This document shows positions 1 through 41,055 of a DNA stretch of 41,055 bases, in pieces (the first letter of the stretch is position 1; every line of letters begins with the position of its first letter). The notes below the pieces were generated by a model that did no database searches, was not told the DNA's origin, and saw only the letters and a list, made by a program, of their open reading frames with translations. Position numbers and translations under genes: made by a program. Source of the stretch: Microtetraspora sp. NBRC 16547 (GTDB taxonomy: Bacteria > Actinomycetota > Actinomycetes > Streptosporangiales > Streptosporangiaceae); NCBI RefSeq assembly GCF_030268965.1, contig NZ_BSSE01000042.1, positions 1-41,055 on the forward strand. Direction: 5' to 3'.

Positions 1-891
<891 letters not shown>

Positions 892-930
892 GACCGACAA
901 AGCCCGCACACGACGAGAGGAGACCGGCCC

Positions 931-1215
931 GTGCTGTTCGCCGTGACGATGGACGTCGCCATCCCGCCCGCGATGGATCCGGGCGAGAAGGCCACCTTGA
1001 TCGATCGTGAGAGAAGCTACTCCCGCGAACTCCAGGCGTCCGGCGAGTGGCTGCACATCTGGCGGCGGGTGGGCCGGTACTCCAACCTGAGCATCTTCGA
1101 CGTGTCCGGCAACGAGCGGTTGCATCAGATCCTATGGAACCTGCCACTCTTCCCGTACATGACCATCGAGATCACCCCGCTGGCGACTCATCCGTCGGAC
1201 ATCCGGGTCGCCTGA
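931..1215 (+). CDS. catC: Muconolactone delta-isomerase
   Basis: Small cytoplasmic isomerase (94 aa, normal length) that turns muconolactone into 3-oxoadipate enol-lactone, two steps after catA. The family is recognised by the N-terminal MLFAVTMDVAIPPAM stretch, the central WLHIWRRVGRYSNLSIFDV segment and the NLPLFPYM motif near the C terminus. It starts with GTG, preceded by GAGAGGAGA at 914-922. It lies 39 bp behind catA in the same direction. The sequence after its stop codon leads straight into IS-derived DNA, so any further operon genes have been separated or lost on this side. Confidence 0.9.
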   Translation: MLFAVTMDVAIPPAMDPGEKATLIDRERSYSRELQASGEWLHIWRRVGRYSNLSIFDVSGNERLHQILWNLPLFPYMTIEITPLATHPSDIRVA

Positions 1216-1341
1216 GTTCGGTCGGTACGGCTGCCGAGGAGCCCCTCCAGGGCGGCGGAGTGGGTCAGCTGGCCTGCCTGCACGTCGCCCATAGGCGGGG
1301 CTGGCTCGTTCATGCCGATTGCTTAGATCCGCGCTATCCGC

Positions 1342-1993
1342 TGGGGCCAGAAACTCGGCCAGTGGGGCTGACCTGTGTTTTGGCGCTCGAGCGTTCGCTG
1401 TGCGATCGTCTTTCATGGCGCTGCGGCTGCTCTATCTGATCTTTCTCCGGCTCATGGGCTGGCTGATGCTGATGGCCCGCTCGGACGCGTCGAAGGGCGT
1501 TGAGATCATGGTGCTGCGCCATCAGCTCGCGGTGCTGCGCCGCCGGGTCGCCCGACCGCGACCATCGTGGGCGGACCGAGCTGTGATCACCGCGCTGGCG
1601 CGGCTACTGCCCACAGCCGGGCGCCTGCGGTTTCGTGACGCCGGGCATTGCTGCGCTGGCATGCCAATCTGGTGCGGCAGGGAGCCTCCACAAGACGCCA
1701 CCTCGCGCTCCGCGGGCCAACGCTTTCGCCGAACGCTGGATCGGTGGTCTGCGCCGAGAACTCCTCGATCGGATCCTCATCGTCAACGCTGGCCACTTAC
1801 GACGTGTGCTGGCCATCTACGAGGCCCACTTCAACGAGCAATGCCCACATCGCTCCCTGGGCCAGGCCGCTCCGCTACGAGACCTTCCCGACCCGGTCGA
1901 GGACGATATCAAGGTCATCCGACGTGACCGCCTCGGCGGGCTGATCCACGAATACGCGCAGGTCGCATAAGGTGGCCGAGTTCTTGGCGCCCA
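1342..1993 (+). mobile_element. Degenerate insertion sequence with terminal inverted repeats
   Basis: The ends at 1342-1361 and 1973-1993 form imperfect inverted repeats. Both contain AACTCGGCCA (inverted on the right), preceded by TGGG and GCCA blocks with one gap and two substitutions. Between them sits a broken transposase reading frame. At about 650 bp the element is far shorter than a complete IS of this type, so an internal deletion has removed the middle of the transposase. No clear target duplication is visible. It separates the cat operon from the next genes. Confidence 0.7.
1415..1970 (+). pseudogene. rve-type (IS3/IS481-like) transposase remnant
   Basis: The frame starting at 1415 reads MALRLLYLIFLRLMGWL and then an EIMVLRHQLAVLRRR segment, typical of the N terminus of a DDE integrase-core transposase. 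Near 1635 the frame changes. The second frame contains PRANAFAERWIGGLRRE and a CPHRSLGQ block, the C-terminal part of the same family including the last acidic residue region, and it ends at 1970. The central catalytic region (first two acidic residues) is missing, so the protein cannot be active. A related, also broken, transposase lies at 19635-20654. Confidence 0.8.
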
Positions 1994-2153
1994 AAGGCCG
2001 AGCGGTGCTCCTCGAAGGTCAGCTCGAGTTCGGGTGTTGGCGGGCCGTTAGGCGTGCGAGAGCACTGCCTGTAGCTGGTTCAGGCGGTGAGGATGACGTC
2101 GGCGAAGTCTTCGACCTGCGCAGGGCTGTTGCAACGATGCCTTGATGAGAGGT

Positions 2154-2185
2154 GAGGGCCGGGCTCAGTGAAAGAACCGGCCCTC
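2154..2185 (-). terminator. Hairpin, possible terminator of the small secreted-protein gene
   Basis: GAGGGCCGG at 2154-2162 is exactly complementary to CCGGCCCTC at 2177-2185, with a 14-nt loop. It lies about 100 bp beyond the 3' end of the minus-strand gene ending at 2288. There is no T-run, as is common in high-GC actinobacteria. It could also be part of old IS DNA. Confidence 0.45.
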
Positions 2186-2287
2186 CGACCAACTTCGAGG
2201 CTTCATTGCAGGAAAGCTGAGATCGGTCGCCGCGGCCTTACAGCCTGGTACTGAGCGCTGCCGGTACTGGCAGCAGGCGTATCGCGA

Positions 2288-2647
2288 TCACCACGACAGA
2301 GTCGGGGAGATCTGGATATCGCGATTGCATTGGTTGGGGCCGCTGTAACCGGCGCATAGCTTGAAGACGGTGATGTGTCCCCAGAAGACGCTGTCCTTTG
2401 CGCAGGCGCCATCACCGCCCTTCTCGTCCCTGACGGTGTGCGTGAGCAGGTAGGACGTCTTGTATTCCGCCCATACCTCGATACCGTCGTCGAGGCGGTC
2501 GCACACCTTGATGTGCTTGCGGTCGGAGCTGACCTTCACAGAGCCGTACAGCTGTACGTCACGCCAGCCGATGCCTTTCGCCGACGCGGTCGAGGTCATG
2601 CTGAGCATGATGATCATTATGCCAAAGATGATCGTGCATGTACGCAT
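2288..2647 (-). CDS. Small secreted cysteine-containing protein, unknown function
   Basis: No family recognised. The protein starts best at the ATG at 2647: GGGGG lies five bases upstream, and the first 23 residues form a clean signal peptide (Arg, hydrophobic IIFGIMIIMLSM core, ASA cleavage motif). A second ATG four codons earlier (2659) is possible. The mature part is about 96 residues with four cysteines (VCD, ACA, LCA, QCN), enough for two disulfides, which fits an exported stable domain. It stands alone between IS DNA and the mobilisation module. Base composition is lower in GC than its neighbours, which hints at a separate origin. Confidence 0.65.
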   Translation of the reverse strand: MRTCTIIFGIMIIMLSMTSTASAKGIGWRDVQLYGSVKVSSDRKHIKVCDRLDDGIEVWAEYKTSYLLTHTVRDEKGGDGACAKDSVFWGHITVFKLCAGYSGPNQCNRDIQISPTLSW

Positions 2648-2659
2648 AACAGCCCCCAT

Positions 2660-3164
2660 TCTTGACTACACTCAGTAACTCTTTGTGGCTATCGAACACA
2701 AGGTGTGGTGGCGTGAGGGTGTAGCTGGCCAGGGCGTTGAAACCGCTTGAGGGGACCGTTACCGGAGCGGCGTGGGGCCGCACGGCCGCCGTCGCGCGCC
2801 CAGGATGAACAGCGAGTTGCGCAGGGTACCGGGGACCGCTGCGCAAGGCCTATGACCTGAGGCGGCACGTGCATGTCAAGCGGCGGCGCGCTCGAGATCG
2901 GTGCGGCCTTGCTTGAGCTGGCGCGCCAGCAGATTGGCGCTAGCTGCATACCCAGTTCACGGATCCGGGTCAGTAGTTGGGTCGCGTGTACACCAGGGGC
3001 TTCGGCCAGGCGGGGGACGCACGTGGTCAGCCGAACCCTGCGGGCTCTACCTAACAGCCGACAGCGACAGCAGGACAGCGGCGGCAGCAGCAGAGCGGGG
3101 AGAGCAAGATATTCGTAATGTCCCGTTACCTCTGAATCCGGCGGGCTTCAGAGGGGGACATTAA
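2660..3164. other. Intergenic region without a supportable gene
   Basis: About 500 bp between the secreted-protein gene and the mobilisation module. Several short open frames exist on both strands, but none has a convincing ribosome site together with recognisable protein sequence. No tRNA or attachment-site repeat was seen. Confidence 0.5.
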
Positions 3165-3234
3165 TGATCAGAACCACCCACCCTTGCAGCTGACGCGGGG
3201 TGGGTTCTGATCAACTGGGACCGGGCGCGGTCCC
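3165..3234. other. Inverted repeats upstream of mobC, candidate oriT
   Basis: TGATCAGAACC (3165-3175) pairs exactly with GGTTCTGATCA (3203-3213); the 27-nt interval carries C-rich and G-rich tracts that could extend the stem with bulges. Directly after it, GGGACC (3217-3222) pairs with GGTCCC (3229-3234) around a 6-nt loop. The position, 20 bp before a relaxosome gene followed by a relaxase, is where origins of transfer of mobilisable elements usually sit. The nick site cannot be assigned from sequence alone. The repeats could instead be an operator or terminator. Confidence 0.45.
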
Positions 3235-3253
3235 TTCGGGGGTGGTCTACGGC

Positions 3254-3682
3254 ATGGCCGACGGGGCAGAGGGCGGGGGGAACTCCGGGGCCAAGAAGGT
3301 CCGGCAGCGGCGGCGGGAGCGACAGGCGACAGCGAGGCCGCATGTGGTGAAGTTCGTGCTCACCGATGAGGAGTTCGCCGACTTTCGCAACGCGGCGCAG
3401 CGGCTCGGGCTGGCACACGGTGCGTACGCGGCCGAGGCCGCGCTGGCGGCGGCGCGGATGGCGAACCCGCCGATGCCGGACCCGCTGCGCGAAGCGCTGA
3501 TCGAGTTGATGCACGCGTCCGGGCAAGCACGCCGGATCGGTGTCAACCTCAACCAGGCCGTCGCGGCGCTCAATGCCACCGGCGCCGACCCTGGACACCT
3601 TCTTCCGTACGCCGCGGCCTGCCTGAAGGCGGTGGAGCGGCTGGACGGTGTTGCGGAAGCCGTACGGAAGCAAATCCGATGA
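3254..3682 (+). CDS. mobC: MobC-like relaxosome accessory protein
   Basis: DNA-binding auxiliary factor expected to help the relaxase melt and recognise oriT. The 142-residue product has a basic N-terminal tail (KKVRQRRRERQATARP). A ribbon-helix-helix-like segment follows (HVVKFVLTDEEFADF and AAQRLGLAHGAYAAEAAL), then the conserved MobC C-terminal part with RRIGVNLNQAVAALN. I chose the ATG at 3254, with GGGGG at 3238-3242. An upstream GTG at 3200 is in frame but would place coding sequence inside the inverted repeat. The stop overlaps the ATG of the relaxase gene (ATGA), so the two are translationally coupled. Confidence 0.8.
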   Translation: MADGAEGGGNSGAKKVRQRRRERQATARPHVVKFVLTDEEFADFRNAAQRLGLAHGAYAAEAALAAARMANPPMPDPLREALIELMHASGQARRIGVNLNQAVAALNATGADPGHLLPYAAACLKAVERLDGVAEAVRKQIR

Positions 3683-5124
3683 TCGGAAAGGTGATCCGGG
3701 GGACGCGCGTCGACGGGCTGGTCTACTACCTGTACGGCCCGGGCAGGGCGAACGAGCACGTCAACCCCCACATCGTCGCGGGGTGGCGGCATCCGGCAGA
3801 GTTGGAGCCGCCACTCCGGCCGGATGGCGGGCGGGATTTCCGAAATCTGATCGGACTGCTGAACCAGCCGCTCGCCGCGCTCGGGGATGACGGCTACCGG
3901 GAGCCGGTCTGGCACTGCGCTGTTCGCGCCGCTCGCGAGGATCGGACCCTGGACGATGATGAATGGGCCCGGGTCGCGTACGAGATCATGAACAAGACCG
4001 GGCTCGCGCCCGACGGGGACGATGACGGGGTGCGGTGGGTCGCGGTACAGCATGCCGACGACCACATCCACATCGTGGCCACGCTCGCCCGCCAGGACGG
4101 GACCAAGCCAAAGACTTGGAACGACTTCTACCGGGTGCGGGAGGCGTGCCAGGCGGTGGAGCGACGCTTTGGGCTACGGGTGACGGCGCCCGGCGATCGT
4201 ACGGCGGCTCGCCGGCCGACACGGAGCGAGACCGAGCAGGCCCGCAGGCGCCGGTGGGCGGAGACTCCTCGTGCCGCCCTGCGACGGCAGGTGGTCACGG
4301 CCGCAGCGGGGGCGGGTTCGGAAGAGGAGTTCTTCCGTAGGCTGGAAGCGGCCGGACTGCTGGTGCGCCGGCGGATCAGCCAGCGGAATCCGGGAGAGGT
4401 GACGGGTTACGCGGTCGCTCTGCCGGTCCATCTCAACCGGCAAGGGGAGCCGGTCTGGTTCGGTGGCGGCAAGCTCGCCGCCGACCTCACGCTTCCGAAG
4501 CTCCGCGCGCGGTGGGGGAGCGGAGTCGAGAGCGGCGAACAGAGGCGTCGTGCGGACGGCATCAGCGCGGAAGAGCGCCGTGAGATCTGGGACGAGGCCG
4601 CTACGGCGGCCGGTCGGGCGGCCGACCGCATCAAGGGATCCGATGATCCGGGTGCGGCGGCCGACCTGGCCGGGGCCACCTCTGATCTGCTGCATGTCGC
4701 GGCGGATCTGCTCAAGGATCGTCGTCTCAGGGACGCCGCTGAAGCGTTCGATCGGGCGGCCCGCGAGCCGTACGCCCGGATTCCGCGCGCTACGCCGACG
4801 GGACTTGAGCTTCGAGGAACCGTTCGGAGACTGGCCAGGTCGGGGGTGACGCCGCGCGGAGGCGTGCTCATCGCGAATGTCGTCTCTCTGGTGAGCGCGG
4901 TGGCCGAGCTGCGCTTGCTGCAGGGGCGGACGGTGCAGGCGGCGGCAGCACGAGCGGCGGCGCAGTGCCTGAGCGGGACATCGGTTGCGGTAGACCCCAC
5001 GGTGGGGTTGGTCGCCGTCGATTTCCCTGGGCGTTTCACGCCGCCTTCCGGGCCGGTTCTGCGGAATTCCGGCCGTTCCGCCGGGTCGCCGGCACCTTCC
5101 ACGTCTCGGCGTTCCAACCGGTGA
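3679..5124 (+). CDS. Relaxase / mobilisation nuclease (MOBP-type)
   Basis: Site- and strand-specific transesterase that would nick oriT and lead a single strand into a recipient. The N-terminal relaxase domain (about 1-175) shows a motif I region rich in tyrosine (Tyr16, Tyr17, Tyr19; one should be the nicking residue) and the metal-binding motif HADDHIHIV with His125, His129 and His131. The remaining 300 residues are Arg/Ala-rich and helical, with no recognised domain; no helicase or primase is fused. At 481 aa it is typical of mobilisable rather than self-transmissible elements. It is coupled to mobC by an ATGA overlap. No coupling ATPase or mating-pore genes are visible, so mobilisation would need a helper. 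Confidence 0.82.
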   Translation: MIGKVIRGTRVDGLVYYLYGPGRANEHVNPHIVAGWRHPAELEPPLRPDGGRDFRNLIGLLNQPLAALGDDGYREPVWHCAVRAAREDRTLDDDEWARVAYEIMNKTGLAPDGDDDGVRWVAVQHADDHIHIVATLARQDGTKPKTWNDFYRVREACQAVERRFGLRVTAPGDRTAARRPTRSETEQARRRRWAETPRAALRRQVVTAAAGAGSEEEFFRRLEAAGLLVRRRISQRNPGEVTGYAVALPVHLNRQGEPVWFGGGKLAADLTLPKLRARWGSGVESGEQRRRADGISAEERREIWDEAATAAGRAADRIKGSDDPGAAADLAGATSDLLHVAADLLKDRRLRDAAEAFDRAAREPYARIPRATPTGLELRGTVRRLARSGVTPRGGVLIANVVSLVSAVAELRLLQGRTVQAAAARAAAQCLSGTSVAVDPTVGLVAVDFPGRFTPPSGPVLRNSGRSAGSPAPSTSRRSNR

Positions 5125-5198
5125 GCCGGGAGATCATTCTTTGCCCGCCCGACTCGCAATCGATCTTACAGAGATCGGCTGCGACGGTTGCGTAATGT

Positions 5199-5227
5199 GG
5201 TTGATCACTTTCTCTTGGTGATCGACC
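5199..5227 (+). promoter_or_regulatory. Hairpin in the leader of the large membrane protein gene
   Basis: GGTTGATCAC (5199-5208) and GTGATCGACC (5218-5227) pair with one G-T wobble around a 9-nt loop. The right arm ends just before the GGGGG ribosome site of the GTG start at 5243, so the structure could end relaxase transcription, act as an operator, or hide the ribosome site. Confidence 0.35.
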
Positions 5228-5242
5228 TGGGGGTGACCTGTC

Positions 5243-7207
5243 GTGCTGGCCACGGACCTTCCCATCCGTCCGCGCTGTTCAGTTAGGTCGGCAGGCCGCT
5301 GGGCGGCCCTCGGCATGCTCGCGGTCGCGGCCCTGGCCGGTTCGGGGGCGCCGCCGGTACGCGCCGACGCCGGATGTGGGCACGTGAAAGGGAACGCGGC
5401 CCAGTACATCGATGCCGAGAAGCTGTGCGCGAGCATGCAACAGGAGCTGCAGAAATGGCTGCAGACGGGCAAGCAGCTTGATCTCGGCCAGGCGCTGCGG
5501 AATTCCGTCAAGGGAAGCGCTCCGCTTGTGATCACGCCGCAACAGCAGGCGGTGCCCGTCCTGCCCACTGCGGCCCCGCCACAGGTGCCGGTGGCCGTCA
5601 CACCTCAGCCCGTTGCGCCGCAGCCCGTCCCAGGCGAGACCAGCACGCCGCAGCCGGTCCAGCCCACGGAGGCGAGCAAGCCGTCGAAGCAGGGACAGAA
5701 CGGACCTGCGCGGGGCCGCAAGCCGGTTCCTCGCGATCGCGAAGCGAACCCCCAAGATCTCACCGTGATCCCGGTGGCGAACGAGCCCAAAAGAGTACGA
5801 CGTGTCGCGACCTCTGTGCGGAAGGCCGTTTCTGGAAGGGCTCGTGACGTCGGACACCCGCCGGCTGTCGTCGCGCGAACGCGGCCCTCTCGTGATGCCT
5901 CGTCGAAGACTCACCCTGAGACCGCTGCTGAGGCACTGCCCGAGCGAGTTCAGTCTGCGGCGCGCGAGCAGGAGACCTCGTCGATGCTGCCCCTGACGAT
6001 CTCCACGGGCGTGGTCGCCATGTTTCTTATCGTCATGGCCTATCGCAGGCGACGGCAGCTCGCGGGGAACGCGACAACGTGGTGGCGCCGGACCCGACTG
6101 ACACGCGACGCTGACCGGCTGATCCGTCTCAGCGCTGCCACGTGCGAGCCGTCGGTGGCCGTACGGGAACGAGGGCAGGTCAAGGGACAAAGGAAGCTTG
6201 GCTCCCAGCGGCGACCTGCACCATTCGGGGAGGTGGCCATGCGAGATGAGGAAGCCGAGAGCGAGGCCATTATCACGGTGCATGTCCGCTCCGAGGAGCA
6301 CGGCCTCGTCCCGTGGGCGGAGACCGAGACAGAGCCGACTGCCGGGCAGGGCGAGGGTCTCCTGAAGCAGTCGGCCACGGAGGTCACGCGTAGCCAGGAT
6401 CGGGTCTCGTCGCAGGAGTGGGACACCATCCAGGTTCGAGAGGCCGTGCGGGAGCACGTCGTTCCACAGGAGCGGATCGAAGCGCCGAAGACTGACATCC
6501 CGCTGGCGCAGGTCCTGGCTGTGGAAGAGGAAGCGGCGGGCGACCAGGCCCCTCACCACGAGGAAGCGCCGCAGGTGTACACCGTTTCTGAGGAAGGAAC
6601 CGTCGCCGAGGATCTCGCCCATGAACACGCCGCCGAGCGAGGTCAGGAGCCCTCGAACCTCAGCTACGCGATCGCCCTGTCCGCCCTGTACGGCATGGGC
6701 CTGACCGGCCCCGGGACCGATGACGTCGCTCGCGCGATGGTCCTGGAGCTGCTGGCCGTACGGGATCTCACGACCCGCGTGCTCATGCCGCGTGACGACG
6801 CGATCCGCCTGTTCGGCTCGTACGCGGCGGAGGTCGAGATCCCCGGCCTGGTGGTGCTCGACTCACTCGAAGACGTGATGACCGAGCTGGAAGTGGAGAT
6901 CGTCCGGCGGTCGGGGCAGCGGACCGACTCCGGAGTTTCCGAGGGCTTGTCATGGCTGTTCGTCGTGGCCTCGGTCGGAGCGGCGCGGGAGCGGCTGCAT
7001 CGGATCATCGAGGGCGGCATGGAGGACCTCATCCTCGGTATGTTCCTCGACCCATGGCCGTCGGGAGTCACCTGCACGATCGACCAGAACGGCCGGCTCA
7101 CCCAAGTGGAAGGACGATCGGCACCGCCGTGGGTAGGACGCCGACTCGCGCTCTGCGACAAGGACGAAGCCCTCAGAAGACTGGTGGGATTCACCGCAAC
7201 GACTTGA
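5243..7207 (+). CDS. Large exported/membrane-spanning protein of the mobile module
   Basis: Function not known. The 654-residue protein begins with an Arg-rich signal-like segment (about 1-43). A short part with two cysteines (Cys45, Cys62) follows, then a Pro/Gln-rich linker (about 98-145), a basic region, and one clear membrane helix at about 249-267 followed by RRRR. An acidic linker leads to a folded C-terminal domain (about 470-654). That domain contains YGMGLTGPGTDDVARAM and ...RVLMPRDDAIRLFG, a pattern I recall from actinobacterial LysM/BTAD-type membrane proteins linked to plasmids and conjugation; this assignment is from memory and tentative. The GTG start has GGGGG at 5229-5233. The position behind the relaxase suggests a role in the cell envelope during transfer. 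Its 3' end overlaps the convergent GNAT gene by 17 bp. Confidence 0.6.
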   Translation: MLATDLPIRPRCSVRSAGRWAALGMLAVAALAGSGAPPVRADAGCGHVKGNAAQYIDAEKLCASMQQELQKWLQTGKQLDLGQALRNSVKGSAPLVITPQQQAVPVLPTAAPPQVPVAVTPQPVAPQPVPGETSTPQPVQPTEASKPSKQGQNGPARGRKPVPRDREANPQDLTVIPVANEPKRVRRVATSVRKAVSGRARDVGHPPAVVARTRPSRDASSKTHPETAAEALPERVQSAAREQETSSMLPLTISTGVVAMFLIVMAYRRRRQLAGNATTWWRRTRLTRDADRLIRLSAATCEPSVAVRERGQVKGQRKLGSQRRPAPFGEVAMRDEEAESEAIITVHVRSEEHGLVPWAETETEPTAGQGEGLLKQSATEVTRSQDRVSSQEWDTIQVREAVREHVVPQERIEAPKTDIPLAQVLAVEEEAAGDQAPHHEEAPQVYTVSEEGTVAEDLAHEHAAERGQEPSNLSYAIALSALYGMGLTGPGTDDVARAMVLELLAVRDLTTRVLMPRDDAIRLFGSYAAEVEIPGLVVLDSLEDVMTELEVEIVRRSGQRTDSGVSEGLSWLFVVASVGAARERLHRIIEGGMEDLILGMFLDPWPSGVTCTIDQNGRLTQVEGRSAPPWVGRRLALCDKDEALRRLVGFTATT

Positions 7208-7736
7208 TCAGGGCGTCGTACACCGGCGCGTCCGCCATGCCGGGCTGAAGCTGGGCTGCCTTGTGCCACCCCCACCGTCGGTACGCGGTATAGGCGGCGA
7301 CGTTGTCCGGCCTGACCAGGAGCGTCGCCCGCTCCTCGGGGCGTCCTTTCAGCAGTTCGTCGTGCAGCGCATGCGCGATGCCCTGGCCTTGGTACGGCTC
7401 AGCCACCATGATCTCAGACAGCGCGAAGGTGCGGTGGCCGTCCTCATCCGTGAAGCCGGGGGCGACCTCGGTGCGCAGCCCGTTCCACCAGGCGGTGGCT
7501 GCCGGAAGCGGCCAGCCGAAGGTCTGACCGACAGGAGCCGCGTCGACTTCAGCGATGACCAGCTCGAAGCTGTCTCTCATCGTGTAGAGGTCGAAGCGTC
7601 CCAGGAAGCGTTCGACCGTGTAGAACGGATCGCCCGCGGTGATCCGCTCGACATAGGACCGCTGATAGATGTCGGCGACGGTCTCGACGGCATCGCGCGC
7701 GGCTTCTCGGTCGAGATGGGTGAAGGTGAGCGGCAT
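7191..7736 (-). CDS. GNAT-family N-acetyltransferase
   Basis: Acetyl-CoA-dependent transferase of unknown substrate. The 181-residue protein has one GNAT fold. Motif A is at about 107-131, with beta-strand ALSEIMVAEPYQGQGIAHAL and the pyrophosphate-binding Q-G-Q-G-I-A loop at 116-121. Motif B follows with NVAAYTAYRRWGW, the usual N-x-x-A-x-x-x-Y pattern. It lies 9 bp behind the XRE-TPR regulator on the same strand and is probably co-transcribed with it. Its end overlaps the end of the convergent membrane protein gene. GNATs beside such regulators occur in many actinomycete accessory regions. Confidence 0.75.
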   Translation of the reverse strand: MPLTFTHLDREAARDAVETVADIYQRSYVERITAGDPFYTVERFLGRFDLYTMRDSFELVIAEVDAAPVGQTFGWPLPAATAWWNGLRTEVAPGFTDEDGHRTFALSEIMVAEPYQGQGIAHALHDELLKGRPEERATLLVRPDNVAAYTAYRRWGWHKAAQLQPGMADAPVYDALIKSLR

Positions 7737-7745
7737 GAGACGAAG

Positions 7746-9089
7746 CTACGCCGCGCCCACCGTGTCGTACGAGGCTCGGAACTGCTCGGCGTGCTGATCG
7801 CGCGACTGCTCCGCCAGCCCGCGTAGTGGCGTCAGCTCACGAAGGATACGGCGCGACCGGATGCCTGTGGATAGCGCGTCCGTCCCCTGCGCGAACGCTT
7901 CGGCCTCGTCGCCGCCGGACAAGTGCGCCATGGCGAGCCGGGCCCGATAGTAGGTGCGGTTGCGCTCGCCGAGTCGAGGTTCGGCGACCACCTCGGCGAA
8001 GCGCTGCACGGCCCGTCCGGTCTGGCCGAGATGGACGGCGGCCATCCCCTCGTTGCCGGTGAGCTCGGCGGCGTCCACGAACCGCACCCACGGAGGGTCG
8101 TCCTCGTGCGGGCCGCGCTCCAGCTCACGCCACGCCCTCGTGATGGCTGAGCGGTAGGCGAGCTCGTCCTTGAGCATGGAGTGCGCGTACGCCTCCCGGA
8201 GTGCGAGCAGGGCGTGCACACGTGGGGTCGCCCACCGCCGGGAGGCCGCTTCGGCCGCTGCGACGAATCGCAGGGCCTCCCGCGCCCGGCCAGGTTCCTC
8301 GCGTGCCAGCCGTACGGCTTGTAGCGCCGAGTTCGACGCCACGTGAACCTGGAGGACAGGGTCATCGGCGTGGGTGGCGTAGAGGTGGGCCTCGCCATAC
8401 AGCTGGCGGGCGAGCTGCTGATCGTCGGAGTCGTAGGCCAGCCACCCGGCGCACACGCACAGCTCTCCCGCCACGGACAGCAATTGGCGGCCGATCGACT
8501 CGGAGAATTCGGCGTTGTCGAGCAACGCGCGGACGCGCGAAAGCTGGAGGAGAGCCGTCCTGATCAGGACCGAGCCGCCGACCCGCTGGTCCTGACGATA
8601 AAGCCGGTCGATGGACTCGCGCAGCAGGCCGATCTGCTCCGCGTCGACGCGGGCCGAAAGGTTCCAGGCCAGGCCGGCTATCACTCCACTGGCGACGAGC
8701 CCGGCGAGCTCGCGCCTGGTCAAATCCATGTCGTCTGTCTCCTCAGTGAACAGGGGCAGCAGCGCCGTCCTCGGCAGGCCGACGGTGTCCGCGAAGCGCA
8801 CCAGCTCCCGCACGTCGTAGAGCGTGTCGCGCTCGCCCCGCTCGACGCGCGCCACGGTGCTTTGAGCCCAGCCGACCAGGTTGGCGAACTCCAGCTGGCT
8901 CAGCTTCGTCGACTTGCGGACCATGGTCGCGAAGGCCGCGAGGTCGTGAGCGGCCAGTGCCTGAGTGAGGGCGTCGAAGTCCCAGGCCAGAGTCGCGGAG
9001 CCGCGCAGGCAGGCGCTGCACACCGCCTCCTGGCTGTACTGGCTGAGCAACGTCTTCCGGCAGACCGGGCACAACCGGTTCTGGCTCAT
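7746..9089 (-). CDS. XRE-family regulator with zinc ribbon and TPR-like repeats
   Basis: Cytoplasmic DNA-binding protein. A zinc ribbon is formed by Cys7, Cys10, Cys24 and Cys27 (CPVC...CSAC). Next comes an XRE helix-turn-helix (about 50-105, with LSQLEFANLVGWAQSTVARVERG). A long helical region of tetratricopeptide type then extends to the end (447 aa). Such proteins in actinomycetes usually sense a peptide or protein partner through the TPR part. I prefer the ATG at 9089 because the GTG at 9125 has no ribosome site; the longer form would add 12 residues. It forms an operon with the GNAT and is divergent from the small gene at 9241. Confidence 0.75.
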   Translation of the reverse strand: MSQNRLCPVCRKTLLSQYSQEAVCSACLRGSATLAWDFDALTQALAAHDLAAFATMVRKSTKLSQLEFANLVGWAQSTVARVERGERDTLYDVRELVRFADTVGLPRTALLPLFTEETDDMDLTRRELAGLVASGVIAGLAWNLSARVDAEQIGLLRESIDRLYRQDQRVGGSVLIRTALLQLSRVRALLDNAEFSESIGRQLLSVAGELCVCAGWLAYDSDDQQLARQLYGEAHLYATHADDPVLQVHVASNSALQAVRLAREEPGRAREALRFVAAAEAASRRWATPRVHALLALREAYAHSMLKDELAYRSAITRAWRELERGPHEDDPPWVRFVDAAELTGNEGMAAVHLGQTGRAVQRFAEVVAEPRLGERNRTYYRARLAMAHLSGGDEAEAFAQGTDALSTGIRSRRILRELTPLRGLAEQSRDQHAEQFRASYDTVGAA

Positions 9090-9240
9090 TCGCCTCGCAT
9101 TCCTTCCCGCAGGTCGGTTACTCACCGTAAGTGCGGCGGCATCGGTGTGCTATGCCGATCTGGCATCGGCCGTCGATGACATTTCGGCGTTTCGGCGGCC
9201 CAGCGGCCTCCTTGACGCTGGCCGCGTGATCCCGGAAACG

Positions 9241-9636
9241 ATGGCGCTCTTGCGCGATGCCCTGACAGAGGCTGGCGTCGTCACTTACGACGCCGATGTG
9301 ACGATCAGCGGTTCGGGTGTGGCCGTCCTCAGTATCGCCCAGGGTGTGGTCGTCCGAATTGACGATCGATGGATCGGGTGGCCCACTACGGCACGTCGGT
9401 GGCAGGTCCACCCGGCACGGCAGCCTCGCCGGGCGGCCCGGCTGCTTGCCGTGCAGCTTGGTGGTGATCCGTTTCTGCGGCTGCGCATGGAGTTCCCCGG
9501 CTGGTCGATCCTCCGGATCGCCGAAGGCCAGATTTGCGCGGTGCCCATGGCCCCCGCCCTCCCGGCCGTAGAGACGTACTCGGTCGATGACCTGGCCGTA
9601 CGGCTCCGCGCGATCGAGGAGGGACAGCGGTGCTGA
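9241..9636 (+). CDS. Hypothetical protein, 131 aa
   Basis: No family recognised. The 131-residue product is mixed alpha/beta with no signal or membrane helix. It reads through the whole span in one frame with strong actinobacterial codon bias (third-position G/C). The ATG at 9241 has GGA four bases upstream; a GTG at 9226 is an alternative, and a still longer frame overlaps the divergent regulator and is unlikely. It overlaps the next gene by 7 bp, so the two are probably translated together, divergent from the XRE-TPR regulator. Confidence 0.6.
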   Translation: MALLRDALTEAGVVTYDADVTISGSGVAVLSIAQGVVVRIDDRWIGWPTTARRWQVHPARQPRRAARLLAVQLGGDPFLRLRMEFPGWSILRIAEGQICAVPMAPALPAVETYSVDDLAVRLRAIEEGQRC

Positions 9637-9911
9637 GCGAGTATCACGGCATCCATGTGGCTCCGCTTCAGGCCAAGCATGAGAAGCTCGCCTGGCGTGT
9701 GCCCGCCGCCCGAGCTGCCCGGGTTCGGGTACGGCTCCACACCTGCGAGTGCAAGGCGACGCTGTACGAGCTCTGCCAGGGCGGCGGCCTGCTGTTCGTG
9801 CGGCGGACGGTGCGTCGTACCGACGGCCCCGTCGTCCACGAGACCGAGTGGCTGCGGACCGCCCTGATGGAACGGCTCTGGCAACGGATCCTGCTGGGTG
9901 AGGCACGCTGA
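9630..9911 (+). CDS. Hypothetical protein, 93 aa
   Basis: Function unknown. The 93-residue product has a CEC pair (VRLHTCECKATLYELC) and a basic C-terminal part (ALMERLWQRILLGEAR). It starts with GTG inside the end of the preceding gene, with GGAGGG at 9618-9623 as ribosome site, giving tight coupling. Its stop codon ends one base before the convergent superinfection-immunity-type gene, so no room is left for a separate terminator. Confidence 0.6.
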   Translation: MLSEYHGIHVAPLQAKHEKLAWRVPAARAARVRVRLHTCECKATLYELCQGGGLLFVRRTVRRTDGPVVHETEWLRTALMERLWQRILLGEAR

Positions 9912-10127
9912 TCACCACCGCCGCACCCGCTTGGGCAGCATGCATGCCGCGATGAGAGCGGCGGGCCAGCCGATGCAGGTCAGCCCGCCGAGGAGGTTGA
10001 GCGCGATCAGCAGTCCGAGGGACTCGACCCCGCGAAGAACACCGATCAGGGTCGGCAGGAGATACACCGCCACTAGGACGAGGATCAACAGGCTCCAGAA
10101 GGCGTAGCTCTCCACCACGACGAACAT
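9912..10127 (-). CDS. Superinfection-immunity-type small membrane protein
   Basis: A 71-residue inner-membrane protein with two hydrophobic helices (SLLILVLVAVYLLPTLIGVL and a second around LLIALNLLGG...GWPAALIAACML). The pattern Y-L-L-P-T-L-I then LNLLGGLTCIGWPAALI matches the Imm_superinfect family named after the T4 Imm protein, which blocks DNA entry of related phages. In bacterial genomes the role is unproven and could be exclusion of incoming DNA. It is the last gene of the five-gene minus-strand operon, 18 bp behind the preceding gene. It is convergent with the 93-aa gene. Confidence 0.75.
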   Translation of the reverse strand: MFVVVESYAFWSLLILVLVAVYLLPTLIGVLRGVESLGLLIALNLLGGLTCIGWPAALIAACMLPKRVRRW

Positions 10128-10145
10128 GTTTCCGTAGTCGGCCGA

Positions 10146-10775
10146 TTACGGCTTGAGGTTCTGCGTAGGTCGCGGAGTCGGCTTGGCGGCCTGCGCGGCT
10201 TGCGCGGCATCGGTCGTGCGGACCACGTCCTTGATCGGAACCGGGAAGTCCTGCGTGCCGAGCGTGACTGCGGTGGACAGCTCCTTGCGTACTGGTGCGG
10301 CGTAGCCAGTTCTGGGATTCGGCACGCGGGCGAAGAAAGGAGCGGCCTTCCGCATCGCCTCCACTGGCCCTAGGCCTTCGGTGCGTAGCCGGTCATATCG
10401 GCTCATCCCGTACGGATGGAGTTCGCGCAGTCGTTGCTCACACCTCAGCCGTGCCCGCTCTGCGGCGGAGTCGCTCGGTGCGTACGGCACAGCCGCTCCC
10501 CAGGCCCGGGCCGTACCCAGGAAGTCAGCCGTTCGCAGCCATCGGGGATCGCTGGCGGGCGCCCATTGAAGGCGGGCCGCTTGATACGCGACCTGCTGGC
10601 GGGCGCGGAGCGCGGCCGTGGCCTGGCGGTCATGCTCTGCCTGCTCGCGTAGACGCTGGGCCTTGATCTGCGTGAGCACCTGGCCGGCGGCCGCGGCCAC
10701 CGAGGTCATCTGGACCGTACGCTCGACTCCTTGAGCGGCGGCTTCACGGAGTGGGTCCGCGTAGTGATCGTTCAT
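10146..10775 (-). CDS. Hypothetical helical protein of the mobile module
   Basis: No family recognised. The 209-residue product is Ala/Arg/Gln-rich and mostly helical, with a possible coiled coil around AQRLREQAEHDRQATAALRARQQ. It has no membrane segment and a Pro/Thr-rich C-terminal tail (AKPTPRPTQNLKP). I start it at the ATG at 10775, which follows GGAAGGA at a good distance. A longer open frame extends upstream but overlaps the primase-like gene in another frame and looks non-coding. The true overlap with the primase-like gene is 32 bp. A structural or DNA-processing role in plasmid maintenance is only a guess. Confidence 0.6.
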   Translation of the reverse strand: MNDHYADPLREAAAQGVERTVQMTSVAAAAGQVLTQIKAQRLREQAEHDRQATAALRARQQVAYQAARLQWAPASDPRWLRTADFLGTARAWGAAVPYAPSDSAAERARLRCEQRLRELHPYGMSRYDRLRTEGLGPVEAMRKAAPFFARVPNPRTGYAAPVRKELSTAVTLGTQDFPVPIKDVVRTTDAAQAAQAAKPTPRPTQNLKP

Positions 10776-11799
10776 TGGGATTCCTTCCTTTGGGACGTGT
10801 GGTGGTGGCACCGAAGGCGATCGATGCGGGGAAGTCGCCGCTGGCCAGGCGCGAGGTGACGCAGTCCGTGACGGCTTCGGTGACGGTCGCGTGGTCGAAT
10901 CCGAGGTGCGCGGCCACCCGAGCGATCTGCCGGGCGACGTCATGGGGTGCCATCGCGGCGATCGCCGTACCGGCTGAGTGGAGGGCGCCGACGCGGCCTT
11001 CGGCGTACTCAAGGGAGCGTTGCCATGGGTCGATCGCGGCATCGACGACGAGGTCGGCGAGGGGGTGCGTCTGCTCGGTGAGGATTGTCGCCAGGGCGGT
11101 CGGGCCGTCTTCAGTGAAGATGCCTGCGGGATCGCGACCGACAGGGAGCGTGACGGCCTCAGCCGCACAGACGCCTTTGAACAGGGGATATGAGCGCGCG
11201 GCGGCTGCTCGGCCCGCCTGGTCACCGTCGAAGGCGAGCACGACACGGCTGAGATCAAGCGATCGGGTGAGCACGCGGACTTGGTCGGCGGTCAGCGCCG
11301 TGCCGCAGAGGGCGAGACCGGTCAGGCCTTCCCCGCCGGCCAAGGTGACCGCGATCGAGTCGAGCGGCCCCTCGGTGATGACCGGGACCGTGTCAGGAGT
11401 GAGCGCGTGCAGGCCGAAGAGGGTCTGGCGCTTGCGGTAGATCGGGGTCTTCGGGCTGTTGAGGTAGCGCGGTTCGCCGTCGAGAGCGCGTCCGATGAAG
11501 GCGATCGTGGTGCCGTTGTGGTCCTTGATCGGGAACATGGCCCGGTCACGGAAGAAGTCGATGAGCATTCCGCGACTGGTCCTGCGGGCCAGGCCAGAGC
11601 TCTCGATCACGCTGTCGCCGAAGCCGAGGCTGCGAAGGTGATTGGTCAGAGCTCGCCAATCGCCGGGCGCGTAGCCGATACGCCATCTGTTCTGAGCGGA
11701 CCTGTCGAAGCCGCGTTCTGCCAGGTAGCCGGGGACCCAGCTGGAGCCGTAGCGCAAGAGGAAGAAGCGTTCGGCCTGCTGGTGGATCGGGATGAGCAC
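10744..11799 (-). CDS. DnaG-like Toprim protein without zinc-binding domain
   Basis: Primase-type protein of 351 aa. The N-terminal part (about 1-125) resembles the DnaG primase core start, with AERGFDRSAQNRWRIGYAPG and later PIKDHNGTTIAFIGRAL. The Toprim domain carries both metal motifs: E143-x-x-x-D147 in ITEGPLDSI, and D191-x-D193 in LAFDGDQAG. The CHC2 zinc ribbon of chromosomal DnaG is absent, as is common in plasmid and ICE versions, so it may prime transferred single strands or serve replication of the element. It starts with GTG and has GAAGGGAG upstream. It lies 35 bp behind the DUF2637 gene and overlaps the next gene by 32 bp. Confidence 0.8.
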   Translation of the reverse strand: MLIPIHQQAERFFLLRYGSSWVPGYLAERGFDRSAQNRWRIGYAPGDWRALTNHLRSLGFGDSVIESSGLARRTSRGMLIDFFRDRAMFPIKDHNGTTIAFIGRALDGEPRYLNSPKTPIYRKRQTLFGLHALTPDTVPVITEGPLDSIAVTLAGGEGLTGLALCGTALTADQVRVLTRSLDLSRVVLAFDGDQAGRAAAARSYPLFKGVCAAEAVTLPVGRDPAGIFTEDGPTALATILTEQTHPLADLVVDAAIDPWQRSLEYAEGRVGALHSAGTAIAAMAPHDVARQIARVAAHLGFDHATVTEAVTDCVTSRLASGDFPASIAFGATTTRPKGRNPNERSLRGPTP

Positions 11800-11834
11800 G
11801 CTCGGCTCCCTTCTCTGCGTGTGCTGCCGGCGGT

Positions 11835-12686
11835 TTACGCGGGGTCGCGGCGGAGGCCGATCGTGGTGGTGAGCCAGCGGAGCCGTTCGTTGGCGATCCG
11901 GTGGCCCTGGGCGCGGAGCTGGGCGGCCAGGTCCATCTGGCTGAGCCGTACACCGCGCTGCTCGGCCTCACCGACGATGGCCTGCGCCGCCTGGATGAGC
12001 TGGTCATCGGCATCCTGCTGAGGGAGCGGCGCGGCTCCTGGCATCGCCGCGCCCGCAAGCTGGAGACGGATGGCGATGCGCTCGGAGAGCGGGGCTTTCC
12101 AGCGCCACAGCCATCGGCCGTACGTGTTCTGGAGCGTGGAGACTGCTTGGAGGTGGGCGTATTCGAGCTGGAGACCGCGCGGGTAGCTGGCGATGTCCCA
12201 CAAAACCATGCGCCGCCACATCGCGCAGCTCGAAGCCGGGGCCAGGATCCACCGGGAGAGAGGGACACGTTCGCGGCGGGTGTCCGACGTGAGGCCGATC
12301 CAGCGGCGGATGAGGTGGCGGACGCCTTCGACGACGGTGACGAAGAGGATGGGCATCGCTGCATGCATCACGCTGGCTGTGAGGTCGCCGCTGGCGGCGG
12401 CGATGTTGAGGACGACCGTTGCGGAGATGAAGCCCCAGGCCACCCAGCGGAGCACCGGCCAAGAGAGGTCGGCGAACTCCATGAGCAGGTCCCAGGCCAG
12501 GAGCGCCAGGATGCCGACGTCGATGCCGATAGGGATGATCCACGCATGGCCGCCGAACCAGGGCTCCGCGAGGTTACGGAGAGTGGTGAAGGAGCCGATC
12601 CCACCGAGTACGGCCAGCGCCAGTACGAGCGGGGCGACGGCACAGCTCGCCACGGTGGTGGCGAAGGTGAGATTGCGCGTTGTCAT
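11835..12686 (-). CDS. DUF2637-type multi-spanning membrane protein
   Basis: A 283-residue protein with four membrane helices: about FATTVASCAVAPLVLALAVL, WIIPIGIDVGILALLAW, WVAWGFISATVVLNIAA and MHAAMPILFVTVVEGV. A cytoplasmic part of about 140 residues follows, ending in a helix-turn-helix-like segment (LSQMDLAAQLRAQGHRIANERLRW). The G-I-D-x-G-I-L-A-L helix is typical of DUF2637 proteins of actinobacterial plasmids and integrative elements, where they sit with replication and transfer genes; their job is not established. It overlaps the upstream gene by ATGA and is translationally coupled to it. Confidence 0.75.
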   Translation of the reverse strand: MTTRNLTFATTVASCAVAPLVLALAVLGGIGSFTTLRNLAEPWFGGHAWIIPIGIDVGILALLAWDLLMEFADLSWPVLRWVAWGFISATVVLNIAAASGDLTASVMHAAMPILFVTVVEGVRHLIRRWIGLTSDTRRERVPLSRWILAPASSCAMWRRMVLWDIASYPRGLQLEYAHLQAVSTLQNTYGRWLWRWKAPLSERIAIRLQLAGAAMPGAAPLPQQDADDQLIQAAQAIVGEAEQRGVRLSQMDLAAQLRAQGHRIANERLRWLTTTIGLRRDPA

Positions 12687-12958
12687 CGCGCTTGGCCGCT
12701 GAGCTGGGCCGCCGCCGTCGTGATGCCGGTGTCGTCGGCGGAGGAGAGGATGATGCCCTGGCGCGTGACGTAGGCGTAGATGCCTTCGGCGCCTGCGCAG
12801 AAGACCGTCTCGTGGCCGACCTTGAGCGCCCAACGGTGGTCGCGGTAGCGGACGAGTCGGGTGGTGCAGTGCCTGCGGTCGAGCTCGTCGCCGAGGCGCT
12901 GGAGAAGGCTGTGGCGTGCCCTGATCTCGTCAGGTGCTCGCGTCTGCATGGCTGGCAT
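12683..12958 (-). CDS. Hypothetical protein, 91 aa, first gene of operon
   Basis: Unknown function. The 91-residue soluble product is rich in charged residues, with two cysteines (RRHCTT, VFCAG). The ATG at 12958 follows AAGGG with five bases between, better than the second ATG at 12949. It is the first gene of the minus-strand operon ending at 9912, and its start lies 32 bp from the palindrome at 12990-13007, so its promoter is probably controlled by the divergent XRE protein. Its stop overlaps the DUF2637 start. Confidence 0.65.
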   Translation of the reverse strand: MPAMQTRAPDEIRARHSLLQRLGDELDRRHCTTRLVRYRDHRWALKVGHETVFCAGAEGIYAYVTRQGIILSSADDTGITTAAAQLSGQAR

Positions 12959-12989
12959 CGGTACCCTTCGAGCAAGGAAGTGTGACAGC

Positions 12990-13090
12990 CATCAACTGAA
13001 GTTGATGGGATGCGAGCAGGATAGACACAGAGCGTCACCGTCTGTCAACAATGATGGATGCAGGTCGAGCTGTATTGCTTAAAGTTGATG
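12990..13090. promoter_or_regulatory. Palindromic operator and repeated half-site between divergent genes
   Basis: CATCAACT (12990-12997) and AGTTGATG (13000-13007) form an exact palindrome with a two-base centre. Nine bases of its right part, AAGTTGATG, recur at 13082-13090, just before the ribosome site of the XRE gene at 13100. A full site near the operon start and a half-site near the regulator start is the expected layout for a repressor controlling both directions and itself. No strong -35/-10 pair could be fixed. Confidence 0.55.
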
Positions 13091-13099
13091 AGGCAAGCC

Positions 13100-13540
13100 A
13101 TGGCTGACGAGCAGGTGGGCGCGACCAGGTCTCTCGCCAGCAAGATTGAGTGGCTGATCCAGAACCGCTGGCCTGCGGGGAGCCGGCCGCCGAGGAATAA
13201 CGTGGACGTGGCGGCGGCTATCTCCGAGGCGACGGGGGAGGAACTCTCGTCGACCACGATCTGGAAGCTGCGCACCGGACGGTCCGACAACCCGCAGCTC
13301 AAGACCCTCAAGGCCTTGTCGACGTTCTTCGGCGTCCCGATCGGTTACTTCGGTGACGACGAGGAGGGCGACGAGACTGCCGACCAGATCGCGGCGTCAT
13401 CGCTGGTCGGCAAGTCAGGGCTGAATCGGGAAGCGTTGCGTGCCCTGGTTGAGATGTCCGACGGAGGCCGGCAGCTCGTCGCCGACTTCATCATCAGCGC
13501 CGCCCGCCTTGAACGCGGCCGAAGCAAGCCGGGAGGTTAA
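13100..13540 (+). CDS. XRE-family transcriptional regulator
   Basis: A 146-residue helix-turn-helix protein of the type that controls plasmid or ICE operons. The helix-turn-helix covers about 10-75 and includes VDVAAAISEATGEELSSTTIWKLRTGR, followed by LKTLKALSTFFGVPIGYF, the usual XRE end with a cluster of hydrophobics. The C-terminal 60 residues are helical and may dimerise. The ATG at 13100 has GAGG six bases upstream; a frame start at 13058 would include the half-operator and is unlikely. It is divergent from the five-gene operon and probably represses it and itself through the sites at 12990-13090. Confidence 0.75.
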   Translation: MADEQVGATRSLASKIEWLIQNRWPAGSRPPRNNVDVAAAISEATGEELSSTTIWKLRTGRSDNPQLKTLKALSTFFGVPIGYFGDDEEGDETADQIAASSLVGKSGLNREALRALVEMSDGGRQLVADFIISAARLERGRSKPGG

Positions 13541-13657
13541 CATCCCCGAGCAGAGCGGCCTGGTGAACCTCGCCGGGTTTCGCCTGATGTGCCCCACCTT
13601 CCGTGGAGTCGCTTTGCTTGACTTGTGCACCATCGACCCCACGAGAAGAGGGTTGGC

Positions 13658-13760
13658 ATGCCCAAGTCCTACCCCCCCGGAATTCCGCTCGGGCAAGATC
13701 GTCAAGCATGAGCTGCGGTCGTGGGTCGAGGGCGGGGCCCGGTCACCGGAACGTCCCTGA
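13658..13760 (+). pseudogene. Possible IS3-family OrfA N-terminal remnant
   Basis: The ATG at 13658 begins MPKSYPP, and after a one-base slip in a C-run the frame continues EFRSGKIVK to a stop at 13760. MPKSYPPEFR is a very common start of actinobacterial IS3 OrfA transposases; nothing else of the gene is present. The short match makes this tentative. If right, the mobilisation module is bounded by IS debris on both sides. Confidence 0.35.
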
Positions 13761-13778
13761 CTGCCGCCGCGGTGTCGA

Positions 13779-13818
13779 AGAGGAGCGGAGAGGGCGGTGT
13801 GGCCCTCTCCGCTCCTCT
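13779..13818 (-). terminator. Strong hairpin terminator after the TetR gene
   Basis: A 16-bp perfect inverted repeat (arms 13779-13794 and 13803-13818, sequence around GAGGAGCGGAGAGGG) with an 8-nt loop. It lies about 75 bp after the end of the minus-strand TetR gene at 13892. No long T-run follows, but the stem is strong enough to stop transcription in high-GC bacteria and may work in both directions. Confidence 0.75.
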
Positions 13819-13891
13819 GGTCCTCGCTTCTCCGTCGTGCATGCGGGCGCCCGGCTCAGGCGCTCGCCGACGCCACCATGGGTGCACGCTC

Positions 13892-14509
13892 TTAGCCGAA
13901 GACGATGGCGGTGGCGTCGTCGATGTGCTCCAGGACCCGCCGCAGGGAAAGGCTTCCCGCGGACCACTTGCGCAGCAGGCCACCGAGCAGTGACGTGGAC
14001 AAGATCATGATCACTTCCCGGTCGCGCTCGGCGGTGTCCACCAGCAGTTCGCCGAGCATGCGCTCGAAACGAGCCGTATATCCCTGGAAGACCTCACGTG
14101 CGGCCGCGTCCGTGGTGACCTCGAGCAGCATCGTCAGCTTGTAGAAGTGCGGGTAACGTCCATAGGCGCGTACGGTGCGGCGGAGCAGCGCGCGCATGCG
14201 GGCGGCGTCGCTGTTGAGGTTCCGGTTCTGACCGCGGACCTTGCTCTCGAACGTCTCGCCCCACGTGCATAGGGCGTGGACGTACAGCAGCTCCTTCGAA
14301 GGGAAGTAGCGGTACACGGTCGCCAAGGCGACGTCCGCGCTCTCAGCCACCTCACGGATCTGAATCTTTTCGTACTCGCGTTCTTCGAGGAAGCTGATCG
14401 CGGCCTTGATGATGTTCTCCCGGCGGGCGCGCTGGGATGAGGTGCGCGCCTCGGCCGGTGCGGCCGTCTGTCCATCGAGCGTCGCCGCGCGATTTTTGCC
14501 GCTGGACAG
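13892..14509 (-). CDS. TetR-family regulator, apparent CTG start
   Basis: Ligand-responsive DNA-binding protein. The helix-turn-helix contains IQIREVAESADVALATVYRYFPSKELL, and a C-terminal ligand/dimer domain follows. No ATG, GTG or TTG is in frame before the helix-turn-helix; the first GTG (14350) would cut the DNA-binding domain. A CTG at 14509 lies five bases after GGAGG and gives a 205-residue protein of normal TetR length. The regulator at 37067-37705 is a close paralogue (shared PAEART-SQRARRE, EREYE-IQIREVAE, YRYFPSKE, LEVTTD-AAREVF) with the same CTG arrangement. Its upstream region (14591-14623) carries a copy of the recurring AGAAT-type motif and a CATCAG/CTGATG palindrome, so self-control is likely. 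A strong hairpin follows the gene. Confidence 0.8.
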   Translation of the reverse strand: MSSGKNRAATLDGQTAAPAEARTSSQRARRENIIKAAISFLEEREYEKIQIREVAESADVALATVYRYFPSKELLYVHALCTWGETFESKVRGQNRNLNSDAARMRALLRRTVRAYGRYPHFYKLTMLLEVTTDAAAREVFQGYTARFERMLGELLVDTAERDREVIMILSTSLLGGLLRKWSAGSLSLRRVLEHIDDATAIVFG

Positions 14510-14590
14510 ATTGTCCTCCCCACTTGCGGGAACGAGGCGGCAAGATCTGCTGCTGTGAGCGGGCAGACGCTATGCACACCGTTAATTTCC

Positions 14591-14623
14591 AGAATTGTAG
14601 TCTAGCATCAGAATTGCCTGATG
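14591..14623. promoter_or_regulatory. Operator-like sites upstream of the CTG-start TetR gene
   Basis: AGAATTGTAGTCT (14591-14603) is a weaker copy of the motif found at the other catabolic promoters. CATCAG (14606-14611) and CTGATG (14618-14623) form a palindrome with six bases between. Both lie 80-115 bp before the proposed CTG start on the minus strand. Confidence 0.45.
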
Positions 14624-14686
14624 GGCCGTGAGCGCGCGGGGCGTGCCGGACGGTCCGCCCCCGCACGGGCTGTCTCGTGACGTGCG

Positions 14687-15550
14687 TCAGGCAAGCTGCC
14701 AGACGTCGATACCGGTCGTTTCGTGGTCGGGCAGTTTCCTGAGGCTCTGGGTGTGCTCGCGCAGCGAGCCGACGGACAGATCCGGCGGACCGAAGAGGAC
14801 GAAGGAGACCCCGGGTACGCGAGGTCCGGTCCACAGCGCCGGGAACCCCGGGGCCGCCGAGGGGTCCCGGACGATGATCGACCGTCCCCGCCCCCAGGTG
14901 ACGAAGAACCACCCGCCCCCTTCCTCCAGGACGTCGCCCAAAAGGGCTCTCCCGAGGAGGTCCTGGGCGCGGGCGAGATCCATGCTGGTGACGCCGATCA
15001 TTGCGATCTCGGCCGCTTCCCGCGTGGTCGTCGGAAAACCGGCGGGGGGCTCGTGCCGTGGTGCCTCACGGTTGATGAGCTCGACGTCCGCCTCGACCAC
15101 CTGGACGAGGGTGCCCAACGCGCTGTTCCTGGGATGGATGAAGGACTCCCGCCACGCGTCGTAGTCGGGCCGTCCGCCGAAGGTCTCGAAGCCCAGGCGT
15201 ACGAGGTCTCTCAACGTCTCCTCAAGCGAGGGGACCTTGAAGGTGATGTGGTGCGGAGCTGGGCCGTGCCTCTCGATGAAGCGCTGCATGAATCCATCGG
15301 GCGCTTGTGGAGAGATGAACTCCAGGCGCAGGCCCGCGCCGAAGCCGAGTTGGAAGGGAGCGAAGTCGCCGGCCGGATTCGCTATTCCCCAGCGACCGCC
15401 GAGCTCACCCCCGAAACGCTGATAAACGTCTTCCCAGCGCCGTACCGCGATGGCCAGGTGGTCGAACGTCGGCCATTTGAGTGTCGGCGTGGCCGTGCCT
15501 TCGGTGGCGACCGTGTATCCGGGATTTGCCGACTGGCCGTTGACGGTCAT
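14687..15550 (-). CDS. VOC-superfamily (glyoxalase/dioxygenase-like) protein
   Basis: Metal-dependent protein of the vicinal oxygen chelate fold. The 287 residues hold two VOC modules. The first (about 25-155) has FDHLAIAV, GLRLEFISP and HHITFKV, which would supply the His, Glu, His ligands. The second (about 175-287) is less conserved and lacks an obvious ligand set. The length and first-module pattern resemble methylmalonyl-CoA epimerase-like or ring-cleavage-related members acting on CoA or aromatic intermediates; the substrate is unknown. GAGGAG lies five bases before the ATG. It follows the TetR gene at 15587 by 36 bp in the same direction and is probably its target or partner in one operon. 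Confidence 0.72.
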   Translation of the reverse strand: MTVNGQSANPGYTVATEGTATPTLKWPTFDHLAIAVRRWEDVYQRFGGELGGRWGIANPAGDFAPFQLGFGAGLRLEFISPQAPDGFMQRFIERHGPAPHHITFKVPSLEETLRDLVRLGFETFGGRPDYDAWRESFIHPRNSALGTLVQVVEADVELINREAPRHEPPAGFPTTTREAAEIAMIGVTSMDLARAQDLLGRALLGDVLEEGGGWFFVTWGRGRSIIVRDPSAAPGFPALWTGPRVPGVSFVLFGPPDLSVGSLREHTQSLRKLPDHETTGIDVWQLA

Positions 15551-15586
15551 TAATGCTCCTCAGCATAGATAATGAACGATGTCCAC

Positions 15587-16234
15587 TCAGGCCAGGCCGT
15601 CGATCGCGTAACGCTGAACGAACAGGCTGACGGATCGGGGAGTATCGGTTCTATCTGAGACGGATGCTTGGAAAACGGTGAAGGAAAGGAGGATGCGGGC
15701 CAGCCATTCACTTGCGTCGACGACGTCGATGTCCTCGCGGACCTCACCTCGGTCGCGGGCCGCCTCCAGGTACGGCCGCAGGAACTTTGCGGTGCGGAGC
15801 AGGGCATGATCGCTCTGCGTCTCCAGCATGTGCAGCATGGCGATGTGGTTGTTCGACGACGGGACGTCGGAACTCGGCTGGATCGACAGCATGATTCTCT
15901 CGGAGAATTCGCCCAGCTGGCCCGAGAGGAGGTCATGCGCTTTGAAAGCGCGTGAGAGGTCTTCGAAGAAATGGTCTGCGTTTCTTTTTGACAGGGCTTC
16001 GAGGAGAACTTCGCGCGACTCGAAGTACCGGTACAGGGTGCCGCGTGCGACGCTGGCGGTGCGTGCGACGTCGGACATGCTCACCTTGTCCCTGCCGAGC
16101 CTCTTGAGTAGTTCTCCGGCGGTTTCGAGGATGCGTTCCTCGGTGGCCTTGTCGAAGTTGCTGTTTCCCGTGGCATGGGCCGCGGGTCGCAGCGGATCGG
16201 CTGCTCTTCGCAGGCCGTTGAATTGATTGGACAT
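15587..16234 (-). CDS. TetR-family transcriptional regulator
   Basis: A 215-residue regulator. The helix-turn-helix (about 28-75) contains EERILETAGELLKRLGRDKVSMSDVARTASVARGTLYRYF. The C-terminal domain is helical and differs clearly from the two CTG-start TetR proteins of the window, so it should recognise other DNA and ligand. I start it at the ATG at 16234 with AAGGG upstream; the frame also has an ATG at 16300 without a ribosome site. It heads an operon with the VOC gene and is divergent from the first amidohydrolase pair, so it is the likely local regulator of that pair. Confidence 0.8.
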   Translation of the reverse strand: MSNQFNGLRRAADPLRPAAHATGNSNFDKATEERILETAGELLKRLGRDKVSMSDVARTASVARGTLYRYFESREVLLEALSKRNADHFFEDLSRAFKAHDLLSGQLGEFSERIMLSIQPSSDVPSSNNHIAMLHMLETQSDHALLRTAKFLRPYLEAARDRGEVREDIDVVDASEWLARILLSFTVFQASVSDRTDTPRSVSLFVQRYAIDGLA

Positions 16235-16582
16235 ATTCCTGGCCCTTCTTTCTATGAACCGCTTTCGGTTGGCCAGGTAAATCGGCCGGATCCGTGCCAT
16301 TCTATCGCGATCAATTCATGAAGAACTTGTCGTCGGCCCGGCCGGTGGGCTTCGGGTCCGGGAGAAGTCCGGTAGTGGCTCCGGGGCGCGCGTCGCCGGT
16401 GCCGGCCTTGCGGAGCCCCTCTTGGATGATTGGACAATTGAACAGATTGTGCCTTACTGTCCCATCGGGGCGCAACCGCCGCCGGTGGATGACATGCCGG
16501 TGGCCCCACCCCTGGGACCCCCTCTCCAGATCCGCGCCAGCCGACGATCGGCGGGGCGGGCCGAGACCAGAGGAGAACGCAT
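16235..16582. promoter_or_regulatory. Divergent promoter region of tetR/VOC and the first amidohydrolase pair
   Basis: No gene fits this 348-bp gap. It includes an inverted repeat ACAAT (16434-16438) / ATTGT (16446-16450) with seven bases between, inside an AT-richer patch, a plausible operator for the adjacent TetR. The copies of the AGAATC-type motif seen elsewhere are absent here. A strong ribosome site AGAGGAG lies at about 16570, before the ATG at 16583. Confidence 0.4.
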
Positions 16583-17425
16583 ATGACGGTGGTGAACAGG
16601 GCGATCGACTGCCTGGTCAACGTGAGCATGGTGACCGGCGACGACCCGCCCGATTGGCTCGTGCGGGTGAAGGAGGACTACTTCAAGGGCGGACAGTCGT
16701 TCCTCGCGGACGCCGACTACGACCAGATCGTCGATGAGATGGACCGGCTCGGCGTCCGGCGGGCGATCCTCATGACCGATCTGCGGACCGACGCCCCCGA
16801 AGCCCGCGAGTTCGTGGACAAGGCGCCGGAGCGCTTCTCGCTCGGCGTCGGCGGACTCGACCTGCTGCGTCCCATGCGCAGCCTGAAGATCCTCACCGAG
16901 ACTGTGGCCAACGCTCCCGTCTCCTACGTGTCGGTCGGCCCGAGCTTCTGGGGAGACGGCAACTACCCACCGAGCGACGCCGTCTACTACCCGCTCTACA
17001 CCAAGGCGTGTGAGCTGGAGCTGCCTGTCACCCTGAACACCGGTCTGCCGGGTCCGCCCCTGCCGGGCGAGCCACAGAACCCGATCCACCTCGACCGGGT
17101 GTGCCAGCGCTTCCCGGAGCTGAAGCTCGTCATGATGCACGGGGCCGATCCCTGGTGGGAGCTGGCGATCCGACTGATGATCAAGTACAGGAACCTGCAC
17201 TTGATGACCTCGGCGTGGTCGCCGAAGTACCTGCCCGAGTCACTTCTGCACTACATGCGGACACGCGGCAAGAAAAAGATCATTTTCGCTTCGGACTCCC
17301 CGGTGCTGTCCATGACTCGCACCATCACTGAAGCTGCTCAGCTCGATCTCGACCCCGAGGTGCTCGACAACTACCTGTACGGCAACGCCGAGCGCTTCTT
17401 CTTCAACGGAGGTGAAGACCGATGA
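16583..17425 (+). CDS. Small amidohydrolase-superfamily protein (ACMSD-like), pair 1
   Basis: A 280-residue (beta/alpha)8 protein of the Amidohydro_2 / ACMSD-like type, whose members hydrolyse or decarboxylate ring-derived acids. Visible family marks are MMHGADPWWELAIRLM (metal or substrate His), the MTSAWSPKYLPESLLHYM segment, and IIFASDSPVLS with the catalytic-type Asp. The N-terminal metal motif is degraded: CLVNVSMV here, against CLINVHFG in the paralogue at 31405, so a His is missing. It may therefore be a non-catalytic partner of the large protein encoded next, with which it overlaps by ATGA. AGAGGAG precedes the ATG. Divergent from the tetR/VOC operon. Confidence 0.8.
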   Translation: MTVVNRAIDCLVNVSMVTGDDPPDWLVRVKEDYFKGGQSFLADADYDQIVDEMDRLGVRRAILMTDLRTDAPEAREFVDKAPERFSLGVGGLDLLRPMRSLKILTETVANAPVSYVSVGPSFWGDGNYPPSDAVYYPLYTKACELELPVTLNTGLPGPPLPGEPQNPIHLDRVCQRFPELKLVMMHGADPWWELAIRLMIKYRNLHLMTSAWSPKYLPESLLHYMRTRGKKKIIFASDSPVLSMTRTITEAAQLDLDPEVLDNYLYGNAERFFFNGGEDR

Positions 17426-18636
17426 CCATCACCGCTTCGGAACAGCAGGTCGCCAAGGGCAAGTACGCGCTGCCCTTCGACTGCGACAACCACTACTACG
17501 AGAAGATCGACGCCTTCATCCGACACCTCGACCCGGCCTTCAAGCACCGCGGCATCCAGGTCGTCAAGCAGGGCACGCACACCCAGTTGCTCGCCGGTGG
17601 CCGGCTCTTCGAGTTCGTGCCGAACCCGACGTTCGACCCCGTCATCGTCCCGGGCTGCCAGGACCTGCTGTTCCGGGGCCAGATCCCCGAAGGCGTCGAC
17701 CCGCGCAGCCTCATGAAGGTCGAGCCGCTCAACCCCGCCTACCAGAACCGCGACCTGCGGCTGGAGATGATCGACCAGCAGGGGTTGTCGGGCGTGCTGC
17801 TGTTCCCGACCCTCGCCTGCGGCGTGGAGGAAGCCCTCCACGACGACGTCGGCGCGACGATGGCGAGCATCACCGCGTTCAACACGTGGCTCGACGAGGA
17901 CTGGGGCTACTCCTACAAGGACCGCATCATGGCCGCCCCGATGCTCTCCTTCGCCGACCCCGACGAGGCCGTCAAGGAGATCGACCGGCTGGTCACACGG
18001 AACGTGCGGATCGTTTCGGTGCGTCCGGCGCCCGTGCCGATGGGGCGTGGTCAGTCCCGCTCATTCGGGCACCCGGACTACGACAAGGTGTGGGCCAAGC
18101 TGGAAGAGCACGACATCCCGGTCGGCTTCCACCTCAGCGACAGCGGCTACAACAGGTTCACCGCGTTCTGGGGCGGACCTGAGCGGTTCGTCCCGTTCCG
18201 CAACCCGAGCCCGCTCGGCCAGGTCATCGTCGCCGACCGCGCCATCCACGACACGCTGGCCAGCCTGATCATCGAGGGCGTCTTCACCCGCCACCCGAAG
18301 CTGCGCGTCGCCAGCATCGAGAACGGCTCGGACTGGGTGTACCTGCTGATCAAGCGGCTGCGCAAGCAGGCCAACCAGACCCCGCGGGTGTTCGCCGAGG
18401 ACCCGGCGGACACGATCCGCAAGCACCTGTGGGTCGCCCCCTACTATGAGGAGGACATCCGCAAGCTCGCCGACACGGTCGGCGCCGATCGCGTCCTATT
18501 CGGCTCGGACTGGCCGCACGGCGAAGGCCTGGCCAACCCGACGGACTTCGTGCACGAGCTCAAGGGCTTCACCGAGTCCGAGATCGACCAGGTCATGCGC
18601 ACGAACGTCGTGAATCTGCTCGGCATCGACCACTGA
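17422..18636 (+). CDS. Large amidohydrolase-superfamily protein (ACMSD-like), pair 1
   Basis: A 404-residue TIM-barrel metal-dependent hydrolase or decarboxylase. The N-terminal metal motif is D20-C-D22-N-H24. Further ligands are the His in VGFHLSDSGY and the Asp in VLFGSDWPHGEG; ENGSDWVYLLIKRLRK is typical of the actinobacterial large form. It starts within the stop of the small partner (ATGA), implying equal synthesis and perhaps a mixed complex. The protein encoded at 30226 is a clear homologue (roughly half the residues identical by eye, with long identical blocks such as NPTFDPVIVPG and RVASIENGSDWV). Substrate unknown; context with CoA-dependent catabolism suggests a cyclic or aromatic acid. 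A strong hairpin follows 50 bp after the stop. Confidence 0.82.
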   Translation: MTITASEQQVAKGKYALPFDCDNHYYEKIDAFIRHLDPAFKHRGIQVVKQGTHTQLLAGGRLFEFVPNPTFDPVIVPGCQDLLFRGQIPEGVDPRSLMKVEPLNPAYQNRDLRLEMIDQQGLSGVLLFPTLACGVEEALHDDVGATMASITAFNTWLDEDWGYSYKDRIMAAPMLSFADPDEAVKEIDRLVTRNVRIVSVRPAPVPMGRGQSRSFGHPDYDKVWAKLEEHDIPVGFHLSDSGYNRFTAFWGGPERFVPFRNPSPLGQVIVADRAIHDTLASLIIEGVFTRHPKLRVASIENGSDWVYLLIKRLRKQANQTPRVFAEDPADTIRKHLWVAPYYEEDIRKLADTVGADRVLFGSDWPHGEGLANPTDFVHELKGFTESEIDQVMRTNVVNLLGIDH

Positions 18637-18684
18637 CCAAGGCACCTGAGTGCCGTCGTCGTCCGGCTCCCGTGCATGGCCCGC

Positions 18685-18717
18685 GCGCTGGCCAAGACCG
18701 TCGGTCTTGGCCAGCGC
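18685..18717 (+). terminator. Terminator hairpin after amidohydrolase pair 1
   Basis: Arms GCGCTGGCCAAGACC (18685-18699) and its exact complement (18703-18717) with a 3-nt loop, a 15-bp perfect stem starting 49 bp after the stop codon. No T-run follows. Confidence 0.75.
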
Positions 18718-18818
18718 CCGCGCTTCATGGAGCGGCTTCTCCGGCTGCGGCCGGCTCCGAAGCAACTGTGCGCGGTTCGCGAGGACGCCACCCGGGATCC
18801 GAGCGGACCCTGCTCAGA

Positions 18819-19624
18819 TCAGTCGGCGCTTGTGTCGGCGGAGCGTGCCGCGATCCGCTGCTTGGCCGGCGTGAAGGGTGGCTGCGCGAAGCCCAGCGTG
18901 TCCAGCGCATGGGGTCGTCGCACCACCGGCTTCAGGTGGCTGAAGGTCTCGAAGGAATAGCGGCTGTGGTAACGCCCTATTCCGCTCGCCCCGACGCCGC
19001 CGAAGGGGAGGACTTCGCTGCCAGCCTGCAGCATCGGTACGTCGATGCCCACACCTCCGGAGGAGGTGCGCTCGATGAATGCCTCTCGGGTGGTTCACGA
19101 GGCCGAGAAGACGTACAGGGCCAACGGCTTCTCGTGCGCGTTGACGTGGTCGATCGCTGCTTCGTGCGCCGCCGTCGGCACTGCAGCATCGGCTCGAAGA
19201 TCTCCTCCGTCATCAAGAGAGACTCGGGCGTACAGTCCGAGGATGGGTAGGCATGTGCACGACGGCGGGCGCCAGGTACCGCGTCGCAGCGTCGGTCTCG
19301 CCGCCGAACGCGGCATCCGCCCCTTCCAGATACGAGGTCAGCCGGGCGTGATGGTGCACGTTGACGATCCGCCCGTAGTCGGGACTCTGTGCGGGATCCG
19401 GTCCAAGCATGTCGGTCACGGCTCGCTTGAGCGCCGAAGTGAGCGGTTAGACCCGCTCGGGGGTGGTCATGACGTAGTCGGGGGCGACACAAGTCTGGCC
19501 GGCGTTCATGAACTTGCCCCACGCGATGCGCCGGGCCACCTTGTCCGGATGCGCGTCGTCGTCGAACCAGACGGGCGACTTGCCGCGGGGGTTCGCGGCC
19601 CGAGCATGATGAGGTCTCGGGCAT
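18819..19624 (-). pseudogene. Aldehyde dehydrogenase, C-terminal part, several frameshifts
   Basis: Pieces of an NAD(P)-dependent aldehyde dehydrogenase are spread over three frames. From 5' to 3' they include a [17 protein letters not shown]-like region (catalytic Cys area) near 19500, [23 protein letters not shown] near 19350, MTEEIFEP near 19210, VNAHEKPLALYVFSAS near 19120, and VLPFGGVGASGIGRYHSRYSFETFSH near 18970, ending at 18819. The coniferyl-type/class 3 ALDH subgroup fits best. The N-terminal half is missing and the remaining part ends against IS-derived DNA at about 19630, so the gene was probably broken by that insertion and then decayed. Confidence 0.8.
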
Positions 19625-19634
19625 CCTACTGACG

Positions 19635-20654
19635 GTGTTGTGGTCCTCCCTCTACTTCATCCTCGGCGTGTCTTTCAGGTCCTGGTCCTGCTGGGCCGCG
19701 GCGATCGGGCCAAGGCGATCGAGATCGTGGTGCTTCGCCAAAGGTCGCCGTACTGTGCCGCCAGGTGAACCGCCCCGATCTCCAGCTGGGGGATCGGGGC
19801 GTGCTCGCGGCCCTGTCACGGCTGCTCCCTCGCTCGTCGTGGAATGTCTTCTTCTCACCCCCAGCGACGTTGCTGCGCTGGGCACTGTGCCCTGGTGACG
19901 CGCCGGTGGACCTACTCGTCCAAGCGCCCGGGGCGTCCCTCTACTCGCGCGGACGTCCGGGAGGCGGTGGTGCGCCTGGCACGGGAAAATCCCACATGGG
20001 GCTATCCGTGCATCGGCGGCGAACTGGCCGGTGCCGGTATCACGGTGCCGCCCAGTACCGTACGTGCCACCTCACACGAGCAGGACTGGATCCGGAGCTT
20101 CGGCGGGACGGCCCGAGTTGGGGCCAGTTCCCAAAGCTCAGGCCGAGGGCATCTGGGCGTGCGATCTGCTTCACGTGGATACGGTCTTCCTCAAGTGGCT
20201 GTACGTTCTGTTCTTCATCAAGTACGTCACCCGCGCCGTCCACGTTGTGGGCGTCACGGCGCATCCGACCCGGAACCTGGATCGCTCGACAGGCGCACAA
20301 CCTTCTCACGGACCGGGGAGAGCAGGCCGAGCGCATCAGATTCCGCATTCGCGACCGCGACGCCAAATTCTCCACGTCTTGACGCGGGCGCCGAGTGAGG
20401 TGAACACCTCGGCCGAGCCTTGGGTCGGCACCGTTCGAAGGGAATGTACCAACCGCCTCTTGGTCTACAACGACCGCCATCTCCACCGGGTCCTGCAGGT
20501 ATACGAACGGCATTACAACCGGCACCGTCCCCATCGCTCACCAGACCGTCAACCACCTCAACCACCACATGCCCCGGCTAATCTCGATCAGATCCGCCTG
20601 CAGCGCCGACAGATACTCGACGGCGTGATCAACCAGTACCGGCGGGCCGCATAG
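19635..20654 (+). pseudogene. rve-type (IS3/IS481-like) transposase, frameshifted
   Basis: Most of an integrase-core transposase is present but in changing frames. It has AKAIEIVVLRHQ-like DNA near 19710, RPGRPSTRADVREAVVRLARENPTWGY-type sequence near 19930-20000, and EGIWACDLLHVDTVFLKWLYVLFFI near 20150 (first catalytic Asp region). RIRFRIRDRDAKF-like sequence lies near 20330 (second Asp), and WVGTVRRECTNRLLVYNDRH...RPHRSPD (last Glu region) runs to 20654. Several single-base shifts and a short deletion before WVGTV make it inactive. It is related to, but not a recent copy of, the remnant at 1415-1970. It separates two fragments of unrelated catabolic genes. Confidence 0.8.
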
Positions 20655-20710
20655 ACGGAGCGGATAACCGCAGACCAGAGCCCGCATCCGGGCTTTCGCA
20701 CTCCACAGGT

Positions 20711-20935
20711 AGCGGGACATGTCCATTCGATCTCGAGGATCTCCGTCGAGTGCTCCCAGACCGTGGCGACATCCCCGGCGGCAAGACCGCGGCCGCGAGA
20801 TAGCCCGGCAACGCGCCGGGCCCGGCCGGCGAGCGAACTCACCGTAGGCGACCGAGCCGCCGTCGGTGGCGACGTCCGGCTTCTCAAGGTCGATGTACGG
20901 CTGATCGAAGGCGTCCGGGGACGCGGGTGGTGATC
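20711..20935 (-). pseudogene. Acyl-CoA synthetase N-terminal fragment
   Basis: On the minus strand, one frame gives DAFDQPYIDLEKPDVATDG and SVAYGEF, and after a frameshift another gives RARRVAGLSRGRGLAAGDVATVWEHSTEILEIEW. This is the usual N-terminal part of AMP-forming acyl-CoA synthetases (R-P-Y-I-E, Y-G-E, R-A-R-R-V-A, L-G-P-G-D-V). The rest of the enzyme is missing and the fragment stops near the IS remnant. An intact synthetase gene lies at 28427. Confidence 0.65.
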
Positions 20936-20979
20936 ACGCGTCGACTCCAGAGCGGAACGGATGGATATGGGGTGTGGCG

Positions 20980-21534
20980 TCACGACTCTGGATGGCGATC
21001 ACCGTGGGCGGGCTGTGCGGCCGGCGGCTTGCGCGGACGCCAGAACGCGGCCAGCAGGCCGAGCGACCCGATGCCTCCGAAGACGACTGCGATGGCCAGA
21101 CCCCACCAACCACCGGGCTGGAACCATTCGACCTGATGGTCGATCGACCACCTGCCGGCGCCGGTGCCGGCCAGCCCGACCGCCATGACGGTCAGGGTCA
21201 TGACGTATTCGTAGCCCTCACCGGGCCGGAAGATGAAGAACCCGTTCTTGAGATGGTTGGTGATCCAGGCGACCACCATGGTTCCGACCACGCCGGCGCA
21301 GGCCAGGGGAGTGGCCAGCCCCAAGATGAGCAGCGCACCGGCGCCCAACTCGGTAAGGCTGGCGAACCAGGCATGCAGGATTCCGGGCCTCATCCCCAGG
21401 CTCTCGAACCAGCGCCCGGTACCAGCGATCTTGCCGCCACCGAAGACGTGGTTGTAGCCGTGGGCGATGAAGACCACCCCCAGCCCCATGCGAAGCACCA
21501 GCAGCGAAAGGTCGATCGAATGCTCCACGCCCAC
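20980..21534 (-). CDS. DoxX-family membrane protein
   Basis: A 184-residue inner-membrane protein with four hydrophobic helices. The N-terminal DLSLLVLRMGLGVVFIAHGYNHVFGGGKI matches the DoxX family start, with the conserved Arg and the H-G motif, and LGAGALLILGLATPLA is the usual third-helix pattern. In other bacteria DoxX proteins accompany oxidoreductases or redox stress systems; the role here is open. The GTG at 21534 has AAGGAG four bases before it. It lies next to a broken SDR gene on the same strand, and its C-terminal end abuts the decayed region. Confidence 0.8.
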   Translation of the reverse strand: MGVEHSIDLSLLVLRMGLGVVFIAHGYNHVFGGGKIAGTGRWFESLGMRPGILHAWFASLTELGAGALLILGLATPLACAGVVGTMVVAWITNHLKNGFFIFRPGEGYEYVMTLTVMAVGLAGTGAGRWSIDHQVEWFQPGGWWGLAIAVVFGGIGSLGLLAAFWRPRKPPAAQPAHGDRHPES

Positions 21535-21568
21535 TTTGCTCCTTTGTCGGTGGATCGGCCGGCATCGG

Positions 21569-21729
21569 TCAACTGAAGGCGAGTCCGCCGTTCACCCCGT
21601 CGAGGTTGATGTCGCCGATGATCACCCGGACACCCTCTCCGGGCGAGCTGAAGCGCGGTTCTCCGACCATCCCGGTCGCACGGCCCACATGGTGATGGCC
21701 TTGTCCTCGAGTCGACCCTTCACGGTCAT
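21569..21729 (-). pseudogene. SDR N-terminal fragment
   Basis: The ATG at 21729, with GAGGA upstream, begins MTVKGRLEDKA, the common start of short-chain dehydrogenases. After a frameshift the DNA encodes EGVRVIIGDINLDGVN, the second strand and acidic loop of the Rossmann fold, then the frame ends. The glycine-rich loop region is scrambled and the rest of the enzyme is missing. It shares a promoter region with the crotonase gene at 21969. Confidence 0.6.
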
Positions 21730-21775
21730 TGGCGTCCTCGTCGATGGCGGATGGACTGACACCCGGCCACGAACA

Positions 21776-21788
21776 AGAATCATATTCT
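21776..21788. promoter_or_regulatory. AGAATC-type operator site, doxX/SDR side
   Basis: AGAATCATATTCT is a palindrome with five-base arms and a three-base centre, placed 47 bp before the minus-strand SDR start. It is one of seven related 13-mers in front of catabolic or regulator genes in the window. Confidence 0.55.
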
Positions 21789-21846
21789 GCTTTTTGTTTT
21801 AAGTAAAGCCCTCTCGTGCTGGCTGGCTGCACTCGCTGCGACGGCA

Positions 21847-21875
21847 TTGACGAGAATCAGATTCTTCGTTTAGCG
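21847..21875 (+). promoter_or_regulatory. Promoter with operator in its spacer, crotonase side
   Basis: TTGACG at 21847-21852 is a good -35 box. It is followed without a gap by the palindrome AGAATCAGATTCT (21853-21865), and a weak -10 lies near 21869-21876. A repressor on this site would block RNA polymerase directly. The same abutting layout recurs at 30152. The crotonase ATG is at 21969. Confidence 0.6.
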
Positions 21876-21968
21876 TATGCCGCCAACGTGACCAGCCACA
21901 CACTCATCAATCCGTCCGTAGAGCGCTGAGGGGCTGTGCTAGGCGCCGGCCCTCAGATAGGAGACCGG

Positions 21969-22823
21969 ATGACATCGACGACCGAGCCGCCGACGGGGCG
22001 CATCCCGGGCCTGTCGGACTTCACCCTCGTGGAGCGATCCGACGGGCTGGTGACCGTCACCTTCAACCGCCCGGCGGTGAAGAACGCGCTCAACGCGGAG
22101 AACTGGCAGGACTTGGACCTGATCCTGACCGAGGTGACCCACAACCCGGATGACCGTGCGCTCTTGATCACGGGAGCTGGCGGAAACTTCTCCTCGGGTG
22201 CCGACCTTTCCGGTGGCCTGAACGAGGACGCGGGCGAGGAGAGGACTGGCCTCACCGGACGCCGCCAGCAGTCGACCCTGCACGAGATGCGCAACGTCAA
22301 CCTGCTCATCAACCGCCTGCACCGAATGCCGAAACCGACTATTGCGGCGGTCGACGGCGTGGCCATCGGGGTCTCGCTCGGTCTCGCGCTCGCCTGCGAC
22401 CTCATCGTCGCGAGCGACCGTGCCCGATTCTGCGAGATCTTCGTCAAGCGTGGCCTTGCCCTGGACGGAGGCAGTTCCTGGACGTTGCCGCGGAACATCG
22501 GCGTCCGCCGTGCGAAGCAGATGACGATGCTGGGCGACATGGTGGGTGCCGAGCAGGCACTGGCGTGGGGTCTCGTGAACGAGGTCGTCCCCGTGGACGA
22601 CTTGCTAAAGGTCGCCACCGACATGGGCCGTCGGCTCGCTGCCGGACCCACCACGGCGCTGAGCCTGATCAAGCGGCTGATCGACGACAACGGCGCACTT
22701 ACCTTCGAGCAGGCCCTCGAGGAGGAGGCGCGGGCACAGCACATCGCGTTCACCACCAGCGACATGCATGAAGGCGTCCTCGCCTTCGTCGAGCGTCGGC
22801 AGCCGAACTTCACAGGCGCATGA
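21969..22823 (+). CDS. Crotonase-family protein, PaaG-like (enoyl-CoA hydratase/isomerase)
   Basis: A CoA-thioester-processing enzyme of 284 aa. The two oxyanion-hole segments are visible: GAGGNFSSGADLSGG (about 70-84) and VDGVAIGVSLGLALACDL. The segment FVKRGLALDGGSSWTLPR has Asp in the place used by PaaG-type isomerases, and the position of the hydratase Glu is not conserved, so isomerisation or ring-related chemistry is more likely than plain hydration. The ATG at 21969 follows AGGAG; a GTG 11 codons earlier is less likely. It heads the plus-strand run and has its own promoter with operator-like palindrome. The Liv importer genes follow. Confidence 0.82.
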   Translation: MTSTTEPPTGRIPGLSDFTLVERSDGLVTVTFNRPAVKNALNAENWQDLDLILTEVTHNPDDRALLITGAGGNFSSGADLSGGLNEDAGEERTGLTGRRQQSTLHEMRNVNLLINRLHRMPKPTIAAVDGVAIGVSLGLALACDLIVASDRARFCEIFVKRGLALDGGSSWTLPRNIGVRRAKQMTMLGDMVGAEQALAWGLVNEVVPVDDLLKVATDMGRRLAAGPTTALSLIKRLIDDNGALTFEQALEEEARAQHIAFTTSDMHEGVLAFVERRQPNFTGA

Positions 22824-22898
22824 ACTTTCACGGATCGCAGTTCACCGAAGTGCACGTATCCACATCAGCACGACCTAACCGTCCTGGAGGCCAGACGA

Positions 22899-24287
22899 AT
22901 GCGTAAGCAGCCCATTGTGGCGGTGGCAACAGCCGCGCTCGCCCTGCTGCCCACAGCGTGCGGCAGTGGGGAACGAGGGGACGATGGCGCCAATCTCGGC
23001 GCCCTGAGTTCGTCAGATGTCGCCTCGAGCCCGTCCAACGGCGCCTGTTCGGGCAGCACCTTGGAAGCGACCGATGTTGGTATCACCGCCGACGAGATCA
23101 CCGTCGAGATGATCGGTGACACCGGGTCAACGGCCGTCCCTGGCCTCGCGAACGGCGCCGTCGAAGCGGTCAAGGCCTGGGCCGACATGCTCAACGAGCA
23201 GGGTGGCTTGGCCTGCCGGAAGGTCGAGGTCCGCACATACGACTCCAAGCTCTCGCCGGATGAGGCGCGCAACGGCTACGTCGACGCCTGTCAGAACACG
23301 TTTGCCGCGGTCGGGACCACCGCACTGTCGGTCGCGGACGCCACACCGTTGACCGACTGTGCGGATAAGGGCGGGGCGAAGACCGGTCTGCCGGAGGTCC
23401 CCGGGCTGACCATCCTGCCCGTCCACACCTGCAACCCCACCAGTTTCCCCTTGTACGGGAGCGGCGTGCCGTGCCCGCCGGTAGCCGGAGTGCGCGACGT
23501 GGAGGTGTCCAAGGCTGTCGGGACCTTCCTCACACAACAGCTCGGCGCTGATGCGCACGGTCTGTACCTCGTTCCCACCACGGCTGCGGCGTATTCGCAG
23601 GCCGTGATCTCGCAGATTCGGAACCTGGAGCAGAAGTACAACCTGGCTGCGGATATCGAAGCCGGTGCGAACGGCAGAGATCCGCAGTCGGCCTACACGC
23701 CCGCTGCCACGACGATGCGCGACAAGAAGTCGACGTTCGGCTACGGTGCGGCGACATGGCCGAGCTTCCTGCTCATGCAGAAGGAGGCAGCCGTGCAGGG
23801 TGCCAAGCCGAAGATGTGGTACTGCCAGGGCTCCTGCTACGACCCGGGGTACACCAAGGCAGCCGGCAAGGTCGCGGCCGGCACCTACGTGCAGGTGAGC
23901 AACATTCCGTACGAGGAGGCCGACCAGAACGTCGAGGTCAAGGAATTCACCGGGCGGGTCAAGGAGGTGAACTCCTTCGCCCAGGGTGCCTGGGCGGCGG
24001 CCCGCCTGTTCCAGCAGGCGGTAGAGGACACCGTGAAGGCCAGCGGTCCGAACGGCCTCACTCGCGCGAGCCTGCTCAAGGCACTGGCATCCGTCAAGGA
24101 CTTCGACAACCGCGGAATGGTCAGCAGGTCGACGCCCTCGGCAAAGCTCCCGGCCGAGTGCATCGTGATCGTCCAGGTTCAGGACGACGGCAGCTTCAAG
24201 CGGGTCTTCCCTGAGAAGCCCGGCACGATGCAGTGCGAGGGCTACGACACGATCAACATCGACGTGGCCACGGCCTTCAAGGGCTGA
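22899..24287 (+). CDS. ABC transporter substrate-binding lipoprotein (Liv type)
   Basis: Extracytoplasmic binding protein of the Peripla_BP_6 / branched-chain amino acid type, anchored by lipid. The signal peptide ends in LLPTAC with Cys21 as lipid attachment site. The mature part has the two-lobe pattern with AVEAVKAWADMLNEQGGLACRKVEV, the usual N-terminal lobe of this family. Cysteines are more frequent than in Liv proteins for amino acids (for example CNPT, CPPV, CQGSC). TGGAGG precedes the ATG. The permease gene starts 5 bp downstream and two ATPase genes follow. In catabolic clusters such systems take up aromatic or alicyclic carboxylates, so an acid substrate is inferred. Confidence 0.85.
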   Translation: MRKQPIVAVATAALALLPTACGSGERGDDGANLGALSSSDVASSPSNGACSGSTLEATDVGITADEITVEMIGDTGSTAVPGLANGAVEAVKAWADMLNEQGGLACRKVEVRTYDSKLSPDEARNGYVDACQNTFAAVGTTALSVADATPLTDCADKGGAKTGLPEVPGLTILPVHTCNPTSFPLYGSGVPCPPVAGVRDVEVSKAVGTFLTQQLGADAHGLYLVPTTAAAYSQAVISQIRNLEQKYNLAADIEAGANGRDPQSAYTPAATTMRDKKSTFGYGAATWPSFLLMQKEAAVQGAKPKMWYCQGSCYDPGYTKAAGKVAAGTYVQVSNIPYEEADQNVEVKEFTGRVKEVNSFAQGAWAAARLFQQAVEDTVKASGPNGLTRASLLKALASVKDFDNRGMVSRSTPSAKLPAECIVIVQVQDDGSFKRVFPEKPGTMQCEGYDTINIDVATAFKG

Positions 24288-24291
24288 CGCA

Positions 24292-26535
24292 ATGTCGCAA
24301 CGGGTCCGCCGTACGGTTGTCGCCTTCATCTGCGTGGGCGCGGTGGTCGGTGTACTCGCCCCTGCGTGGGCGGGTACACCGATCACCACCGAGAATGTGC
24401 TGCGAGTCGTGCTGTTCGCGTTGCCGATCGCAGGGATCTACGCCATCAGCGCCACCGGCCTGGTCGTGATCCACTCGACGACCGGAATTTTCAACCTCGC
24501 ACAAGGTGCGATCGGCATGATGTGCGCGTTCCTGTTCTGGGAGCTGTCCGTCAACCAAGAGATGCCACGTTCGCTGGCCCTGATCCTCGTTCTGTTCGTC
24601 ATCGCACCGGCCATGGGACTGATCCTCGACCGGTTCCTCATGCGCCGGCTCGCAAGGGCCCCTCTGGCGACCCAACTGATCGGCACCGTCGGCCTGATGG
24701 CCGCCCTGCTAGGGATTGCGACCTGGATCTGGGATCCCAACCGCTCATACCCCATCGCACCGTTCGGCGGCGATGGCGGTGTCCGCATCGCCGGGGTCCT
24801 GCTCACCTGGCACCGCATCATCACCATTGGGGTCGCCATCGTGGTGGCGATCGCACTGCGCCACCTGATGCTGCATACCCGGCTCGGGGTCACCATGCGA
24901 GCGGTGGTCGATGACCCTGACCTGGCTGCCATGCACGGCGTGAAGCCCGGCAGAGTGTCGTCGATCTCGTGGATCATCGGGTGCATGTGTGCGGCCCTGG
25001 CGGGAATTCTCATCGCGCCGGAAATCGGCAATATGAGCGCTGAGACACTGTCGCTACTGATCATCGACTCGTTCGCCGCCGCCGTCATCGGCCGGCTGCG
25101 CAACCTGCCGATGACATACGTCGGGGCGCTCATGGTCGGTCTTGTCGTCACGTTCTCCACGACATTCCTCGACCTCGGACAACGCTGGTCGAAGCTGCCG
25201 ACCGTCCTCCCGGCTCTACTGTTGTTCGTCGCACTGCTGCTATTACCGCAGCAGAAGATCAACCTCGGACGCGTCGTCCGTACGTTCAAGATGGAAAACC
25301 AACCCAGCTGGCGCAGCGCCCTTGTCGCCGCGTTCGTCCTTGTCGGCGCCGCGGCCGTGGCCGCACCGCTGCTGTCGGATGTAAACGCCAGCAGACTCAC
25401 ATCCGGCATCGTCGTCGGCGTCATCCTGCTCGGTCTCGTGCCCCTCCTCGGTTGGGCGGGAATCCCGTTCTTTGCCCCATATGCGCTGGCTGGAGTGGGG
25501 GCATGGGCCACCTGGAGGTTCCAGGAATACATGCCCGGAGTCCTGGCCCTGGTCGTCGCCGGAGCGATCACGGGCATCGTCGGCATCATCGCCTCATTGC
25601 CCGCGCTCCGACTCCGAGGCCTGTACATGGCGCTCAGCTCGATCGCCTTTGCGCTGGTGATGACGAACCTCGTGTTCCTCCAACCGGAGATCTTCGGGCA
25701 GTACCGCCAGCTCGACCGGCCCTCGATCGTCGGCCTCGAGTTGGATTCACCGCAGGCCTTCGCCCTGTTCACCACCGTGATCTACGCAGTGATCGCCTTG
25801 GCCCTGACCTGGCTGCGCACGTCCCGCTTCGGGCGCCAGGTCGTCGCCATGCGAGACAGCGAGGCGGCGGCGTCCTGCCTCGGCATCAGCCTGCTGGAGA
25901 CGAAGGCCGCGGTCTTCGCCGTCGCCGGGATCGCCTCCGGGATCGGGGGTGGCCTGCTCGCGCTGAGCCAACGGTTCGCCAGCCAGGAGCAGTTCCCGAT
26001 GGTGGCCGGCCTCGCGCTCATCCTCACACTGGCGATCTGGGGGGTCGGGATGACCTCCGCGCCGATCATCGCCGGACTGACCATGGCGGCCTTGGTGATC
26101 ATTACCCACGACTGGGCCGAGGGTGGCTGGACCAACGCGCTCGAACTCGCCGGCCCGGGCCTGGCCGCGCTCGCACTCGTGAGCGCCCCGCGGGGTCAGA
26201 TCGTTCAGATCGTCGAGCATGCCAAGTACCACCCGCTGGCCACAGTTCTGCGGGTGGGTGCCCTGTTCGCTGGTGGCTTCATAGGTGTCCGGTTCAACCT
26301 GCCGGGTGCCGTGGGCTTCCTGCTGGCGATCCTGCTGTACCTGGTCGCGGATGTGCTCGGGTCGTTGATCTCCGAACGCCGCCGCCGAGCCACTGCGGGT
26401 GGCGTGCACGGAGACCCGGCAGCCAGCGGTGCGGACGGCGCAGCCGTCGGCATCACCGACCCCCTGACCAAGATCACTGCCCGTGCGCTGGACCGGCGAC
26501 TGGGGGTTTCGAACCTGGAGAAGGTGTTGCGATGA
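24292..26535 (+). CDS. Fused LivH-LivM-type ABC permease
   Basis: A 747-residue membrane protein combining both permease subunits of a branched-chain amino acid-type importer. The first half (about 1-340) has LivH features: LPIAGIYAISATGLVVIHSTTGIFNLAQGAIGMM near the start and GLVVTFSTTFL later. The second half (about 345-690) has LivM features: LPALRLRGLYMALSSIAFAL and SEAAASCLGISLLETKAAVFAVAGIASGIGGGLLAL, the coupling loop. Separate subunits are usual; fusions are known in actinobacteria. The cytoplasmic tail after residue 690 is hydrophilic. It lies 5 bp after the binding-protein gene and overlaps the ATPase gene by ATGA, so subunits are made together. Confidence 0.87.
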   Translation: MSQRVRRTVVAFICVGAVVGVLAPAWAGTPITTENVLRVVLFALPIAGIYAISATGLVVIHSTTGIFNLAQGAIGMMCAFLFWELSVNQEMPRSLALILVLFVIAPAMGLILDRFLMRRLARAPLATQLIGTVGLMAALLGIATWIWDPNRSYPIAPFGGDGGVRIAGVLLTWHRIITIGVAIVVAIALRHLMLHTRLGVTMRAVVDDPDLAAMHGVKPGRVSSISWIIGCMCAALAGILIAPEIGNMSAETLSLLIIDSFAAAVIGRLRNLPMTYVGALMVGLVVTFSTTFLDLGQRWSKLPTVLPALLLFVALLLLPQQKINLGRVVRTFKMENQPSWRSALVAAFVLVGAAAVAAPLLSDVNASRLTSGIVVGVILLGLVPLLGWAGIPFFAPYALAGVGAWATWRFQEYMPGVLALVVAGAITGIVGIIASLPALRLRGLYMALSSIAFALVMTNLVFLQPEIFGQYRQLDRPSIVGLELDSPQAFALFTTVIYAVIALALTWLRTSRFGRQVVAMRDSEAAASCLGISLLETKAAVFAVAGIASGIGGGLLALSQRFASQEQFPMVAGLALILTLAIWGVGMTSAPIIAGLTMAALVIITHDWAEGGWTNALELAGPGLAALALVSAPRGQIVQIVEHAKYHPLATVLRVGALFAGGFIGVRFNLPGAVGFLLAILLYLVADVLGSLISERRRRATAGGVHGDPAASGADGAAVGITDPLTKITARALDRRLGVSNLEKVLR

Positions 26536-27257
26536 CGCTGCTGGACGTCGACAACGTCACGGTGCGCTTCGGCGGTCTGGCCGCTGTCAGCGAGGTGTCG
26601 CTCTCGGTTCCGGAAGGGATCATCATGGGCATCATCGGCCCGAACGGCGCAGGCAAGACCACGCTGTTCAATGTCATCGCGGGCATCCAGGCCCCGACGA
26701 TCGGGCGGATCGCGCTGGCCGGCCGTGACGTGACCTCCATGCCACCGCACCATCGCGCACGCCGCGGGCTGGCACGCACCTTCCAGCGTCTCGAGGTGTT
26801 CGGCACCCTCACGGTGCGAGAGAACATTCTCGTGGCGGCCGACGCACGCCGCCGGTGGGAGCGGGGCGTCTCACCGCGCGTAGTTGCGGACGAGTTGCTC
26901 GAACGCATCCGACTGACCGATGTCGCCGCATCGACGGTAGACGCACTACCGACCGGCACGCAGCGACTCGTGGAGCTGGCACGGGCGCTGGCCGCAGGGC
27001 CGAAACTGCTCTTGCTCGACGAGGCGTCCTCGGGCCTGTCGAACTTCGACACCGACCGCATCTCATCTCTGCTCCGCGAACTGGTGGAGGCCGACGGGCT
27101 CACCATCGTGCTGGTCGAGCATGACATGCCGTTCGTCATGGGGCTGAGTGACCGCGTCGCCATGCTCGACCATGGCCGGTTGGTGGCGCAGGGGACACCC
27201 ACGGAGATCCAGGAGATGCCGGCCGTGCAAGAGGCCTACCTCGGAGTTCGCCGATGA
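26532..27257 (+). CDS. LivG-type ABC transporter ATPase
   Basis: First ATP-binding subunit of the Liv-type importer, 241 aa, at the inner face of the membrane. Walker A GPNGAGKT is at 36-43, Walker B LLLLDE ends in Asp163-Glu164, and the switch His is His197 in LVEHDM. The ABC signature reads LPTGTQR instead of the usual LSYGQQR, and the Walker B region reads DEASSGLS rather than DEPAAGL, an unusual but not clearly inactive set. The ATG lies in the stop of the permease gene and the stop overlaps the next ATPase start, so expression is coupled on both sides. Confidence 0.87.
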   Translation: MTLLDVDNVTVRFGGLAAVSEVSLSVPEGIIMGIIGPNGAGKTTLFNVIAGIQAPTIGRIALAGRDVTSMPPHHRARRGLARTFQRLEVFGTLTVRENILVAADARRRWERGVSPRVVADELLERIRLTDVAASTVDALPTGTQRLVELARALAAGPKLLLLDEASSGLSNFDTDRISSLLRELVEADGLTIVLVEHDMPFVMGLSDRVAMLDHGRLVAQGTPTEIQEMPAVQEAYLGVRR

Positions 27258-27958
27258 CCGCACCACTTCTGGAACTGCGCGGTGTCAGCGCAGCCTACGG
27301 ACAGATCGAAGTCCTGCACGGTATCGACCTGACTCTGCAGGCAGGCCAGGTCCTCACCGTGCTGGGTCCCAACGGAGCCGGCAAGACCTCGACGGTCAAG
27401 GTCATAGCCGGGCTGCTCACGCCGACGAACGGCAGAGTCGAACTCTGCGGCCGGGATGTCACCAGCGCGTCAGCTGATCAGCTCTCCCGAGCCGGGGTTT
27501 GTGTCGTACCCGAGGGTCGCGGCATCTTCCCTCGACTGAGCGTTGAGGAACACCTGAAGCTTTCGGCCTGGGGGGCCGAAGGACGGGAGGCACGCGTACA
27601 GATCTTCGACGCCTTCCCGCGCCTGTACGAGCGGCGCAAGCAACTCGCCGGAACCATGTCGGGAGGCGAGCAGCAGATGCTCGCGCTCTCCCGAGCGATC
27701 GCCCGACGGCCGGCACTGCTGGTTGTCGACGAGTTGTCGATGGGCCTGGCACCGCTGGTCGTCGAGCAGTTGTACGAGCACGTTCGCGCCATCGCGACGC
27801 AGGGCGTGTCGATCGTGCTCGTCGAGCAGTTCATCCACGACGTGCTTGGCATCGCCGACGTGGCGGTCGTCATGCAGAACGGAACCGTCGTCCGGAGCGG
27901 ACACCCCGACGACCTCGCAGAAGATCTCGCCGGGCTCTACCTAGCGGCAAGCCTCTAA
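27254..27958 (+). CDS. LivF-type ABC transporter ATPase
   Basis: Second ATP-binding subunit, 234 aa. Walker A GPNGAGKT is at 38-45, the signature is canonical (MSGGEQQ, 135-141), Walker B ends in Asp159-Glu160, and the LVEQF switch has Gln192, as is normal in LivF. The PEGRGIFPRLSVEEHL segment is characteristic of LivF. It overlaps livG by ATGA. The canonical signature here and the altered one in LivG suggest an asymmetric ATPase pair. Confidence 0.88.
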   Translation: MTAPLLELRGVSAAYGQIEVLHGIDLTLQAGQVLTVLGPNGAGKTSTVKVIAGLLTPTNGRVELCGRDVTSASADQLSRAGVCVVPEGRGIFPRLSVEEHLKLSAWGAEGREARVQIFDAFPRLYERRKQLAGTMSGGEQQMLALSRAIARRPALLVVDELSMGLAPLVVEQLYEHVRAIATQGVSIVLVEQFIHDVLGIADVAVVMQNGTVVRSGHPDDLAEDLAGLYLAASL

Positions 27959-27968
27959 CGGAGGAAAC

Positions 27969-28424
27969 ATGACCAGCGCCAAGCAGCCACTGACCGCCCG
28001 GACAACGGCTCCCGTCGTGAACGTCCCCACCGCACAATCTCCCAGCACGGACCCTTCACCAGGCGACGGCAGCATCATGTCCACCGCCGGGCGTGAAGCG
28101 TTCGAGGCCGAACTTTCCCGACTCAAGATCAGCAACAACAGCGGCCCGCTGGATAGCCGGTTCGCCACTGTCGGCCTAGTCGGCGCCGTGGCCGGACTGG
28201 TCGTCATCCTGGTCTGCTTCGTGCAGACCCAGGCCTTGAGCGACATCCGCGACCAGATGGAGATGCTCGTCCTCGCCCTGTTCGGGCTCGGGCTCGGCGT
28301 CCTCGGATCGGTCATCTATGCGCGGAACTCGATGACGAGGTTCATGCGCTACTGGCTGCTGCGGATCATCTACGAGCAGCGGCACCCCGCGTCGGGTTCG
28401 GACAACCACCAGATCGGAGCGTGA
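27969..28424 (+). CDS. Small two-helix membrane protein next to the importer
   Basis: No family recognised. The 151-residue product has a polar, Thr/Pro/Ser-rich N-terminal half (about 1-65). Two membrane helices follow (about FATVGLVGAVAGLVVILVCF and LVLALFGLGLGVLGSVIYA), then a short basic tail. GGAGGAAAC stands before the ATG, 10 bp after livF, and it is close to the synthetase gene. Position and topology suggest an accessory of the importer or a link between import and CoA activation at the membrane. This is inference from location. Confidence 0.68.
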   Translation: MTSAKQPLTARTTAPVVNVPTAQSPSTDPSPGDGSIMSTAGREAFEAELSRLKISNNSGPLDSRFATVGLVGAVAGLVVILVCFVQTQALSDIRDQMEMLVLALFGLGLGVLGSVIYARNSMTRFMRYWLLRIIYEQRHPASGSDNHQIGA

Positions 28425-28426
28425 GG

Positions 28427-30115
28427 ATGGATTTCGCCGGCACGCCCCCGGAGAGGCTCAGCGAGCTCGCCGCGAAGATCACGGCCCCTGGCATGTTGTT
28501 CGAGGTCACAGAGGAGGAGGTCCTCGGTCAGCGCATGCGGGTGTTCAAGAACAGGCATCGCTCTCTACGCGAGTTCCTCGGTGCTTCGCGCCGCTTTGGA
28601 ACCCGCACGTACCTCGTCGACGGCGACGTGCGGCTCGACTACGCGACCACCCTGGCCCAAGTTGACGCTCTCGCCTCCGCGCTGCGACGCGACTACGGAA
28701 TCCAGCCAGGCGACCGAGTCGCCATCTACGCCGCCAACCGGTGGGAATGGGTCGTCTCGTTCTGGGCCGTTGCCAGCGCCGGCGCCATTCCGGCCGCATT
28801 CAACAGCCTGTGGACCCGGGACGAGTACATCCACGCGGTGAACCTGACCACGCCGCGGCTGGTCATCGGCGACGCCCGACGGCTCGAGGGAGCGCGCTCC
28901 TCCGGCCTCGATACGCCGCTACTCGACATGGTCGAATTTCCGGGGATCGTGGCGCTCCACGCCGGCGAGCGTCCGGAGACGGTGCCAGTGGACGAGGACG
29001 ACCCCGCTCTGCTGATCTTCACCAGTGGTACGACGGGGCGATCGAAGGCGGTCATTATCTCGCACCGGAGCGCCTGCGGGTTCGTCCAGCTCAACCAGTT
29101 CGCCGAAGTGCGGGGGATGGTCCTGTTCGGCGCGCCCATCCCAAAGGTGGGCGACGAGCTGCCCCCGAGCGACGACGTCACGCTGACGACCGCCCCACTG
29201 TTCCACATGACGATGGTGCAGGGCGGGATAATGGCCCTGCTGGCGAAGGGAGCCGAACTCGTGCTCGTCCCAGGTCGCTTTGATCCCGAGCGGGTCCTGG
29301 CGACTATCGAGCGGGAACGGGTGACGTCGTGGTCGCCCCTCGGCAGTGCTGCGACGCGAGTGGCGAACTGTCCGGCGATAGAGCGGTACGACACCAGCAG
29401 TCTGCGGATCCTCGGGGTCGGCGGCGCGCCGGTGAGCCCGGCAGTACAGGACGGCCTGCGCCGTGCCTTCCCGAGCGCCTCCGCCCTGCTCGGCATGGGC
29501 TACACGAGCACCGAGGGCGGAGCGGTCATCGCGACCATCTCCGGACCCGAGTTCGCCCAGCACCCCCAGTCAACCGGGCGCATCACCTTCACCACCCAAG
29601 TGGAACTTCGTGACGTCGACGGACGGCCGGTGCCGGCGGGGCAGTACGGCGAGGTCCATGTACGGAGTCCCTACATCATGCTCGGCTACTGGAACGATCC
29701 CGAGGCCACGGCCCCAGCGATCAAGCCGGGTCGTTGGCTCGCGATGGGGGACATCGCCCGGTTCGAGGACGGCCTGCTCTACATCGACTCGCGAGCCAGG
29801 GACATGATCCTCGTGAGTGCCGAGAACGTGTCGCCGACCGAGGTGGAGTACGTTCTCGAGTCCCACCCTCGGGTCGTCGAGGCGGCGGTGTTCGCCGTCA
29901 ACGACGACATCACCGGAGACGCTGTGTGTGCCGTCTTGTCGGTCGGAGACATGGTGACGAGGGACGAGCTGACGGCTTGGTGTAGCGAGCGACTTGCCCG
30001 CTACAAGGTGCCCACCCGTTGGCACATCATCCAGAGGCCGCTGCCGCGGACCGCGAGCGGCAAGCTCGTCAAGCGGGAGTTGCGCCTGCAGGTCGAGAAG
30101 GGCGTGCTCGCCTAG
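28427..30115 (+). CDS. AMP-forming acyl-CoA synthetase
   Basis: Converts a carboxylic acid, ATP and CoA to the acyl-CoA. All adenylate-forming motifs are present: the P-loop TSGTTGRSK (199-207), GMGYTSTEGG, GDIARFEDGLLYIDSRARDMILVSAENVSPTEVE, and the C-terminal PRTASGKLVKREL with Lys546. Length (562 aa) is normal for FadD-like or medium/aryl-acid ligases; the specificity cannot be read. I use the ATG at 28427, seven bases after GGAG, rather than the GTG at 28421. It follows the two-helix protein directly, which fits uptake coupled to activation. A damaged fragment of a different synthetase lies at 20711. Confidence 0.88.
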   Translation: MDFAGTPPERLSELAAKITAPGMLFEVTEEEVLGQRMRVFKNRHRSLREFLGASRRFGTRTYLVDGDVRLDYATTLAQVDALASALRRDYGIQPGDRVAIYAANRWEWVVSFWAVASAGAIPAAFNSLWTRDEYIHAVNLTTPRLVIGDARRLEGARSSGLDTPLLDMVEFPGIVALHAGERPETVPVDEDDPALLIFTSGTTGRSKAVIISHRSACGFVQLNQFAEVRGMVLFGAPIPKVGDELPPSDDVTLTTAPLFHMTMVQGGIMALLAKGAELVLVPGRFDPERVLATIERERVTSWSPLGSAATRVANCPAIERYDTSSLRILGVGGAPVSPAVQDGLRRAFPSASALLGMGYTSTEGGAVIATISGPEFAQHPQSTGRITFTTQVELRDVDGRPVPAGQYGEVHVRSPYIMLGYWNDPEATAPAIKPGRWLAMGDIARFEDGLLYIDSRARDMILVSAENVSPTEVEYVLESHPRVVEAAVFAVNDDITGDAVCAVLSVGDMVTRDELTAWCSERLARYKVPTRWHIIQRPLPRTASGKLVKRELRLQVEKGVLA

Positions 30116-30151
30116 CCGCGACCGGACAGGCAGTGCGGCGCCCTTGACTCG

Positions 30152-30180
30152 TTGACAAGAACTAGATTCTAGATAGTGTC
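30152..30180 (+). promoter_or_regulatory. Promoter with operator in its spacer, amidohydrolase pair 2
   Basis: TTGACA at 30152-30157 is a consensus -35 box and is directly followed by AGAACTAGATTCT (30158-30170), the inverted form of the AGAATCTAG-type motif. TAGTGT at 30174-30179 is a possible -10 at 16 bp spacing. Transcription starting near 30186 would leave a leader of about 40 nt before the GTG at 30226. The layout matches 21847-21875. Confidence 0.65.
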
Positions 30181-30225
30181 GTGGCAGGGCTACGACAGTG
30201 GCGCACGACAGAGACAGAGGACGAC

Positions 30226-31395
30226 GTGAAACTCGACTACAAGCCGTTCGACGCGGACAACCACTACTACGAAGCGCTCGATGCCTTCACCCGCTACCAG
30301 GACAAGAAGATGGCCCGCCGTGGCGTCCGGGTTCTGCGAGACGGCAAGCGGGCGTACGTCCTGGTGGCCGACAAGGTGAATCACTTCATTCCCAACCCGA
30401 CCTTCGACCCCGTGATCGTTCCCGGGTCGGTCGAGTTGATGTTCCGTGGCGAGGCGCCAGCGGGACGGGCGCAGGTGGAACCCATTCACCCCGAGTACCA
30501 GAATCGCGACAGCCGCATCGAGGTCATGGACGAGCAGGGCCTGGCCGCGGTGCTGATGTTCCCGACCCAGGCCGTCGGTGTCGAGCAGGCCCTGAGACAC
30601 GACCCCGAGGCCACTATGCACTGCATCGGCGCCTTCAACCGCTGGCTCGAGGAGGACTGGGGCTTCTCGCACCAGAACCGCATCTTCGCGGCGCCACTGC
30701 TTTCCCTGGCCGATCCCGATGCGGCCCTCGTGGAACTGCAGTCACTGCTCGAACGGGGCGCCATGCTCATCCACATGCGTCCGGCACCGATTCCGTCGGT
30801 CGACGGGCCGCGGTCCTTCGGCCACCCCGCCAACGACCCGGTCTGGGCCGCGATCGCCGAAGCGGGCGTGCCCGTGGCGTTCCACCTGGGCGACAGCGGC
30901 TACCTGACATATTCCGCGGCGTGGGGCGGCGCCTCGGAGTTCGAGCCGTTCGGCAAGGTCGATCCACTCGACCAGATCCTCGTCGACGACCGGGCGATCT
31001 ATGACACCATGGCGTCGATGATCACGCACGGCGTGTTCCACCGCCACCCGACGCTGCGCGTCGCCAGCATTGAGAACGGCTCGGACTGGGTCGGGATTCT
31101 CGCCAAGCGCCTCCGCAAGCGGGCCAACCAGTACCCGGCTTGGTTCCCGGAGGACCCGTTGGAGGTCCTGCGCAACCATGTCTGGGTCTCGCCGTACTAC
31201 GAGGAGGACCTGACCAAGCTTGCCGAGACCATCGGGGTGGACAAGATCCTGTTCGGTTCGGACTGGCCGCATGGGGAGGGCCTGGCTGACCCCGTCAGCT
31301 TCACCAAGGACCTGACGGACTTCTCGGATGCCGACGTCCGCAAGGTGATGCGCGACAATGTGATCACCTACCTCGGCGTCGAGCCGGAGCTGTAG
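30226..31395 (+). CDS. Large amidohydrolase-superfamily protein (ACMSD-like), pair 2
   Basis: A 389-residue TIM-barrel metal-dependent enzyme, a paralogue of the protein at 17422. Metal motifs are D-A-D-N-H near the start (KPFDADNHYYEALDAF), the His in VAFHLGDSGYL, and the Asp in ILFGSDWPHGEG. The start GTG at 30226 has AGAGGA upstream; an earlier GTG at 30181 would lie at the expected transcription start and is rejected. In this copy the large gene comes first, the reverse of pair 1. It opens a run of closely spaced genes through 37058 (amidohydrolases, two acyl-CoA dehydrogenases, CoA-transferase), which ties the enzyme to CoA-thioester catabolism. Confidence 0.83.
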   Translation: MKLDYKPFDADNHYYEALDAFTRYQDKKMARRGVRVLRDGKRAYVLVADKVNHFIPNPTFDPVIVPGSVELMFRGEAPAGRAQVEPIHPEYQNRDSRIEVMDEQGLAAVLMFPTQAVGVEQALRHDPEATMHCIGAFNRWLEEDWGFSHQNRIFAAPLLSLADPDAALVELQSLLERGAMLIHMRPAPIPSVDGPRSFGHPANDPVWAAIAEAGVPVAFHLGDSGYLTYSAAWGGASEFEPFGKVDPLDQILVDDRAIYDTMASMITHGVFHRHPTLRVASIENGSDWVGILAKRLRKRANQYPAWFPEDPLEVLRNHVWVSPYYEEDLTKLAETIGVDKILFGSDWPHGEGLADPVSFTKDLTDFSDADVRKVMRDNVITYLGVEPEL

Positions 31396-31404
31396 GTCAC
31401 CAAG

Positions 31405-32277
31405 ATGGCGAAACGCGCACACGACTGCCTGATCAACGTCCATTTCGGCGACAGCGAACAGCCGACGTGGATGCACCGGGTCAAGAACGAATACTTCAAG
31501 CAGGACGATGCCATCTTCGGCAAGTGGGAACTGTCGCAAGTCCTCGACGAGATGGACGCGAACGGCGTCGAACGGGCGATCATCACCGGCAATGTCAACG
31601 ACCGGAACAGTTCGGCCATCGAGTTCGTCGAGGCCCGGCCGGACCGCTTCGCCCTGACGGCGGGAGGCCTCGACCTGCTGCACCCGATGCGGGCGCTCCG
31701 GCAGCTCGCGTCCTTCGTGTCCGACTATCCGGTCGTCGCCGCGGCGGCCGGCCCCGCATTCTGGGGCGACGGCCGATACCGTCCGGACGACGCCGTCTAC
31801 TACCCGCTGTACGTCAAATGCTGCGAGCTGGATCTGCCGCTGTGCATGAACGCCGGGCTGCCCGGGCCGCCGATTGCGGGGGAGGCGCAGAACCCGATCT
31901 ACTACGACCGGGTCATGGTCCGCTTCCCGGAGCTGAAGCTGTGCATGATCCACGGAGCCGACCCCTGGTGGGAGGTCGCCATCCGTCTCATGGTCAAATA
32001 TCCGAACCTGCACCTGATGACGTCGGCGTGGGCGCCGAAGTACCTTCCCGAGTCCTTGCTGCACTATATGCGGACCCGTGGCAAGACGAAGATCATCTTC
32101 GCTTCCGATGCCCCCGTCCTGTCCATCACGCGCACGGTCGGGGAGGCCGAGCGGCTCGACCTCCCGCCTGAGGTCCTGGACAACTATCTGTACGGCAACG
32201 CGCAGCGGTTCTTCTTCGACCGCCTGGAGAATCCGCCCGGCTCGCGCGGCCTCGATGCACAACCGGTGATGTCATGA
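31405..32277 (+). CDS. Small amidohydrolase-superfamily protein (ACMSD-like), pair 2
   Basis: A 290-residue paralogue of the protein at 16583. It keeps the N-terminal His (CLINVHFGD) that the other copy has lost, together with CMIHGADPWWEVAIRLM and IIFASDAPVLS, so its metal centre looks more complete. Shared blocks with the first copy include LLHYMRTRGK and DNYLYGNAQRFFF. It follows the large partner by 9 bp and overlaps the next gene by ATGA. The two proteins probably act together; whether as a heteromer or in consecutive steps is not known. Confidence 0.82.
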   Translation: MAKRAHDCLINVHFGDSEQPTWMHRVKNEYFKQDDAIFGKWELSQVLDEMDANGVERAIITGNVNDRNSSAIEFVEARPDRFALTAGGLDLLHPMRALRQLASFVSDYPVVAAAAGPAFWGDGRYRPDDAVYYPLYVKCCELDLPLCMNAGLPGPPIAGEAQNPIYYDRVMVRFPELKLCMIHGADPWWEVAIRLMVKYPNLHLMTSAWAPKYLPESLLHYMRTRGKTKIIFASDAPVLSITRTVGEAERLDLPPEVLDNYLYGNAQRFFFDRLENPPGSRGLDAQPVMS

Positions 32278-33404
32278 GTGTTCGTCTATTTCCGAAGCTG
32301 GATGAGAACCAGCGCCTGATGCTCGACGCGGTCGTCCGGCTCACCGAAGCCGGCTGTCCCCTGACCGGGGTGCGCGACCGCGCCGACGGTTCGGCCCCGA
32401 GCGACCCAGGTCTGCGTCGCACGCTCGCCGACGTCGGCTGCTATGGCCTGCTCAGCACGGAGGAGCTCGGAGGTGGCAGCGTGTCGGGCAACGGCGTCGT
32501 CGATGCCGCCCTGATCGCCGCGGAGCGGGGCGCTCGGTTGCAGCCGGGACCGTTCGTCGCCACCAGTGTGGTCGTCCACGCCCTTACGGTGGCAGGCGCC
32601 AACGCGCACCAGGCCGACGTGCTCACTTCGCTTATCGCCGGCGATGCCGCCGCGTCCTGGACGGTGGTCGACGCGGGCTCGCTGTCCGTACGGCGTCACG
32701 AGCAGGAGTGGGTGCTGTCCGGCACCGTCGCGGCGGTGCAGGACGCGGACGAGTGCGAGTGGCTGCTGATGACCCTCGCGCAGGACGGCAACCAGATCCT
32801 GATCCCGCTGGCGGCGGACGGGGCGAAGCTCGTGCCGCTGGAGCGGCTGGACGTGACCCATCGCTTCTTTGACGTGCATCTCGACGACGTCACCGTGCCG
32901 GTCGCGAACCTGCTGACCCCTGCGGGTTCGTCCCAGGACCTCGTGGATCGGCAGTTCTCTATCGCCGCGGTTCTGGCCGCCGCCGAGGCGGTCGGTGCGA
33001 TGGACAGCGATCTGAGGCTCGCGGTGGAGTACGCGAAGACTCGCATCGCGTTCGGTCGGCCGATCGGCTCCTTCCAGGCGGTGAAGCACCGGCTGGCGGA
33101 CACGAGCCTCATCGTGGAGATGGCCAAGGGAATCGTCGCGGCCGCCGCCGATGCCGTCGGTCGTGGCGCGGCGGACGGGGACGCGTTGGCCAGCGTGGCC
33201 AAGGCGTTCGTCAGCGAGCGGTCGATCGAAGCCGCGCACAACTGCTTCCAGGTCTTCGGTGGCATCGGCTTCACATGGGAGCACGACCAGCATCTGTTTC
33301 TACGGCGCCTTGCGTCGGACGCCTACCTTTTCGGGAGTCCGAACTGGCACCGCGATCGGCTCTGGAAGCACGCCGACACCGAATCCAGGAGAGCGCATGT
33401 CTGA
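32274..33404 (+). CDS. Acyl-CoA dehydrogenase, subunit A of a pair
   Basis: FAD-dependent acyl-CoA dehydrogenase-fold protein (376 aa). The C-terminal part has RIAFGRPIGSFQAVKHRLAD and NCFQVFGGIGFTWEHDQHLFLRR, the form found in one subunit of actinobacterial heterotetrameric enzymes for steroid-type side chains. The N-terminal half is divergent and lacks clear FAD-binding W-T or S-x-x-G-S-D motifs. It overlaps its neighbours on both sides (ATGA with the amidohydrolase, 8 bp with the second dehydrogenase), which supports a mixed alpha2beta2 enzyme. The actual acyl-CoA substrate is unknown. Confidence 0.85.
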   Translation: MSVRLFPKLDENQRLMLDAVVRLTEAGCPLTGVRDRADGSAPSDPGLRRTLADVGCYGLLSTEELGGGSVSGNGVVDAALIAAERGARLQPGPFVATSVVVHALTVAGANAHQADVLTSLIAGDAAASWTVVDAGSLSVRRHEQEWVLSGTVAAVQDADECEWLLMTLAQDGNQILIPLAADGAKLVPLERLDVTHRFFDVHLDDVTVPVANLLTPAGSSQDLVDRQFSIAAVLAAAEAVGAMDSDLRLAVEYAKTRIAFGRPIGSFQAVKHRLADTSLIVEMAKGIVAAAADAVGRGAADGDALASVAKAFVSERSIEAAHNCFQVFGGIGFTWEHDQHLFLRRLASDAYLFGSPNWHRDRLWKHADTESRRAHV

Positions 33405-34668
33405 GGCGGAGAAGCTCGCGGACTACCGGGCACGGGCAAGGGCCTGGCTTGAGGCGAACATGGAGCCACTGGGGCCGACGGCCAAGTCCCGGTTCTCCTT
33501 CGCCGAGGATGATGACTTCACCCCGGAGCGGTTGGCTGAGCAGCAGGCCCTCCAGCGCAAGGTATACGACGCCGGCTACGCGGGCATCTCATGGCCCGCG
33601 GAGTACGGCGGACAGGGCCTGCCGAAAGCCTACGAACGGGCCTTCGAGCAGGAGGCGGCCCACTTCGTGATGCCCAACCTCGGGATCGCCGGCGGCACGA
33701 CCATGGGCGTGTGCGGACGGACCATCCTCGCCCACGGCTCGCCGGAGCTGCTCAGAACGCACATTCCCCGGGTCCTCTCCGGCGAGGAGTTGATCGTCCA
33801 ACTCTTCTCCGACCCCGAGGCCGGGTCGGACCTCGCCGGCGTACGCACGCAGGCCGTCCGCGACGGAGACCGCTGGGTGCTGAATGGATCCAAGATCTGG
33901 ACGAGCGGCGCCTACTACGCCAACTACGGCATGTGCCTGGTACGGACGAACTGGGATGTCCCCAAGCACCGCGGCCTGACCTGGTTCTTGGTGCCCCTCG
34001 ACGCACCCGGCGTAACGGTTCAGCGCATCAAACAGATCAATGGCAATGCCGAGTTCTGCACGGAGTTCTTTGACGACGTCGAACTGACCGACGCCGATAT
34101 CATCGGGGAGCTCGACAACGGCTGGACGGTCGCCCAGACCATGTTGATGTTCGAACGAGGCGGCGGTGGCGAGGCCGCGGCGATGAGTTCGCCCGATCCG
34201 CGGGACATCGCGCCCGACCTGCGCGAGCTGGCCGCAGCGGTGGGTCGGCTGGACGATCCCCAGGCTCGGCGGCTCATCACCACCGCTCACGTCGACGACG
34301 TGGTCCGCCACCACCTGTCCCGGCGTCTCGTGGGGCTGATGCGCAGCGACTCGCGCCAGGCAGGTGCGCTTGCCTCATACGGCAAGCTGGCGTCCGGGGT
34401 CTACGACCCGATCCGCGCCAACCTCGCCCTCGAGATAGCGGACGGCGGGGCATCCACCTGGCAGCACGGGGACTCACCTGGCGCCCACGCGGCAACAGAC
34501 CTGCTGAACTGTCGTTTCATGGCGATCGCCGGCGGCACGGTCGAGATGCAGCGGAACTCGATCGGAGAACGCGTCCTGGGTCTCCCACGCGAACCGTCCT
34601 TCGACAGCGAGCGGCCGTTCCGGGAGGTCGTCCGGGCAGCCATGAACTGGTCCGGCAAGGTGGGTTGA
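33397..34668 (+). CDS. Acyl-CoA dehydrogenase, subunit B of a pair
   Basis: A 423-residue dehydrogenase subunit with well conserved FAD/acyl-CoA motifs: GISWPAEYGGQGL, QLFSDPEAGSDLAGVRT, WVLNGSKIWTSGA, and the C-terminal IAGGTVEMQRNSIGERVLGLPRE, which carries the Glu of the catalytic region. I start it at the ATG at 33397, with CCAGGAGAG directly upstream; the frame is open further back but that part lies inside subunit A. The stop TGA touches the ATG of the CoA-transferase gene (TGATG). Best seen as the partner of the preceding protein in one alpha,beta-dehydrogenation step. Confidence 0.88.
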   Translation: MSEAEKLADYRARARAWLEANMEPLGPTAKSRFSFAEDDDFTPERLAEQQALQRKVYDAGYAGISWPAEYGGQGLPKAYERAFEQEAAHFVMPNLGIAGGTTMGVCGRTILAHGSPELLRTHIPRVLSGEELIVQLFSDPEAGSDLAGVRTQAVRDGDRWVLNGSKIWTSGAYYANYGMCLVRTNWDVPKHRGLTWFLVPLDAPGVTVQRIKQINGNAEFCTEFFDDVELTDADIIGELDNGWTVAQTMLMFERGGGGEAAAMSSPDPRDIAPDLRELAAAVGRLDDPQARRLITTAHVDDVVRHHLSRRLVGLMRSDSRQAGALASYGKLASGVYDPIRANLALEIADGGASTWQHGDSPGAHAATDLLNCRFMAIAGGTVEMQRNSIGERVLGLPREPSFDSERPFREVVRAAMNWSGKVG

Positions 34669-37058
34669 TGGCAACTGTGGACATGCCGATGCCGTTGGAC
34701 GGTCTGCGCGTCCTGGACCTGTCCGATTCCCGCGCGACGCTGGCGGCCCGGCTGCTGGCGGACCTCGGCGCCGATGTCATCCGGATCGAGGTGGTGGACG
34801 ACGCGTCCGCGGGTCCGGACCGTATCGACCCGCTGTCCCTCGCATGGGCGGTCAGGAACGCGAACAAACGTGTCGTCCGCCTGCGCGAACCGAGCGATCA
34901 AGACCGGCGGGGCGTCGCCCGCCTGCTGGCGGGCACAGACATCCTCCTTGAGAGCGGCGCCGAGGCCGGTGGTCTGTTGCCCTCTCCCGTCGCGGCGCTG
35001 CATGACAGCCACCCGCACCTGACCGTCGTCTCGGTCTCCGATTTCGGAGCGACCGGACCGTACAGCGGCTACGTCGGCACCGACGCGATCCTTGCCGGGA
35101 TGGGCTGGATGCTCTACAAGGCGGGCACGACCGATCGCCCGCCGGTGCTTCCGCCGGCCTCGATGGCGTATGACATCTCCGGAGTCATGGCGGCGTTCGC
35201 GGCATTGATAGGCGTCCACGACCGGCGCCGAACGGGTACCGGCCAGCACCTCGATGTGTCGATCATCGAGGCGCTGCAGCAGACGACGGACTGGGCACTG
35301 CCCAACGCCGTCCACACGCGTGAGATCGGTCAACGGTCCAGTGAGGTTCGCAGCGGGGGTGGTGAGGCTCAGCCCGTCGTCGCGTGCAGGGACGGCTGGG
35401 TCCGCACCGCGGTGCTCGCCGCAGCCGAATGGCGACGGCTTCGGGAGTGGATGGGCGACCCGCCCGAGCTCGACGACCCGGCCTTCGACGCGCTGTCCAC
35501 ACGGGTCGCACGATGGGAAGAGCTGAAACCGTATTTCCTCCGCCTGTTCGCCGACCTGACCATGGTCGAGGCATCCGAAGAGGGCCAGCGCAGGCGAATT
35601 CCCGTCACGCCGGTCCTGCGACCGTCCGACGTGCTGAACGCCGTGCAGTACGACGAACTCGGCACCTTCGTCCGAGGACCGGTCGGTGACCGGATCGGCG
35701 AAGGCCGGTATGCCAGCGGCTACTGGACCATCGACGGAACCCGCGCCGGTTTCCGCGCGCCTGCCCGTGAGCTGCCTTCCGTGCCGACCTGTGAATGGCG
35801 GGCGCCGGCTCGCAACTTCCGTGTGCCCTGTAGTGGGCCCGGCTCGACGGCATGGCCACTGCAAGGTATCCGGGTACTCGATCTCGGGATCGCCGGGGCC
35901 GCACCGGAGACGGCGCGACTGCTCGCGGAGTACGGCGCGGACGTCGTCAGGGTGGAGTCGCCGAACCATCCGGATCTGCTGCGTCAGCTCGGCGGCGAGT
36001 CGGGCATGGGCCCGACGTTCATCTCGACGAACCGGTGCAAGCGCAGCTTCGGTGTGGACCTCTCCGACCCACGCGGGGTCGGCCTGCTCAAGCGCCTGGC
36101 CGCCGAGGCCGACGTATTGGTGGAGAACCTCGCGCCTGGCGCCCTTGATCGGTTCGGTATCGACCTCGCCGAACTGCGTCGTGCGAACCCGGAGCTGATC
36201 ACGCTCAGCAGCCAGATGATGGGCCCGTACGGCCCGTGGCGGGGGTGGCGCGGCTACGGTGCGAACACCCAGCCACCCGGCGGCCTGACCTACCTCTGGA
36301 GCTACCCAGACCTGCCGGAACCGATCGGCACCAACCTCGCCTTCCCCGACCACGTCGCGGGCCGCCTCGGCGCGCTGGCGGTCGTCGCGTGCCTGCTGTC
36401 CCCTTCTCGATCCGCCCGCCACGTCGATCTCGTCCAGGCCGAAGTAGGGATCAATCTGCTCGCCGAGCTGTACCTGCGCGAGTCGCTGGAGCCGGGCAGC
36501 GTACGGCCGGCAGGCAATGCCTCGCCTGAAGGCGCGCCATGGGGCGTCTACCGTTGTGCGGGGCAGGAGCGGTGGTGCGTGATCACGGTCCGGGACGACA
36601 CCGACTGGGCGAACCTGGTGACCGCGCTCGGCGACCCGGTGTGGGCCACGGAGGATCTCCGGACGGAGGCCGGCCGTCGCGCCCGGGCTGAGGAGGTGGA
36701 CCGGCACATTCAGGAGTGGACGAGCACACGCACCGATCAGGAGGTCATGTCGGACCTGCAGGCCCACGGAGTCCCAGCCGGCTACGTGATGTACCCGAGC
36801 GACATCGTCGATGATCCGCATCTGTCCGCTCGCGGCTACCCGGTCCGCTACGACCAGCCGCACTTCGGCTCTGTCGTTATCGAGGGCGGAGCCTTCCGCT
36901 CACCCCGTCTTCTGGCGCCGATCCTCACCCCCGCGCCGCTGCTCGGCGAACACACCACCGAAATCGCTCTCGACATGCTCTGGCTCGATGATCAGGAGGT
37001 AAAGCAACTAGTGGCCGACGCGGTGCTCTTCCAGGCGAAGGTCCCGCCGACCAGCTGA
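34668..37058 (+). CDS. Double-domain CaiB/BaiF (family III) CoA-transferase
   Basis: Moves CoA between acids without free intermediates, or racemises acyl-CoA; 796 aa, about twice the normal size, because two family III domains are fused. Domain 1 (about 1-390) begins LDGLRVLDLSDSRATLAARLLADLGADVIRIE and has GYVGTDAILAGMG with an Asp where the catalytic carboxylate is expected. Domain 2 (about 400-796) begins GIRVLDLGIAGAAPETARLLAEYGADVVRVE, but in GYGANTQPPGG the corresponding residue seems to be Asn, so only the first domain may be catalytic (alignment by eye). It starts on the last base of the dehydrogenase stop. Nine bases separate its end from the convergent TetR gene. Confidence 0.85.
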   Translation: MATVDMPMPLDGLRVLDLSDSRATLAARLLADLGADVIRIEVVDDASAGPDRIDPLSLAWAVRNANKRVVRLREPSDQDRRGVARLLAGTDILLESGAEAGGLLPSPVAALHDSHPHLTVVSVSDFGATGPYSGYVGTDAILAGMGWMLYKAGTTDRPPVLPPASMAYDISGVMAAFAALIGVHDRRRTGTGQHLDVSIIEALQQTTDWALPNAVHTREIGQRSSEVRSGGGEAQPVVACRDGWVRTAVLAAAEWRRLREWMGDPPELDDPAFDALSTRVARWEELKPYFLRLFADLTMVEASEEGQRRRIPVTPVLRPSDVLNAVQYDELGTFVRGPVGDRIGEGRYASGYWTIDGTRAGFRAPARELPSVPTCEWRAPARNFRVPCSGPGSTAWPLQGIRVLDLGIAGAAPETARLLAEYGADVVRVESPNHPDLLRQLGGESGMGPTFISTNRCKRSFGVDLSDPRGVGLLKRLAAEADVLVENLAPGALDRFGIDLAELRRANPELITLSSQMMGPYGPWRGWRGYGANTQPPGGLTYLWSYPDLPEPIGTNLAFPDHVAGRLGALAVVACLLSPSRSARHVDLVQAEVGINLLAELYLRESLEPGSVRPAGNASPEGAPWGVYRCAGQERWCVITVRDDTDWANLVTALGDPVWATEDLRTEAGRRARAEEVDRHIQEWTSTRTDQEVMSDLQAHGVPAGYVMYPSDIVDDPHLSARGYPVRYDQPHFGSVVIEGGAFRSPRLLAPILTPAPLLGEHTTEIALDMLWLDDQEVKQLVADAVLFQAKVPPTS

Positions 37059-37066
37059 AGGATCAG

Positions 37067-37705
37067 CTACGGGCCGGCTTCGCCGTTCTGCGGGCCGCGA
37101 ACCCGCGGCTTGCCGAACAGGATCGTGACCGCCGCGTCGAGGTTGTCCAGAACGGTGCGGAGCGTGAGACGGCCCAGCGACCACTCGCGCAGTTGCTGAC
37201 CCAGCACAGACTGCGCGACGAGGGCCACGAGGGCCACGTCGCGCGGATCCGTGTCGTGCAAGAGTCCTTGGACGATGTTGGTGAACGACCGCGCGTAGCC
37301 GGCGAAAACCTCACGGGCGGCCACATCCGTGGTGACCTCGAGCACCGTGATCAGCTTATAGAAATACGGGTGACGCGCGTACGCCCGTGCCGTTCGCTTG
37401 AGGACGGCCCGCAGTCTGTCCGCGTCCGTGGTCGCGCGAAGAGACTGCGCCAGCACCTTCGACTCGAAGGGCTTACCCCACTCGATCAGCGCATGGGCAT
37501 ACAGTTGTTCCTTCGAAGGGAAGTACCGATACAGGGTGGCCAGGGCGACTTCAGACGCCTCGGCGACCTCCCGGATCTGGATCTGCTCGTATTCCCGCTC
37601 ATCGAGCATTTCAACGGCCATGGCCAGGATCCGCTCACGGCGTGCGCGCTGCGACGCCGTGCGTGCTTCCGCCGGCTGCGCCACCGCGCTGAGTTCGGCG
37701 ACCAG
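37067..37705 (-). CDS. TetR-family regulator, apparent CTG start, paralogue of 13892-14509
   Basis: A 212-residue regulator if it starts at the CTG at 37705, which lies five bases after GGAGG. A GTG at 37684 is possible but has no ribosome site. The helix-turn-helix includes IQIREVAEASEVALATLYRYFPSKEQLYAHA; the C-terminal domain keeps YKLITVLEVTTDVAAREVF and LREWSLGRLTLRTVLDNLD in common with the regulator at 13892. It is divergent from the MBL gene across a region with an AGAATCTAG site, a palindrome and hexamer repeats, and it is convergent with the CoA-transferase gene. It is the best candidate for the regulator of the catabolic genes. Confidence 0.83.
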   Translation of the reverse strand: MVAELSAVAQPAEARTASQRARRERILAMAVEMLDEREYEQIQIREVAEASEVALATLYRYFPSKEQLYAHALIEWGKPFESKVLAQSLRATTDADRLRAVLKRTARAYARHPYFYKLITVLEVTTDVAAREVFAGYARSFTNIVQGLLHDTDPRDVALVALVAQSVLGQQLREWSLGRLTLRTVLDNLDAAVTILFGKPRVRGPQNGEAGP

Positions 37706-37725
37706 GACTTCCTCCCAAGATCACG

Positions 37726-37771
37726 AATGACTCGACATGAGTCATTTCTTCTGACACCAGAATCTAGCACT
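37726..37771. promoter_or_regulatory. Palindrome and AGAATCTAG site upstream of tetR
   Basis: AATGACTC (37726-37733) and GAGTCATT (37739-37746) form an exact inverted repeat with five bases between. AGAATCTAGCACT (37759-37771) is a copy of the recurring motif. Both lie within 70 bp of the TetR start, as expected for self-control. Confidence 0.55.
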
Positions 37772-37823
37772 AAAAAGTTGATCGCTCATCACGTGAAACG
37801 GGTCGCGGCCAGGGGGTTTCTCA

Positions 37824-37872
37824 TCTAGAGTGCAAGAGTAAGAGTAAGAGTCTAGTTATAGTTCGTTGGAGG
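37824..37872 (+). promoter_or_regulatory. Tandem AAGAGT repeats and motif copy before the MBL gene
   Basis: AAGAGT occurs three times in tandem (37834-37851), flanked by TCTAG at 37824-37828 and 37851-37855. AGAGTCTAGTTAT (37847-37859) is a two-mismatch copy of the operator motif. GGAGG at 37868-37872 is the ribosome site for the ATG at 37878. Confidence 0.5.
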
Positions 37873-37877
37873 CGTGG

Positions 37878-38903
37878 ATGCGGAGCGATCCGACGGTCGA
37901 GGAACTGCGACCCGGCCTCTGGGCCATTCCGGTGCCCATTCCGGACCATCCACTTCGCTACACCGTGAGCTATCTCTTCGAAGCAGCCGACCAAGCCGTC
38001 ATTGTGGATCCAGGCTGGTGCTCCGACGATGGTTGGTCGGCGCTTCAGTGGGGACTTCGTCAGACGGGCCGCAGCGCTGGTGACATCGCGGGTATCGTCG
38101 TCACCCACGCCCATCCTGACCACCACGGTCTGGCCGAGAGGTTGCGCCGGGCCTCCGGGGCCTGGATCGCGATGCACGCGCTGGAGGCGCCGCTGTCCGA
38201 TTCGCGAGGCGACTGGGATCCGGACCTGCGACGAACGAACGACGTCGCGGTTCTGCGCGAAAACGGCGTGCCGGATCCGATCGTCACCGAAATCGTCCAC
38301 GACGAGGAGTTCTTCGCGTCCTTCGAGCCGACTCCAATTCCGGACAGGCGGCTGGAGGACGGGGACAGGCTTCCCCTGCGAGGCCGCGATGTGCGGGTGG
38401 TGTGGACCCCCGGTCACGCGCCCGGGCACATCTGCCTGTACGACGCCGACGCCGATGTCTTCCTCTCTGGCGACCACGTCCTGCCGCGCATCAGCCCGCA
38501 GATCTTCGATCAGCCGCACAACAAGTCGTCCGCACTCAGCGACTACCTCGCCTCGTTGGACCGTGTCGCGGCCTACGACTCCGCGGAGGTGCTGCCCGCG
38601 CACGAATACCGGTTCCGCGGGCTCGCCGCTCGCACGGTCGAACTCACCCGCCACCACGAGGCGAGACTGGCCGAGATAGAAACACTCCTGCGTGCGCGCC
38701 CAGGTGCGACGGCATGGTTCGTCACTACCGAGATCAGCTGGTCGCGTGGATGGGACGCGATCGAAGGGCAGACGCGCCGGATCGCCTTGGGCGAGACCGT
38801 CGCGCACCTCAACTACCTGATTGAAAACGGTCGCATACGCAGCAGCCGTCCCGACCCGGACGGGCCGCGCTACTACGAACTGGCCGACGGTGGTCGGTGT
38901 TAA
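37878..38903 (+). CDS. Metallo-beta-lactamase-fold hydrolase
   Basis: A 341-residue hydrolase with a complete binuclear metal site: THAHPDHHG (His77, His79, Asp81, His82), His180 or His184 in GHAPGH, Asp199 in SGDH, and His242 in PAHEYRF. The C-terminal extension (about 255-341) is helical with a winged-helix-like end (IALGETVAHLNYLIENGRI), as in LACTB2-like members. Such enzymes hydrolyse thioesters, lactones or similar bonds; here release or opening of a CoA-pathway intermediate is a fair guess. The ATG at 37878 has GGAGG at the ideal distance. It is divergent from the TetR gene and under the motif copies at 37759 and 37847. Confidence 0.85.
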   Translation: MRSDPTVEELRPGLWAIPVPIPDHPLRYTVSYLFEAADQAVIVDPGWCSDDGWSALQWGLRQTGRSAGDIAGIVVTHAHPDHHGLAERLRRASGAWIAMHALEAPLSDSRGDWDPDLRRTNDVAVLRENGVPDPIVTEIVHDEEFFASFEPTPIPDRRLEDGDRLPLRGRDVRVVWTPGHAPGHICLYDADADVFLSGDHVLPRISPQIFDQPHNKSSALSDYLASLDRVAAYDSAEVLPAHEYRFRGLAARTVELTRHHEARLAEIETLLRARPGATAWFVTTEISWSRGWDAIEGQTRRIALGETVAHLNYLIENGRIRSSRPDPDGPRYYELADGGRC

Positions 38904-39274
38904 TCGGACTGATCGCGGACACCCACGTGCCGGAGGCGGCTCCGGCGCTTCCGCAAGCCGTGCTCGACGTGTTCGCCGGGTGCGACCGGGTCCTGCGCTG
39001 CGGCGACCTGCACGCGCTGGCCCGGCACATCTCCGGACGGTGGGGCAGGCGGGGCATCCGTGCCACCGCGGTGCTGCTGGGATTCGTGGTCACGGACAAG
39101 ATGAACGCCGACGAGAAGATGCTGCAGACCTACCTCGCTCTGCACAGAAGTCCCCGCCTGGGCGAGCCCGTGGACATCGCAGCGATGGTGACCCTGCTCC
39201 TGTCCGACGAAGGCGCCTGGATCAACGGTCAGACGATCGCGGTCAACGGCGGTGCGCACCTCATGACCGGCTGA
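38897..39274 (+). pseudogene. Chimeric ORF: metallophosphoesterase N terminus fused to SDR C terminus
   Basis: A 125-codon uninterrupted frame starting at a GTG that overlaps the MBL stop. Residues 1 to about 41 (MLIGLIADTHVPEAAP... to RCGDLHA) are the first two metal motifs of a calcineurin-like phosphoesterase. From LARHISGRWGRRGIRATAV onward it is the C-terminal third of a short-chain dehydrogenase, ending VDIAAMVTLLLSDEGAWINGQTIAVNGG. Neither half can be active alone: the phosphoesterase lacks its later His motifs and the SDR lacks the Rossmann start and the Tyr-x-x-x-Lys site. A deletion joining two former neighbour genes in frame explains it. It could still be translated. Confidence 0.8.
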
Positions 39275-39291
39275 GATCGACTAGCTTTTCT

Positions 39292-39304
39292 AAATCTAGA
39301 TTCT
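39292..39304. promoter_or_regulatory. AGAATCTAG-type site before the second crotonase gene
   Basis: On the minus strand the site reads AGAATCTAGATTT, sharing the first nine bases with the copies at 30158 and 37759. It lies 35 bp before the ATG at 39339. Confidence 0.5.
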
Positions 39305-39338
39305 AATTCTGGAAATATCTTACGAGAACGGGACAACG

Positions 39339-40175
39339 ATGACCGACGTCTTGGAGAAGTACCGCACAATCCTCACCGAGCGCATCGACGGCATCCTTCG
39401 CATCACACTGAACCGCCCGGAGCGGCGCAACGCCCTGTCGCCGGAGCTGCAGGACGAGCTGCTCGACGCCGTTCGGGAGGCGCAATACGACAAGTCGATC
39501 CGAGTGATTCTCATCCGAGGAGCGGGCCCCTCGTTCTGCGCCGGCTACGACCTCAATCCCGGCCCGTCTGCCCAGGTGCGGGCCGACTATAAGATCCCGG
39601 AGACGATCGAGGAGGACGTCGCGCTCTGCCTGACGTTCGGGGAGAAGTGGGGCAAGCTCTGGCACTCGCGCATCCCGGTGATCGCGCAGGTCCACGGCTA
39701 CTGCGTGGCCGGCGGCACCGACCTGGCCCTGCATTGCGACATGATCATCGCGGCCGACGACGCGAAGCTCGGCTTCCCGCCGGTCCGGTCGCAGGGCGGG
39801 CCGCCTACGCACATGTGGGTCTACCACGCCGGACCCCAGTGGACGAAGCGCTTGCTCCTCACCGGGGACACGCTTTCGGGCCAGAAGGCCGCCGAGGTCG
39901 GCCTCGTGCTCGAGTCGGTTCCCGCAGAGGAACTGAACGATCACGCGCTCGCCCTCGCCACCCGCGTCTCGTGCGTCGGACACGACCTGCTCGTCCATAA
40001 CAAGCGGATCGTCAACCTGGCAGTGGAGCTGATGGGCCGGGGGACGATGCAGATGCTCGCGGCGATCCACGACACCCTCGGTCACAACGCGCCGGAGGCG
40101 TTCGAGTTCAACGAGCGGCTGCGCACCGACGGCCTCCGTGCAGCGGTGGCCGAACGCGATGGCAAGTTCGCCTGA
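39339..40175 (+). CDS. Crotonase-family protein (enoyl-CoA hydratase-like)
   Basis: A 278-residue CoA-thioester enzyme. The first oxyanion-hole segment is RGAGPSFCAGYDLNPG and the second VHGYCVAGGTDLALHCDMI. The two Glu residues used by classical hydratases are not at their usual places: the active-site stretch reads LGFPPVRSQGGPPTHMW. That stretch resembles an actinobacterial crotonase subgroup linked to CoA-dependent catabolism, with unknown reaction. It clearly differs from the PaaG-like protein at 21969. The ribosome site is weak (GGGA). The gene has its own motif copy upstream, and its last 17 bases overlap the following phosphoesterase start. Confidence 0.82.
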   Translation: MTDVLEKYRTILTERIDGILRITLNRPERRNALSPELQDELLDAVREAQYDKSIRVILIRGAGPSFCAGYDLNPGPSAQVRADYKIPETIEEDVALCLTFGEKWGKLWHSRIPVIAQVHGYCVAGGTDLALHCDMIIAADDAKLGFPPVRSQGGPPTHMWVYHAGPQWTKRLLLTGDTLSGQKAAEVGLVLESVPAEELNDHALALATRVSCVGHDLLVHNKRIVNLAVELMGRGTMQMLAAIHDTLGHNAPEAFEFNERLRTDGLRAAVAERDGKFA

Positions 40176-40905
40176 CGATGCGCCGTCGGAGGTGTGCAGG
40201 CCGGCGACGGTGCTGCACACCTCCGACTGCCACCTCGACCGCGTGGACGGCGGCCCCGCGCAACGTGCCTTCGAGGCCATGGTCGATGCCGCGATCGAAC
40301 TCGACGTCGACCTCGTTCTGATCGCGGGCGATCCTTTCGACCATTGGCCGGATCGGCGACGATGTGCTCGACTGGACCGCGTTCCAGTTCGCCCGGGTCG
40401 GCCGGCCCGTGGTGCTACTCCCCGGCAACCACGACGTCTTGACGGCGACTCGGTGTATCACCGTTTCGGCCTGCGCTCCCGCTGTTCGAATGTGCTGTTC
40501 CTCGGTGCGCCCGACGGCCGTGCGATCGAGGTTCCCGGCACCGATGTGATCGTGTGGGGCCGCGCCATGACGGACCACGTGCCGGCCTTTAGGCCGCTGC
40601 TGTCGCCGCCCCGGGTGGACGGGCGATGGTTGATCGTCGCTGGGCACGGCCTAGCGGTGCCGAGTGCTGAGGCCGGGTCGGGGCGCTCCTCACCGATCGT
40701 GCCCGAGGACCTGGACACGCTCGACGCGGACTATGTCGCACTGGGACACCTGCATGTGCACGAGGTCCTCCGGACCGAACCATTGCCCGCGTATTCGGGA
40801 GCGACAGCTCGTTCCCGTAGCGGTATGCCAGGATGCGTCCTGGTCCGCCTGATTCCCGGGCAACTCGCCAGCCTGGCGCGGCATGCGCTGCGAGTGAGCG
40901 CCTGA
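40159..40905 (+). pseudogene. Metallophosphoesterase with two compensating frameshifts
   Basis: A calcineurin-like phosphoesterase of the SbcD-like type. In the main frame it has VLHTSDCHLDRV (motif I), LVLIAGDPFD (motif II), then from DGDSVYHRF to AGHGLAVPS and VALGHLHVHEVL (later His motifs). The stretch between about 40346 and 40441 makes sense only in another frame (RIGDDVLDWTAFQFARVGRPVVLLPGNHDVL, with the GNHD motif). One extra base near 40345 and one lost base near 40441 explain this. Read as given, about 30 central residues including GNHD are replaced, so activity is unlikely. It starts at the ATG at 40159 inside the crotonase end. A sequencing error is possible. Confidence 0.75.
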
Positions 40906-40914
40906 GAAGACTAG

Positions 40915-41055
40915 GAGCCGTTTTGTAAATCTTCGTTGTGGTGCGGTACAAGGTCATGGTGCAAGATCGCCATGACCTGACCGACGAGGAGTGGCTCCTC
41001 CTCGAACCGCTCATGCCGGCTCATCCGCCTCGGGGGCACCGGTGGGCGGACCACC
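40915..41055 (+). mobile_element. Left end of an IS5-like element, cut by the window edge
   Basis: DNA changes right after CTAG at 40911-40914, which has the form of the usual IS5-family target. The element then starts GAGCCGTTTTGTAAA, an expected type of terminal repeat. The other end and the second CTAG lie outside the window. The insertion sits 6 bp after the phosphoesterase stop. Confidence 0.6.
40956..41055 (+). CDS. IS5-family transposase, N-terminal part (partial)
   Basis: The frame reads MVQDRHDLTDEEWLLLEPLMP and then PRGHRW, the standard N-terminal domain of actinobacterial IS5-type (DUF4096) transposases. The start may be the ATG at 40956 or an in-frame GTG at 40941. It runs off the window, so completeness is unknown. 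Confidence 0.8.
   Translation, partial: MVQDRHDLTDEEWLLLEPLMPAHPPRGHRWADH

Follow-up and report, generated by a model that had tools for sequence, protein, structure and literature searches.

Gene content of the cluster and its two TetR regulators

The stretch that we analysed (the window, 41,055 nucleotides of contig NZ_BSSE01000042.1 from Microtetraspora sp. NBRC 16547) carries four catabolic units, A to D, and two genes for KstR-like TetR regulators, tetR1 and tetR2 (Table 1); genes were called with a codon-score script and by eye, with no annotation used. The top NCBIfam match of the unit A acyl-CoA ligase was CasG, and the models nearest to the two acyl-CoA dehydrogenase-type proteins of unit B were IpdE2 and PimC, each under its cut-off, while the CoA-transferase III of unit B was matched over two stretches. 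A plasmid origin of the cluster was considered and rejected, with no TetR2 relatives found at 1e-15 in plasmid records; a comparison of window positions 1-25000 with such records matched three of them, two through catA and one through 60 bases.

Both regulators carry the N-terminal TetR helix-turn-helix (Pfam TetR_N, 41.6 bits for TetR1 and 45.3 bits for TetR2; cut-off 24), and an all-helical body is seen in a structure model of low confidence (nine helices, mean pLDDT 64.8, rmsd of about 14 to KstR). They are 59% identical to each other, and the genome has no other close pair; the following match by E-value is 30% identical. The CTG start of tetR1 is also present at a related locus in Nocardia (L011). 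KstR is the repressor controlling cholesterol breakdown in mycobacteria, and its ligands are sterol CoA thioesters. It was nearest to TetR2 in a search of PDB sequences (1.1e-16) and the top relative in a fold search with the weak model, in which CoA-thioester-bound KstR structures were among the matches. On the KstR model NF033703 (NCBIfam), TetR1 and TetR2 score 77.8 and 79.0 bits against a cut-off of 280. Judged by sequence, they are putative sister repressors nearest to KstR and outside the KstR family cut-off.

Table 1. Regulator genes, catabolic units and operator copies in the window
Feature	Position	Strand	Details
tetR1, KstR-like TetR	13892..14509	-	205 aa from CTG start 3' of GGGGAGGACAAT
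tetR1 operator CTAGACTACAATTCTGG	14589..14605, core 14591-14603	-	0 mismatches to CYAGANY-N3-RNTCTRG; overlaps extended -10 TGCTAGACT
Distal unit A operator	21776..21788	-	AGAATATGATTCT on -, AGAATCATATTCT on +
Proximal unit A operator	21853..21865	+	fills spacer between -35 TTGACG (21847-21852) and -10 TAGCGT (21871-21876)
Unit A	21969..30115	+	crotonase 1, substrate-binding protein, permease, two ABC ATPases, hypothetical protein, acyl-CoA ligase (28427-30115)
Unit B operator AGAATCTAGTTCT	30158..30170	-	abuts -35 TTGACA (30152-30157); -10 TAGTGT (30174-30179) follows
Unit B	30226..37058	+	amidohydrolases 2b and 2a, two acyl-CoA dehydrogenase-type proteins, CoA-transferase III
tetR2, KstR-like TetR	37067..37705	-	CTG at 37703-37705, 3' of GGGAGGAAGTC
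Weak tetR2 operator	37751..37771		readings 37753-37765 on - or 37759-37771 on +
MBL gene operator AGAGTCTAGTTAT	37847..37859	+	overlaps possible -10 TATAGT (37857-37862)
Unit C	37878..38903	+	MBL-fold hydrolase, then short SDR-like fragment (38897-39274)
Crotonase 2 operator CTAGATTCTAATTCTGG	39296..39312, core 39298-39310	+	0 mismatches
Unit D	39339..40175	+	crotonase 2

Form and copies of the operator

The original prediction listed seven copies of a 13-bp motif, and all seven strings are present with the coordinates and strands that it gave. The best notation of the operator is CYAGANY-N3-RNTCTRG, a 17-bp imperfect palindrome with a 3-bp spacer, which sits 5' of all four catabolic units and of tetR1; the copy at tetR2 is weak. 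Two copies had to be qualified. The minus-strand copy at 39292-39304 is a weaker, overlapping reading of the plus-strand core at 39298-39310 (13.1-13.6 versus 20.1). The copy at 37759 is weak, and the overlapping minus-strand register at 37753-37765, suggested by alignment with other tetR promoters, scores lower still (core 6.8 versus 11.9-12.3; with flanks 13.2 versus 16.8). An even-spaced 14-bp reading, AGAATCTAGATTCT, was rejected; it occurs at 24 places genome-wide with up to three mismatches (reversed control, 7), its sole best match, with two mismatches, lying at window position 39291.

With up to three mismatches, AGAATCTAGTTCT matched the window 11 times at nine places, two of them within genes (25459 and 33289), whereas 100 shuffles gave a mean of 2.19 and a maximum of 9 matches, none reaching at least 11. 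The 14-bp pattern TAGANTMHRRTTCT has three perfect matches across the 7.82-Mb genome, at 14591 (-), 30158 (-) and 39297 (+), all on this contig; since it was derived from the sites themselves, these matches show localisation and provide no independent P value. Allowing one mismatch raises the genome count to 11, with six matches (five sites) in the window and five outside, and the reversed control yields nine, so that only the clustering on this contig stands out and the total does not. The spacing is specific, with 13 intergenic matches in the window for a spacer of 3 bp versus 0-5 for every other spacer from 0 to 12 and none for the KstR-like spacer of 2.

Stronger than such counts are a leave-one-out test and a matrix trained on the five catabolic sites alone, both starting from ten aligned sites that had been picked by eye ahead of matrix building. 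The leave-one-out background included two loci chosen by motif match (L001, L002) and two with related TetRs (L026, L027). When left out, the tetR1 operator scored 28.2 over 23 bp, a value reached by 0 of 200452 background positions, and 17.3 over its 13-bp core, matched by one. No background position equalled the unit B site (core 20.6, 23-bp 21.2) or the crotonase 2 site (core 20.8, 23-bp 30.0) in either form. The distal unit A site was equalled by none on its core (20.2) and by one with flanks (18.2), the MBL site by one (16.5) and four (15.2), and the proximal unit A site by one (15.7) and 17 (9.4), respectively.

In the final matrix, which has nine training sites, six of them inside the window, the top 14 matches of the 23-bp form in the window are all intergenic, and the six main sites score 19.2-22.1 on the 13-bp core. 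No coding match in the window is as good as these six. The best one, at 14217 inside tetR1 (14.6), nevertheless outscores the copies at 39292 and 37759, so that the earlier claim that none lies inside genes is true only of the good sites.

The operator at related tetR genes

A scan of genome contigs for TetR2 orthologues gave three loci; one of them, L013, was discarded (31% over 61 residues). At 1e-30, orthologues were found in one of four genomes of the genus and one of 394 in a class sample (the own genome in both) and in one of 150 genomes of the genus Nocardia (that of L011); at 1e-35, they were found in two of 345 genomes of the order and two of 341 of the family (the own genome and G315). 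The large searches scored just the 7-20 top first-look candidates of each genome, and hence orthologues may have been missed.

The Nocardia cluster holds relatives of the amidohydrolase (74%), the crotonase (65%) and the TetR (61%), and the operator recurs in the promoter of its amidohydrolase gene (L011, 13407). Amidohydrolase pair 1 of the window has no operator upstream in the pattern scan, yet its Nocardia relative has one. The tetR-promoter block aligns without gaps across the window, L011 and L014, the latter being, like L023, a locus of another genome of the family. The operator was thus found at the regulator's own promoter, and kept with the regulator, for tetR1, L011 and L014, and weakly for tetR2. 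The matrix scan of L023 gave a good operator solely at tetR, that of two loci with further related genes (L024, L025) gave no site above 11.9, and that of L012/L028, the third locus to carry a close TetR, whose tetR is interrupted, gave no clear operator.

The matrix built from the five catabolic sites alone ranked the tetR promoter first in both L011 and L023. The same outcome arose with column-shuffled matrices in 176 of 2000 trials for L011, 110 of 2000 for L023 and 11 of 2000 for both. The weight here is placed on rank inside each locus; the absolute scores were 18.2 for the L011 promoter against a top background value of 18.3 (L001), and 14.3 for L023 against 14.6 in L037, a locus chosen for adjoining another match, and the background included the motif-matched loci L001, L002, L034 and L036. 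Overall, the sites, their clustering on this contig and their association with this type of TetR in three genomes are direct observations, and they support the predicted local TetR regulon.

Readers of the operator and the proposed regulon

We conclude from the sequence comparisons that the two sister repressors encoded alongside the repeated site very probably bind to it. Binding, dimer formation, repression, the ligand and the division of labour between TetR1 and TetR2 are what we infer: TetR1 and/or TetR2 probably bind CYAGANY-N3-RNTCTRG as dimers and repress tetR1 and units A-D until released by a CoA thioester. A dimer would occupy the 17-bp palindrome and block RNA polymerase at tetR1, where the operator covers the extended -10 (autoregulation), and perhaps also at tetR2. 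Units A-D would be blocked likewise, the operator filling the -35/-10 spacer in A and B. A CoA thioester of the pathway would be the likely inducer, and the acyl-CoA ligase of the cluster would catalyse the first step.

That the two TetRs read these sites, as originally proposed, is favoured by the cross-genome link; whether they do so alone is put in doubt by look-alike sites on the chromosome. CCAGAATCATATTCTGG precedes the gene for a 747-aa fused acyl-CoA dehydrogenase and ACAGAATCGTATTCTGG another acyl-CoA dehydrogenase gene. The 14-mers of both sites are found in G001 and G002, and that of CCAGAATCATATTCTGG also in G003, all genus-mates without TetR1/TetR2 (gene context was checked for the CCAGAATCATATTCTGG site in G001 only). 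Window site 21776 has 14 bp in common with the CCAGAATCATATTCTGG site, the same 14 bp as at chromosomal C1:56991. Hence, TetR1/TetR2 may not be the sole readers, and the code may be recognised by a resident factor too. We find it unlikely, though, that such a regulator is the main reader of the catabolic sites, with TetR1/2 controlling themselves or sharing them, since in L011 and L014 the operator is located at tetR itself. Moreover, a resident reader was sought among the KstR-like TetRs of the genus and none was identified: the two resident ones of the own genome have no upstream N3 site within two mismatches, and one of these genes has, in three genomes (L052-L054), the N2 palindrome GTAGAAC-N2-GSTCTAA upstream. 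Three of the eight loci (L051, L056, L057) were left out of this promoter comparison because the gene lies on the minus strand and the extracted stretch is not a promoter.

The half-site CYAGANY covers CTAGAAC of the published KstR operator, TAGAAC-N2-GTTCTA (PMC1995591), and one might read the copies as degenerate KstR boxes served by a resident KstR-type protein. Given the N2 palindrome at the resident gene and the lack of intergenic spacer-2 matches in the window, we consider this the least probable reading. Coincidence, in which AT-rich promoter elements (-10 boxes like TAGANT) were mistaken for an operator, could draw on the tetR block being partly an extended -10 (TGCTAGRYT), on the post hoc selection of the seven sites and on the pattern and its reversed control being about equally common when one mismatch is allowed. 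It is very unlikely in the light of the spacer specificity, the leave-one-out results, the three perfect 14-bp matches confined to this contig and the cross-genome ranking obtained without tetR sites.

Returning to control by TetR1 and TetR2, the closest known system is the KstR regulon (Rv3574/MSMEG_6042; PMC1995591). KstR is the closest PDB relative, and the shared features are the TetR fold, the half-site (C)TAGAAC, autoregulation, a site over the -10 and lipid-degradation targets, the last three being predicted from sequence here. The suggested likeness to KstR palindromes at another spacing is borne out, the spacer being 3 bp and not 2; the presence of amidohydrolases, an ABC importer and an MBL hydrolase among the targets sets our cluster apart from the KstR regulon. 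KstR3 of Mycolicibacterium neoaurum (PMC10398937) is likewise a TetR-type negative regulator inside its short sterol-related operon; compared by description only, its targets atf1, chsH4 and chsE6 are absent from the targets here, and the available part of that text contains no operator and neither of the words motif and palindrom. A plasmid cluster of Streptomyces sp. NBC_00564 (NZ_CP107787.1) resembles ours in its amidohydrolases, branched-chain ABC importer, crotonase, MBL, VOC and SDR genes, but its TetRs are distant and without the operator, which was not found in this stretch (top core score 11.1, inside a gene). The accessible portions of the literature searched, including PMC4482099 (whose motif logos lie outside its text), held no description of such an operator, and of six exact 13-mers searched in paper texts one matched, in a chicken B-cell paper.

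Taken together, the analysis supplies this catabolic cluster with an operator, candidate regulators and the units that they would control. The operator probably marks a small, jointly controlled gene set that degrades an acid, perhaps a steroid-like one. The regulon may not be closed, considering the chromosomal look-alikes and the operator-less amidohydrolase pair 1. It is tempting to suppose, although we hold it to be rather doubtful, that the N3 code is common to the repressors of the cluster and a resident acyl-CoA dehydrogenase regulator, and that the acquired cluster was cross-wired into the host lipid regulon on arrival. The N3 code is one bp longer than that of KstR, and a KstR-type half-site at a different spacing offers a clean case for how TetR dimers alter operator length. 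Further members can be sought using the operator as a marker, and a reporter based on it would permit an inducer screen, from which the substrate class could be deduced.

A probable operator with a 3-bp spacer and its statistical support

All seven operator-like strings of the original prediction are present at the positions claimed for them, and its reading of them as a local TetR regulon is supported, with limits. Judging from sequence, this would be a KstR-like regulon, with CYAGANY-N3-RNTCTRG (the N3 site) as the operator of the sister proteins TetR1 and TetR2. The site accompanies this type of TetR across loci, which speaks for the regulon, while sites elsewhere on the chromosome and the lack of one at amidohydrolase pair 1 (best string with four mismatches) set its limits. 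We saw no KstR-like local regulon of this spacing in the open-licence PMC literature searched, mostly at the level of titles and abstracts.

Gene groups of the window and N3-type palindromes outside it
Feature	Position or strand	Content
Unit A	21969-30115	crotonase, branched-chain type ABC importer, acyl-CoA ligase
Unit B	30226-37058	amidohydrolase pair, two acyl-CoA dehydrogenase-type proteins, CoA-transferase III
Unit C		MBL-fold hydrolase
Unit D		crotonase 2
tetR1 and tetR2	strand opposite to units A-D	
Chromosomal N3-type palindromes	own genome (G000) C1:56991 (L039 12189), C1:506119 (L041 10118), C1:25718 (L032 1219)	

The further remark that no copy was noticed inside genes held only in part: with AGAATCTAGTTCT at up to three mismatches, there were 11 matches at nine places in the window, seven of them non-coding and two coding. 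Shuffled sequences gave a mean of 2.19 matches, and none of 100 reached 11. The pattern TAGANTMHRRTTCT, composed after a by-eye alignment of ten sites and thus fitted to them, had three perfect matches in the own genome, every one in the window contig. At up to one mismatch, it gave 11 matches there, six of them (five sites) in the window contig, against nine for the reversed control, so that only the window contig's share is raised and not the genome total. Six other genomes yielded two perfect matches overall, namely the tetR promoter of G698 and one in G002; matches at up to one mismatch and those of the reversed control numbered 6/8 (G001), 14/10 (G002), 6/6 (G003), 6/4 (G315), 20/5 (G698) and 13/4 (G699).

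Ten sites were scored by leave-one-out against 200,452 background positions, a background including loci fetched because they matched the motif. For the 13-bp core, no background position scored as high for four of the ten sites and one did so for five, while site 37753 was equalled or beaten by 62. Once 3+7 flanking bases were added, five sites had no equal; the counts for the rest were 1 (21776), 17 (21853), 4 (37847), 4 (37753) and 2 (13407 of L011, the Nocardia sp. alder85J locus). A matrix built from the five catabolic sites alone ranked the tetR promoter first in both L011 (20.6 kb) and L023 (19.9 kb; genome G315 of the same family), as column-shuffled matrices did in 176 and 110 of 2000 trials, respectively, and in 11 for both loci. 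With this matrix, L001, one of the background loci fetched for a motif match, outscored L011. At up to two mismatches, the half-sites CYAGANY and RNTCTRG occurred at spacer 3 in 13 intergenic and 10 coding places, some of the 13 being GC-rich and probably due to chance; every other spacer from 0 to 12 gave 0-5 intergenic and 4-13 coding matches.

The regulators and candidate sites in other loci

TetR1 and TetR2 share 59% identity; ranked by E-value, the protein that follows in the genome is 30% identical. KstR is their top PDB relative by sequence and also the best fold match, the latter at a TM-score of about 0.5 for a weak structural model (pLDDT 64.8). Against the NCBIfam KstR profile, TetR1 and TetR2 score 77.8 and 79.0 bits, with a cut-off of 280. 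The recognition-helix stretch reads VALATLYRYFPSK in TetR2 and VAVGTLYRYFPSK in KstR, and such a stretch is widespread among TetRs. PMC1995591 gives the KstR operator as TAGAAC-N2-GTTCTA. Compared with that form, the window half-site fits, whereas the spacer is one bp longer (3 versus 2), which bears out the earlier likening to a KstR-type palindrome at another spacing.

The blocks upstream of tetR align without gaps between tetR1 (GCTAGACTACAATTCTGGAAATT), L011 (GCTAGATTATGGTTCTGGAAGTT) and L014/L023 (GCTAGGCTCTAGTTCTAGAAATT), and a decayed version, GCTAGATTCTGGTGTCAGAAGAA, precedes tetR2. In L011, the site also lies upstream of an amidohydrolase gene (13407), whose product is 74% identical to that of gene 1b of window pair 1 and 56% to that of 2b. 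Two loci with second-tier TetRs (35-48% identity over part of the length) and amidohydrolase neighbours, L026 and L027, have their best 23-bp matrix matches in the intergenic space next to tetR, although the cores there are imperfect; for the 13-bp core, the top match in L027 is coding. A close TetR is also encoded at a third locus, from Nocardia aurantia (L012/L028), which showed no clear site when scanned; its tetR is interrupted (65% across residues 8-70, within a frame of 114 aa, with more pieces beyond). No site was found on a Streptomyces plasmid segment whose enzymes are similar and whose TetRs are distant; its best core score, 11.1, lies inside a gene. In this small sample, the site tracks the TetR type rather than the enzymes. 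The Streptomyces plasmid segment (NZ_CP107787.1 140000-189000) has its similar catabolic gene set adjoining a mycofactocin cluster, and a nearby catA is 79% identical to window 193-887.

N3 sites on the chromosome

On contig C1 of the own genome, CCAGAATCATATTCTGG lies upstream of a gene for a 747-aa fused acyl-CoA dehydrogenase, whose two halves, like the dehydrogenase-type proteins of unit B, have IpdE2 and PimC as their nearest models; ACAGAATCGTATTCTGG lies upstream of another dehydrogenase and TAGGATCAGGTTCT upstream of a crotonase. The same 14-mers recur in genus-mates devoid of TetR1 and TetR2 (all three in G001; in G002, the two that precede dehydrogenase genes in the own genome; in G003, the first of these and the crotonase one; gene context was inspected for one case, G001), and a resident protein that reads the N3 code therefore probably exists. 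It was sought among the KstR-like TetRs of four genus genomes and not found. All four carry a pair of KstR-like matches scoring 120-134 bits, with two further weaker ones in G002 and one in G003. One such set is preceded by an N2 palindrome in each of the three genomes with the promoter in view, and an N3 site within two mismatches occurred in none of the five resident KstR-like promoters in view. On contig C28, AGAATCTTGTTCT (C28:52840; L001 1501) precedes a 301-aa reading frame by about 10 bp and is possibly a further site outside the window.

Gene layout, promoters and a proposed mechanism

The own genome comprises 7.82 Mb in 151 contigs, and the window is the entire contig C42 (41,055 bases). 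Gene boundaries came from a codon-score script and ribosome-binding sites judged by eye; from gene order, we infer that units A and B each form one transcript. Three related tetR genes appear to have a CTG start behind a strong ribosome-binding site (14509; 37703-37705; L011 9956). A short frame at 38897-39274, weakly metallophosphoesterase-like at its start (24.9 bits, cut-off 27) and SDR-like at its end, looks like a remnant, and 18640-20980 holds what seem, by eye only, to be remnants of genes for an aldehyde dehydrogenase and for a transposase/integrase. At 7746-13540, genes of HTH-like, DNA-primase-like (DNAG_N, Toprim) and DUF2637 type adjoin the catabolic cluster, which suggests a mobile-element or plasmid part beside it. 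The string GATTGGACAWWT occurs twice (16225-16236 and 16428-16439), once on each side of the space that separates tetR3 (15587-16300) from amidohydrolase pair 1, and may be the operator of tetR3.

In promoters predicted from consensus, the site occupies the -35/-10 interval of unit A (TTGACG-AGAATCAGATTCT-TCGTT-TAGCGT) and unit B (TTGACA-AGAACTAGATTCT-AGA-TAGTGT). A comparison of four tetR promoters (tetR1, tetR2, L011 and L014/L023) places the left half-site of each within an extended -10, TGCTAGRYT. From this layout, an occupied operator is predicted to exclude RNA polymerase and thereby repress. The inducer would be a CoA thioester, as we infer by analogy with the sterol-CoA complexes of KstR in the PDB and from two cluster enzymes: the ligase, nearest to the steroid-24-oyl-CoA synthetase CasG (561 bits, cut-off 750), and the dehydrogenase beside it, nearest to IpdE2 (127.7 bits, cut-off 450). 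Amidohydrolase 2b has a match to 4dzi at 1.9e-165, and its matches to PtmU3 and DitZ are weaker. Our best guess for the substrate of the cluster is a steroid- or terpenoid-like acid.
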